NCBI GenBank assembly: GCA_037179515.1
Contig: JAXCGZ010022658.1
Location: 165,001-229,000, forward strand
Source of the DNA: Halocaridina rubra
Taxonomy: Eukaryota > Arthropoda > Malacostraca > Decapoda > Atyidae
Reading direction: 5' to 3'
Length of the DNA stretch: 64,000 nucleotides
The position numbers were made by a program, and so were the translations under genes. Below are positions 1 through 64,000 of this stretch, in pieces. Positions within the stretch are counted from its first letter, which is position 1, and each line of letters opens with the position of its first letter. The notes beneath the pieces are model-generated. The model saw only the letters and a program-made list of their open reading frames with translations. It was not told the DNA's origin and did not search any database.

Positions 1-141
1 AGGGATTACCAGCCTATTTCTCCCTTATCCATTAAAGTTGGATCTTATAGTACAGGAGTGGTATTCTCTCTTCCTCATTACTAGGCTAAATTTTATAACT
101 AAGGAATTTATTGTTAGGGTTTGAGAACATTTGAAAAATTT

Positions 142-870
142 TGAATCTTGTAAAGAAGAGTAACCCCAAGGTGCTCTCTGGCAGTGGTTTTCAACCTGGA
201 GGTCGCAGGACGATGCCAAAAAAGAATACAAAATAGTATAATGATCGACTTTTGTTTTAAGGCTAAGTCAAAATAATTCTGCTAATAAATTTCAAACAAA
301 TAATAAACTGAATGTTTAAATTTCAGTACATAAAACTTTTTTTTTGTTTGTTACCTTATATTTCATTATTTTACCGTAACTAGTTACAAACCGTTACTCA
401 ACATTAAGAATAAGGCGGGATATGAGAGCTGGGCAGGACAATTGTAACACCATGCAATTTCATAATCTTATTCATTATAGTTCTATAGTGACATTTCATG
501 ATGTCTAATTGTAGCTCGCATATTCCAAAACCTTATATTCATTTCATCTAATGTAAAACCAAAAAGTAATAAATGTTTACTCTACAATGAGTGTATTTTT
601 AATATTTATCTTATCATATTTGTAGTTATGTCGTTACGATCCAGGGCATAGGCATGTACTGTGTGCGTGTCAGAAGCACTTCAGGGGAAAGCAGGGGGGG
701 GGGGGGGGGCACGAGTCTCTACTAATATTGTTAGGGGGTCACGTGCCAAAAAGGTTGATAACCACTTTCTATGGTAATCCATAGTTACAAGGCAAGACAC
801 CTAACCTAGCCATTAAAGAGGTTATTTAACTTTACATGGGGTTCTGGAGGTTAAGTATCTTTACAAGATC
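142..870 (+). mobile_element. MITE family 1, copy interrupted by a hAT MITE
   Basis: The family has terminal inverted repeats close to GGATCTTGTAAAGAAGAGTA and ends in the complement, with an interior rich in CCTAACC motifs. Here the left end is at 142-181 and the rest at 768-870, split by the hAT element. The right-arm partner is the copy at 52045-52190, so this insertion predates the arm duplication. Confidence 0.8.
182..767. mobile_element. Non-autonomous hAT element
   Basis: The ends are CAGTGGTTTTCAACCT at 182-197 and AGGTTGATAACCACT at 752-766, the standard hAT-type terminal inverted repeat. Flanks TCTCTGG (175-181) and TCTATGG (768-774) agree at 6 of 7 bases and fit the 8-bp target duplication typical of hAT. 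No transposase is visible in the 586 bp. A G-run lies near 696-709. The right arm copy of the host MITE lacks this insertion. Confidence 0.85.
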
Positions 871-1089
871 AAAATTTTTATGATAATCAATGGTATTTAT
901 TTCTTGAAAACTGCAAATCACTGCACATCTTAGAGAGTCCATTACGTTTGTAAGTTAAGTCATACTTTATGCCAATCTGTACTTGTCAAACTCAATGCCC
1001 GTACACACACATCTGATCCATTACTGCAAGTGACTTGCCACTGCAGTATCATTACTTATCCTTATCCCAGTTTAGGAAAATATCTGGGT

Positions 1090-1440
1090 AAATGTATGAT
1101 TCTGTCTTGCTTTCCATCGGCAGTAAAACAGCAGGATATAAATGGCATGAGTGGGTTTTGAAGATATACGGCACAGTCTTACTGCCCCATCTACTGGACT
1201 CGTCAGTAAAGCACACGACTAATTCCACGGCTGTAAGGCACACTTATGGTCCAATCTTGCCCTTCAACAAACAAAATCATGAGTTAAGCAGGTGGGTAGA
1301 CTAATTCTATGCCCCCAAGCCGTTTTCTACTACACATCACCCTAAAAGTAATAAATAGTACATACAGCATAAATAAGACATATCGATAGGCTCACCTCAA
1401 ACCAATTTCAATTTTACAATTATCTCTGGCAGATGCAATA
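1090..1440 (+). pseudogene. Left-arm counterpart of the 51.6-kb exon-like block
   Basis: The sequence aligns with the reverse complement of 51500-51780, including a shared stretch reading AAATGGCATGAGTG and the segment ACTGGACTCGTCA. The frame that is open in the right arm is broken here by substitutions and an extra stretch of about 50 bases (1230-1280). If the right-arm block is an exon, this is its dead copy; otherwise both are conserved noncoding sequence. Confidence 0.35.
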
Positions 1441-1489
1441 TCTAAGGTGAAATAAATCATACCCTTGTAAGCGTGTAACAATTACTTCC

Positions 1490-1558
1490 CATTATGGGGG
1501 TGGACACAGACAGACTGCAGCTGGACAATCAAAGCTGGATGCCCTTCCAATATAAAGA
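1490..1558 (-). mobile_element. SINE-A, 3' fragment
   Basis: The recurring SINE 3' body is visible (GGGGGTGGACACAGACAGAC, then AAGCTGGATGCCCTTCC). It mirrors the copy at 51378-51465. Confidence 0.7.
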
Positions 1559-1640
1559 ATCTTTTTAGGAAAAGCAAAAAGCTTTTATCAAGTTCTGTCC
1601 CATTTTCAAAGGATTATTTTGTATCTTTACAAAAAAAAGT

Positions 1641-1830
1641 GGATCTTGTAATGGTAAGTAAGCCCCTGAGCCCCATGTAAAGTTAAATAACCCAGTAAAT
1701 AGGAAAGTTAGATTAAATTAAGTCAGAGTAGGTTATATTAGCTTAGACTGGGTTGGCTTGGGTTACTTGACTTGCAATGTAACTAAGAATAACCCTAAAA
1801 GCACCATGGGATTAATCGTCTTTATCAGAC
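1641..1830 (-). mobile_element. MITE family 1, copy
   Basis: It begins GGATCTTGTAATGGTAAGTA and ends near ATCGTCTTTATCAGACC, with GGTTAGATTA-type motifs inside. The right-arm partner at 51083-51288 is inverted. Confidence 0.75.
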
Positions 1831-2189
1831 CAAAATTATTATCACATAACTGTTGTTCAATACACTTGTAGCAGCACAGGATGATTAAACTCAGTGTTAT
1901 CTTGAGATAAGCAAGCCTTCCAGACCACAGACCTGTAGTGCAAAATTTACCCAATAAATCTTTACCTCAAAACAGTATGGCCCTTAAGATCAGCATTTCT
2001 AATACTGACCTCAACAACTATGAGCTAAATACAGGCAGTTCTAAAAAGTTATACTACAACGACATGCCAATATTATCCAGAGTACAAATAGAAGATATCC
2101 CCGGCATCCAGAGACAGGGAAAAATTCCTGAGACGTACTCAAGTTTTCTTAGAGAATTAGCTTCATACAACTGTAGTGTATTAAGTGTC

Positions 2190-2345
2190 AAAATTAGTCC
2201 CCATGAATAGAGGTGGACACACACAGACTGGAGCTGGTGGAGTAAGGCTGGATGCCCTTCCTAACATACGGGGATGGTCTCAAATCCCAGTTAGTTGCCT
2301 CCCAATTTGCTAGCCCTACCAACGAGCAACCGCAGCCCCCAGTGT
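2190..2345 (-). mobile_element. SINE-A copy
   Basis: It shows the GGTGGACACACACAGAC body, the AAGGCTGGATGCCCTTCC block and a decayed tRNA-like head towards 2340. It mirrors the partial copy at 50675-50765. Confidence 0.7.
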
Positions 2346-2888
2346 AATGCAACTGTAATAGCCATAAATATAAAATAATTTTTCTGATCCAAAGAATTAT
2401 AATGTATTTTTCCCAAGAAAGCTCCTTAATTATGTTGATATAAACAACTTTAACAACTTGTTCAGAACTTCTTACTTGTAATAATCTAGGAGAAAATATA
2501 TGTAAAAGCAGCTGCTTACCATAATGGTGTGCCGTATCAATCTCTTTTCATATTAGGATGTCCATATTAGTTCATGTCCCTTTAACAATATGACACTTTT
2601 GAAGTAGTAGTAGTAGACAGATATCCACCCTGAGGGGGTGGACGGGCCATGGTGAGCCCTTAGGTTAGTTGGTTGGTAGCTGGAACAGTTCTGCAAAAAA
2701 TAATGCTAATGTTAGCTAAATCCCCACATTTCAAATGCCACTTCTAAATATGATGATGACACACTTATACGGTATCATACTGTCTTCCTTGGGAACACTT
2801 ATACAGTATCACAATCCTTTATTTTCATATGTTTGTTGATGACTTAAACATACAACATACTCAATGAGAAATACGAGGACCCAATAAG

Positions 2889-3052
2889 GGATCTTGTAAA
2901 GATGACGAACCCCCAGAACCCAAAGTAAAGCTAAATAACCTGCAAATTGTTAGGTGTCGTTAGCTTGGGTTAGGGTGCGTTATGTCAGATGACTTGCTTT
3001 CTAAATATTAATAATCCTACTGTGCTCAGGAGTTACTCCTTTATACAAAATC
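2889..3052 (-). mobile_element. MITE family 1, copy
   Basis: It starts GGATCTTGTAAAGATGACGA and ends GTTACTCCTTTATACAAAATCC, with telomere-like GGTTAGGGT inside. The mirrored partner is at 50074-50229. Confidence 0.75.
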
Positions 3053-3084
3053 CCAATTGAGTATTAAGTTTAAATCAATGATTC

Positions 3085-4045
3085 ATTATCATCGAATTAT
3101 TCGCCTTCTCCCATCAGAGGTTGTCACAGCAGATTAAACATCTCCATATCGCCCTATCCCATCTATCCTCCTCCATCACACTGCACAACCTCATGTCCTC
3201 CTTCACCACAGCCATAAACCTGCTTTTTGGCCTGCCACTCTCCCACCTGCCTGAGACATCCAACCTCAGCAGCCTCTGCCAACATACTCTTCACCCCGCC
3301 TCGGCAGTCACACTGCCCTCATATATATCTTGCACCACCTTCACATACTTCTCTGCTACTCACAACTTCCCCATGCAATACCAAAATTTTCTTGCACCAT
3401 CCAGTCATACGTCTATACTAAATCCACAAATACACTATGCAACTCCTCCTTGTCTATTCTATGCTTCTCCATAAGCATTCTCAAAGCAAATACTGCATCT
3501 GTAGCTTTCCTTCCTGGCATAACAACATATTGTTGTTCACAAATCCTCACAACTCCTCTCAGTCTAGCTTCCCTTATCCTTTCTCATTTAATTCATGCTG
3601 TGGCTTATTAACTTTATGTCTCTGTAATTGCTACATCTCTGTACATCTCCCTTGATCTTAAATTATTGGCAACGCAATACATTTTCGACTCCCAAGAATT
3701 TGTTAAACAATCTGGTTAAAATCCCCATTGCTATCTCTCCCAAACATCTCAATCCTCGCCATAACTGTCCTCACTTCCTCCTAAATGATCCACTTCACTT
3801 CCAGTACCACTATCTCCATGTTATCTATCCGTCTCTCTCTCTCTTATTTTCTTCATTCATTAGATTCTCAAAATACTCCCTCCACCTTCTCAGCACAAAC
3901 TCCTCACTTTTCAGCATATATCCATCAGTATCCTCTATCAGCCTAAGCTGATTCACTTCCTTCCCTGTTCGGTTCGTCTGTCTGACCAATCAGTACAAGT
4001 CTTTTTCTCCTTCCATTGTGATTAACTTCTCCTACACCTCACCAT
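3085..4045 (-). pseudogene. RTE-like LINE fragment (reverse transcriptase remnant)
   Basis: On the minus strand, decayed translation gives RTE-type reverse-transcriptase pieces: a linker before RT, a GRKATDAVFALRMLMEKHRI-like segment and a C-terminal VVKEDM-like tail, ending near 3090 with CTGATGGGAGAAGG. The middle of the RT domain is deleted. Many stops and shifts are present and no function is expected. It is the mirror partner of the longer copy at 48235-50030, so it was present before the arm duplication. A short (CT)6 run at 3832-3844 corresponds to the large (GA)n array in that partner. Confidence 0.75.
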
Positions 4046-4127
4046 TCTTAGACTATAAGATTTTATTGATATAATGTTGAAATCGAGTGTATAAAAGATG
4101 ATTGCACCATTTTATATGAAGCAATAA

Positions 4128-4275
4128 GTTCCCATTCGAATGGGGGGTGGACATAAACATGTTAGAGCAGCGGGGATTAAGGCTGGATGTCCCTTCCTAA
4201 CTCACTAGAAAAAGGGTTTGAATCTGCGTTAGTTGCTTCCTGAATCTTGCACTCTACCACTGGGCTACCACGATC
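4128..4275 (-). mobile_element. SINE-A copy
   Basis: GGGGTGGACATAAACATG body and TAAGGCTGGATG block, with a tRNA-like B-box and A-box region running towards 4270. Mirror of 47988-48152. Confidence 0.7.
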
Positions 4276-4769
4276 TTCTCTACGTTATGCAAGATTATCA
4301 GAAGTATAAGTAATAGCATTAAGCAACATTATCAAAACATGGTATTTAACTTCATATTAGTGTGGCATTTACGGTAACCAACTTCTCATTATACAGACTT
4401 TCTTGTTGAAATATATCAGATTACAAAAATGTACTTTAATACCTAAAGAACAAATTTTATTAGTTATTGCTGTTACTTTTGTGTGAAGTCTATTGGGACA
4501 TTTACATTATAGCTTACATGTCTTTAGATGATAATATTTATTGACAATATTTTATATATAAGAATCATTTTAGATAGATTATTTAGTAAGGTTAGGTTGG
4601 ACTGAGATTACTATGATAGGTTAGATAAGGGTGCAATACACTAAAAGAGTCACGTAGCTTAGTGGCTCAAGTGGCCGCGACTTAATATTCTAAAACATTA
4701 ATTGCAAACAATTAACCAATCAATACATACTCATATGCTAATGCACCAAAGCAACAGAAATTAAATGCA

Positions 4770-5215
4770 TTTACACACATGGCAATACCACCTGACTGGA
4801 CCTACATTGGAAGCGTCTTTGCTATACGTCCACCTTCCGGAGTGCCAAATCACAAGAGGATCAGTAAAAAGAGGTCAAACTGCCAAAACCAATCTCTATC
4901 AGAACCTGGCAGAACCTTCCGTCACCCTCATTTCTCAACACAACATAAACGACAAGGTTTTCTACCCTGAGAAATGACTCTTTCCTGGTCATTTCTCCAT
5001 GCCAGAGATATTGAGAGCAACCCAGGAAACACATTATGGAAAACTGCACCATACACAGCCACATACACCACCAACACACCATACACTCCCTAAGAACCCT
5101 GTGCAAAACCCCAAGACTGGCAATGGCATTCCATAGGGACTCAGGGCACTTCGGACTGGCAGCTTTGGGAACAATAGCCACCACCACTACCTGACTGGAT
5201 CGAGGCGATTTAAAA
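4770..5215 (+). repeat. Unclassified block conserved between arms (left copy)
   Basis: About 445 bp starting near ATACCACCTGACTGGACCTA, matching the reverse complement of 46700-47150 along its length. On the minus strand a 120-codon frame (5223-4861) shares a 59-residue stretch with the plus strand of the right copy, but both break soon after, and opposite-strand frames are also partly shared. I do not recognise a family. It may be a decayed exon or part of an old element. Confidence 0.6.
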
Positions 5216-5459
5216 GGACCCATTTAAAGGTGAGAAAAGCGAATTGTAAAAAAATTTGAAGTTTTGTCATACAAACTACAAGTTATACATTACAATAAAT
5301 TCAAAACTGGCTCATGAAATGTGGTCATCTAATGCCTTTCTCTTACTTTACTGGATATATTAGGAATATTAAAGTTTTATCCTAAATATGTAAATGTTTT
5401 AAACAACATACAATCATTTACTGCATGCTAGTATTATTGTTGTTTGCTGCTTCATGTGT
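5216..5459 (+). other. Single-copy sequence conserved with the right arm
   Basis: No gene or element is visible. Bases 5271-5315 match 46636-46592 at 43 of 45 positions, the best short identity I counted between the arms. Confidence 0.7.
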
Positions 5460-5565
5460 CATTATTAATCCCCACTATGGGGGTGAACACAGATAGTTTA
5501 AAGCTGGAGAATTAACACCAGATATCATTCCATATGCACTATGGTGAACTTGATCATGTGGTTCC
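5460..5565 (-). mobile_element. SINE-A copy, decayed
   Basis: CCCACTATGGGGGTGAACAC body followed by a degraded tRNA-like region. Mirror of the better-preserved copy at 46312-46452. Confidence 0.65.
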
Positions 5566-5854
5566 CATTACTATATACTGTACTCAATATGATGTTAATT
5601 CAATGTGTGAAAATTTGGATTTCTGCATGCAAACGAGTATGTATTTCTGGGATTATATTTAGGCTTGAAATCTAAAATCAAAACTAATTCTTATAAGCAT
5701 TAATTGTTTGTATGGATGTGAATATGATATGAACTCCCATCACACACAAAATAAATAAAAACACTGTACTTCCATATACATTACATACACAAGGATCGTA
5801 ATCCACCTTGACTCAGTGCACACATTAAAGAGAAAACAAACTTACCATGATCAC

Positions 5855-5912
5855 TCCTCATAGCTCCTTGGGGAAAAAGAGTTGCCACACTTCTCCCCAG
5901 TGGGCATGGATC
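5855..5912 (-). repeat. Short dispersed repeat D, fragment
   Basis: On the minus strand it reads GTGTGGCAACTCTTTTTCCC then CAAGGAGCT, like 38785-38965 and 52425-52595. A short open frame ending in a stop followed by GGTAAGT could suggest a terminal exon, but the repeat relationship makes that weak. Confidence 0.4.
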
Positions 5913-6257
5913 TTCTTCAGCGACTCAAAGTGCGCAATATTACACTTGTCCCACTTTAATAAAACATCCAAAATATCAAAGTGAAAATACATAAAAAAAT
6001 AGTAGAATATGCTTATCCATATATGCATTACTACAAGGTTCCAAGTTTGTAATATGAAACAACAAAAACCATACTAAGAGTCGCAATTATCATATCAAGG
6101 TTAAAGAAAATTATAATAATAGAATGTTATCACCTTTCCCTTTGGGTGCAAAGCATATTTAGCACTAAACTACTGATGTCTTTCACAAAAGCAATAAACA
6201 GTACTCATTCAACATGCCTACTGGAGTATTATAATTTTTTTCTTTTTACTTGACACT

Positions 6258-6410
6258 ACTGTTCCCCAGTAAAGGGGGGACTCAGATTGGTAAAGGAGAA
6301 TTAAGGCTGGATGCTCTCCCTAAAACATCACTGTGGACTTGATCGTGGGTCTGTCAGCTTCTGAGTAGAGTAATTCAGTCTCAGTGCTACCACTGTTCCA
6401 AGGAGTCTTA
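6258..6410 (-). mobile_element. SINE-A copy
   Basis: GGAGAATTAAGGCTGGATGC block with a decayed tRNA-like head near 6330-6400. Mirror of 43345-43500. Confidence 0.7.
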
Positions 6411-6460
6411 GACCCTCTACAACAAAAACACTGTAACCCATATTAAAATAAATAACTCTC

Positions 6461-6571
6461 TAAACAATCTTTTAAAAATGAATAATCCCACAACTACCTT
6501 GTAATAAGAGTTAAGTTGGTTAAAGAGTAGCCCTGGGGTTACTATACTTTACAAGATTCAATTAGATTTCA
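6461..6571 (-). mobile_element. MITE family 1, shortened copy
   Basis: Starts AATCTTTTAAAAATGAATAA and ends GGGGTTACTATACTTTACAA. The interior is shortened. It lies opposite the MITE at 43057-43266. Confidence 0.6.
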
Positions 6572-6784
6572 ACTCTCTATACCTTAATACAATTTAGGAT
6601 AATGCCTGTACACAGCACAGTTGTCCTACTCCTTACGCAACTGTCAGTAATGCGATTTTCAACAAACGTTGTCGGAAAATTGGAAAAAATAATATTCAAA
6701 CCAATTTCCCTGAAAAACACAATACAGTGACTACTGTACAGTTCTTAGCTAAATGTTTATATGTTTTATTATGCTACTATTACA

Positions 6785-6912
6785 GTATTTCCCATTATGA
6801 TGGTGGACACAGACAGAGTGGAGCTTGGGAATTATGGTAATATGCCCTTCCTAACGCTCTGAGATGGGTTCGCTCAGGTCTGTCACCTCCCGAGTCTACG
6901 CTACCCGTAGTC
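6785..6912 (-). mobile_element. SINE-A copy
   Basis: TTCCCATTATGATGGTGGAC body and CCCTTCCTAACGC block. No clear mirror copy was found, so it may be a left-arm insertion. Confidence 0.65.
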
Positions 6913-6967
6913 CCAGATTATATGTACAGTATATTATACTGTAACATATTTTTCAATATAAAATTTG

Positions 6968-7125
6968 GAAGGAGTAAATAGGAATAACTACCAGAACATC
7001 AAATAACCCAATAAATTTTAGGTTAGCTAAGTTAGGTTGGTTTAGGCATTAACCGTAAGTTACCATAACATAACAATTTACAGGACTATTTAATGTTCTG
7101 GGGATTACTCATCTTTACAAGATCC
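6968..7125. mobile_element. MITE family 1, copy
   Basis: Ends in GGGGATTACTCATCTTTACA with AGATCC, preceded by GGTTAGCTAAGTTAGGTTGG. The left terminus is degraded. Confidence 0.65.
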
Positions 7126-7282
7126 AGAAAAATAAATAAACACAAAACTAAAAACAGATCAACAGGACACATAACTCAAATGAAATCTATCTTAAGTAAT
7201 ACGTGAGTCAAACCTCTTCCAGCAATTTTAACTGTAATCAAATCTACACATTATTATTATGTACAGTATTTCTAATGTTGGA

Positions 7283-7395
7283 TTTCATCTGTTTTGGTAG
7301 CAGTCATATCAGTTGTGCACATCTCTTTTGCTTGGCACGTTCTCACTCAATTTTTCCCCTTTTTCTGCAAATTATACCCAAGATGTCTATAAACT
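7283..7395 (+). mobile_element. Fragment of the piggyBac-like 5' region
   Basis: Closely matches 12640-12730, the leader of the piggyBac-like element, through the shared CAAATTATACCCAAGATGTC ending in the start codon. The coding part is lost a few codons later. No TTAA-bounded ends are visible. Confidence 0.6.
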
Positions 7396-7495
7396 CCATC
7401 CTGCTATAAAAGTACACTGAGAATATAGTTTACATCAAAATTCACTCATTATTTAACGGCCAATTGTGAATGAAAATTAAGTGAAACAAATTTTT

Positions 7496-7611
7496 GGATC
7501 TTGTAAAGATGAGTAACCCCAGAACCCAATGTCAAGTTACATACCCCAGTATATAAATAGGACAGATAATGTAACCCCAGCAACCCGGAGTTGCCCTTCT
7601 TCACAATATCC
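7496..7611 (-). mobile_element. MITE family 1, short copy
   Basis: GGATCTTGTAAAGATGAGTA start and a CTTCTTCACAATATCC end. The interior is about 70 bp shorter than in other copies. Confidence 0.65.
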
Positions 7612-7910
7612 AAATTTCTTTCAAAACATTCTGGGACTGTCTCGAGTTACACAGATATGAATAAAATCTGCTATATAATAAAAAAGTATAATACTTACAT
7701 AAATCATTGCCCAATACAGTTAGGGTAACTCTATAAAGAATTAAGTTTTGAATGTAACTATGATATAGAAATAAAGGACTATAAACAGTCACCTCTCCAT
7801 TTACGCAAGTTAAGACTACGCGAATTTGGATTAGCAGGTAATCAAAATGATAAGTAAAAAACTTTGAACTGTGTGATTAGCGCAAGCGAGAAAAAATGAG
7901 GCGTAAGTAG

Positions 7911-8319
7911 AAGAAAAATGGACCTATTGACCACTAAATAGAGCTTGTGCCTTTGTTTGCAGAGTGGTCGGTCAGTATTCTCTACAAAATGGGATTTTCA
8001 CCCTTTTTGGAGTGCTTTTACTACATAAGTGATTGTTGTAGTAATACAACAATGATTTATAACTCTCTCTCTCTCTCTCTCTCTATATCGATCGATCAAT
8101 CAATAGACAGATAGATAAATTAATAAATCAATCAATCAATCAATAAATAGAGAGAGAGAGTGAGAGTCAAAAACCATTATTATACTAGTACAACAATGAC
8201 TTATGTGAAAAAATCATTCCAATTAGTGTGAAAATCCCATTTAGTAGAGGGTACTGACCAACCACACAGCAAACAAAGGCACAAGCTCTGGTTAATGGCC
8301 ATTAAGTCCATTTTTCACT
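7911..8319. repeat. Foldback element with a CT/GA core
   Basis: The left arm 7911-8070 and right arm 8160-8319 are inverted copies: GAGCTTGTGCCTTTGTTTGC on the left has its complement near 8270-8290, and AAATGGGATTTTCAC is mirrored by GTGAAAATCCCATTT. The core is (CT)n, then GATA/AATC-type short repeats, then (GA)n. No reading frame is present. It could form a long hairpin. Confidence 0.75.
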
Positions 8320-8887
8320 GAATAATCCAGTCAAAAAGTTGTTATGGCTTAGCATCATGATCACCGCCACCACACATCTGTTGTCCATCATATAAAGAGC
8401 GAGTTAATTTGTTTATTTTTTTCTTTGTTTGTACAGTGTTCCCCCGGTTATTTGCATTTCTTGGTTCGCGTTCTCACTGTATCATGCGTTTTTTTTTTTT
8501 ATAAATTATTATTTTATTTTATGGGTATATGCAAAAATATTAAAATATTAAAAAAAAAAATTCTCAGTATTTTCTTTTTTTTTATTGAAAAATACATATT
8601 TCATTATCTAATTGATGAAAAAAAATATTTCCCAGCCTACGAATAATAAAACAGTAAAAATTAGTAAAAAACATAAATTCTAGATAGATAAGTTTATTGA
8701 CCACCTCTTTTGAAAAGTACAGTATAATCTTTACAAAAGGAATATTTGGTCCAAATTACAATGAATAAATACAATAGATTTTGTAAAATCATCAAATAAG
8801 TAAATGAATTTTAAATTAATATACATTGTACTAATAACTGAATGATATACGTACGTACAGTATAACTTACAGTATTGCATCATGCGA

Positions 8888-9421
8888 AATAGTGTTCGAT
8901 AGCGTACAATGTATTGGGGTCGCAGCTACGTGAGCTAGCATATATATTTATATTTCCAGTAGTTTCATGATTTTATTGATAAAAAAACGTATTTATTAGC
9001 CTAAGAATAATAAAACAGTAAAAAATAGTAAAAAACATAAATACTAACAGTATTGCAACATGTAAAATACGATACCGCTATCAGCGTTTCGGACAAAGAC
9101 TCGTTCAGTCTAACTCACGTGTGCGCCGTTCACGTTGTGCTTATTAAACGTTTTGCTTGTGTTCGATAGCGTACAATGTATTGGGGTTGCAGCTACGTGA
9201 GCTAGCATATATATTTATACTTCCAGTAGTTTCATGATTTTATTTGATAAAAAAAAATGTAAAATATAGAAAAAAACATAAATACTAACAGTATTGCAAC
9301 ATGTAAAATAAGATACTGCTATCAGCGTTTCGTACAAAGCCTTCCACCATCTTCCATTGTCTCGCCTCACTCGTGTGCGCCATTCACGTTGTGCTTATTA
9401 TTATTAATGTTTTGCTTGTGA
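8888..9421 (+). repeat. Tandem duplication of about 270 bp inside the Tigger element
   Basis: Both units start GTGTTCGATAGCGTACAATG and end near CGTTGTGCTTATTA. A third partial unit is suggested at 8620-8690 by the shared AATAATAAAACAGTAAAAA. Confidence 0.75.
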
Positions 9422-9450
9422 TTTTTTACTGGCATATTTTAACCTTTGCA

Positions 9451-9600
9451 ATGCCTCCCAAGCATCCTTCATCTTCTAAGGCTTCTTGTAGTGAGCATAA
9501 GCGGCAAAGGAAAATGTTAACCATTGTAGATAAAGTGAAACTCTTAGATATGTTGAAAGAAGGAAAAAAGTTTGTGGATGTCGGCCGCTATTTTACGTAA
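9451..9600 (+). pseudogene. Tigger transposase N-terminus, truncated
   Basis: The ATG at 9451 opens 49 codons beginning MPPKHPSS and containing KRQRKMLTIVDKVKLLDML, the basic start of the CENP-B-like N-terminal helix-turn-helix of Tigger transposases. It stops right after the first helices. The DNA-binding HTH_Tnp, CENPB and DDE domains are absent, so it cannot be an active transposase. Confidence 0.65.
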
Positions 9601-9879
9601 ACGTAAAAATTATTGCAAAATACTGTACCTATGTATGTCACGTCATCATCACCTCATTCACGGTAAGTTTTCCTATCACTTTCAAAAAAAATTACGTTGC
9701 TTGCTGTTATTTATAATGTAAAGGGTGTTTTTTTAACAGTACAGGGAGGGTTTATACAGTGTAAACGTAAAAATACATTAAAATATCTATGTACATATAG
9801 GCTGATCCTACTCCGCGGTTTTCCTGGTTCGCGCCGGGTCCCGGAACCGAACTACCGCGAAAAGGGGGGTAACACTGTA

Positions 9880-10954
9880 TATCTTTAGTACTGTACTCGT
9901 TTATTTTTAGCTCACATATGTATTTCAGCTTGGTTAAATGTGTTTTATATAGGCTTTCTTCTTTGGTATAGTGCGTATATACATGCTTGTAGAACGTATG
10001 TATGTCTATTAACATTATTCTTTATGGATATACTCTTTAAAATACGCGAAATTTGCTTTACACGGTCATATTCAGAACCTACCATTGCATAAATTCGAGA
10101 AGTGACAGTATACTATACAGCAGTGTTATACATGTAACTCGTTATCTGATTTGAAAACGGTCATGAAAGACGTACTTATAACCTATTATTACATCAGGTT
10201 CATTAAAACTGTTTACTAAGTACAGTTATGTTGATACATACTCAAAATATACTTACTTATTTTCAACTACTGTATATGCAAACTGAAAACATTAAGCGAA
10301 AAATAAGAAATATCTTCAAAACAGAAGAAGAACAAGCACAATACACATTTTGAACTTTTTGCACATGCCAAAGCAGCAAAGTGGGCAAATAAATGAGAAT
10401 GTTGGAATGCTACGTGCGGGTCAGGCTCAGTCCTAAATTAATCACAGCAACATCTTGAATCACTTTGAATGCTGCCTTCATCACATTCGTGATTTGTGCT
10501 ACATTTTCTATTTCCCTTGTGTGCAGTGTTGCCAAAAATATTACTCACTACAGGAAGTGATAAAAAGCCCCAAGAAGAGCTGTGCTTAGCTTAAAGCAAA
10601 AATTAAAAGTTTTAGACAAGCTAAAAACGATGTTAATATCCAGAGCAGTGCAAAAGCAGTGGATAAATGAGGCTACATTTGCTCAATATCTCTGTTGATG
10701 GATATATCACAAGTGAAAACGAGCTTAAACTGGATAAAACTTACGGTAGAGGTGCTACCAAGCCGGCAAAAAAGAAATTTAAAGCTAGAAAGGAGTGACT
10801 GCATAGCTTTAAAAAGCACCATAACAAAAGAAAAATTAAAATTATCATCGTGATTTTGACTGTGTTAAAATAGCTTAATAAAAGTGAGGATTAACTGTTG
10901 ACACAGTTTTCATGTATAAGGTTTTTAAAATCAATTACTGTATTTATACTTAAA
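9880..10954. other. Stretch with no recognised feature
   Basis: AT-rich single-copy sequence. A lysine-coding patch near 10600-10800 has no open frame of note. I see no gene, RNA or element. Confidence 0.5.
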
Positions 10955-11258
10955 GAGGCTCCCCTACTTACATACAACCAAGATACGAACATTCACAGAA
11001 AAGAACAATAACTTACCCATTAATGTATGTTTTACAGTACTCTACGGTATATTTACATTATTATTACTGTATCAAAATTTATTAATACTCTATACTTTAT
11101 GAACTATGTAGTAGCTAAGTGTCTTTACCCTAATTAAAGTACAGTACTGCATATGTACGTACTGTACAGTACTTTTTTATACCTAACCACAACTTACAAG
11201 CAATTCTACTTATGAACGAACTTCTGGAACTAGTTCATATAATGGGGAGTGTCTGTAT
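10955..11258 (+). mobile_element. MITE family 2, copy
   Basis: Left end GAGGCTCCCCTACTTACATA, right end TATAATGGGGAGTGTCTGTA. The same interior (GTACTGTACAGTACTTTTTT, CTTATGAACGAACTTCTGGA) occurs at 59984-60327. Pogo-like termini are possible. No coding capacity. Confidence 0.65.
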
Positions 11259-11499
11259 TACCTGAATGCTTTATATTTCTGTAATATGTATTATCGTAAT
11301 TATACTCTTTATATATCTGTAATACGGTAATGGAAATTAGCAACACTCGTGAAGACATTTTATGACACGTGATTTTCAGATAGTAGTACACCTTTTCATT
11401 TGCATGTTTTGCATTTCATTAACAAATATTACTGTGTTGGTTAAAATCATGCAGTATTATATTTATGTCACTCAGCATTAATCCTGGGCTTACTCCACA

Positions 11500-12310
11500 A
11501 TATTCTAAATATGACAATCAGCAATTTTAAGTACTACAATACAGTACTTACTTTTGGCCAAGATGGAAGTTTTCTCAAGCAGAAGTGTAGGCCCATAATT
11601 CACGCTTACCCAAATTAACTTAGTACTGTACTACTATATTTCTAAAAAAAACTCATGTTTTGCATTGTTGGATTCAAACTACCCCTAAATATATATCCTA
11701 AAATCTGTCATATGATACTGAGGTCTTACCATACATTACCTTATGCAAGTGGTATTTTGGCCCACAGCATCACCAGCCTGTTGCGGTACTACAACTCAAT
11801 GTTCTTTTGCTATGCCTACATTTGCACTGAATATTCTCTCGTATTTGTTACATATATCTTACTATCCCTCTAAATCTGACAAGTTACAACACCCATTATC
11901 TCTATTTCTTTACTCATTGCTTCCTTGATGCCAAGCCCAACGAGGGCAATTTTCTTTGCCCGTTCTGGTGTCACTTATAAAAAAAGTTATAGCCCCAAAA
12001 TTGAATTCGGCCATGGGCTTATACCAAGTCTGCCTCATTGTTTTTCCTGGGAGAAAATGCTATGGTAAATGCTACATTGCCAAAGCTGCACCTCAATGAA
12101 TGTTAGAAAAATGCAAATCATTGAAAGAAATATCTAATATTATACAAAAAACAATAATTTCAATTATCTAGTTTCTTAAGTGGGGTAGAATAATCTAACT
12201 AATGTATATAAACCGAACCAAATTTAACAAAATTCATGAGTTTTTTCCCAACGGTGTGTGTAATAGTAAACATGGGATATAAACAATTGCCCCCAACATA
12301 TTTTCCACAA
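11500..12310 (+). repeat. Conserved arm block, left copy
   Basis: Colinear with the reverse complement of 41570-42640. Bases 12185-12202 are identical to the complement of 41683-41700. Around 11935-12060 both copies translate to a similar 40-residue stretch (shared GHGL-P-LP-CF pattern), but each has stops nearby. No family recognised. Confidence 0.65.
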
Positions 12311-12460
12311 GGACAGTAGCTGACAGATGACTTAGCCCTGATTTCAACCTAAGTCGGAAAACACCTAAATTCGAACCTAGTTCCCCACTACTGTTAAAAA
12401 TAAATACTCTAAAATCTAAAAAAATAATATAAGTTCTAAATCTAAGACTTATCCCCTTAA

Positions 12461-13211
12461 CCGGCAAAGATGAGAGAATTAGTTTTTACCCAAATTGTAA
12501 TTTTCAGTCTCTGACGAGTTAACATGCCAAAAAGGCAACCTTTATGAAACAGCTAAAGACCAGTTTATTTGACTTTTCTGAGCCTTTCTGAGCATCAAAG
12601 GAGTATCCTTGATGACTCTTACATCTGGAAGCAGCTGGTATCAGTCAAATCAGTTGTACACGTCTCTTTTGCTTGGCACGTTCTCACTCGATTTTTCCAC
12701 TTTTCCTGCAAATTATACCCAAGATGTCTAGCTCTGGGGAAGAGAGTGATTCTGAACTTTTAATTAGAAGCTTAGATACGTCTGATGAGAGTGAAATTTC
12801 GACAGGTAATTATTTTTCCTCAAGTGAGGATAGTGAAGAGGAGGAGGATAGTGGATATTGGTGTTGCCATATGTGGTGTCATTCATTCCTATTTGTAAAA
12901 TATTGTAATTTCTGCTTTATTTTGTTAGTAAATTAATGAAAATAGAAAAATAATCGAGTTTCCTCATTCCTTTCATTTCTTGCAATAAATATATATAAAA
13001 AATGGTAAATATATCGTAAACAACATCATATTTGGGAAAACGAGATTAACTCGTCTTTGCCAAAAGTAGTAATAACAAATTAAAATTTCAAGCATAAAAA
13101 ATAAAATAAATAAAATAGGTTGAATATCATAATCACCATTAAAAACACCATATTAAAAGAAAACAAAATTTTTTGTCTGAAAATGGAACGGTTTTTAAAA
13201 AAAACTGCCGG
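12461..13211 (+). mobile_element. piggyBac-like element, truncated
   Basis: TTAA flanks at 12457-12460 and 13212-13215 bound a 751-bp element whose ends begin CCGGCA on both sides. A subterminal GGCAAAGATGAG is mirrored by CTCGTCTTTGCC near 13050. TTAA duplication and an acidic N-terminal protein start fit the piggyBac superfamily. Confidence 0.65.
12724..12936 (+). pseudogene. piggyBac-like transposase N-terminus
   Basis: The ATG at 12724 opens 70 codons. Residues 1-44 are acidic and serine-rich (MSSSGEESDSE, later SSSEDSEEEED), as in the disordered start of piggyBac transposases. Then the frame enters hydrophobic filler (HSFLFVKYCNFCFILLVN) and stops. The catalytic DDD domain and the cysteine-rich C-terminus are missing. 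The same leader occurs at 7283-7395. Confidence 0.5.
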
Positions 13212-13215
13212 TTAA

Positions 13216-15591
13216 CAGGTTAAAAATAGTAAAACTAAGCTTAACAGTAACGCATACCTTTACTTGTGTAATCTAAAACATAAAAATAGTAATATTACTT
13301 ACCTTAACTTGTGTGATTGGCTTGCACACTGGAGGAGGCATTGCAAGGGAAGGAGACAGGCTTAAGGAGGAAGAAGTTGGAAAGGATGGTGCTGAGGAGA
13401 CTGGAGCAGGTGAATCTGGAGAGACAAAAGAACATGCAGCAGATGATGGAGATAATGGGGCAAGTGAGTCTATAGAGGTAGCTGAGGTACATGGTACAGG
13501 GTTTGTTGGCGGGGGATCTACCTTCATGAAGAATTGATCAAGAAGTCTGGAAGGAAGCCCGCTTCTTCTCCTCATATATTTTCTTGCAACACCGCAGGGC
13601 ATCATTAATCACTCTGGTGACCTTAGTGTACCTGGCATTGTCAGGGTCCTGAGCCTCAAGCTTTGCCAATGCTACCTCTACCAGGGCAAACGTTTCTTCC
13701 AATTCCCTGGTTGTGAATCTCTCAGGCTCTGGTTTGGTATTTCTTCATCCTCTTACAACTACCTGCCTTTACAGTTGAATGAGGTCCTCGGCAGATAACT
13801 CCTCTCCATGAGATTCCAGAAGCTCTTTAACATCATCAGCCTCCACCTCCAATTTGAGATCCTTACTCAGGGCAACAACGTTCTTAGTGACAGCCTCAAC
13901 TGTTTCCTAAAAGCCACTGAAGTCATTCACAAAATAGGGGCACAGTTTCTTCCATATCCCATTCAAGTTTGTCAGCTTCACTTCCTCCCAAGCATCAGCA
14001 ATATTCTTTGCAGCCTGAAGAATACTGCACAACTTCCGGTAGTCCTTGAGTCAAGTTCTTGTCCTTTTCAGTTGCCCTGAAAGCCATAGCGAATGTCCTT
14101 CAGAGGTATTAAGCCTTGAATGAGGCAATGAGCTGTGATCCAATGGCAGTAACAATACAGTGGTATTAGGTGGAAGGTAAACCACCGTTACATTAGGATG
14201 TAAGTCATTCAAATGGGTAGGGTGACCAGGGGCATTGTCTAGCAACAGCAACCCCTTAAAGAGTAGACACTTGGACGCACAGTACCTCTCCACTTCCGGC
14301 ACAAAATGATTGCTGAACCACTCCTCAAATATATGAAGGGTTATCCAAGCTTTCTTGTTTGACTTCCAGACAACTGGCACTTGACCCTTCCAGACACCCT
14401 TCAGTGCTCTTGGGTTTTCTGACAAGTAAGACAACAAGGGCTTAGTTTACAGTCTCCAGCAGCATTAGCCCCCGAAAGCAAAGTCAGTCCCTCCTTGCTG
14501 ACTTTATGGCCTGATGCTGTCTTCTCATCCTTGGAGATGTACATACGGCTAGCCACAAGCTTCTAGAACAAGCCAGATTCATCCACGTTAAATACATGTT
14601 CAGCACAGTATCCGCCCTCCTTAATTACTATTTCTAACACACTGGGAAACCCTTTAGCTGCTTCCTCATCACCACTAGCAGCTTCATCTTGCACCCTCAG
14701 GTTATGCAAGTTACCACGACTCATAAAACGATTAAACCAACCCCAAATGGCCACAAACAAGTCACTTTCACTCCCTTCCCCCTCTTCTCTTTTCAAGGCT
14801 TCGAACAATATTTTACCATTTTCTTGTATTACCATGAGGCTTACTGGGATACACCGTCAATGCTGGTCAACGAGCAAAAGCATTTGCAATCTCTCCATCT
14901 CGATCATAAGGTGACTACGCTGCTTAGTAATCACAGTGGACATCATAGAAGTACAACCTCTCACGAGTTCATGCATGCGATCTTTGTCTTTGATGAACGT
15001 CGCCACAGTCGTAAGGGCTAATCCGAGTGCGTGACCAATGTTTGTAGTAGTTTCTCCCTTTTACGAGCATTTTACTAATTCAACTTTAATTTCCATGGTG
15101 ATGGCTTTTCTTTTCTTATCAGCACTGACATCAGAACTATCACCACTAAGCTTGGGAGACAGTAATGTCAGTAATGAGCAAACAAGAACAAAAGTAACGA
15201 GAGAGCAGATGAACACGAGGCACAATATGGCAAGTGAGAGTAAACTGAGCGGTGATTCTTCTTCCTCTTTTATTGCCGCATGACACCATATTCTTTTGCG
15301 ATACTCAACAAACTAGATCACATAAAATCATATTTACGGCTATGCATTTGGTAATATTGTAAATGAATTCAATACAAACCTCCCGTACTAACTTGATACA
15401 TACGCATACAGCTGCGCTGGTACCATATTCATCCACAGCGCTCAGAAACTGTTCAGCGAGCGCAGTTTGAATTTACAGCACCAGCCAGATATGTTGAAAA
15501 TGTAATTTATTAATAATTAATGAATTATAGACCTCCGACATAGCGAAGGAACGACGTAACTAGGAACGACATAGAATGTGAACCCCCTGTA
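13216..15591 (-). pseudogene. Tigger (TIGD-type) transposase, decayed but near full length
   Basis: Minus-strand translation in shifting frames follows a TIGD-like protein. It starts near 15290 with a leader and KKRKAITMEIKVEL (helix-turn-helix start), passes through HVFNVDESGLF (first catalytic Asp region, 14563-14600) and LLLLDNAPGHP with LPPNTT (14150-14230, second catalytic region), and ends with a C-terminal tail near 13280 containing DDVKELLESHGEEL. Stops and frameshifts occur at several points, for example between 14437 and 14563 and before 14835. The right terminus is near 15591 (CCCCCTGTA). The left terminus is not clear. Confidence 0.75.
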
Positions 15592-15744
15592 CTGTACTGT
15601 TTCAATACAGGAATAGGACTGCGCACTTCTGAAAGAGCCTATTTTTCCGTAGAAACAGAAGATACAGGTTCCTTAACCCCCACATAAAACCAGTTCTCTA
15701 ATCCCCATAGTTCAAAATGTAAGACAAGACGGTAAATTTTTTCC

Positions 15745-16081
15745 AATTGCGCCACCTCAATTTTGAGGTGAAAATAAAAATGTTCCTAGGATTTCTGGTG
15801 TTTTGAATGAATATGACCTTGAAAACTGCCAGAATATATATGTACACTTAACCTAATAAGTAGTAATTTACGACGTTTTTCCTAAGGTGTCAGATGGCTT
15901 TGAATGAATGTGACCTAGAAAACTGTTGAAAAGTACTACTTTTAGATAGGTTAGGTTAGGATAGGGTAACTTAACTTAGCATATTTATGCCGACGGTTTT
16001 TAGCGTCATGTTCATTCAAAAAATACCATATACCGTAGAAAAAAACATAAATTTTGATTCCAAATTGAGAGGGGCACAATT
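15745..16081. mobile_element. MITE with long terminal inverted repeats
   Basis: The first 75 bases (AATTGCGCCACCTCAATTTT onward to TTTTGAATGAATATGACC) are mirrored by the last 75 (GTCATGTTCATTCAAAAA ... GAGAGGGGCACAATT). TAGGTTAGGTTAGG lies inside. The Gypsy element inserted a few bases to the right. Confidence 0.65.
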
Positions 16082-16087
16082 ATATTA

Positions 16088-16460
16088 TAGTTCTGTCTGA
16101 CAAGATATCAAGATTACCACAATATCATTTAAGGTATTGAATTAGGCACAAGTGATCACTTTTCAAGCAACTTTTATGTATCGAAAATGAACAGACCAAA
16201 AGTATCACACACTAGACGAAAAAGGCGGCAATACAGAGTCAGTGTTACCATAAAACAGAAAACCAAAACAATGTACAGTTTGTTATGACAAAAAGAAGCA
16301 AAATTAAGGGATCACTTTACAACAACAACAAAATTATTAATAAATAAAGTGAAAATATATATATCAATTAATAAATACATAAATATATAAATAAAGAAGA
16401 CATATATCATACCACTACAACACTCCAAATAAAGAAAGAAAATACACTATGCCACTACAA
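16088..16460 (-). repeat. 3' LTR of the Gypsy element
   Basis: 373 bp, minus-strand start TTGTAGTGGCATAG and end CAGAACTA. It differs from the 5' LTR at three positions. Confidence 0.88.
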
Positions 16461-16474
16461 CACTCCCCTGCCAG
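16461..16474 (-). other. Polypurine tract
   Basis: On the minus strand GGCAGGGGAGTG directly precedes the 3' LTR, the position of the plus-strand primer. Confidence 0.75.
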
Positions 16475-16560
16475 TACAGGAGTACATTAGTTTTTAACAC
16501 TGATAATAGAAAATATAGATATATAATATATATGTGGAGGCATAGATACAAAAATACAAA

Positions 16561-17309
16561 TTAATAATATACATAATCAGGGTTACGATTAAATCTAACT
16601 CGACGAGATTTCGTAACAACAGATTGAGGTATTTTCTCTTCAATAACATCTTCATTATCAATATTTTCAGGAATAGATGCACTACTAGGAATTAATGTAT
16701 CAGAATCTGTGTCATTTGTGAAATTAGAATCAGAAAAATCATTATTTACACTTGGTTCAATCACATCAGAATTGACAGCTTCTGGCACAGAATTATTATT
16801 TACAGTAGGTTCTGTCTCATTAGAACTGATAGTTTTTGGTATTGAGGCAGGTTTCAATCTATCTACAGATACAGTAGTTAAATTTCCAGAAAGCTGACGT
16901 AGAATAAAATATTTATCACCACGTTCCACAACTTCAAGTGGACCAAAGTAGGGAGCCTCTAAAGGGCGACGTACACGATCCACTCTAACCCAAACATGTG
17001 TACATGATTCAAGATCTTTTGGAACATAAGGCTTAACAGAGGATGAATGAAGGTATCCATAAGAGGATTCAGAAAAATCTAATTCACGCATTCGAGATAC
17101 AAATTCAGAGACAATTTCTTTTTGTTGTGCAAAAGAAGGAATTTCAGTTGTTACCATGATTTTAGGACTAAGTAGCATACTTCCTGTTACCAAAGTAAAT
17201 GGAGAAACTCCAGACTCTGTGGGGACACATCTTAAACCTAAAAGTACTATTGGTAAAGAAGCAAGCCAATCATCTTTACGTGCCATCAGAGATACTTTCA
17301 ATACTCTAT
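16561..17309 (-). pseudogene. Gypsy integrase C-terminal part
   Basis: This frame resumes integrase after the LINE insertion (HRVLKVSLMARKDDWLASLP), then the core end (LGLRCVPTESGVSPFTLVTG) and a C-terminal region with VRRPLEAPYFGPLEVVER and FILRQLSGNLTTVSVDRLKP, the usual GPY/F-like module of Ty3/Gypsy integrases. An acidic, asparagine-rich tail follows to the stop. It is separated from the catalytic core by about 680 bp of LINE. Confidence 0.8.
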
Positions 17310-17990
17310 GTGATTACCTAATTGTGATTACCTAATTGTGTTTACGGGAAAGAGCCCAAAGCTCGTATCTTCCCGTCTCCTGATCGGTTCCATTTTTAGA
17401 CTTAGTGATACTTATCATACCTGTCCTTAAAACTATGGATTGAGATAGCATTAACTACCTCCTCGCTTAGCCAATTCCAATTATCAACTACTCTTACACT
17501 GAAAAAGTATTTCCTTACATCCTGCAAACAAGTTTTCTTCCGAAGCTTCAAACTATGACCTCTAGTTCTAGAGCCAGCCATATCGAAATATCGATCCCTA
17601 TCCACTCTATCATAACCATGAAGGAATTTAAAGACTGTCACCATATCCCCCCTTACTCTTCTAGCTTCGAGTGATGGCAAGTCTAATTCCCTCAGCCTCT
17701 CATCATAACCGAGATTGCGTATTTCTGGCACCAGTTTCGTGGCATGTCTTTGAACTTTTTCAAGCTTAGCTATGTGCTTTTTCAAGTGCGGATTCCAAAA
17801 GGGGGCTGCATATTCGAGTTTTGGCCTCACATAGGTTACATAAATATTTCTGAACATTTCCTTGTCCATGTGCCTGAAGGCTACCCTTATGTTTGATAAG
17901 AATGCATATGCTGCCCTTACTACGCCATTTATATGTATTTCTGGAGACAAATCTGCCAGTATGTTTACTCCTAGATCTCTCTCATTTTTT
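17310..17990 (-). mobile_element. 5'-truncated LINE fragment (same family as copies A and B)
   Basis: On the minus strand it starts at AATGAGAGGGATCTAGGAG and runs to the LINE 3' end, with the tail unit AATTAGGTAATCAC twice (17311-17341 on the plus strand). It encodes the last 194 residues of the LINE ORF2. Comparing the two Gypsy flanks suggests about six bases of Gypsy sequence were lost at the site; no target duplication is evident. Confidence 0.85.
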
Positions 17991-19693
17991 TTTTCAACCA
18001 TGCCATTGGATTGAGGGTGATATGAAGTGGTACGCAGTCTATGAAATCCAATTATAGAGGAAAGTTGCTGAAATAATGCAGATTCAAACTGAGAACCTCT
18101 ATCAGTAAAAACATATAATGGCACTCCAAAACGAGATACCCAACCTTTAATAAAAGCAAAAGCAACAGTGGTAGCAGAAATATCTGTGATGGGGATGGCT
18201 TCCAACCATCTAGTAGATCTGTCAATACAGGTAAGAACGTATTGTTCTGGTGCTGTAAAAGACTGGCCAGGGACTTTACTAGGAGGGAGAGGACCAACAA
18301 TATCTAAATGTACAAATTCAAATCTCCCAAAAGGTGCTGTAAAATTTGTAATAGGAGCACGGGTATGGCGGTGCACTTTAACCTGCTGACAAGAAGTACA
18401 CTCTTTAGTCCAACTTCGAATATCTCGATCAATATTAGGCCAAAAGTACCTAGCTTTGATAAGGCGCAACGTACCTTTGACTCCTGGATGTGAAATGTTA
18501 TGCATTAGTTGAAATACTGATTTACGACAAGCTAAGGGAAGAAATGGTCTTGGATGGGGTGTTGAGACGTCACAATATAAGTCATGATTCTGAATTTTGA
18601 AAATTTTCAATCTCTCTTTGTAATTAAGAATTTCTGTGTCAGTGGATTGGCTCTCAGCTATACTGGTTAAATCATGTAAGTCCACTGAGACAGAAGATAC
18701 AGGTAATGGTCTGGAAAGACAATCTGCTACAATATTGTCTGCACCCTTGATATGTACAACATCTGATATATACTCGGTAATTAAAGACCAATATCGTTGC
18801 TGTCTATCTGACTTGGCTGTATGAGGATTCTTAAATGCAAAAACAAGGGGTTTAGGATCAGTAAATAAAACGGTTTCACGTCCTTCAATTACATGTTTAA
18901 ATTTCAGTACAGCCAGATACGCAGCAAGCAGTTCTTGGTCAAAAGTAGAATAACACCTCTGAGTTTCTGATAATTTCTTTGAAAATTCAATAGGGACAAA
19001 TATACCATCCTGAATTTGGTGTAACGCAGCTCCAGCTGCCACTTGGGAACAATCAGTCACCAGATGCAGTGGAGAATTACACTTACTAGTGAAATATGCA
19101 ATGGTACAAGCATTGTTAAGTGACTCTTTAGCACTTACAAAGGCAGATTCTGCTTCCGAATTCCATACTAGTTCTTTAGATTTAGGTTGTAATCTAATTA
19201 ATTCGGTCAAAGGATATACAACATCAGCAAAATGCGGTACCATTTGTCTATAGTAATTGAGCATTCCTATAAACCTACGTAAGGCAGCAGAATCTGCTGG
19301 CTTAGGAAAATCAACAATATCTGTCTGTTTATGAGAACCAGGTTTTAAACCATTAGCAGTGATCAAATATCCTAAATATTCTATTTCATTTTTAAAGAAT
19401 TCACATTTATCAATAGAAATTTTAAGATTATTAGAGCTTAGGATTTCAAATACTATAGACAAATGTTTCTTGTGCTCTTCTGTATTCTCTGAAAATATCA
19501 GAATATCATCCAGGTAAATAAATACAAAATCAAGGTTTCTAAATAAATTGTCCATCAAATGCTGAAAAGTGGCAGGGGCATTCCGAAGACCATAAGGCAT
19601 ATATAAATATTCAAATAGCCCAAAGGGTGTGGTTACTGCTGTCTTTTCAGCATCTGAAGGATTCATAGGGATCTGGTGATAGGCTTTTAACAA
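17402..19693 (-). pseudogene. Gypsy RT, RNase H and integrase core fused in frame to a LINE tail
   Basis: A 763-codon frame. Residues 1-569 are Gypsy: RT with YLDD at 60-63, RNase H (TDCSQ, then TDPKPL, then ADCLSRPL), integrase zinc region (HNISHPG ... CTSCQ), and core with [14 protein letters not shown] and the terminal catalytic Glu in NGMVE. Residues 570-763 are LINE ORF2 C-terminus read in frame ([19 protein letters not shown]). The frame opens mid-RT because of an upstream shift at about 19700. The fusion is a product of insertion, not a functional protein. Confidence 0.85.
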
Positions 19694-19700
19694 ATCAATT

Positions 19701-20552
19701 TTACTGAATATCTTTTTCTTGTAAAGCTTTATTTAATGACACACTACTAATATGTGGTAAAGGATATTTATCTGGCTTGGTCAAAGTATTAAGTTGCCTA
19801 AAATCACCACATACTCTCCACTCTCCTGGCTTAGGTTTAGAAACTAAATGAATGGGTGAAGCCCAAGGTGATTTAGAGGGTTGTACAATACCCATATCCA
19901 ACAACTGCTTAAATGCTTCCTTGGCAGCAGAATATTTGTCTGGAGCCAACGGACGACATCTAGCAAATGTCGGAGGAGAACTCCCTGTATCTATATAATG
20001 AAAAACATTAGAATTCTTGAAAGAATTATTAGCTGTAAGAGGCTTAACACAGGACAAGAGTGAGGGAAAATCTTGGAACAACTGTTGTACAGAATCAGGT
20101 AAATAGTTCAAATTATTAATCACATAAGAAACATTATGATTTGCAATATCACCTTTTACAGAACATTGTGTTATATTGTCATGTAAAGTTTTATTCTTAC
20201 AATCAATAAACAATCCAAAATTGCAAAGAAAATCATTACCTAATAAAGGTGTACATACATCTGCAACAACAAATGTCCACTTAAATCGACAGCGCAACTG
20301 CCGAATATCAAGGTCAAGAATAATTTCACCATTAACTTTTATTGACTCACCAGTGGCCGTAGAAATATTAACTGCTGTTGGCCTTAATAAAATTTCTGAA
20401 ATATACTTATATGGAATAATGGAGACTGCTGCTCCTGTATCCACAGTGAAGACCATGTCACTACAACCAATTTTGGCTACAACCTGTAGAAGTGGCAGAA
20501 CAGAAGTGGCCGTAGCTACAATTTTCTCTTCTGTCTGCTTTATTAGTTTTCC
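19701..20552 (-). pseudogene. Gypsy protease and start of reverse transcriptase
   Basis: Follows gag in the -1 frame. It holds the aspartic protease motif DTGA (in MVFTVDTGAAVSIIP), a protease body with LLGNDFL, then the RT N-terminus (RCRPLAPDKYSAAKEAFKQL, SPWASPIHLVSKP, WRVCGDFRQLN). The frame ends at 19701, where two bases appear lost relative to the expected RT reading. Confidence 0.82.
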
Positions 20553-21361
20553 GAACTAGGAAAATTCCGTGCGGGTGACGAGGACCTAGACGTTGATGCT
20601 GGGGACGGCGCTCTAGAAGAATCCTTCATCTGGATATTTTGAGACTTATTCGGCCATTGGCACCACGGCTTGCACCATTTAGCCCGAGTTCCATAATATG
20701 AATGGGCACGACAAACTTTTGGACGTAGATTTTGATGGAACGGTAGCACTCCTAGGCCTACAGGTGGATTCTTGGAAATTGATACATACTGGGATGTACT
20801 ACCTTGACGAGAAACTGACGACTGATCAACAACATTGATGGGTTTAGCCCTATTATTATTTTGAGAAAATACCACTAGTTCATCTGCAAGGTTGCCTAAA
20901 GCTGATAAATCCATATTTTGCTGAGAGGCTAAAACTGCTGAAATACTACTGGGAACTGCTTGCAAGAATTTATGTTTCACTAGGTCATCTGTTACTCCTA
21001 CTTTAGAAGCAGTTCTGCGAACTTCTTCAAAATAAACTGAAGGCTTGCCATGCATTACTGTATTACTTATCAAATCATTGAAAAGTTCAGGCTTGGTCTG
21101 TTCAAAAAGATTTGTGAGGTATGCTTTAATTATATCATAGTCTCTCCTATTTAAAGTGTCTTGGGGAACATGTTCTACAACAGTAGGGGGCAAGGCAGAT
21201 AACACATGGACAAATTTTGTTTCACTGGATTTCACATTAGCTAAGCCAAATTGAGCTTCAAGAATAGAAAACCAACCTGAAATGCAGGTGTCCATGAATG
21301 CGGGGGCTTTCACTGCTATGTGCCTGACAGCACTAGACTTATCATCATCAGAATCGGACAT
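20543..21361 (-). CDS. gag: Gypsy Gag protein (CsRn1-type CHCC finger)
   Basis: 272 codons from ATG at 21361. The N-terminal two thirds is a capsid-like helical region (FSILEAQFGLANV, YLTNLFEQTKPELFNDL, DDLVKHKFLQAVPSSI). Residues 217-234 form C-X2-H-X9-C-X3-C, the CHCC finger typical of CsRn1-clade elements instead of the retroviral CCHC knuckle. A serine/proline-rich tail follows. The frame is intact. Stop TAA at 20543-20545 directly follows a possible slippery site. Gag would package element RNA in a cytoplasmic particle. Confidence 0.85.
   Translation of the reverse strand: MSDSDDDKSSAVRHIAVKAPAFMDTCISGWFSILEAQFGLANVKSSETKFVHVLSALPPTVVEHVPQDTLNRRDYDIIKAYLTNLFEQTKPELFNDLISNTVMHGKPSVYFEEVRRTASKVGVTDDLVKHKFLQAVPSSISAVLASQQNMDLSALGNLADELVVFSQNNNRAKPINVVDQSSVSRQGSTSQYVSISKNPPVGLGVLPFHQNLRPKVCRAHSYYGTRAKWCKPWCQWPNKSQNIQMKDSSRAPSPASTSRSSSPARNFPSSEN
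20546..20552 (-). promoter_or_regulatory. Possible -1 frameshift heptamer at the gag-pol junction
   Basis: Minus-strand GGAAAAC, read in gag as G GAA AAC, sits one codon before the gag stop, and pol continues in the -1 frame. It has the X XXY YYZ-like pairing of known GGAUUUA sites. A downstream structure was not evaluated. Confidence 0.5.
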
Positions 21362-21512
21362 TGTTTATGACAGCTTATCTTGGAGTACAAATACTGAAAG
21401 AAACCTAGGCCTTGCCTACCGGTATGATGCTGAAGAAATTTTGTCACTTAGGCCTATCTTGTCAATCACAAATATCTTGTCACTCCTATATCTTGTCACT
21501 ATATGGTCATTC

Positions 21513-21523
21513 CGGGGTCACCA
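21513..21523 (-). other. Primer binding site, tRNA-Trp type
   Basis: Minus-strand TGGTGACCCCG lies five bases inside the 5' LTR and is complementary to the 3' end of animal tRNA-Trp (CGGGGTCA plus CCA). Confidence 0.75.
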
Positions 21524-21528
21524 CTTTA

Positions 21529-22033
<505 letters not shown>

Positions 22034-22089
22034 AAACTAAAAGTTAAGATTGGATAACTGAGTGACATTGCCCCCATCCATGGCCTTAC

Positions 22090-22590
22090 TGCAATTTAAC
22101 ATCCAGTGTCTCTGAGGAGAGAATTATTGTTCAGTAAGCCATTCCACCCAAATAGAAAACAACAAAAATTTATATTTAAAAGTTCCTTCATATGTCACTA
22201 TTAATCTACATTGAGAGTAAACACAAAAATGTCGGAGTTGCGTTAAGGCTGGATTACCTTCTAAACGCCCCACTGGGGGATCGATCGCGAATCTGTCACT
22301 TCCAAGGTACTTAAATCACTTCACTACCGCGCTTCCGGCTTCCAAACCGTTAAGAATACTGGAACTACACGATAGAATAAAAGAACCAGCTTCCTGCCTC
22401 ATGTTTGTTTCATACATGAAAAGGGCAAAATACCAAAACACGAAAATACAAGATATCTAGAACTGGTAGAGCGGAAGGTACTATAAAATGAAGACAATGT
22501 TTGAAGATGTACCATAAAAATTTACCAACACTTGACGAACGACGCCTCCTCTTCTTCTTCCATGTTCCCTCGTGACACATCTATATGCTT
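22090..22590 (+). repeat. Conserved arm block around a SINE, left copy
   Basis: Matches the reverse complement of 40660-41165, including AAAACACGAAAATACAAGAT against AAAACACGAATATACAAGAT and TTGACGAACGACGCCTC against TTGACGAACAACGCCTC. Contains SINE-A at 22185-22345. Confidence 0.75.
22185..22345 (-). mobile_element. SINE-A copy
   Basis: TTAAGGCTGGATTACCTTCT body, B-box-like GGGGGATCGATCGCGAATC and an A-box region ending in CACTACCGCGCTTCC. Mirror of 40917-41072. Confidence 0.75.
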
Positions 22591-22641
22591 CAAAAACCAA
22601 TACATGAACAAGAACACCACTTCACTAAATTTAAAACATTT

Positions 22642-22960
<319 letters not shown>

Positions 22961-22963
22961 ATT

Positions 22964-23154
22964 GTTCCGGTTTTACGTCACGGACTCCCTTTTCTACCAA
23001 GGGCTAGGACGGTTACCTTCTTGCGAAGGACTTTTTCTGGCAGATGTAATCGTTACCCAGAGTGCATGCCCTTGCTAACCTCAGACCGTGACGGGGCGCG
23101 AACCCTCGACCTGACGCCTCATAGTCGCGGACGCTACCGCTTGAGCCACTTTGA

Positions 23155-23155
<1 letters not shown>
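22964..23155 (-). mobile_element. SINE-B copy 1
   Basis: tRNA-derived SINE. On the minus strand the head carries a GCTCAAGCGGTAGCGTCC A-box and a GAGGGTTCGCGCCCC B-box; the body ends CGTGACGTAAAACCGGAAC. Both sides are AT repeats. Confidence 0.85.

Positions 23156-23242
<87 letters not shown>
23156..23242. repeat. (AT)n microsatellite
   Basis: About 85 bp between SINE-B copies 1 and 2. Confidence 0.95.
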
Positions 23243-23245
<3 letters not shown>

Positions 23246-23430
23246 CGGTTTTACGTCGCGAGCTCCCTTTTCTACTAAGGGCTAGGATGGATGCCTTCTT
23301 GCGAAAGACTTGTTTTGGCATGTGTAATCGTTACCCTGGGTGTATGCCCTTACTAACCTCAGTCCGTGACTGGGCGTGAACCCTCGACCTGCCGACACAG
23401 AATCGCGGACGCTACCATTTAGCCACGGAG

Positions 23431-23433
<3 letters not shown>
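23243..23433 (-). mobile_element. SINE-B copy 2
   Basis: Same SINE, more diverged (GAGGGTTCACGCCCAG B-box region on the minus strand), again bordered by AT repeats. Confidence 0.82.

Positions 23434-23505
<72 letters not shown>
23434..23505. repeat. (AT)n microsatellite
   Basis: About 70 bp with one phase shift. Confidence 0.95.
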
Positions 23506-24066
<561 letters not shown>

Positions 24067-24085
24067 TAACCTTTTCTTTTTTTTG

Positions 24086-24385
24086 TTGGATGTTCACCCT
24101 TGAGGGTGAGCGGACCTTCCACTTGTGGCCCGCAGGTGGGGTGAGATTTTCTTCGGAGTGTACGTGGTATTCGCTCTTGCTGGCGAATGGGCTTTCCTGT
24201 TGGTGAGGAGGTGGGGTGAATTCTTATTGGTGATGATCGGACTTTCCAAATTGGCCCGCAGGTGAGATTGTGCCAAACTGTAAAGATAACGGAGAGCATA
24301 AATATTCAGTTGTGAATTATTAGTTTACATCAAACAACATAAATGAATTCCTGTTTTGGGGGAGAGAGAAAGAGTTATTGCATGG
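24086..24385 (-). other. 3' untranslated region of the I-like LINE
   Basis: Contains a repeated CACCTGCGGGCCA motif (near 24131 and 24250) and ends in the A-rich tail. Confidence 0.65.
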
Positions 24386-27300
24386 CTATCTTGGTGGAGG
24401 GTATTGTCTGATAATATTTGATAGACTGTTCATGTGGTTATTTGTTGCTAGTCTGATGATGGAGCTAGCAACCTGAAGGGCATTTGGGTCTTCGCTAGAT
24501 GTTGCGGGGGCACCAGTTTTCCGTCGAATCTCTGAAAAAGAATCACATTCCAGGATGTAGTGTAGCAGTGGATGTGGTGAGGCTACCTGGCAAAAGGTGC
24601 ATTCCTTGATGATATTCTCTACTATTTGCCAGGTGCACTTGTACCCGAGTCTCAGACGGTACACATTGACCTCAGTGCTTCGTTGAAGGCTCTTCGGCAG
24701 GGTGATACACCGAAGATCAGTGGTGGCTTTGTACCACCAGGTGGAGGGGGAGCCAATGTCTGTGCACAGGTTGTGTTTAGTTATTAAGGTGTTAAGGAGT
24801 GACTTGGTGGCTTTATTTTTAATCTGTTGCATCCCAGGAGACAGAGATATCTGGATTTCTGCTCTGAGAGTGGCTTGTTTGGCGGCTTGATCGGCTTCCT
24901 CATTTCCCTTGATGCCGACGTGGCTGGGAATCCAGGCAAGAGTGATGGCTTTTCCAAGGCTGGTTATCCTGTGGTAGTGGCTGAGGATGGTCGTGATGAT
25001 GCGAATATTGTCTCTGAGGAGTGGCTTCTTGATGGCCTGTAAGGCGCCTTTAGAATCAGAGAGAATAAGGGCATGGTCAGCTTCTTGCTGGATGAAGCAG
25101 TCAAGGGCGTTGGCTATGGCCACAAGCTCAGTCTGGAGCGATGAGCAGGAGTTTGACAGTCTCCAGGATAGGACGTGGTTTCCAGTGATGAAGGCGGCGG
25201 CTGAGGCTCCAGTATCTTGGTTTACTGAACCGTCAGTGTAGTAGACTTGAGAGTTTGGCCTGCTCCAGCTCTGTATTTTGTCCGTATATATGTTTTTAAG
25301 GACAACCGGGTTTACCAAGCTTTTGGGGTTGTCAGGGAGCTCGATCTTTATATCGAGTGGTTGGTCATTCCATGGGGGTGGGCATCTGTATTCAGGAAGC
25401 GGTGTGTCTTGTATCTTGGCTAGGATGCTCTCTCTGACTGGCAGTGCTTGCAGGCTAGCGCAGACCTTGGCTGCCCAGGTTCTAGGATGGTGGTTGGGCT
25501 GGCGATTGAGGGCTAGATGGAGATTTGTGCCAGCTAGGCATTTATGTTGGGCAGTGGTGGTTTTGGCCACAAGGAGGGTCAGTCTTTGCTGAGCTCTGAG
25601 TTTAAGTGGAAGGAGTCCCGATTCCATCTGGAGGTTTTCTCTCTTGGTCCACATGGGGGCTCCTAGCATGGTACGTGTGGCGTTGTTTTGAATTACTTCT
25701 ATTTTGTCCCACTGTCGGTCTTTTAGTAGCCAGAGTGTGGAACAAGCATAGTCAATGAGGCTGTGTATGGCTTGTACATAAAAGGTTCTGAGGACATTAA
25801 ATGATGCACCATCGTAGAGGCCCGACATCCGACGAAGGATCGCTTGTCGCTGGCTACACCTGTCGCGCAAGTATTGAATTTCTGGTCCAAAGGTTAGTCC
25901 TTGGTCGATGATTACACCCAGGTATTGGTGTTTGGTAACCCAGTCCACAGGTTCATTACCTATGACCAGATTAGTGTCTGGTCTCCACTGGTGGATGGGA
26001 AGGGCCTTGGTTTTGCGGGCATTGATTCTTACTCCAAGGGAGATGGAGGCTCGGTGAATCTTGGTGAGGCAGCGCTGTGTCTTGTTAGAGTTTCTGTGTC
26101 CTATTGTGACAAGGGCAAAGTCGTCCGCATAGTTGAAGAGTTTGGCTCCATGCGGTAGTGCGATGTGCATGAGTTTTTCCATGAGACAATTAAATAGGAA
26201 GGGGCTAAGGATTCCACCTTGGGGGGTCCCATTTTCGTGGTTTTTGTAGGTGGAGTAGTGCCCATCTACTTTGACTCGTGCACTACGATTTTGTAGACTC
26301 TGCTTGATCCACGAGAGAAGGTTACCTTTGATCTGCTTGGATACGAGAGCAGAGAGTATTGCCGGCACATTGGCTAGTTCAAAGGCCTTCTCTAGGTCTA
26401 GAAAAACAATGTAACCACGGCTGTTGTTGAGAAATGATAGCATGGAGGCTATGCATTCTGAGGTGCCTAAGCCAGGCTGGTAGGCAAACATGTTTTCTGG
26501 GAAGGGTGGGCATTTCCAGCGGACTCTGTTAAGTACCATCTTTTCTGCCGTCTTGCTCAGGCAGCTTAGGAGGGAGATGGGGCGAGGGTTGTCAGGGTCC
26601 TGTGGTTTTGGGATGGGCTGAATGTCTGCTCTGTTCCATGAGGCTGGTCTGATTCTTCGTGTGTATGTCAAATTGATCAGAGAGAGTAGAGCAAGCTCCC
26701 CTTGGGGCCCCATTTTTTGGATCATTGTGTATGTTATTCTGTCGGCACCTGGGGCTGTGTTCTTAGAGCTTTTGCTTACTCTTAGTAGCTCAGTCAGGGA
26801 GAATGGAGCATCTGTTTCATCTTCAGTGTTGATGGCCTCTTCTATTTCTTCCCATCTTGCAGTGGTGAGGTCCTGGAGTGTTGCTCTGGTGGTGATGGGG
26901 AGCTGGTTAGAGCTTGCTCTATCCGCGAATTTGATGGCGAGTTCTTCTGCTGCCCTGCTAGGATCCCTGTGGGGGGTGATTTTAGGAGGTTTTCCTTTAG
27001 CAAAGGAGTTGATGCTCCTCCACATCTGGCCCACAGAGGTGTGAGCATCTAGGTTGGAACACCACTCTAGCCATTTATTCCTCTTGATGTTGCGAGTCTC
27101 TTCATGGACATGTTGTTTGACTGCCTGGAGAGTGCGGTAGGAGTCTTCAGTGCGACGTTTCCTGTGCATTTTCCGAATGACGTTGAGCCGGTGGTTGAGT
27201 TCTTTAACTCTGTCACAGTAATACCATCTGTCCCGATGAGTGGTGTGTTGTGGTTTGCAGAGGGGTATGGAGGAGTTTGCTGCAGCTTGCAGGGCATTGA

Positions 27301-28087
27301 CTAGCTCGGCCTCTGCTTGGTCGATGTCTTCAGATGGTACGTAGGCTGAAAACCAATTGCTGAGGTGCTCCTGGAATCGGCCCCAGTCGGCCTTCTTGAA
27401 ATTCCATCGAGGGGGAGGAGCAGGGATTTGGAAGATTTCAGGAATTGGCAGTGTGAGATGGATCCCATAGTGGTCGCTTGTGACCAGGGGATGAACTCTC
27501 CATGTGGCATCCTGCTTTAGGGAATTGGAGACAAAGGTGAGGTCCAGTATTCCACCTCTGTCGTGTGTTGGCTCATGATCGTTGAGCAGGGAGACATCTT
27601 CTTGGTCATTCAGCAGGCTCATGATGTGTCTGCCTGCAGCACAGGGGCGCTCATACCTGAATCTTGGGTGGTGCGCGTTGAAGTCGCCTCCTATTACCAA
27701 GTCACGATGACTGGTTAGCCCGAAGAGGGTAGTCAGGTCTAAGCTACCTTTCCGTGGTCTGTAAATGTTGTACAGGTCTATGCAGCTGCCTTGAAGTTGG
27801 ATGTTAACAACGAGGACGTCGACATCTTCGCCACAGCAGACCGGTCGGGTTATTTCCTTTGCTAATAGGTTTTTCCTGATGAAGGTGGCGCTGCCTCTGT
27901 TCTCCCCTGGAGACCAGTGCTGGTAGAATCCATTGTATCCTGAGATTTTTGGAGGGTGTTGCTCTGTGCACAGGGTTTCTTGAACCATGATGACATCAAT
28001 GTTGTCAGTCTTGGCTATGCCTTCAAGATGTTGTACCTTGTGTCTGAGACCCTGGGCGTTCCAGTGTAGGATCCCGAGATTAGACAT
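24386..28087 (-). CDS. I-like LINE ORF2: endonuclease, reverse transcriptase, RNase H
   Basis: Intact frame of 1233 codons from the ATG at 28087, chosen because it overlaps the ORF1 stop and starts right before the endonuclease. Numbering from the upstream open frame (29 codons longer): AP-endonuclease 33-240 with QETLC, GDFN at 163-166 and SDH at 233-235; RT about 470-760 with FLDLEKAFE 591-599, TPQGGILSP 650-658 and YADD 682-685; RNase H about 975-1105 with D981, E1016, D1040 and D1095. A C-terminal CX2C...HX4C-like segment (CTFCQ ... HYILEC) follows. All catalytic residues are kept, so the protein could be functional for target-primed reverse transcription in the nucleus. Confidence 0.88.
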   Translation of the reverse strand: MSNLGILHWNAQGLRHKVQHLEGIAKTDNIDVIMVQETLCTEQHPPKISGYNGFYQHWSPGENRGSATFIRKNLLAKEITRPVCCGEDVDVLVVNIQLQGSCIDLYNIYRPRKGSLDLTTLFGLTSHRDLVIGGDFNAHHPRFRYERPCAAGRHIMSLLNDQEDVSLLNDHEPTHDRGGILDLTFVSNSLKQDATWRVHPLVTSDHYGIHLTLPIPEIFQIPAPPPRWNFKKADWGRFQEHLSNWFSAYVPSEDIDQAEAELVNALQAAANSSIPLCKPQHTTHRDRWYYCDRVKELNHRLNVIRKMHRKRRTEDSYRTLQAVKQHVHEETRNIKRNKWLEWCSNLDAHTSVGQMWRSINSFAKGKPPKITPHRDPSRAAEELAIKFADRASSNQLPITTRATLQDLTTARWEEIEEAINTEDETDAPFSLTELLRVSKSSKNTAPGADRITYTMIQKMGPQGELALLSLINLTYTRRIRPASWNRADIQPIPKPQDPDNPRPISLLSCLSKTAEKMVLNRVRWKCPPFPENMFAYQPGLGTSECIASMLSFLNNSRGYIVFLDLEKAFELANVPAILSALVSKQIKGNLLSWIKQSLQNRSARVKVDGHYSTYKNHENGTPQGGILSPFLFNCLMEKLMHIALPHGAKLFNYADDFALVTIGHRNSNKTQRCLTKIHRASISLGVRINARKTKALPIHQWRPDTNLVIGNEPVDWVTKHQYLGVIIDQGLTFGPEIQYLRDRCSQRQAILRRMSGLYDGASFNVLRTFYVQAIHSLIDYACSTLWLLKDRQWDKIEVIQNNATRTMLGAPMWTKRENLQMESGLLPLKLRAQQRLTLLVAKTTTAQHKCLAGTNLHLALNRQPNHHPRTWAAKVCASLQALPVRESILAKIQDTPLPEYRCPPPWNDQPLDIKIELPDNPKSLVNPVVLKNIYTDKIQSWSRPNSQVYYTDGSVNQDTGASAAAFITGNHVLSWRLSNSCSSLQTELVAIANALDCFIQQEADHALILSDSKGALQAIKKPLLRDNIRIITTILSHYHRITSLGKAITLAWIPSHVGIKGNEEADQAAKQATLRAEIQISLSPGMQQIKNKATKSLLNTLITKHNLCTDIGSPSTWWYKATTDLRCITLPKSLQRSTEVNVYRLRLGYKCTWQIVENIIKECTFCQVASPHPLLHYILECDSFSEIRRKTGAPATSSEDPNALQVASSIIRLATNNHMNSLSNIIRQYPPPR
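28080..28087 (-). promoter_or_regulatory. ORF1 stop / ORF2 start overlap
   Basis: Minus-strand ATGTCTAA contains the ORF2 ATG and the ORF1 TAA, a layout used by some LINEs for termination-reinitiation. Confidence 0.6.
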
Positions 28088-29372
28088 CTTGATGATTTGA
28101 GGAGGTGGAGGTGGTAGGAGTGGTGGGTTGTTGAGGCTGCTGGTGGGTTCTGGAGACGAGGGCGTTGGCGACAACGGAGTGGGCTACTTCGACGACTTGA
28201 TTGTAGGCATCTTGGGTGGTGGCTCTGGTATCGAGGAGTCGGACGGCTGCCTGTACGGCTTGAATGAGAAGGTTGGTGAGCTCGTTTACTGTGAAGAGGG
28301 TTTGCTGTTTGGAAGAGGAGGCAGAGGAAGGTGTCTGGATAGGCTGTTTAGGTATGGGGGTGTGGGAGTTTTGTCTAGGGTCCCTGGACCTAGTGTGGTG
28401 AGTGGGTGTGTGTGTGGTCTGAGTGTTACGTGTGACTGCATTGTGTGTTTGGGTGTTGCGTGGGGTGGAGGTGTTGGTGTGAGTGTTGCGTGTGGGGTTG
28501 ATGGGAGTGTGAGTGTTGTTTGGGGGGATGGTAGGAGTGTGAGTGTTGTGTGATGGGGTGGATGGAGTTGGTGTGGGGGAGGGAGCTGTAGGAGGTGTGA
28601 TCTGTGTGTTAGGAGCTGGGTTGGTGTAGTGTGGTGGGTTTTGGTTGGGGAGGTTAGGTGTGAGTGGGGCAGGAGGGGGCATTTGCCAAGGATTGGAGGT
28701 GGGGGGAGGAGCTGGGGTGAAGTTGGGGGTGGTGTGATTGGTGACAGGGGCAGAAGGAGAGGTTCTTTGAGGAATCCTCTTCAGCCTTTCTGGGCAGCGG
28801 TTGTTCCATGCGTGATGGTTCCCTTTGCAGTTCGGGCACTTGGCAACTGTTGCTTCTTTTGCCTTGAATTTTGTAAGGCAGCGGTCGGTGGAGTGTTTCC
28901 CACTGCAGATTCCACATCTCTCTGGGAAATGGCAAGTATTCCTGTGGTGCCCAAATCTTTGGCACCGGAAACATCTTAGGGGTTCTGGGGTGTACTCTCT
29001 TATGTAGAACTTGCCCCAGATGCCGAGGTTTACTTGTGAAGGGGGTGGACCACAGATGTGGACCAGAACCTGCTTTGATGGAACGGTTTGGCCCTCTATT
29101 TTGGAGGAGCAACGTGAGGCAGCCGTAATGTACGTTTGCTTGGTCAGAAGGTCAACTGACCAAGCAACAGGGAAGCCAATGACTATGTATTTTCTTATTT
29201 TTAGTGCAGGGTTCAACTCTATCAAGTGTGGTGAGCCTAGGCTGCGGATCTTCTTTGCGGCTTCTGCTGAGGCTGGGTGGATAATGAAGTCACCCTGTAC
29301 GTTAGGCTTTATTTTGCAGCCATGCTCGGTGTTTGTCTCGAGCTATTGGTGTACTAATTCTAGGATGGAAAT
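28080..29372 (-). pseudogene. I-like LINE ORF1: zinc-knuckle Gag-like protein
   Basis: The frame includes an N-terminal part read through one TAG (near 29343), then a globular region (KYIVIGFPVAWSVDLL). Three knuckles follow: CFRCQRFGHHRNTC, CGICSGKHSTDRC and CPNCKGNHHAWNNRC. A long threonine/proline/asparagine-rich region comes next (28300-28750), then a short helix. The stop overlaps the ORF2 start. It would bind element RNA. Apart from the TAG and probable 5' truncation it looks preserved; translation from a downstream non-AUG or methionine codon cannot be excluded. Confidence 0.78.
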
Positions 29373-29399
29373 TTCTGTCGAGATAATAATATTATTTTT

Positions 29400-29655
29400 A
29401 TAGACGGGTGGGATCACCTCACTAGTAGAAAGTATAGATATGCAAGGGATGGAGTTTATATTTCTAGTACAGGTGTCTCGGTATTGGCTGGTTTGATAAT
29501 TAGAAAGGGGGGGGGGCAGATAGAAATATTGATTGGCAGCAACTGAATAATAGTTGTCAGAGAAATTAGTCAGTAAAGGTTCTGTATATAGTGAGTTTAA
29601 TAACTGGGAGTTTAAGGATAATTACCATTTGGTAAATAGACCAAACATTAACAAA
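29400..29655 (+). pseudogene. CR1-like LINE ORF1, end of the esterase domain
   Basis: Translation continues the interrupted esterase (RYARDGVYISSTGVSVLAGL). The usual catalytic His of the DGVH block is Tyr here. A G-run and noncoding sequence follow. Confidence 0.7.
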
Positions 29656-29659
29656 AAGG

Positions 29660-30067
29660 GATCAACTGAAGAATCTCCCCCAGACCTACCCAGGGGTGAT
29701 ATTCTTCACCTGATCTGAGTTAGGGGGGAAATTCTTCAGTACTGTCTGCCTGTTTGTTTATCAATCTGTTTAGGTTTGGTTAGATTAGGTTAGGTTAAGT
29801 TGGGTTAGGTCTTTATTTCGTTATTGAAATTCATCCATCCATCCATATATTCCAAGGTAGATAAACAGCCAGACCTAGCCTAACCTAACCAAACCTAACC
29901 TAACCTAACCTAACCCAACCTAATCTAACACATCCCTTCAGTCCTTCCCATATGACATGTCACAACACTCCCCATCTTTAGTTTCTCTCTGAAATTGTTA
30001 CGCCGGGCACTCTGAGGGGGGAGATTCTTCAGTTGATCTCAGTTGGGGGAGATTCTTCAGTTGATCT
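29660..30067. mobile_element. Foldback/TIR element with inverted TTAGG-like tracts
   Basis: The terminal repeat GATCAACTGAAGAATCTCCC (29660-29679, plus CC) is mirrored twice at the right end (30016-30037 and 30045-30067). Inside, GGTTAGATTAGGTTAGGTTA (about 29777-29796) faces CCTAACCTAACCTAACC-type sequence (29879-29930), giving a large hairpin of telomere-like motifs. ACAAAAA occurs at both flanks and may be the target duplication. No coding capacity. Confidence 0.75.
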
Positions 30068-30079
30068 ACAAAAAAAGAG

Positions 30080-33010
30080 TAGCCACAAGATGGAAAAGCA
30101 TAGAGAAAGCTTAAAGGTATATTATACAAATAGCCGTAGTTTAGGTAACAAGATAGAGGACTGAGAGTCATAGCAAGCAGGGAGGGACCGGATATAATAT
30201 GCATTAGTCAAAGTTGGAATAATTTAGAGAGTAAACATCTTAAAATTTAATACATAATTAATGGATATAAACTTTATAATGCGGATCGCAGCGCTGGTAG
30301 GATATGAGGAGGGGTAATCATATATATAAAAGACAGCCTCAAAAGTTGCATTAAGTCTGAAATTAAGACAAATCTAAATTTAGAAACTTTATAGGTAGAA
30401 ATTAAAAATAATACAGAAAATCTTGTTGTAGGAGTAGTCTACAGACCACTGAATCTACACAGTTTGAATTCGCAAATTATATATGACAAGATGGCTAAAG
30501 TGTCCAGGTCAAATAGAATTTGCATTGTAGGTAATTTTAATTTTAGTAATAAAAACTGGGAAACCATAACAGGTGATAGTGGCTCTAAGGAGTTATTAGA
30601 AGTAGTAGAAGACAATTTCCTTTCTCAGCATGCACTAGAAGCAACACGGGGGATTAATATATTGGATTTAGTTCTCATTAATAGAGAAAATATGGTTACA
30701 ACTTAAGAGATGAACCATTGGGTAACAGTGATCATAAATCCATTAGATTCAACTTAATTTTCAAGGAAACTATTAAGGAAAATAAGAGAACTGTTTCAAA
30801 CTTTAGAGCAAGAGATTTTGAGGGGTTCAAAACTAAATTATCTAATGAGGTCTGGGAAGGGATTTCTGGAGTACACAGGTGGGCGGTTAATCCAGCAGGT
30901 CAGGTCGCAGATAGCAGATTATTCCAGGAAGGGGGTACCACAGGTCAAGGATTAGCTCAAGATGAGATAAATACAGTAAATTGTCTCACAGGTAATAATA
31001 GCAGTCCGTCAGTTATTATAAATTTGGATGAAGAATATAACAATTTTGTCACAACTCTTCAGAATAGTCTGAAAGACTATATTCCCATGAAACAATTCAG
31101 ATCAAGAAAAAATTACCCTAAATGGATGGACAACAGAAGAAAGAATCTTATAGGTATTAAAAGAGGAATATACAGGAGACTAAAACGAGGTGAAGAGCCG
31201 TTGAGGCAGCAATATATAGTTATACAGGGAAGTTAAAAAGAAAGAGTCGAAAAGAAAATGCGAAATTAAAATAGCAAAAGAAGCTAAAGATAACCCTAAA
31301 GGCTTTTATCAACATTATCAGACTAAATTTAAGGAAAAGGTTGGACCAGTTGAAGTAGCCAACGGTCATATCACGGATGGTGATGGAGAGATGTGTACAT
31401 GTTTAAATGAATATTTTTAATCTGTATTTACCAATGAAAACTTGGAATATATTCCAGACGTAGAATCCATATACACTGACAGTCCCGATAATATACTTAG
31501 TACAATAAATATTACGAGGGAGGATGTAATAAAAGAAATAGATAAATTAAAGGCTCATATATATATCCAGGACCTGATGAAATATATGCTAGTTTATTAA
31601 AGGAACGCAAGGCAGAGCTTAGTCCACTAACTGCATTATTTAATTATTCAATAAAATTAGGATCGGTACCCATGGAGTGGAAATTGGCAGATGTGGTACC
31701 AATATTTAAACAAAGAGAACGGGTTAAAAAGAAAAAGAATAGGCCTGTAAGTTTAACGTCAACAGTGGGTAAGATTCTAGAAACCATCATTGCAAATAAA
31801 AAAAGGCAACATCTAAAATTACACAGACTGATAAAACTCTCACAACACGGGTTTCTGAAGGAGAGTTTCGTGTCTTACAAGCTTACTGTCTTTTTACTCA
31901 GAAGTTTACGAGGCAGTAGAGTGGCAAAGAGTACGATACAGTATATCTAGTTATTACTAACTCTTTTGATAGAGTTCCTCATAAGAGCTAGTTAAAAAGC
32001 TTGAAGCTCATGGCATAGGAGAGGATTTTTTCAGATGGATCAAAGAATGGTTAATGGACAGGAAACAGAGGGTTTGTATGAGTGGAGAGAAATCGGTGTG
32101 GGGTTCAGTTACCAGCGAGGTACCACAAGTCTCGGTACTTGGTCCTCTATTATTTATTATATACCTAAATGATCTGGATTCGGATATCAGTAGTAACCTA
32201 AGTAAATTCACATATGGCACTAAAATAGGTAGAATTATAAATGGAAAAGAAGATATCCATGCTTTACAAGAAGATCTAAATAAATTATTTGAGTGGTCGG
32301 AGAAATGGCAATTGGAATTTAATGTTGAAAACTGTAAAGTAGTAAAAATGGGTACTATAACAGACAATGCAAGTTATAAGCTAAATAACCATGAAATCAT
32401 GAGCTCTCAGTGTGAGAGGGATTTAGGTGTTCTTGTGAGTAGTAATCTTAAGCCAATAGAGCAATCTACTGCTGTTAGAAATAAAGCAAACAAAATTTTA
32501 GGATTTGTCTCAAAAGTGTTAGCAATTAGACGGAAAAGGTTATTTTACAGCTCTATCTTGCTTTAGTTAGGCCCCATCTAGATTATGCTATGCAATTCAG
32601 GTCACCCTATTATAGGATGCAAATTAAATCCTTGGAGAGAGTGCAGCGAAGAATGACCAAGATGATACACAATATCAGAAATCTATCTTATAAGACAGAC
32701 TAAAAAAAACTTAATATGCACTCTCTAGAGAGGCGAAGAGTTAGAGGGGATATGGTTGAGGTGTATAAATTGTTTAAAAGGATTAACAAGGGTGATATTA
32801 ATAAAGTTTTAAAAATTCATGATCACACCAGAACTCGAAATAAAGGGTTTAAACTTGATAAATTTAGGTTCAGAAAGGAAACTGGTAAAAATTGGTTATA
32901 AAATAGAGTAGCTAATACATGGAACAGGCTTCCTAGTAGTATAATAAATGCCAATACCTTAGACGCCTTCAAATGTAGGTTAGATAGGCATATGACAGAT
33001 GAAGGGTGGG
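30080..33010 (+). pseudogene. CR1-like LINE ORF2, decayed
   Basis: Endonuclease start KVYYTNSRSLGNKIED near 30110, then GNFNFSNKNW (30527) where GDFN is expected, and SDHKSIRFN (30724). RT pieces: RPVSLTSTVGKILETI (31741), SLTVF region with QHGF (31846), a SFDRVPHKS-like block (31960) and VPQVSVLGPLLFIIYLNDL (32119). The catalytic ADD is replaced by YGTK (32213). The C-terminal block is at 32560-33010. Many stops. This is an old, dead element whose 3' end matches 37428-37736. Confidence 0.8.
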
Positions 33011-33320
33011 CCTAGGTACCTGTTATTCTCCCATGACTGCGGATACAGGAAGGGCAGGAGGGCGTAACACATTCTCATCCTTGCTGTGGAGAAAAGTTGG
33101 TGACGAGGACTAACACTAGTAGACAACAATCCCAATGAAGGCTAGCGGTACTGAGGGCGTTTGTCGAATGGAAAAAATGATAATTTTTAGTTGAAGAATC
33201 ATAAAAAAAAGTAGAGTAGAGTAGAATATGTTTAACATGCTGAGATTATCAGTCAAAAGTGGAACTGCCTCGTGTGTGTCGGTAGGCATGTTGCAGTGTC
33301 TTTTTTTCTTATGTTCTTAA
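33011..33320 (+). other. 3' UTR of the old CR1-like LINE
   Basis: Shares CTCGTCACCAACTTTTCTCC (as complement), GACAAACGCCCTCAG-type sequence and the ending TTGCAGTGTC...TTATGTTCTT with 37428-37736. Confidence 0.75.
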
Positions 33321-33348
33321 ACACACATACATATAAACAAATATCACA

Positions 33349-34302
<954 letters not shown>

Positions 34303-36722
34303 GGACTCATTCGGGGCAAGATTCCAAGGTTGCGTACAAGGGAATTTCCTACACCAACATGTAATGGAACCAACAAGGGCCAGGGGTGGGGATGAGCCAT
34401 CACTACTTGATCTAGTGTTCACAGATAATGTGTTGGATATTGAAAAAAATGAGTATGAACCACCAATTGGAAAGAGTGACCACTGTGTGTTGTTGATGGA
34501 GTATATCATTGAAGATATTCTTCCTGAGAGTAGAGGCACTGAGGACATGAGGAGGAACTATCCGAAAGGAGATTACATCAAAATGAATGAGCTTTTTGCA
34601 GTTATTGACTGGAGAACCTTATTTTACAACAAATCTGTACAAGAAATGTATGACATCTTTTGTGAGAAATATGGGAAGATAGTAGATTGCTGCATACCTG
34701 TCACCAAAGTAGGTGTAATTCATGCCAGAGATAAATGGTTTAATAATGGGTGTAAAAGAGCTAAGGAGTGGAGAGACAAATGCTGGAAAAGGCATAGGAG
34801 GAGAAAAAACATAAATGCCTGGCAAACCTACAAAAGAGCAAGAAATGACTACCTAAGTAAAAGGAGAGAGGCAGCGAGAGACTATGAGAGGGACATCACC
34901 AGGAAGGCTAAAGAAAATCCCAAGCTTTTCCACAGCTTTATCAGAGGAAAACTGAAGGTAAAAGGACAGGTTTTAAGGCTAAAGAGAGCGGATGGAAGCA
35001 TCACTGAGACGGATGAAGAGATCTGCAAAGAATTAAACAAGGAGTTTCAGTCAGTATTTACAGTAGAAAATACCCCACCCCCTCAGATTGCAGTGATAGA
35101 AGCTCAAGGGCCGGTATTAGAGAACATCAACCTTACAGCCACAGAGGTATGCAAAGCGCTGATGGATTTAGATGTTCATAAAGCTACAGGTCCTGATGAC
35201 ATATCCCCTCATGTGCTTAAAAAATGCGCAAACACAATATCAGTGGCACTAAGTATCATATTTAAGGAGTCACTGGAGTCGGGGGAGATTCCAAAATGCT
35301 GGAAACAAGCAAATGTGATACCTATCTTCAAAAAGGGAAGGAGGGATACGGCTCTGAACTATAGACCAGTTTCCTTGACCAGCATAGTTTGCAAAGTTAT
35401 GGAGAAACTACTAAGGAAACATATCTCTCTTCACTTGGAATCCTTCAACTTTTTGTCAGTGAGGCAACATGGCTTCAGAGAAGGTAGATCAACAGTAACA
35501 AACTTATTAGAATTTTATGATGAGGTAAGCCAAATCTTACAGGAAAGAGAGGGCTGGGCAGATTGCATATTCCTAGACTTCCAGAAAGCGTTTGACACTG
35601 TTCCACATGGGAGACTTATTAGGAAGCTGCAATCAATGGCTAGAATAGGTGGAAATGTTTTGGAATGGATAAAAACTTACTTAGAAGGAAGGGAACAGAG
35701 GGTTAGAGTAAGACACTCAGTGTCTGAATGGAGAAGAGTTAGTAGTGGAGTTCCACAGGGTTCAGTTTTAGGGCCACTTTTGTTCCTTGTATATGTAAAT
35801 AACCTACCAGAGTCTGTAAATTCATTCATGAATATGCTTGCAGATGATGCAAAGATTGTGAAGAAAGTAAAAAACGAGAACAATGGTAGAGAACTTCAGG
35901 AGGATCTAAATAATCTGCATGAGTGGTCAGAAAAGTGGCTAATGAAATTCAATACTTCAAAATGTAAGGTAATGAGAATGGGTACAAGTGCAAGAAGGCC
36001 CAAGCTTGACTACTCGGTGGCTGGAGTACAACTTCAAGAGACAGAAAATGAGAGAGATCTAGGAGTAAACATACTGGCAGATTTGTCTCCAGAAATACAT
36101 ATAAATGGCATAGTAAGGGCAGCATATGCATTCTTATCAAATGTAAGGGTAGCCTTCAGGCACATGGACAAGGAAATGTTCAGAAATATTTATGTTACCT
36201 ATGTGAGGCCAAAACTCGAATATGCAGCCCCCTTTTGGAATCCGCACTTGAAAAAGCACATAGCTAAGCTTGAAAAAGTTCAAAGACATGCCACGAAACT
36301 GGTGCCAGAAATACACAATCTCAGTTATGATGAGAGGCTGAGGGAATTAGACTTACCATCACTCGAAGCTAGAAGAGTGAGGGGGGATATGGTGACAGTC
36401 TTTAAATCCCTTCATGGTTATGATAGAGTGGATAGGGATCGATATTTTGATATGGCTGGCTCTAGAACTAGAGGTCATAGTTTGAAGCTTCGTAAGAAAA
36501 CTTCTTTGCAGGATGTAAGGAAATACTTTTTCAGTGTAAGAGTAGTTGATAATTGGAATTAGCTAAGCGAGGAGGTAGTTAATGGTATCTCAATCCATAG
36601 TTTTAAGGACAGGTATGATAAGTATCACTAAGTATAAAATGGAACCGATGAGGAGACGGGAAGATACGAGCTTTGGGCTCTTTCCCGTAAACACAATTAG
36701 GTAATCACAATTAGGTAATCAC

Positions 36723-37132
36723 ACACATAATATTTGAAGTCAATGGCAAATCTCAGAGAGGCCAAATGTGTCTTTAATCTGCTAATTGTCACTAATTTGA
36801 TATAAAAGTGGCCATTAAAGATCAACTAATATACTCTTTAAATCCTTGACAAAATGTCTCAGATAACAGGATCAATTGTAAATAAGTCTTTATGTATACT
36901 GAAACTTTTCATCAAGGGATTAGAGAGGGTTTAAGAAATTTTCTACTTACCACATTATTATATTTAAGAATTACTGAAGATATTTGCAGTTATTTTGCCG
37001 AATCAATATACAAAGAGGCTTATTTATGGGAGCTGCTGGTCCGGGCTGGATTGATGCTATATCATCCCGTTTCCTAAGTTAATGATTGGTCTGCAGAAAA
37101 GTCGACACTGATGGGCGGCAGTGGGTACTTAC
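36723..37132 (+). repeat. Innermost conserved block of the left arm
   Basis: GAAGTCAATGGCAAATCTCA (36736-36755) corresponds to the complement at 39363-39382. Homology continues to the GATGGGCGGC block. No gene seen. Confidence 0.8.
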
Positions 37133-37139
37133 CGTAAAT

Positions 37140-38775
37140 TAAGAGAATGATTGTCAAAGAAGAGTGTGGGTTCAGGAAACAAAGATGTGCAGATCAGGTG
37201 TTTCTGGTAAGGCACGTGTGTAAGAAGTTCTTAGTGTAAGGTAGAAACAGTTTTTAGGCCTGTATGAACTTAGAGAAAGAGTGAGGGTTGGTAGAGAAGC
37301 TTTGTGGAGTGTGTTTCGGCTCTATGGAATAAGTGGAAGTTTGTTGAATGCGATAAAAAGTTTTAACATGAAAAGCATAGAGCGGGTGAGAGTCGGGAAT
37401 GGTATGAGTGATTAGTTTACGTCAAGAACATTAGAAAAGAGGACACTGCAACATACCTACTAGCACACACGAGGCAGTTCCATTTTTGACTGATGATCTC
37501 AACATGTCAAACATATTCTAGTCTACTCTATTTTTTTTTTTATCATCCTTCAACTAATAATTATAATTTTTTTTCCATTCGACAAATGCCCTCAGTACAG
37601 CTATCCTTCATTAGGATCGTTGTCTACCAGTGTTAGTCCTCGTCACCAACTTTTCTCCACAGCTAGAGGGGGAACGTGTTACGCCCTCCTTCCCCACCTG
37701 AATCTGCAGTCGGAGGGAGAACTACAGATACCTAGGCACAGGTGTAGGTGCAGGGGTCGCTAAGCACAAGGTTGTGTGATGTCGCCATGGTTGTTTAATG
37801 TATATCTGGCTGGAGTGGAAAGGGAAGTAAATGAAACAGTATTAGACAGAGGCTTGGACTTTGTGGGTGAGTATGGAAGGTTGTGAAAACTGAATTATTT
37901 GCTATATGCAGATAACACAGAACTGGTGGCTGACACTGAGAATGAACTGAATCATTTGGTGATTGAATTTGTTAAGGTGTGTGAAAGAAGGAAATTGCTG
38001 GTGAATACTGGTAAAAGTAAAGTCTTGAGATGCACAAGCAGTGTTAATGGTGGGAGATTGAATGTAGGAATGAACGGGGAGTTCACAGGTATCAAGGAAT
38101 GGAAGACTGGATGCGGAGGGAAGTCATGGAGTGCAGGAAACGAGAAAATGTTTAGGCGGGGTCATAAGGGTGATGAAAAATCTGTATTTGAAAATGAATG
38201 CAAAGAGAAGGATATATGAAGGTGTGATTGTGCTGGTAGCGTTGTATGGAGCAGACACTAAGAATGCAAGAGCGGATGAAAAGAACAAGTTAGTTGTAAT
38301 TGAAATGAGGTACTGGAGTAGTATGATTTGTGTATTTATATCTAGAATAGATAGAGTAAGAAATTAGGAGGTCTGGGAGAGAACGGGTACTGACAGAAAC
38401 CTGTCGGATAGGTTAGGTCAGAGAATATTAACTTGGTTTGGACATATGGTTAGGATGGGAGATGAACGAATAGCGAAGAGAGCGTGGAGTGCAAAAGTGG
38501 TTGGAGTTAGGCCAAGAGGAAGACCCAGCTAGAATTAGATGAATGTATGACATGAAAAGAGCATTGGATATGTATGGAATGTCAGTGGAGCAGAGAAGAG
38601 AGTGTGCAAGAGACAGAAATGAGTAGAGAAAGATTGTGTATAGGTTACACGGGCCAAAAGGATTTCTTACACTTGCTAGCACAGTGAACTGTGATGGACG
38701 GGTGTGATGGAAGTTGCCAGGTGATGAAGCGACGGTGGTAAAACAGCTGCAGCTTTCGGACCTCACTGTAGCTCA
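37140..38775 (+). pseudogene. RTE-like LINE reverse transcriptase, decayed
   Basis: Starts with an EECGFRKQRCADQVFLVRHVC-like segment, then a FMNLEKEYDRV-type decayed palm block. After the inserted CR1 tail come a SPWLFNVYLAGVEREVNETV-like segment (37786-37840), YADNTELVADTENEL (37902; ADD has become ADN) and CERRKLLVNTGKSKVLRCTS. A C-terminal RWFGHMVRMGDER-like part follows to about 38620. Multiple stops. It differs from the RTE at 3085 and 48235. Confidence 0.72.
37428..37736 (-). mobile_element. CR1-like LINE 3' end fragment inserted in the RTE-like LINE
   Basis: Reverse complement of the 33011-33320 3' UTR, ending in AAGAACATTAG at 37432. Severely 5'-truncated, as usual for CR1. Confidence 0.78.
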
Positions 38776-38784
38776 TCTTTGCAT

Positions 38785-38965
38785 GCCTACTTTATGGGTG
38801 ACTCAAGCAGGGTAGAAGAGGAAAAATGTGGCAATCCTTTATCCCCAAGGAGCTTAGATAAATAGTTGAGATATGTGTGGATCGTAGCTCGGCTACCCCC
38901 TTTACAAGGGGGAATGGGACCATGTGCATTAATTGATAGAGCCTAGGCTAACACAATTAGCCCAT
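38785..38965 (+). repeat. Short dispersed repeat D
   Basis: GTGGCAATCCTTTATCCCCA then AGGAGCTTAGATAAATAGTT, and later CTTTACAAGGGGGAAT. Also at 52425-52595 and, as a fragment, 5855-5912. Unclassified. Confidence 0.55.
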
Positions 38966-39389
38966 TCCCTTTGAGTATATATCATGATCACTGTCTGCTA
39001 TATTTGAATATTTCTGGGATTTCACTACACATTGTTGCATGATACTGTACTGCAGCATATCGTTAAAAGTTTGGCATTTCCTATATTTTTTCATCAAATA
39101 AGATTAGGTTAGTTTACATTCTGTAAATACCCAACGCCGCCCATCAGAATCAGTTTTTTCTGCGGAACAAGTACTGTACTGAGCTGGGGGACGGAATGCA
39201 AAGGCACCCATTCAGCTCCGACCAGCCGTTCCCCTTATTTACACTTGATTATGTAATTTGAAACATTTTCTAAGGATTTAAAAATATAGTGGTTGATCTT
39301 TAAGGACCGCTTTAATTTCTAATAAGTAGTAATTAACTGATAAACATACATGTGTCTTCCCTTGAGATTTGCCTTTGACTTCAATATTG

Positions 39390-39943
<554 letters not shown>

Positions 39944-40157
39944 GTTGTTGATGTTATGATTTGTACGTAGCTATAGTTAAGCATTCCCCGTCCTTCCATT
40001 TTTTTTTTTGGGGGGGGATCCATTATTTTCCATGTTCTTGGGCGAGTGGCAATTTTTAAATGTGCAATGGTTGCCAATGCTAATGCCATATTTTCTCTAG
40101 CACATTTTAGAGCATTATTGACATGAGCATCACCATCAGGGTTATTTAATTGCGATT

Positions 40158-40158
40158 G

Positions 40159-40250
<92 letters not shown>
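40158..40250. repeat. (AAT)n microsatellite
   Basis: About 31 AAT units. Confidence 0.95.
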
Positions 40251-40251
<1 letters not shown>

Positions 40252-40659
40252 GTCTTCTTATCTTTAATGTGTATTGCATTCTCAACCTTATTATCCCATA
40301 CTCCTCACTAAAAGCCAAATTTTTATTTTTAACTCGTTATTATGAATCATAATCTGTTATTAAAGAATATTAATATTTGGGATCTTCATTGCAATATTGT
40401 TAAATGTACAAAAAATATATTTAAACTTCAAAGTACTAAAACAGTGGTGATTTTCCCATCTTCTCTCAGATTTTTTTATATGCTTTGATAAAAATTCTTG
40501 CAATGCTTATATATACATTTGTTGATTTGCAATATTTTAAATATTTTATATTGTAGAACATTGTTGTTATTCCTCAGTTCTTTGATTTCGAAGACAAATA
40601 AAAAGGAGTTTTTTTTTTTATAGTACACTTATTGCTAGTCACTCACATTTGTAATATTG
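40251..40659. other. No recognised feature
   Basis: AT-rich sequence. I found neither a gene nor a left-arm match. Confidence 0.45.
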
Positions 40660-41165
40660 CATGCTTGATTGATGACTAATGTAATGGTGAAACTTTGAAC
40701 AACGGAGGAGAGGCGTTGTTCGTCAATTGCTGGTTTATTTTTATAGTACTTCTAGAAACATTGCCTTCATTTATAGTGTATTCCACTCTACCAACTGCAG
40801 ACATCTTGTATATTCGTGTTTTGGTTAGTATTTTGCCTCTTTCATTTATGAAACAAACTAGGTAGAAAACCGGTTCTATTATTTGTAAATGTTCTTTCAG
40901 TATTGGTTTGGGGGTTTGAAGCTGGAAGCGCAGTAGCGAAGTGATTCGAGTAATCGACTCTGAAAATGACAGACTCGCGATCGATCCCACAGCAGGGTCT
41001 TAGGAAGGTAGTCCAGCCTTAGCCCAGCTTCAACTTATCCGCCCTCCCTAATGGGGATTACTACTGACACGTAAACAAACTTTTGAATAATGATTTCAAT
41101 GATTTGAATTTGGGTGGATTGGTTAAATTCTGTTCCATAGATATTGGATATTAAATTGCAGGAGG
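40660..41165 (-). repeat. Conserved arm block around a SINE, right copy
   Basis: Partner of 22090-22590. A 104-codon minus-strand frame (40990-40676) spans the SINE head and is not shared by the left copy, so I do not treat it as a gene. Confidence 0.75.
40917..41072 (+). mobile_element. SINE-A copy
   Basis: tRNA-like head AGTAGCGAAGTGATTCGAG (A-box) and CGCGATCGATCCCAC (B-box), body GTCCAGCCTTAGCCCAGCTT, end TAATGGGGATTACTACTGAC. The best full-length copy for defining the family. Confidence 0.8.
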
Positions 41166-41569
41166 GTTATGGATGGATGCAATGTCAGTCAATATCCAGT
41201 CTTAGCATGTATTTTCTCTCATTTTAGACTCCGTGGGATTAGAGAACTGATATCTTTTCTGTTTTACACAAAGGTAACTTACACATGGATGGATGTTGAG
41301 AAGGTAAAACATGGTGTTACTCGAGTGCGCAATCCTCTTCCTGTATTGATATATGTTTATCAGAAGTAGGACAGTTGCACGATTTCCCTTAAAACAACAA
41401 CCCACAAGGACAATTGCTCCTTCAGTATTTGTACCTTAGCTATTTTCGCACCTCATCTATTACTAATCCAATCTTAATTTCATATCCATCATTATATCCT
41501 AATTATATATTTCACCTTAGTATAATCAAGGGGTAAGTGCCCGTTTTTGCATCAAGAGTTGGAGACTAT
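41166..41569. other. Unannotated right-arm sequence
   Basis: Between two conserved blocks. The left arm here is occupied by transposons. Nothing else seen. Confidence 0.45.
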
Positions 41570-42640
41570 TATCCAAGGGATAATCATCCTAGGGTCATTT
41601 GTTCATACCCCATGTCTAATATCACTCGTCCAGTTAGGAAAAACCAGATGAAAGTATATTAGATTAGTTAGGTTTTGCTAGGTTAGTTAGATTATTCTAC
41701 ACCAGTTAAGAAAAGTGGTAATTGAAGTTGTTTAATATTATGATTTTAGATATATCTTTCCCTGAGATGCATTCCGTAATCATGCTCCATGCCATCCTTT
41801 GGCATCTCCTGCAATGTTGTTTGACTTCCACACCTGTAGACTCTGTCTTTCTCATGGAGCTAATCCTCAGCGTCGAGAGGGGGGGGAAGTGCAAAATGGG
41901 CTAAGCATTTTTTCCTTATTTCTAACCCAGGGAAGCAACAAAGCTTCCAGCTGCTTTAATTGTCTGTCAAGATAAGAAAATCCTGACAGTGAGGTGTAAA
42001 TTTGTGAAAGTAAGCATTTATCCCTATATTTTTACCCAAGAAAAAAACATGGAGGCAGACCTGGTGTGAGCCCATGGCCACATAATATTGAGGACATAGC
42101 ATTTCTTTTATGAGTGACACTGGGATGGGCAAAGAAAAAGGACGTCATTGGGCCAGGGATCAAGAAAATGATGATAAAAAAAAATGATATTGAGATGGGA
42201 AGCATTGTGACTTGTCGAATGTGAGAAGATAACAAGAGATGTATAATGGATTTGTCAGAAAACTTGGTGTACTTGTAGGCCTTGGAAAAGAACTGTAACT
42301 GAAGGTAAACTTATTACTGAGCTGTCGTGGACAGTCTTATTTAAGTCCAAAAGACCTTAAGTTGTAGCATAGCAATGGGCTGTTGATGCCATTGGCTAAG
42401 CTACCATTTGCATCTGGTTTTGCATAGCAAGGCCTCATTATCGTATAGCGGATTTTAATGCATGTATATTAGGGTTTTTAAAATCCACCAACCCAAAACG
42501 TGCTAGCTTTTGGAGAATATACTGGTTTTAAAATGCTGTAAGTTGATTCAGGTAAACATGATTTATGGGTCTACACTTTCACTTGAGAAAACTTCCATCT
42601 TAGCTTAAAGTAACTTATACTTAAAATTGCTAATCGTCGC
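41570..42640 (-). repeat. Conserved arm block, right copy
   Basis: Partner of 11500-12310. CTTGAGAAAACTTCCATCTT (42582-42601) is mirrored at 11567-11586. Confidence 0.65.
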
Positions 42641-42645
42641 AGTTT

Positions 42646-42785
42646 GGATCTTGTAAAGAAGAGTATCAGCATGGGTGCTAACTTTACTTAACAAGCTAAC
42701 CTAAGCTGGATTTCTTTATAAGTTAGTATACGGGATCATTTAGCTTCACATGGGGTTCTATTGATTAAGCATTTTTACAAGAACC
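42646..42785 (+). mobile_element. MITE family 1, copy
   Basis: GGATCTTGTAAAGAAGAGTA start. The end is near AAGCATTTTTACAAGAACCC. No mirrored copy sits at the matching left-arm site, so it may be right-arm specific. Confidence 0.7.
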
Positions 42786-43056
42786 CATATTTTGATAGTG
42801 TCAAATTACCCATACTTGTGGTATAGTATGCTTTTGACGCTAGTACCAGAAAACAGTGAAATGAACTTTTGTCTCCATTTGAAAATTCTACATGTGATAA
42901 AGAGATCTTTTTAGTATCTTGGCATATTGTTTTCATTCTTCATGTAAGTCTAAATTAATTTGATTGATTTAGGGCTAGCATCATATTTTGAAATATTTGA
43001 GTAATGTATGGCCGTTGTTGGTAACATTAAATATACTGCAACTTTGAAATGCATTT

Positions 43057-43266
43057 GGAACATGCAAAGAAGAAAAACCCTACTGTGCTCTAGAGTTATT
43101 AATAATAACAAGGCATGTCACCTAATATTAGCGAGCCTAACCTAATCATTTATGGGGTTATATAAATTATCAGGGTTTATTAGGGTAGGTTAGGTTAATG
43201 CCTAGCGAAACCCAAGTAACCTAACAATTTATGGGGTTATTTAATGCTCTCTTGTTTACACTTATT
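43057..43266 (+). mobile_element. MITE family 1, decayed copy
   Basis: AAAGAAGAAAAACCCTACTG start and GGTTATTTAATGCTCTC region, with two CCTAACC tracts. Opposite 6461-6571. Confidence 0.6.
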
Positions 43267-43344
43267 TACTCTTTCTATTTCTTACATTATAGGCATTGGA
43301 TGACTTGGCATTTGTTACTGTGTAATATACATATAATTGGGGAT

Positions 43345-43500
43345 CAGGTAATGTAATGGTCAGAATACTTTACTTGGGAGGTGACAGACTTGTAGCCGAG
43401 TCCACCACGGAGCAATAGAAATTGCATCATACCCTAATTCCCCAGCTTCTCTCTGTCTATGTCCACTCCCATTATGTGGAATAATAGTGGCAAGAAATAT
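43345..43500 (+). mobile_element. SINE-A copy
   Basis: Head GGTAATGTAATGGTCAGAAT, body CCTAATTCCCCAGCTTCTCT, end CCACTCCCATTATG. Mirror of 6258-6410. Confidence 0.7.
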
Positions 43501-44561
43501 AAACATTAATCTGTAAACATTACTGTAGTTTCTCTAATATATTTTCTCTGGGATATTGTTCTTAATTTTAATTTTTTCTTATTTTCCAACAGCGTACTAT
43601 CAAAATTACATTATTGAAATTGCGAAAGTAGTGGGACAACCATACTTTGTACACAGGCAGTGTCCTAAATTTTATTTTCACCTTGTTAAGTTGAGGGAAT
43701 TGAACTTAATTGTACAGGGACTCCTCGGGTTACAATGTCCTTGACTTATGATGTTTCGTTGTTATGATGCATCTCCCATAAACTATTAATAAATAATTTT
43801 TTCAACCTGCATAGTTTGTGTCGTAAATACAAATTTCTCTTGCTGAACAGGTTGTTGAGTGTGGCAGAAGAGTACATCATCATGTGGCATTGTTATGTGC
43901 GAATATATCAAATTAATGTTTTTATTTATTTATTTGTGTATGTATTTAGGTATGCTAAGGACCGAGTTTGAATTTATTAACAAAATTACCACATACATAG
44001 TCGTATATATGCTCTTCATGCAGAACAGTTTGTTGAGCGTAGTGGAAGAATACATCGCCGTGTGGCATTGTTGTGTACATATATATCATGTTAATGGTTT
44101 TATTTATTTATTTATTTACCTATTTATGTATTTGGTTGTGTGAAGGATATACAGGTATACCTCACCCAACGTTGTTAATTGGTTCCAAGAGAGACGACTT
44201 AAATCGAATTAACTTGTCCCTAGGCTAGCCTAGATATACAGATTTACTGTCCAGTAAACAAATTAATGAACTCTATTATGCCGTTGGCAACAGGCTTAGC
44301 ATGGGACGTGCATGGTGGCCAGTGTTGCCAGATAAAGCGGATGTTTTTATTTTCAAATGTATGGTACATTTTAAGATATATATTAATTACAAGATGGTAG
44401 TACTGTAATTAAAATAAAAATGTACTTCATCTTTAAGATACTTGAAATAACTTACCAGCTTACATGTATGTTTTTTATATTTGTCATTTCTCTCATTCAT
44501 GTATTCTGGCAACACTGATGGTGGCAGTGAGGAAGAAGATGCATACGTTTTGTCACACTTT

Positions 44562-45033
44562 CGTATCAGCTGATGCGCCCGCACACGCTATTTCCCTGAC
44601 AATATAATATTAAAAATATGTTTGTTGTTTGTTCTTAATGCTTTTTTCAATTTTCTTCATAATATCCGATCGCATTAAGCTGTAGAAGAGGAGTAGGATG
44701 CGGGAGAACGAACCTCTATCGGCAAACGTTTTGCTACTTCCGTATCAGCTGATGCACCCTCACACGCTATTTCCCTGACGATATTATATTAAAAATATGT
44801 TTGCTGTTTGTTCTTAATGCTTTTATTCAATTTTCTTCATAATATCCGATTGCATTAAGCGGTAGAAGAGGAGTAGGATGCGGGAGAACTAACCTCTATC
44901 GGCAAACGTTTTGCTACTTCCGTATCAGCTGATGCACCCTCACACGCTATTTCCCTGACAATATTATATTAAAAATAACTTTGCTGCTTGTTCTTAATGC
45001 TTTTTATCAATTTTCTTCATAATATCCGATCAT
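44562..45033. repeat. Tandem array, 179-180-bp unit
   Basis: Units start at 44562, 44741 and 44921. The third is incomplete, ending about AATATCCGATC. Confidence 0.85.
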
Positions 45034-45102
45034 AGCCAGTTTATCGTCCAGCGTTATAGCATGACTCTTAGCACTTGCACTAGGAATTTTCTTAGGTGCC
45101 AT
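45025..45102 (-). pseudogene. Tigger transposase N-terminus, truncated
   Basis: From ATG at 45102: MAPKKIPSASAKSHAITLDD followed by KLAMI, the basic start and first helix of a pogo/Tigger helix-turn-helix, then the tandem repeats. No catalytic domain. Confidence 0.6.
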
Positions 45103-45766
45103 GGGGGCAAAATATAAGGTCACAAGTGAATGAGAATGAGAGTAGCGGATAAACAGACGTATACTGTGCATAAACTAATCAATTCATAACAATAACGGTT
45201 TCGCGGGAATGACAAGTGACGACGCCTAATGGTAGATATTGGAACTACTGTACGTATTTTAATAAGATTTTATATGCTTTTATTCTTATTTATTGTACAA
45301 TAACATGATTTTATGTGCTTTTGTTTTTATTTATTGTACAGTAACATGATTTCATGTGCTTTTAATGGTTTTCTAGTGATATTATGATTCCAATATTTGT
45401 AGCGGACAGATGTAAAGTTGATTATAATGATGTAAACTTTATTTTTATTTATTTTTTTATTTTTCCATATATCTTTTTGAAAACCGACGTATAATCAAGA
45501 ATGACTTAACTCAAAACGACTTAAGCCGAGGTATACCTGTAGTTTGAATATATTTACAAAATAACCAAATACATGTACATAGTCGTAAACATGAACTTCG
45601 CCCTTGGAACAGTTTGTTGAGCATAGCAAAGAATACGTTGTAACACGGCTTTAAACTGAGGAAGAAGTTTCACCCAGTTCCCGCTCATACGCCATAGTGT
45701 TCTTTTGCTCATTCTTTCTTTGGTTTGTTTTGCTCGTGTGTGCGATAGTTTTTGGCCTGTATTATG

Positions 45767-45850
45767 CCTACCATGTGTATAGGAGATTCTTCTGCTGGCA
45801 ATGCCCTGAAGAAAAGGAAAGCCATCACCCTGTATCATATATACACAAGA
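45767..45850 (+). pseudogene. Tigger transposase N-terminus, truncated
   Basis: MPTMCIGDSSAGNALKKRKA then ITL; the frame becomes unrelated after about 25 codons. It resembles the start of the 13.2-15.6 kb Tigger (GDSSDVSADKKRKAITMEI). Confidence 0.55.
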
Positions 45851-45901
45851 TACAGGGATATTTTTATTTTTGTTTTGTTATTGGAGCTCTTTTTATATTC
45901 T

Positions 45902-45920
45902 AACCCATTAAGAGTAAATG
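45902..45920. repeat. Target-site duplication, left of SINE-B
   Basis: AACCCATTAAGAGTAAATG; the partner at 46114-46132 differs at one base. Confidence 0.88.
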
Positions 45921-46113
45921 TTCGGTTTTACGTCACGGACTCCCTTTTCTACCAAGGACTAGGATGGTTGCCTTCTTGCGAAGGACTTGTTTTGGCAGAT
46001 GTAATCGCTACCCTGAGTGCATGCACTTGCTAACCTCAGACCATGACGGGGCGCGAACCCCCAATCTGACACCTCAGAGTCGCGGACGTTACCGCTTGAG
46101 CCACGGTGACTAC
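45921..46113 (-). mobile_element. SINE-B copy 4 with target duplication
   Basis: 193 bp, minus strand, bounded by a 19-bp duplication with one mismatch, showing it moved by LINE-type retrotransposition. A-box CACCGTGGCTCAAGCGG and B-box near GGGGGTTCGCGCCCC on the minus strand. Unlike copies 1-3 it has no AT repeat next to it. Confidence 0.9.
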
Positions 46114-46311
46114 AACCCATTAAAAGTAAATGATTATAAGAATTAGTTTAGTATTTAGATATGAAACTTATTCATAAACACAAAATTACATACTTGTACG
46201 GTTTAGCTTTCAAGCTTATTCTTAAACACAAAGGTACATAACTTGTATGCATACAGAATTCTAAATTTTCACTAAAAGTGAATAGCCCTCATATATAGTA
46301 TACAGTAAATT

Positions 46312-46452
46312 GGGATTGCTGTAATGCAGGAGTTAGAGCACTCGACTTCGGAAGTGACAAACCCTGAAATCGATCCCACCGCAGTGCATTTGGAATGGCA
46401 TCTAGCCTTAATTTCCCAGTTTCAACCTCTGTTGGGGATATCTAGTGACTCA
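46312..46452 (+). mobile_element. SINE-A copy
   Basis: Head GCAGGAGTTAGAGCACTCGA and GAAATCGATCCCACC B-box, body AGCCTTAATTTCCCAG. Mirror of 5460-5565. Confidence 0.75.
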
Positions 46453-46699
46453 TAAAATGGCAAGCAACAATATCAAGACCATAATGTAAATAAATTTTTG
46501 CATATTTGAAGCATTGACCGTTTAGACAGAACAATAATATTCTAAATATGTCCAGTATTGTTACAGAAGGCCATAAGTTTGACCTTGTTTTATGAGCCAG
46601 TTTTGAATTTATTATAATGGATAACTTGTAGTTTGTGTTGCAAGCTCAAAATGTGTTCATATTTGGCTTTGCTCACCCTCTTTCAAAATGTCATTTTAA

Positions 46700-47150
46700 A
46701 ATGCCATGAACCCGTCAGGTTGTGGTTGTGATTGTTGTTCCCAAAGCTCCCTGTCCAATGATCCCTGAGTCCCTAAGGAGTGCCACAGCCAGAGTCGGGC
46801 TTTCCCACAGGTTGTTCAGGGAGTCTATGGTGCGTTGGTGGCGTATGTGGTGGTGTACGGTGCAGTTTTCAATAATATATTTCCTGGGATACTATCAGTG
46901 ATTCCAGCTAGAAGAAGTCTTGGTGAAATCACTGTCAAAGGGTCATTGTCGGTGTAGGAAAAATTTGTTTTGTGTTGTGTGTTGTAGGTGAGGGTGACAG
47001 AAGGTTCGGCCAAGTTCTAGTGGCCTGTGTGAGGCAGAGGTTTTTTTATGTCAGTTTGGCCTCTTACTAATCCTTTTGTGATTTGGAACTCCAGTGAGTG
47101 GACCTGTACCAAAGATGCTGCCACTCTAGGTCCAGTCAGGTGGTATTTCC
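46700..47150 (-). repeat. Unclassified block conserved between arms (right copy)
   Basis: Partner of 4770-5215. Plus-strand translation has an open stretch of about 59 codons from 46722 similar to the left copy minus strand, then stops. Confidence 0.6.
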
Positions 47151-47612
47151 TTGTACATCCGAATACATTTGACTTGTGCTGTATTACTGCATTAGCAGAT
47201 GAGTAGCTATTTATTGGTTATTTCTTTTTAATTAATGCTTTGAAATATTAACACTCTGTTGTGCTGCTTTAGACTGCAGGCTACCAAACTATTTGTGGTC
47301 TATTGTAACCTAACTTAAGCAAACTAACCTAATGTAACCTAACCAATTTTCCATGATGATTCATATATATAAAAAAATTCACTAAATATTTTTGCCGAGG
47401 ACACTTAAGTTTTAATGTAAATATCCCGCTAGACATCATACTAAAGTAGCACCAATAACTTTCGAATAGAATTTGTTCTTTAAGTACTAAAGTTTATATA
47501 TGTAATTTAACATATCATTTCAACTAAAAAGTTTGTATTAAATGTAAGTTGGCTTCCAAAGATGCCATATTAATATGAAGTTAAGTACCATGTTCTTAGT
47601 AATCTACTTAAT

Positions 47613-47950
47613 ACGGGATCCTCAATTTACGTCACAGCTCCGTTCCTTAAGATGTGTGGTAACCTGATTTTCTGCTTAAGTTGGAACACACCTAAATCAG
47701 TACCTACGTCATCCACCTGTGCTAACGTAGTAGTAAAGTCTCTCCCATTTCCAAGAGTTTTGCTATCCCTAATTTCACTTCCATGGTGATGGCTTTCCTT
47801 CAGTGCACTGCCATCAGAAAAATCTGCTTTACGCTTGTGAGACATTATACAGGCCATAGACATATTAAAATAAACAAAATAATTTATGGGAGATGCATCG
47901 TGACCACAAAGCATTATAAGTCGAGGACATCGTAAGCCGACCCCTTGTAC
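47613..47950 (-). mobile_element. Tigger-derived MITE with N-terminal coding remnant
   Basis: The right end complement reads GGGGTCGGCTTACGATGTCC, similar to the left end of the Tigger at 43715. A minus-strand frame from 47914 has MSHKRKADFSDGSALKE and then diverges by a shift. A fragment of the same kind is at 12330-12450. Absent from the matching left-arm site (between 4280 and 4330). Confidence 0.55.
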
Positions 47951-47987
47951 TAATAGTAATACTGCTGGTTATCTTTAGCATAGTAGA

Positions 47988-48152
47988 GGGGACCTCAGTT
48001 GGTTAGTGATAGATTGTGAGATTTGAGAAGCAACTAATGTGGATTCGATCCACTGCAGTAGGTTAGGAAGGGCATCCTCCCTTAATTCCCCAGCTCAGAA
48101 ATGTCAGTCTACCCGCAACCTAATGAGAACTAATTGACACATAATATGGTGC
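47988..48152 (+). mobile_element. SINE-A copy
   Basis: TGTGGATTCGATCCACTGCA (B-box) and CCTCCCTTAATTCCCCAGCT body. Mirror of 4128-4275. Confidence 0.75.
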
Positions 48153-48234
48153 ATTAATCTAGGATGCACTCGGATTAAGCAGTAAATACTGGTAATTAAT
48201 ATTTACAGCTTAAGAATAACAAACTATATGAGAA

Positions 48235-50030
<1,796 letters not shown>

Positions 50031-50073
50031 TTTGATACAATGAGAATCATTGCTGAAAACTTTTTTTGGCTCA

Positions 50074-50229
50074 GGATTTGATAAAGAAGAGTAAGCCATG
50101 GTGCTGTAGGGTTATTTACAAGGCAGTCACCTGACCTGATCTCTCCTGACAATATAACCTAAGTTAATAATTTACAAAATTATTTTAGTTTATATGGTAT
50201 TCTGGAGGTTAGTCATCTTTACAAGATCC
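50074..50229 (+). mobile_element. MITE family 1, copy
   Basis: GGATTTGATAAAGAAGAGTA start and TCATCTTTACAAGATCC end. Mirror of 2889-3052. Confidence 0.75.
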
Positions 50230-50674
50230 CACACTTTTGTCCTCCCTGCTTTTGTCATGGAATTTGTTGTACATTTAGGTCATTAAGAAACATATAAAGG
50301 AAAGGAATGTGATACTGTATAAGTGTACTAAAGGAAGGCAATTTGATGCCATTATAAAAAGTGGCATTTTTAAAGTGGAAATAGAAGCATTATGGACAAC
50401 CTATTACCAAAGAGTATGATAAATCCTCTAAAGTTTCATCTTGTTAAAAGAACAGGAGCTAATATGAACTTACTAATATATAAAGAGAATGATACGGCAC
50501 ACTATGATGTTAAGCAGCTGCTTTTAGATATACTGTATTTTCTTCTGGATTATTACAAGGAAGAAGGTTTGAAAAATTTTCAAAACTATTCTTTGGTCCA
50601 GGAAGACCATTTTATGTTTATGACTATTGTAATTGTATTGCTCTGAAGATTTGCTGCAGATCATCTTTAGAGCT

Positions 50675-50765
50675 CTCCAGTCGAAAGGCATCCAGGTTTA
50701 ATCCACCAGCTTAAGTCTGTTTGTGTCCACCTTCATGCATGCAGACTAACTGTGACACATGAGAT
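50675..50765 (+). mobile_element. SINE-A, 3' fragment
   Basis: GGCATCCAGGTTTAATCCAC then TGTTTGTGTCCACCTTC. Mirror of 2190-2345. Confidence 0.65.
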
Positions 50766-51082
50766 GGAGCAATTGTATTGAGTTAGTTTTGTTAACAGGT
50801 AAATTGGAAAAGCTTAAGATATGTTTTCTTCTCTGGGTGCCGGAAATATTTATTATTATTATATTGCATGACATTCACAGGTCATTATAGTTTAACTACT
50901 TACACGTCCATAATATATATTGCTCATGAGAGTTGAGGTTTGCATTGCAAGCACAGAACTTAAGGACTATTTTATTCTGAGGTCAAGATTTATTGAGTAA
51001 ATTCTGTACTATAGCACAGAGATCTTGAAGGCTAGCTTTTCTGAGGCCAACATTGAGTTTTGTCATCCTACTAATATAGTTT

Positions 51083-51288
51083 GGATCTTGTAAAGGAGAG
51101 TAACCCCAGGGTTCTTCTAGGATTATTCATACAAGGAAAATACAGTAACCCAAGCCTACCCAATCTAACCTAACCTAATCCAATGTAAGCTAACCAACCT
51201 AGCCTAACCAAACTTCTCCTAAATTAGAAATTTAAGGGATATTTAAATTTACATGGAGTTCTTGGAGTTACTTATCATTACAAGATCC
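51083..51288 (+). mobile_element. MITE family 1, full copy
   Basis: Good ends (GGATCTTGTAAAGGAGAGTA and complement) and CTAACCTAACCTAATCC inside. Mirror of 1641-1830. Confidence 0.8.
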
Positions 51289-51377
51289 ACCATTGTTTAT
51301 AAAGGATACAAGTTAATCCTATGAGAACGGCACATAGTCTACTAAAAGCTATTGAAATTTCCTAATAAAATTAAATA

Positions 51378-51465
51378 GAAAGGGGATCCAGCCTTAATCC
51401 CCCATCTTCAATCTGTGTCCACCCTCAGAATGGGAATTAATATTGACATAAAATGTTGTATATAG
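51378..51465 (+). mobile_element. SINE-A, 3' fragment
   Basis: GATCCAGCCTTAATCCCCCA and CTGTGTCCACCCTCAGAATG. Mirror of 1490-1558. Confidence 0.7.
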
Positions 51466-51587
51466 GGCCCACTCTTTATAGGGTATGATTTATGTGACTT
51501 TAGACATTACATCTGTCCGAATTAACTGCAACATGAAATGATTTTGAGGTGAGCTTATAGATCTGTCTTATTTAAAGCTGACTGTAC

Positions 51588-51780
51588 ATTTTACTTTTAG
51601 GTTGATGTGTGGGAGAAACATCTGAAGAGATGCTGGTGTGCCATGACTGTGGGCAAGGAAGTAGTTTACCCGCCTGCTTAGCTATTAATTCTGCTTCAGT
51701 GACGAGTCCAGTTGTTGGGTCATGAAGACTAATCCATTCTTCTTCCTCACTCACTCATGCCATTTATATACTGCTGTCGT
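51588..51780 (-). CDS. Exon-like open block, unknown product
   Basis: The minus strand is open for about 60 codons from an ACAG at 51770 to a possible donor AAAAGTAAAA near 51588. It reads INGMSEEEEWISLHDPTTGL then VTEAELIAKQAGKLLPC, with ordinary soluble-protein composition unlike nearby repeats. The left-arm partner (1090-1440) has lost the frame. I do not recognise the family. There is no neighbouring exon I can support and the splice sites are weak, so this may be chance. Confidence 0.3.
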
Positions 51781-52044
51781 ATTGGCGACGGAGAGCAAGA
51801 GAGGACCCTGCATTGCCATACAGAACCATACATATACACAGATGTTATTCTGTATTGGGTCAAGAGTAAGTAATTGTATTGCAGAGGTAAGTCACGAGGA
51901 ATTATGTAGAAAATGTGCGTGTGGGTATTGATGTCGTCGAGTACAGGTTGGCATTCAGTGTAAGTAATTTGAAATAGAGTCTTAAAGAAGTGCAGTGATT
52001 TGCAATTTTCCATATTTAAATACCTTTGATTCTCATGAAAATTT

Positions 52045-52190
52045 CGATCTAGTAATAATAACCCCCTAAACTACATGTAAAGTTAAATAACTCTAATAAT
52101 GGTTAGTTTTTTTTTAGGTTAGATTAGGTGACTTGCTCTGTAAATATGAATAACCCAAGAGCACCATGGGGTTACTCTTCTTTACAGAAT
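52045..52190 (-). mobile_element. MITE family 1, copy
   Basis: CGATCTAGTAATAATAACCC start, GGTTACTCTTCTTTACAGAA end. Partner of the hAT-split copy at 142-870, without the hAT insertion. Confidence 0.75.
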
Positions 52191-52424
52191 ACAATAATCT
52201 ATAAGCATTTTTAAACCTTTACTTGGAATTCGTTAGTTATAAAATTTATCCCAGTAGCGAGCTAGAGATAACATGGCACCTGTATTCCCTGTGTTTCTTG
52301 GAATCCAAGTTTAAGGGATAAGGGAGTAATGGGCTGGTAATCCCTTCCTCCCATGATTCATTGCAGAAGGAATATACAAAGGTGGGGGGGATTCCCAGCC
52401 CCTTCATTCAAAAGAACCTTGCCC

Positions 52425-52595
52425 ACTTATCTTGTAGATGACCCAAGCTGGCCGATGGTGGGAAATTGTAGTAGCCCTCTACCCCCAAGGAGCTAATAGA
52501 AGTGATTGAGCTATGTTAGCTTTTGGTGAATGTGTGTTCTTTGACTGGACCACAACCCTTACAAGGAGGATTTCGACCATTGCATATGTAATACC
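52425..52595 (+). repeat. Short dispersed repeat D
   Basis: CTCTACCCCCAAGGAGCTAA and CAACCCTTACAAGGAGGAT align with 38785-38965. Confidence 0.55.
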
Positions 52596-53205
52596 TTCCT
52601 ACCTGAGTTTGTAATATTTGTCACAAAGCAGCTGATAAAATGAGCTTTGGAGGATATGATGAAACTCTGTTCATTTTTGGCCACCTTCTTTGCTTGTTTG
52701 AGATATGGTGTAAGTGTAAAATTGTATGTAAATTATTTTATATTTTTTAAGATTTACAGAGGAATCAGTCATATTTTCCGTTAAAGTAAAAGCTATTTTA
52801 CTTGAAAATTTGTAATTTCATAATTTCTTAGAAGATACAGTTAAGTAAAACCAGTTTATTGAAATATTGATTACTGTAATTTTGATCTTCCTTTTATGAA
52901 AACTTGGTATCGCTTTAAAATTCTCAGTATCACTTTTTATGTGAAGTGTCTTATTAAGATGTTTACCATTTAATACATACTTGAGTTATCATTGATAAAA
53001 ATTTGTATCATTACCAGTTACTAATCTGTTTTTCTTTTCCTCCCCTAAGCAGGAGTCCGGTTCCACCCTAAGCCTCCTTCATATTATCAAAAGCTATTTT
53101 CCCCTCATTTTTCCCCAAGTCGCAAACGGCGTTTTAGATATATTTGATTTTACAGACTTTTTTTCCCTTTTAGTGACCTGATTTCCTGTACATAAAGTGT
53201 ATACA
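52596..53205. other. No recognised feature
   Basis: AT-rich sequence right of the arm homology. No frame or repeat identified. Confidence 0.45.
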
Positions 53206-53295
<90 letters not shown>

Positions 53296-53348
53296 TGTAT
53301 ATATATACATACATACATACATACATACATACATACATACATACATAC
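53206..53348. repeat. (AT)n then (ATAC)n microsatellite
   Basis: AT repeat to about 53294, a short CTGT interruption, then ATAC units up to the LINE copy B start. Confidence 0.93.
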
Positions 53349-53349
53349 A

Positions 53350-53881
53350 GAGACAGTAATCGAAAAAATGAAAGACGTTGTGATGGAAAAGGCAAACCCA
53401 CTCATCAGACAGGCACTTGATAAGGAGAAGACAGTGGTAATCTCAGGCATAAGCGAGTCCCAGGAACCAACATGGCAGGGGAGACTTGAAGAAAATAAAG
53501 CTAGGGTTGTAGACCTGATAAGAAAGCTTGGAGTAGTATGTGGTCCCGAGGATATTGTAAACATACACCAACTAGGTAAATATTCGAGGGAAGGAAAGCC
53601 GAGACCAACAAAAGTAACCTTTGAGAGAGGGGAAACATGTAGGGAAATATTGTTGAGAAAAAAAAAGTCTAAAAGACCTTCAAGAATTCAAAGAAGTGTT
53701 CATTAGACAATACAGAACACAGGAAGAGATGGGAAAGATAAAAAACTTGTTGCAAGAGGCAAGAAGGTTAAATGATGAAAGAAATGAAGAAGAGAAGAAA
53801 AATTTTCATTACAGAGTTCTTCCAGACAAAGGGGAGATAAAGAAGATAATGACAGAAGATCAGGGGATGGGGCCTCATTAA
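53350..53881 (+). pseudogene. LINE copy B ORF1, 5'-truncated
   Basis: Residues read [20 protein letters not shown], then [14 protein letters not shown] and [20 protein letters not shown], the pattern of the RRM-like and C-terminal domains of LINE ORF1 RNA-binding proteins. A shift in an A-run near 53665 moves the frame to [20 protein letters not shown] and ends at TAA 53879-53881. The N-terminus is missing. Confidence 0.72.
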
Positions 53882-53883
53882 GA

Positions 53884-56707
53884 TTGTTATACACAAATGC
53901 TGATGGATTAGCTGGTAAGGCAGTAGAATTAAAAGATAGGATTCACAACAGTAAGGCAGATATAGTAGCAATTACAGAGACTAAGTTGAGTGAGGACATA
54001 AACAGTGTCACAGTTTTTCCTAAGGGTTTCAGAATACTAAGGGTTGAAAGATCTGAGAGGACTGGTGGAGGGATAGCACTGCTCATAAGTGAAAGGATTC
54101 AAGTCGAAGAAATAAACTTGGCTATAGAAAGTGAGTTCAAGGAATTTCTTGTTGCTCGCATAAATACTAGGTCAGAGAGCATTATAATAACTGTTGTATA
54201 CAACCAACCAAGGAACCAAAATAGGCTTGAAGTTTATGAGGAAAGTCATATAGGTACTATTGAAGTCATAAACTCAGTTGTTAACATGGCATGGGAAAAA
54301 AATGTAGGATTTTGATTATGGGAGACTTTAATCATAAAGAGATAGATTGGATAAATCTTGACCCACACAGTGGTGAGGACTCATTCGGGGCAAGATTCCT
54401 AGATTGCGTACAAGGGAATTTCCTACACCAACATGTAATGGAACCAACAAGGGCCAGGGGTGGGGATGAGCCATCACTACTTGATCTAGTGTTCACAGAT
54501 AATGTGTTGGATATTGAAAAAAAATTGAGTATGAACCACCAATTGGAAAGAGTGACCACTGTGTGTTGTTGATGGAGTATATCATTGAAGATATTCTTCC
54601 TGAGAGTAGAGGCACTGAGGACATGAGGAGGAACTATCCGAAAGGAGATTACATCAAAATGAATGAGCTTTTTGCAGTTATTGACTGGAGAACCTTATTT
54701 TACAACAAATCTATTCAAGAAATGTATGACATCTTTTGTGAGAAATATGGGAAGATAGTAGATTGCTGCATACCTGTCACCAAAGTAGGTGTAATTCATG
54801 CCAGAGAGAAATGGTTCGATAATGGGTGTAAAAGAGTTAAGGAGTGGAGAGACAAATGCTGGAAAAGGTATAGGAGGAGAAAAAACATAAATGCCTGGCA
54901 AACCTACAAAAGAGCAAGAAATGACTACCTAAGTAAAAGGAGAGAGGCAGAGAGAGATTATGAGAGGGACATCACCAGGAAGGCTAAGGAAAATCCCAAG
55001 CTTTTCCACAGCTTCATCAGAGGAAAACTGAAGGTAAAAGAACAGGTTTTAAGGCTAAAGAGAGCGGATGGAAGCATCACTGAGACGGATGAAGAGATCT
55101 GCAAAGAATTGAACAAGGAGTTTCAGTCAGTATTTACAGTAGAAAATACCCCACCCCCTCAGATTGCAGTGATAGAAGCTCAAGGGCCGGTATTAGTGAG
55201 CATCAACCTTACAGCCACAGAGGTATGCAAAGCGCTGATGGATTTAGATGTTCATAAAGCTACAGGTCCCGATGACATATCCCCTCATGTGCTTAAAAAA
55301 TGCGCAAACACAATATCAGTGGCACTAAGTATCATATTTAAGGAGTCACTGGAGTTGGGGGAGATTCCAAGATGCTGGAAACAAGCAAATGTGATACCTA
55401 TCTTCAAAAAGGGAAGGAGGGATACGGCTCTGAACTATAGACCTGTTTCCTTGACCAGCATAGTTTGCAAAGTTATGGAGAAACTACTAAGGAAACATAT
55501 CTCTCTTCACTTGGAATCCTTCAACTTTTTGTCAGTGAGGCAACATGGCTTCAGAGAAGGTAGATCAACAGTAACAAACTTATTAGAATTTTATGATGAG
55601 GTAAGCCAAATCTTACAGGAAAGAGAGGGCTGGGCAGATTACATATTCCTAGACTTCCAGAAAGCGTTTGACACTGTTCCACATGGGAGACTTATTAGGA
55701 AGCTGCAATCAATGGCTAGAATAGGTGGAAATGTTTTGGAATGGATAAAAACTTACTTAGAAGGAAGGGAACAGAGGGTTAGAGTAAGACACTCAGTGTC
55801 TGTATGGAGAAGAGTTAGTAGTGGAGTTCAACAGGGTTCAGTTTTAGGGCCACTTTTGTTCCTTGTATATGTAAATGACCTACCAGAGTCTGTAAATTCA
55901 TTCATGAATATGTTTGCAGATGATGCAAAGATTGTGAAGAAAGTAAAAAACGAGAACAATGGTAGAGAACTTCAGGAGGATCTAAATAATCTGCATGAGT
56001 GGTCAGAAAAGTGGCTAATGAAATTCAATACTTCAAAATGTAAGGTAATGAGAATGGGTACAAGTGCAAGAAGGCCCAAGCTTGACTACTCGGTGGCTGG
56101 AGTACAACTTCAAGAGACAGAAAATGAGAGAGATCTAGGAGTAAACATACTGGCAGATTTGTCTCCAGAAATACATATAAATGGCATAGTAAGGGCAGCA
56201 TATGCATTCTTATCAAATGTAAGGGTAGCCTTCAGGCACATGGACAAGGAAATGTTCAGAAATATTTATGTAACCTATGTGAGGCCAAAACTCGAATATG
56301 CAGCCCCCTTTTGGAATCCGCACTTGAAAAAGCACATAGCTAAGCTTGAAAAAGTTCAAAGACATGCCACGAAACTGGTGCCAGAAATACGCAATCTCAG
56401 TTATGATGAGAGGCTGAGGGAATTAGACTTACCATCACTCGAAGCTAGAAGAGTGAGGGGGGATATGGTGACAGTCTTTAAATTCCTTCATGGTTATGAT
56501 AGAGTGGATAGGGATGGATATTTTGATATGGCAGGCTCTAGAACTAGAGGTCATAGTTTGAAGCTTCGTAAGAAAACTTCTTCGCAGGATGTAAGGAAAT
56601 ACTTTTTCAGTGTAAGAGTAGTTGATAATTTGAATTGGCTAAGCGAGGAGGTAGTTAATGCTATCTCAATCCATAGTTTTAAGGACAGGTATGATAAGTA
56701 TCACTAA
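53884..56707 (+). pseudogene. LINE copy B ORF2 (endonuclease and reverse transcriptase)
   Basis: The open frame overlaps the end of ORF1, then LLYTNADGLAGKAVELKDRI and ITETKLSEDI (endonuclease), ILIMGDFNHKEIDWI, a basic linker, RT with YRPVSLTS, FLDFQKAFD, QQGSVLGP and FADDAKIV, and the C-terminal [15 protein letters not shown] region to the stop at 56707. Two shifts, near 54297 and 54523, fall in A-runs one base different from copy A. Otherwise it is complete, with catalytic residues retained. Confidence 0.83.
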
Positions 56708-56795
56708 GTATAAAATGGAACCGATGAGGAGACGGGAAGATACGAGCTTTGGGCTCTTTCCCGTAAACACAATTAGGTAATCACAATTAGGTAAT

Positions 56796-56975
<180 letters not shown>

Positions 56976-57205
56976 TTACTATATGTAAATAATACTTTAT
57001 TATATGTAAATAATACTTTATTGAGAGTTTTCACTATACACTACATAGGGCCAGTAGATAGCTTTGCTTTTGGTGTTGAAGGGAGTAGGGAACCAGGTCC
57101 CGAAGTTGATTTTGAATATAAATATTGTACAGTAATGTATATATTATAGTGAAGTTTAGCTCCTTATTGACTTTATTTTTCTCTGAAAACTGTATTTGAA
57201 ATAAG

Positions 57206-57389
57206 GGATCTTGTAAAGAAGAGTAACCCCAGGTGCTCTAGGCTTTATCATATTACAAGGCAAGTCAGCTAACTTAATTTCACCCCAACTTACTTGCCCT
57301 GACTTGGCCTCATCTAAGCTAACCTAAGAATTTATGTGGTTATTTAACTTCACATGGTATTTTGGGGGTTACTTATCTCTCCATGATCC
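57206..57389 (+). mobile_element. MITE family 1, full copy
   Basis: GGATCTTGTAAAGAAGAGTA start and CTCCATGATCC end, 184 bp. Confidence 0.8.
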
Positions 57390-58749
57390 AACATAGGTGA
57401 TAACAATTAATACACTTTAGGATGAGGTCAAAGAAATCAGGTCACTTTGACGGACTTCATGAGATGACATTAGCTTTAGGAATCGCCTGACTGAGTTGTC
57501 TGTTGGACGTTTTTACTTCTAATTGTAACTGCTTCATAGATACCAAGTGGACTGTGTATGCTTATCCTCCATGCTTTTAATTTTTTTTCCTTTACAAGAA
57601 TTGGCCTATTAAAAGCTTTTCTATATTGTCAGTATTTCCTTTGTTTTTTTTTGTATTGGCTATGTAATTTATTTTTAAATTTTCCTAAATACTGTATGTG
57701 TGTTTTGGGCAATTTTGACTTTTGTTTCTTATAAAATGAATAATAGCGTTGTTGTTTAAATTGAAACCTTTATAAGGTAATCCATATAGAGCCAAAGTAA
57801 ATGGGACATAGTAAATAAAAGATGATTTGAAAATGTTATGCTGAGTCTTCTTGCGATCAGAGAGCAGTGAACCCTAACATGGAAACCATGTCGGTGGCCA
57901 TATTAGAGTTATAGTTTTTTTTCCTTTACATATTTTCTGGCTCTAATTAACGTCAGTGTAAGGGACAATTAGGAGAAGATAGGAGAGCTCCTAGGGACTT
58001 TGATCATGAATGAAGTGAAAAAAATTAATTGATGGCTGAGGAGAGAGCAGCGTGAAGTCTTCAAGGAATCAAGGAACTACTGTACCATCTGTGCATGCAA
58101 CCAACTGCTAGATCTTCCTCTGGCAAGAAATTTGACTGGTTTACTTGACGAATAGGGATTTGTTTTATTTGATTGTGCTTTGAAAATTGTACTAATTCAT
58201 TGTCTTAAAGTTTCGTTCTCATTTAGCATTCCCTTTATCCATTTAAGTTTTAGGTTGTCATTCTTTCATGTGTAGGCTCTGAACACTGTTGATTTTATGA
58301 TGCATTTAGTCAGAAAGAATAAGAATGGGTTTTATGTGTGTTTTCCTGATCTTAGTTGATTGAATGGAGAATTTGAGGCTAGGGACTGATTTGGCAGGAG
58401 TTGCCATAAATAGAAAGCCACTTCCCCTAATATTTTAAGACTTAATGGCTGTGTTTAATAGAACCAATCAAGTCGCCTCTAGATCTCCTGTTGTGGATTA
58501 AGCAGTATAGGTATATAGTTTACAGGAGGGAGTAAAACTGTTGTAAATGAGGTGGAGCAAGGCTGTTGGGAATGTCTCCAGTGTATTTTCCTGACACAAA
58601 GAGTGGCTAGTTAAGCTATATTTTATTTTAGGCTCCAAAAGTATGTTGTCTTGCAATTGGAAAATGGCTATTAAAGGGAGTGGCAGGAGGGGACTGGGAG
58701 TGCTCTGATCTGTATTTTCCTGCTGCAGTGAGTTTAGGTTAGAAAAGAA
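57390..58749. other. Long stretch without recognised features
   Basis: No SINE, MITE or convincing reading frame. A 110-codon minus-strand frame at 58830-58498 shows no domain and no repeat relationship. Confidence 0.45.
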
Positions 58750-58860
58750 TGCTTGTACTGTAAAAGGAAGAGTAATGGCATGGTGCCGTAGGTAAGTCAA
58801 ATAACCTAACCTAATGTACCCTAACCCCACCCAGCCATACCTAATCTAACCTAACCTACC
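58750..58860 (+). mobile_element. MITE family 1, probable half copy
   Basis: TGTAAAAGGAAGAGTAATGG followed by CTAACCTAATGTACCCTAAC and CTAACCTAACCTACC; the right end is missing. Confidence 0.5.
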
Positions 58861-59983
58861 AATATTCCATTTTCCACTTCATTTTCCACCTCATTGAAAC
58901 ATGATAGTCTCCCTTGCTCCTCACTATTTTTTCTAACTATGCAGGTTTTACAGGGTCTCAAGAAAGAAGCAAGGTAACGTGCAATATTCTGATGTTGTAT
59001 ATTCTCTTGAATCAGGAATTGTGTGAACTAAGCCTTGGTTGTTTAATGATGAACAAATTATATGCTATTAAGGTACGAAAAAATGTACTGTGAAATTTAC
59101 TCAGAAATATCAGGGCACTGAGTTTATACGTTCTTTGAAATAGGATAAAAGGAAAAGGAAGGGAAAACATGCAAGTTTCACTACTATCTGAGAGGGTTTG
59201 CTAACCTAACACTAGTGACAAACCGTAAACTGCTGTTGGGGATCTCTTCCAACACTACAGGCATTCCTCCTCAAGAGTCTGGTCGAATTCAGTGTTCGGT
59301 ATTATTATTGTTAGGTTATAAGTTCACCCTATGTTACTGCTTTGGAGAACTACTGGGAACAGCAGATGCCCTAAGCTGTCCTCCAGTACAGGATCCTTCT
59401 GTAGATAGTACTGAGTACCAGGTAACTTGGAGAACCTGGTTATTTCTCTAGAATCGTCTCTTGTAACCAGTGCTCACAAAAGAGAGCATACTAGTAAGGA
59501 TCTTATCCTGTAGAAGGTGCTCTGGTTTTGTGAAAGTGGTAGGCTACTTCTGCAAGGGAGACTCGGACTTTACTCCATATGTTCATAGGAGAAATGAAAT
59601 TTCTTTACAGACTGGTTGCAGTCTGGGTTTCCCCAAAATCTCATGGTAGCTAATTCCCATACATTTGTTCCTAGGAGGTCCTCAGAATTCGCTGATTTAT
59701 GGACAAGCTAAACCTTTACCTCTTCTTTAGGATGGGGGAGGAAATTATTTTCGGTGTAAAAGTTAATGAAAAGTTACTGCCTTTTGAAATTGGCAGTGAT
59801 GAAACTATTTCTACATGAGGCAAAGACTCCAATGATTTTTTAAATTTGCAGATGTAAGCTTGCTCAAAGAAACTGAGTGCTTAACAATGTATGAAAATAA
59901 TTGTGCTTGCTAAAGCTATTGTAATGCATATAAAACTGATGTCTATTCTGCTCATACTCTTTATGTTGTAAACTCTAATTACA
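58861..59983. other. No recognised feature
   Basis: A 78-codon plus-strand frame at 59215-59451 (with LLLGYKFTLCYCFGELLGTADALS) vaguely recalls the end of Gypsy RNase H, but I cannot support it further. Confidence 0.35.
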
Positions 59984-60327
59984 AATGCTCCCCTACTTAG
60001 GAACATTGGCAGATGTGAACACAGCCCTACCCATTATCTACCTTTGTGTTAATGTATGTATTACTTTACTGTATCATTACCTTATTAATTCTGTATTCAT
60101 GAATACTTTATTTTTACTGTATTCACTAATACTGTGATTGCTGTATTCATTAATACTCTATACTCTTTGTTGTAAGTAGAAGTTGTCCTTTGCTAAGTAC
60201 TGTAAAGTACTGCATATGTATATACTGTACAGTATCTTTTTTTTTACCTAAGTACAATTTACAAAAAGTTATGCTTATGAATGGACTTCTGGAAGCTAAC
60301 TCTTCCGTTGAGTAGGAGAGTATCTAC
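59984..60327 (+). mobile_element. MITE family 2, copy
   Basis: TGCTCCCCTACTTAGGAACA start and interior ATACTGTACAGTATC, CTTATGAATGGACTTCTGGA, matching 10955-11258. Confidence 0.65.
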
Positions 60328-60329
60328 TC

Positions 60330-62400
60330 AAATTTTTGTGAAAAAAATCTTATTAGTAAGGTGGGTAATTATGTTGCTTGAAAAAAATGAAGCATCTAAA
60401 GTGAATAAAATTGATTCTTTGGAATGGTTACTGGATCGATATTCCAGGGATCATCATAATGTCATTTATTGTATTTTGACAATAACTCATGTCAAGATTG
60501 AAATTTTATCTCAAGTTCATGAAGCTCGTACAGTTCCATTTCTTCACAAACTTGTGGTTTAGGTGGCATTAAAGAAACATTTGAATGTTGGAATAATTGA
60601 TCCACTTACCCATAGTGAGTGGGCAGAGCCTATGGTGTATGTTCTGAAACAAGCGGGGGTTTCTATTCATATGCGTTCAGATTTCAGTGAGCTGAGTTAA
60701 TAAACTTAATGTGGTAAGTATCCATTACCCAAAATGGAAGAATTGTTGTCGAGTGTAGGTAAAGGAAATTTTCTTTCAAATTAAAGTGCAGAATCCTCAT
60801 TTGCAGATTCCACTTGAGGAGAGGAGCCAGGAGTATTTAGTTATCTTGGATATTGATTACTTGATAAAAAAAACCCGCCTTTTGGCTTTCCTTCATCTCT
60901 TCTATCTTTCAGTGGTTTGTCTCAGCCGATAGCTGGAATTGAAACAGTTCAGTTTTATATAGATGATATTTTAGTGACTGATGAAACACAAGCTGAGCAT
61001 ATTGAAAGGCTTAGGTAGGTTTTCTGCATATTGTGAGAACACAATATATTATTGAACAAGAGAAAATCAGTATTGAACACCTCTTCCATTGAGTACTTGG
61101 AGTACCATATCTCAGGTAAAGGTATTAAACCAATCCCTTATAAAAATGAAGGCTGTTAATGAAACCCCATGTCCCAAGTCTATTGCTGACATGTAGGCTT
61201 TCTTGGGGATGGTCACCTGTTTTTTTAAATATGCTTAAGATTTCTCAACTAAGTTTTCCCCCCTGTCTGATATGCTTAAGAATAGTGTGAAATTTAGGTG
61301 GACTAAAGTGGAACAGGATGCATTTCAAAGTATTAATGGTGATATGTGGGAAGGATTTTTTTTTAATGGTGAATACCCCTGATTATTGAAGTAGATCTAC
61401 ATCTTGTAGGTGTATTCTGTGTGTTGTTACAGAATGTAAATGGACATGAGCTAGCCATTTATATAGCAAGCAAGAGGTTATATCCTGTCGAGTCAAATTA
61501 TTCCCAATTGGACAAGGAAAGTTTGGCGTTCGTATTTCATTTGAAGCATTTCGAATATTTTTACGTAGTATGAAGTTTGTAGCTAGAACTGATCATAAAA
61601 CTTTCCTAGGATTGTTTGGTAAAGGAAGTCGTATTCCTTGCAATTCTAGTACTTGGATCAAAGATTGACACATTTGCTCTCTCAGGATTCTTGTGATCTG
61701 GTTTATAGATCAGGGTACGATAATGCCGTAGCAGACGCATGTTACTTATTGATGATGGTTTTGAATCTAAGGTGCCCACTGACTGTGACAAGTTAGTAGA
61801 ATCGCTTGAATTTGATGATTTTCCTTTCTGACTTTTTAACTTTTAGCCAGTAGAGAAGTTATGTTTAAACAGCTGTTAAACTGCCTTTAAGTTGGCTGGA
61901 ATGATAAACCTGTGGAAGTAGCAGCATATACTTATGTAAAATCAGACTTAAGCCTGCATAATAATGTCATTCTGCTCAAGAAGAGAGTTTTCATTCCTGG
62001 TGAAATTAATCGTAAAGTACAAGAGCATTTGCATTGTGGTCATAATGGCATTAGTGCCATGAAAACCATAACAGGAAATTGAGTTTGGTGGCCTAGAATA
62101 GATCAAGACATGGCTGAGCTTACAATGAACTTTTAACATATGGTTTAGAATTTCCAGATGCCCCAAACCCCATTTTTTTCTTGACCTTGTGCTGGAGAAC
62201 CTTGATCTAAACATTTTGATTTTGCGGGTTGCATTGAGGATATTTTTTTTTTTTTTTTTTTTTTTGTGATTGGAGACTCATACACAGAATTCATGGATGT
62301 TCATATCTCTAGTTCTAGGATATCATCTGTTGCCATAAAAATTCTGAGGAAGTCTTTTTGTAATTTTGAAAATTCATGGTTGTTATTTCCAATCGTGCCA
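60330..62400 (+). pseudogene. Ty3/Gypsy pol remnant
   Basis: Broken plus-strand translation follows Gypsy pol: VHEARTVPFLHKLVV and IIDPLTHSEWAEPMVYVLKQ (RT start), YPLPKMEELLS, FYIDDILVTDETQAEH (RT catalytic motif), RNase H with VGVFCVLLQNVNGHELAIYI and YSQLDKESLAFVFHLKHFEY, and the integrase zinc region (HLHCGHNGISAMKTITGN). It fades after 62200. No LTRs found. Unrelated to the young element at 16-22 kb at the level I can see. Confidence 0.75.
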
Positions 62401-62426
62401 GTTAGCTTAAGTCTAAGCTAACTGGC
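62397..62426. repeat. Short perfect hairpin
   Basis: GCCAGTTAGCTTA and its complement separated by AGTC, next to the GA repeat. Confidence 0.8.

Positions 62427-62429
<3 letters not shown>

Positions 62430-62491
<62 letters not shown>
62430..62491. repeat. (GA)n microsatellite
   Basis: About 30 GA units. Confidence 0.93.
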
Positions 62492-62496
<5 letters not shown>

Positions 62497-62549
62497 TTAC
62501 GAACTGGGTGTTGAAATATCTTTGTCTTGTAGATTATCATGATTTATCT

Positions 62550-62660
<111 letters not shown>

Positions 62661-62752
62661 GATTTCTAGTAGAATACAACTGAGAAGCAAGCTAGGTTTG
62701 ATCTAGGTAATGTTGAGGCCTTTACAGATGTTTTGAAATTTTGCAGTTAGAT

Positions 62753-62806
62753 ATGGCTTTCTTTGAAAAGGCATATACTATTATTTCTCTCTCTCTCTCG
62801 TTCTCT

Positions 62807-62903
<97 letters not shown>

Positions 62904-64000
62904 AAGAACAAGTCGGGTTACTTCAGGGAACATACAACTCACAGCAGACGACACCGGAACCGCAGGGTGTAACCCCTACCCGGCCCCTACCTGAGGGAAG
63001 CCTGCTTCTGGGTGACACAAACCTCTCCCCTGTCCATATGTCAGACTTGAACCAACAATGCTCCGTTCAAACTTTAAAAGGAGCTAATATAGATCTCATA
63101 AATTGCTGGGTCTCAGAGAAACTTCGATGGGCTCCTAAATATTGCATCTTATACTGCGGTATTCAAGACATCCTTAATGGATCTCAGCCTGTGGATATCC
63201 TTGATAGATTGGGTTCTCTCATAACCGATCTCAAGGAGGTGAACGAGGAGATGAGCATACACATATGTGAAGTAGCACCTGTCCTTAGAGTCGAAGAGTT
63301 CGATGAAAAGATCAACTATTTCAATAATCAACTAGCAACTTGGAGTGAGACCAATGGGGTTTCAGTTATCAAGACTAATCTGCAGTTCAGGCTTGGTACC
63401 GGCGACGTTGATCGGATGTGTTATGATGTAAATGATAAGGGGGATGCTCTCAACAGATTTGGCGTCATCAGGTTATTGAACATAATTGCTAAGCAATGCC
63501 CATTCTTCAAACTAAGCAACAACTGGGAAGAAATCATATACCAAACCATACCTACTACATATGCTTCTGTATTGCAGCGGCAACAACGACCGGTCACGGC
63601 CAATAACGACAGTCAAAATAACACATACAGGAACAGAAACTACGACCGGCATCGCCAGCTCCCCTCAATAAGAAATAATAATGAAATCAGAAACGCCTCT
63701 CAAGAAAGTAGCAACGATCAGCATTCTAGAAGGGATCCTCAACAGCATTTGGATGGACGTCATACCCGGGATTTTCGTCATCAGAATCGTCAAATCCCAC
63801 CTGGTACTCGAGGATGGAGACGAGACTCGAGGATGAATCACAGTCTCCATGATCTCGACCAACCACGGCGCTACCCCCAGCGTCCCCGGGAGAGGGAGAA
63901 ATTGCAGCAGCTCTACAGTCGTCGACAGCCCTGTTCAAACTGTGGGGAAATAAACCATGATCTTTCCCACTGTTGGTTTAACTATAGACTTAAATGTGGT
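62753..64000 (+). CDS. Partial LINE ORF1-like protein with SGNH-like domain and CCHC knuckle
   Basis: A frame open from ATG 62753 through the CT repeat to the window end (416 codons, no stop). The true protein probably starts at or before LEEQVGLLQGTYNS (62900). From 63002 it reads LLLGDTNL, then KYCILYCGIQDIL and FGVIRLLNIIAKQCP, the order of SGNH/GDSL-hydrolase blocks I, III and V, but with Thr in the GDS position, no GxND Asn and no DxxH His, so probably not catalytic. A basic, Gln/Arg/Asn-rich linker (63560-63930) leads to CSNCGEINHDLSHC (CX2CX4HX4C, 63932-63973) and the start of a second knuckle. This architecture fits the RNA-binding ORF1 of a LINE or a Gag. The rest lies right of the window. 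Confidence 0.65.
62787..62901. repeat. (CT)n microsatellite
   Basis: CT repeat with two slips (62800, 62826). It is read through in frame by the open frame at 62753. Confidence 0.93.

What the first reader, a model, noticed from the sequence alone, without database searches (positions are those of the whole stretch)
1..52345. Large ancient inverted duplication fills most of the window
At least eleven separate blocks in 1-37132 recur in reverse order and orientation in 39123-52345: single-copy sequence, SINEs, MITEs and an RTE fragment. One counted pair agrees at 43 of 45 bases (5271-5315 with 46592-46636) and another 18-base match is exact (12185-12202 with 41683-41700). Many other blocks are visibly more diverged. 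Such a long inverted pair with a spacer of about 2 kb is unusual outside sex chromosomes and recent segmental duplications, and it can drive instability or give rise to long hairpin RNA.
Basis: seen in the sequence. Interest (0 to 1): 0.9.

Follow-up and report, generated by a model that had tools for sequence, protein, structure and literature searches.

The report
Old decayed inverted segmental duplication
Most of this stretch of DNA, likely from a decapod crustacean, is made of two mirror-image copies of one segment in which no gene was found; the copies are about 71% alike where they still align and are likely the remains of one very old inverted duplication that later mobile elements likely swelled on one side, a striking but ordinary kind of genome scar.

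Summary
The inverted duplication is real. Eleven blocks of 1-37163 align, in reverse order and orientation, with 39088-52345. Nine have E of 2e-20 or less and some single-copy sequence; 6374-7568 is wholly repeat-borne and 15598-15730 is weak. Without the 6374 block, 6817 aligned columns are 71.2% identical (K2P 0.368); reversed-sequence controls give 40-51%. 4021 of them have no other match in the window. SINE-like copies sit at mirrored places: of 5 such pairs 3 are strictly reciprocal-best, one is so with a tie, one is not. A young gypsy-type element (LTRs 99.2% alike) and two LINEs lie only in the left arm and make up about 13.6 of the 23.9 kb by which it is longer. No tract is homogenised and no clear codon pattern is seen, so the pair most likely decays neutrally. 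The hairpin-RNA, instability and sex-chromosome ideas get no support: the longest exact arm-to-arm run is 30 bp. A fold-back origin is likely but untested. The host genome could not be searched, so copies elsewhere and the extent left of base 1 are unknown.

The parts
1..37135 (+). Left arm of the inverted duplication; may continue left of base 1
   Evidence: Anti-diagonal chain from 1/52345 to about 37135/39110; inner edge read by eye from the border sequences
39110..52345 (-). Right arm of the inverted duplication
   Evidence: Reverse complement aligns in order with the left arm
37136..39109 (.). Spacer, 1.9-2.0 kb; holds a broken LINE fragment (RT-like words, RTE-like, both by recall) with a repeat at 37424-37740 that recurs at 33007-33320
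   Evidence: Left half against right half: no inverted match better than E 0.29 inside it; three-frame translation and tblastx; no Pfam match for 37887-38216
1..412 (+). Outermost block seen, pairs with 52345-51926; identity 0.71 in about the first 200 columns, 0.47 after
803..3323 (+). Arm block, pairs with 52109-49804; identity 0.716 over 2200 columns
3254..3876 (+). Arm block, pairs with 49213-48585; 0.772; all 552 aligned columns lack another match in the window; RT-like words on the minus strand (recall), no Pfam match
3846..4318 (+). Arm block, pairs with 48411-47948; 0.704
4316..5742 (+). Arm block, pairs with 47614-46134; 0.724
6374..7568 (+). Soft block, pairs with 43869-42711; wholly repeat-borne, 0.567 overall, 0.71-0.75 in 6602-7023
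11463..12098 (+). Arm block, pairs with 42691-41987; 0.692
12078..12319 (+). Arm block, pairs with 41804-41566; 0.661; holds the exact 18-mer
15598..15730 (+). Weak arm block, pairs with 41353-41209; 0.654
22032..22577 (+). Arm block, pairs with 41217-40680; 0.746; carries a mirrored SINE-like copy; 486 of 527 columns have other matches in the window
36729..37163 (+). Innermost block, pairs with 39388-39088; 0.731; homology fades near 37135/39110
7569..11462 (.). About 3.9 kb aligned only in the left arm; on the right the alignment steps from 42711 to 42691 (the outer neighbour is the soft block, so this junction is soft); includes an imperfect 404-bp palindrome
16085..21901 (-). Young LTR retrotransposon (gypsy-type by recall of its domain order) in the left arm, LTRs 16085-16460 and 21526-21901 99.2% identical; the arm blocks on either side of it abut on the right near 41209-41217
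24386..29342 (-). LINE with endonuclease, RT and RNase H domains (I/Jockey-like by recall) and an ORF1 with CCHC-like motifs (by recall; no Pfam match), left arm only
33893..36729 (+). LINE (CR1/L2-like by recall) with a folded-back 5' end, left arm only; near-identical copy at 54176-56805 outside the arms

Best explanation
Bases 1 to about 37135 and about 39110 to 52345 are two reverse-complement copies of one segment, likely born in a single inverted duplication of the fold-back type and since then likely decaying neutrally, without exchange between the arms, while mobile elements likely swelled the left copy. Shown: reverse order and orientation over the blocks, about 71% identity, repeat copies at mirrored places, a young LTR element and two LINEs on one side only, a spacer of 1.9-2.0 kb. 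Inferred: one event; fold-back (a broken end pairing with itself, the loop becoming the spacer) rather than tandem duplication followed by inversion; neutrality; decapod host. Rate-free age: the arm distance, 0.368, is about 46 times the LTR distance (3 of 376, about 0.008) of the element inside the left arm. With an assumed neutral rate of 3e-9 per site per year (recalled, not measured here) the duplication would be roughly 60 million years old.
For: Anti-diagonal chain, best piece E 8.6e-160. Identity 0.691 over all 11 blocks (7927 columns) and 0.712 without the repeat-borne block (6817 columns), controls 0.401-0.510. 4021 of the 6817 columns have no other match in the window at E 1e-3 and are 72.6% identical. 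SINE-like word: of 10 matches 8 have an aligned mirror position, forming 5 mirrored pairs; among the 12 copies compared 3 pairs are strictly reciprocal-best, a fourth with one tie, the fifth in one direction only. MITE-like ends: of 16 matches 15 were looked up, 13 have a mirror position, 6 of these 13 (3 pairs: 1642/51275, 2890/50216, 7497/42772) keep the motif. No clear codon-type periodicity of mismatches (no test made). Identity in 200-column steps is 0.64-0.82 outside the soft blocks, but for one short end piece of 0.61. Young elements on one side only. All 21 sequenced human junctions of this type had an unduplicated spacer, 766-70466 bp, median 3428 (PMC3907307, passages).
Against: No second genome was reached, so one event versus several is untested. 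One of five mirrored SINE-like pairs fails reciprocity, and the 153-bp windows compared include flanks, so part of the mirrored likeness may be flank. Seven of 13 MITE-like ends with a mirror position have no such motif there, and the third kept pair lies in the soft block. One 100-column stretch is more conserved than nearly all shuffles (3 of 500 reach it). About 125 left-arm bases lie in two overlapping blocks and are counted twice. The spacer holds a LINE fragment, so its original size is unknown. In one search the automatic best inverted chain ended in a young 97% LINE pair instead of the true centre, and the best direct chain scored higher (3862 against 2586) because of one 98% LINE pair; its other ten members are repeat, tandem, LTR or LINE matches.
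Confidence: 0.7

Rival explanations
1. The arms are two insertions of one large dispersed element or of viral DNA in opposite orientation.
For: Copy number outside the window is unknown; 2796 of 6817 aligned columns have other matches in the window.
Against: No shared coding capacity was found (limited tests); the arms carry different nested repeat copies at mirrored places; no further copy of the single-copy columns in the window; no match of 803-5742 in phage records (a weak test).
Confidence: 0.08
2. A direct tandem duplication whose one copy was later inverted.
For: Gives the same present-day picture; an inverted pair does not record the order of events.
Against: Needs two events, with an inversion breakpoint close to the inner edge of both copies.
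Confidence: 0.15
3. An assembly artefact joined two loci, or a fold-back read was assembled as real sequence.
For: No read data are available here.
Against: Fold-back reads would give nearly identical arms, not 71%; a random misjoin would hardly leave both homologous ends within 2 kb of each other; no N in the window.
Confidence: 0.04
4. A functional palindrome, for example of a sex-limited chromosome, kept by arm-to-arm gene conversion.
For: Geometry (arms over 13 kb, short spacer) resembles such palindromes.
Against: Arms 71% identical instead of >99.9%; longest exact run 30 bp; no gene found in the arms by the limited tests made.
Confidence: 0.03
5. Chance collinearity of dispersed repeats.
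For: SINE- and MITE-like families recur in the window; block 6374-7568 is wholly repeat-borne.
Against: 4021 aligned columns without any other match in the window, at 72.6%; reversed controls 40-51%.
Confidence: 0.01

Closest known systems
Large inverted duplications formed by fold-back (human, PMC3907307; abstract and other passages seen)
   Same: Inverted copies separated by a short unduplicated spacer (766-70466 bp there, 1.9-2.0 kb here)
   Different: Those are new rearrangements in patients, with duplications of megabases in the table rows seen; this one is at least 13 kb, old and present in an assembly; junction microhomology can no longer be read
Human Y palindromes such as P6 (PMC3723533; passages seen)
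   Same: Long inverted arms, most with an unduplicated spacer
   Different: Arms there >99.9% alike through gene conversion; here about 71%, with no homogenised tract and no gene found
Death of palindrome P8 on the human Y (PMC6790999; abstract and outline seen)
   Same: A palindrome that loses its symmetry
   Different: [quoted passage not shown] here at least partly by insertion of mobile elements into one arm, plus base changes

Membership tests
Inverted segmental duplication | Two copies in reverse order and orientation that include single-copy sequence | tested here: met
   (single-copy within the window)
Inverted segmental duplication | Copies restricted to one or few loci of the genome | not tested
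   The genome search did not answer in six tries
Fold-back inverted duplication | Short unduplicated spacer between the copies | tested here: met
   1.9-2.0 kb without inverted homology better than E 0.29; whether it is single-copy in the genome is untested
Fold-back inverted duplication | Inverted microhomology at the spacer border | not testable with these tools
   At about 29% divergence a signal of 2-8 bp cannot be told from chance
Gene-converting palindrome (sex-chromosome type) | Arms kept nearly identical | tested here: not met
   71.2% identity, longest exact run 30 bp
Gene-converting palindrome (sex-chromosome type) | Genes in the arms | tested here: inconclusive
   Pfam was run on 21 of the 51 ORFs plus two short pieces; the arm hits are mobile-element domains; no clear codon periodicity; spliced genes were not searched for
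Dispersed giant element | Shared coding capacity and defined ends in both copies | tested here: inconclusive
   No shared coding capacity found; the outer end lies beyond base 1, so ends could not be judged

The most novel reading that the evidence does not exclude
A large palindrome that escaped both arm-to-arm conversion and loss for tens of millions of years, leaving a readable clock of neutral decay and mobile-element load on two copies of one locus in the same chromosome; if many such fossils exist in this genome they would give an internal, outgroup-free measure of insertion and deletion rates.
Probability: 0.2. Interest if true: 0.5.

Novelty: new member of a known kind. Interest (0 to 1): 0.3.

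Why it matters
Two copies of what looks like one non-coding locus, side by side, show what insertion and decay did to each since they were equal: the left arm is now about 37 kb, the right about 13 kb. That is a useful natural experiment on genome growth in a repeat-rich animal, but inverted duplications as such are well known.

Tried and rejected
Shared genes in the arms: no Pfam match for the eight arm ORFs among the ten, nor for the two RT-like pieces; no clear codon-type periodicity; a protein search with the arm ORF at 4864-5223 found 2 candidates, none at E 1e-3. Of 272 tblastx pairs between the arms 45 were printed: the eleven strongest belong to the 22963-23698/45919-46112 repeat, which is not on the chain, and most of the rest carry a stop in at least one arm. 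Arm-to-arm hairpin RNA or recombination: longest exact run 30 bp. The 18-mer and the 43-of-45 match as proof: little or nothing above shuffles. Phage records: no match for 803-5742. Viral contigs for the protein at 34091-36559: two pattern matches, none confirmed. Rfam: none at gathering threshold. Literature: no paper of the held library has 'inverted duplication' with 'crustacean' and 'palindrome', none has the six terms; in the listings I recognised no decayed inverted duplication of this sort. That is no proof of absence in print.

The decapod assignment rests on one named hit (Cherax quadricarinatus, 51% identity over 76% of the query; 120 of 2618 hits were listed, most unnamed, several unnamed ones better) and on recall of decapod genome style (AT microsatellites, TTAGG runs). 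Other named hits there are a stork, a turtle and an archaeal metagenome bin at 39-41%.

Full report
Self-comparison of the window shows one anti-diagonal from 1/52345 to about 37135/39110. Eleven blocks follow one another in reverse order and orientation. Over all eleven, 7927 aligned columns are 69.1% identical. Leaving out 6374-7568, which consists wholly of sequence with other matches in the window, 6817 columns are 71.2% identical with K2P 0.368 and ts/tv 0.97; about 125 left-arm bases lie in two overlapping blocks and count twice. Aligning each block with its reversed, non-complemented partner gave 0.401-0.510. A whole-window decoy of the same kind gave 7 hits against 125 at E 0.01 (both counts hold each pair in both directions); the best of the five decoy hits printed has E 2.6e-8.

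How much is single-copy? Of the 6817 columns, 4021 have no other match in the window at E 1e-3 and are 72.6% identical; 2796 have other matches and are 69.2% identical. So the chain is not a chance row of dispersed repeats. Soft spots: 15598-15730 is weak (E 9e-5), only about 200 bases of 1-412 are at arm-typical identity, 22032-22577 has only 41 single-copy columns of 527, and the 6374 block has none of 1110.

They illustrate, they do not prove.

Repeats at mirrored places date the event. A SINE-like word has 10 matches in the window; 8 of them have an aligned mirror position, in 5 mirrored pairs. Among the 12 copies compared (10 matches and 2 decayed mirrors, 153-bp windows that include some flank), three mirrored pairs are each other's best match (0.67, 0.72, 0.67), a fourth is so with one tie (0.64), and the fifth (2244 with about 50691, 0.59) is best in one direction only. 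Of 16 MITE-like ends, 15 were looked up; 13 have a mirror position and 6 of these, 3 pairs, keep the motif, while 7 do not. The shared copies most likely predate the duplication, the others were likely gained or lost since.

Later insertions explain much of the asymmetry, 37.1 kb against 13.2 kb. Only in the left arm lie an LTR element (16085-21901, LTRs 99.2% identical over 376 bp; RT, RNase H and integrase domains), a LINE with endonuclease, RT and RNase H domains (24386-28183, ORF1 up to 29342) and another LINE (33893-36729). Together they make about 13.6 kb of the 23.9 kb difference. The arm blocks on either side of the LTR element, 15598-15730 and 22032-22577, abut in the right arm near 41209-41217, although the first of these is weak. 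The LTR distance (3 of 376, about 0.008) is about 46 times smaller than the arm distance.

Decay looks neutral. There is no clear codon-type periodicity of mismatches (no test made). The 200-column steps outside the soft blocks lie between 0.64 and 0.82, but for one end piece of 0.61, and no tract is homogenised. One 100-column stretch (88 of 100) is more conserved than nearly all shuffles (3 of 500 reach it); I have no explanation for it beyond rate variation. Human Y palindromes, by contrast, have arms >99.9% alike through gene conversion (PMC3723533, passages).

Origin. In all 21 human inverted duplications sequenced at that junction there was a short unduplicated spacer, 766-70466 bp with median 3428, explained by fold-back of a broken end (PMC3907307, passages). 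The spacer here, 1.9-2.0 kb, fits; it contains a broken LINE fragment (by recall of RT-like words, without a Pfam match), so its original size may have been smaller. Tandem duplication followed by inversion cannot be excluded.

Consequences. The longest exact arm-to-arm run in the alignment is 30 bp and only four reach 21 bp. A useful hairpin RNA or arm-to-arm recombination is therefore not expected. Young inverted pairs in the window, such as 17309-17988 with 36723-36045 at 97.5%, would be likelier substrates.

Limits. The host genome did not answer in six tries, so copy number, extent left of base 1 and species were not tested. Pfam was run on 21 of the 51 ORFs plus two short pieces, and spliced genes were not searched for. 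The decapod assignment is a likely guess (and recall).

Noticed in passing
33893-34301: Near-perfect palindrome with almost no loop (398 of 409 positions symmetric) made by the 5' end of a LINE copy folded back on itself; looks like self-priming during insertion rather than ordinary twin priming (inference).
   Followed up: partly
17307-17988: 3' fragment of the same LINE family nested inside the LTR element, 97.5-97.7% identical to 36045-36723 and 56121-56801, ending in the same short tail.
   Followed up: partly
34101-36729 and 54176-56805: Direct pair of LINE copies, 98.4% identical over 2631 columns, 20 kb apart; not at mirrored places, so likely independent insertions.
   Followed up: partly
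7913-8316: Imperfect palindrome of 404 bp (77.8%), likely a fold-back element, in the left-only stretch.
   Followed up: no
22868-23792 and 45919-46112: About 190-bp repeat in alternating orientation between AT microsatellites, with another copy in the right arm that is not on the chain.
   Followed up: no
33378-33451: ARAGORN calls a tRNA-Leu inside a pair of repeats 276 bp apart (33333-33533, 33609-33809); Rfam gave nothing, so possibly a tRNA-like repeat.
   Followed up: no
14051-14446: Fragment of a DDE_1 transposase on the minus strand (Pfam PF03184, E 5.7e-21).
   Followed up: no
29770-29929: Short TTAGG runs in opposite orientations just upstream of the LINE ORF1.
   Followed up: no
44541-45031: Tandem array of a 180-bp unit, 2.7 copies, in a right-arm stretch without a left-arm partner.
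   Followed up: no
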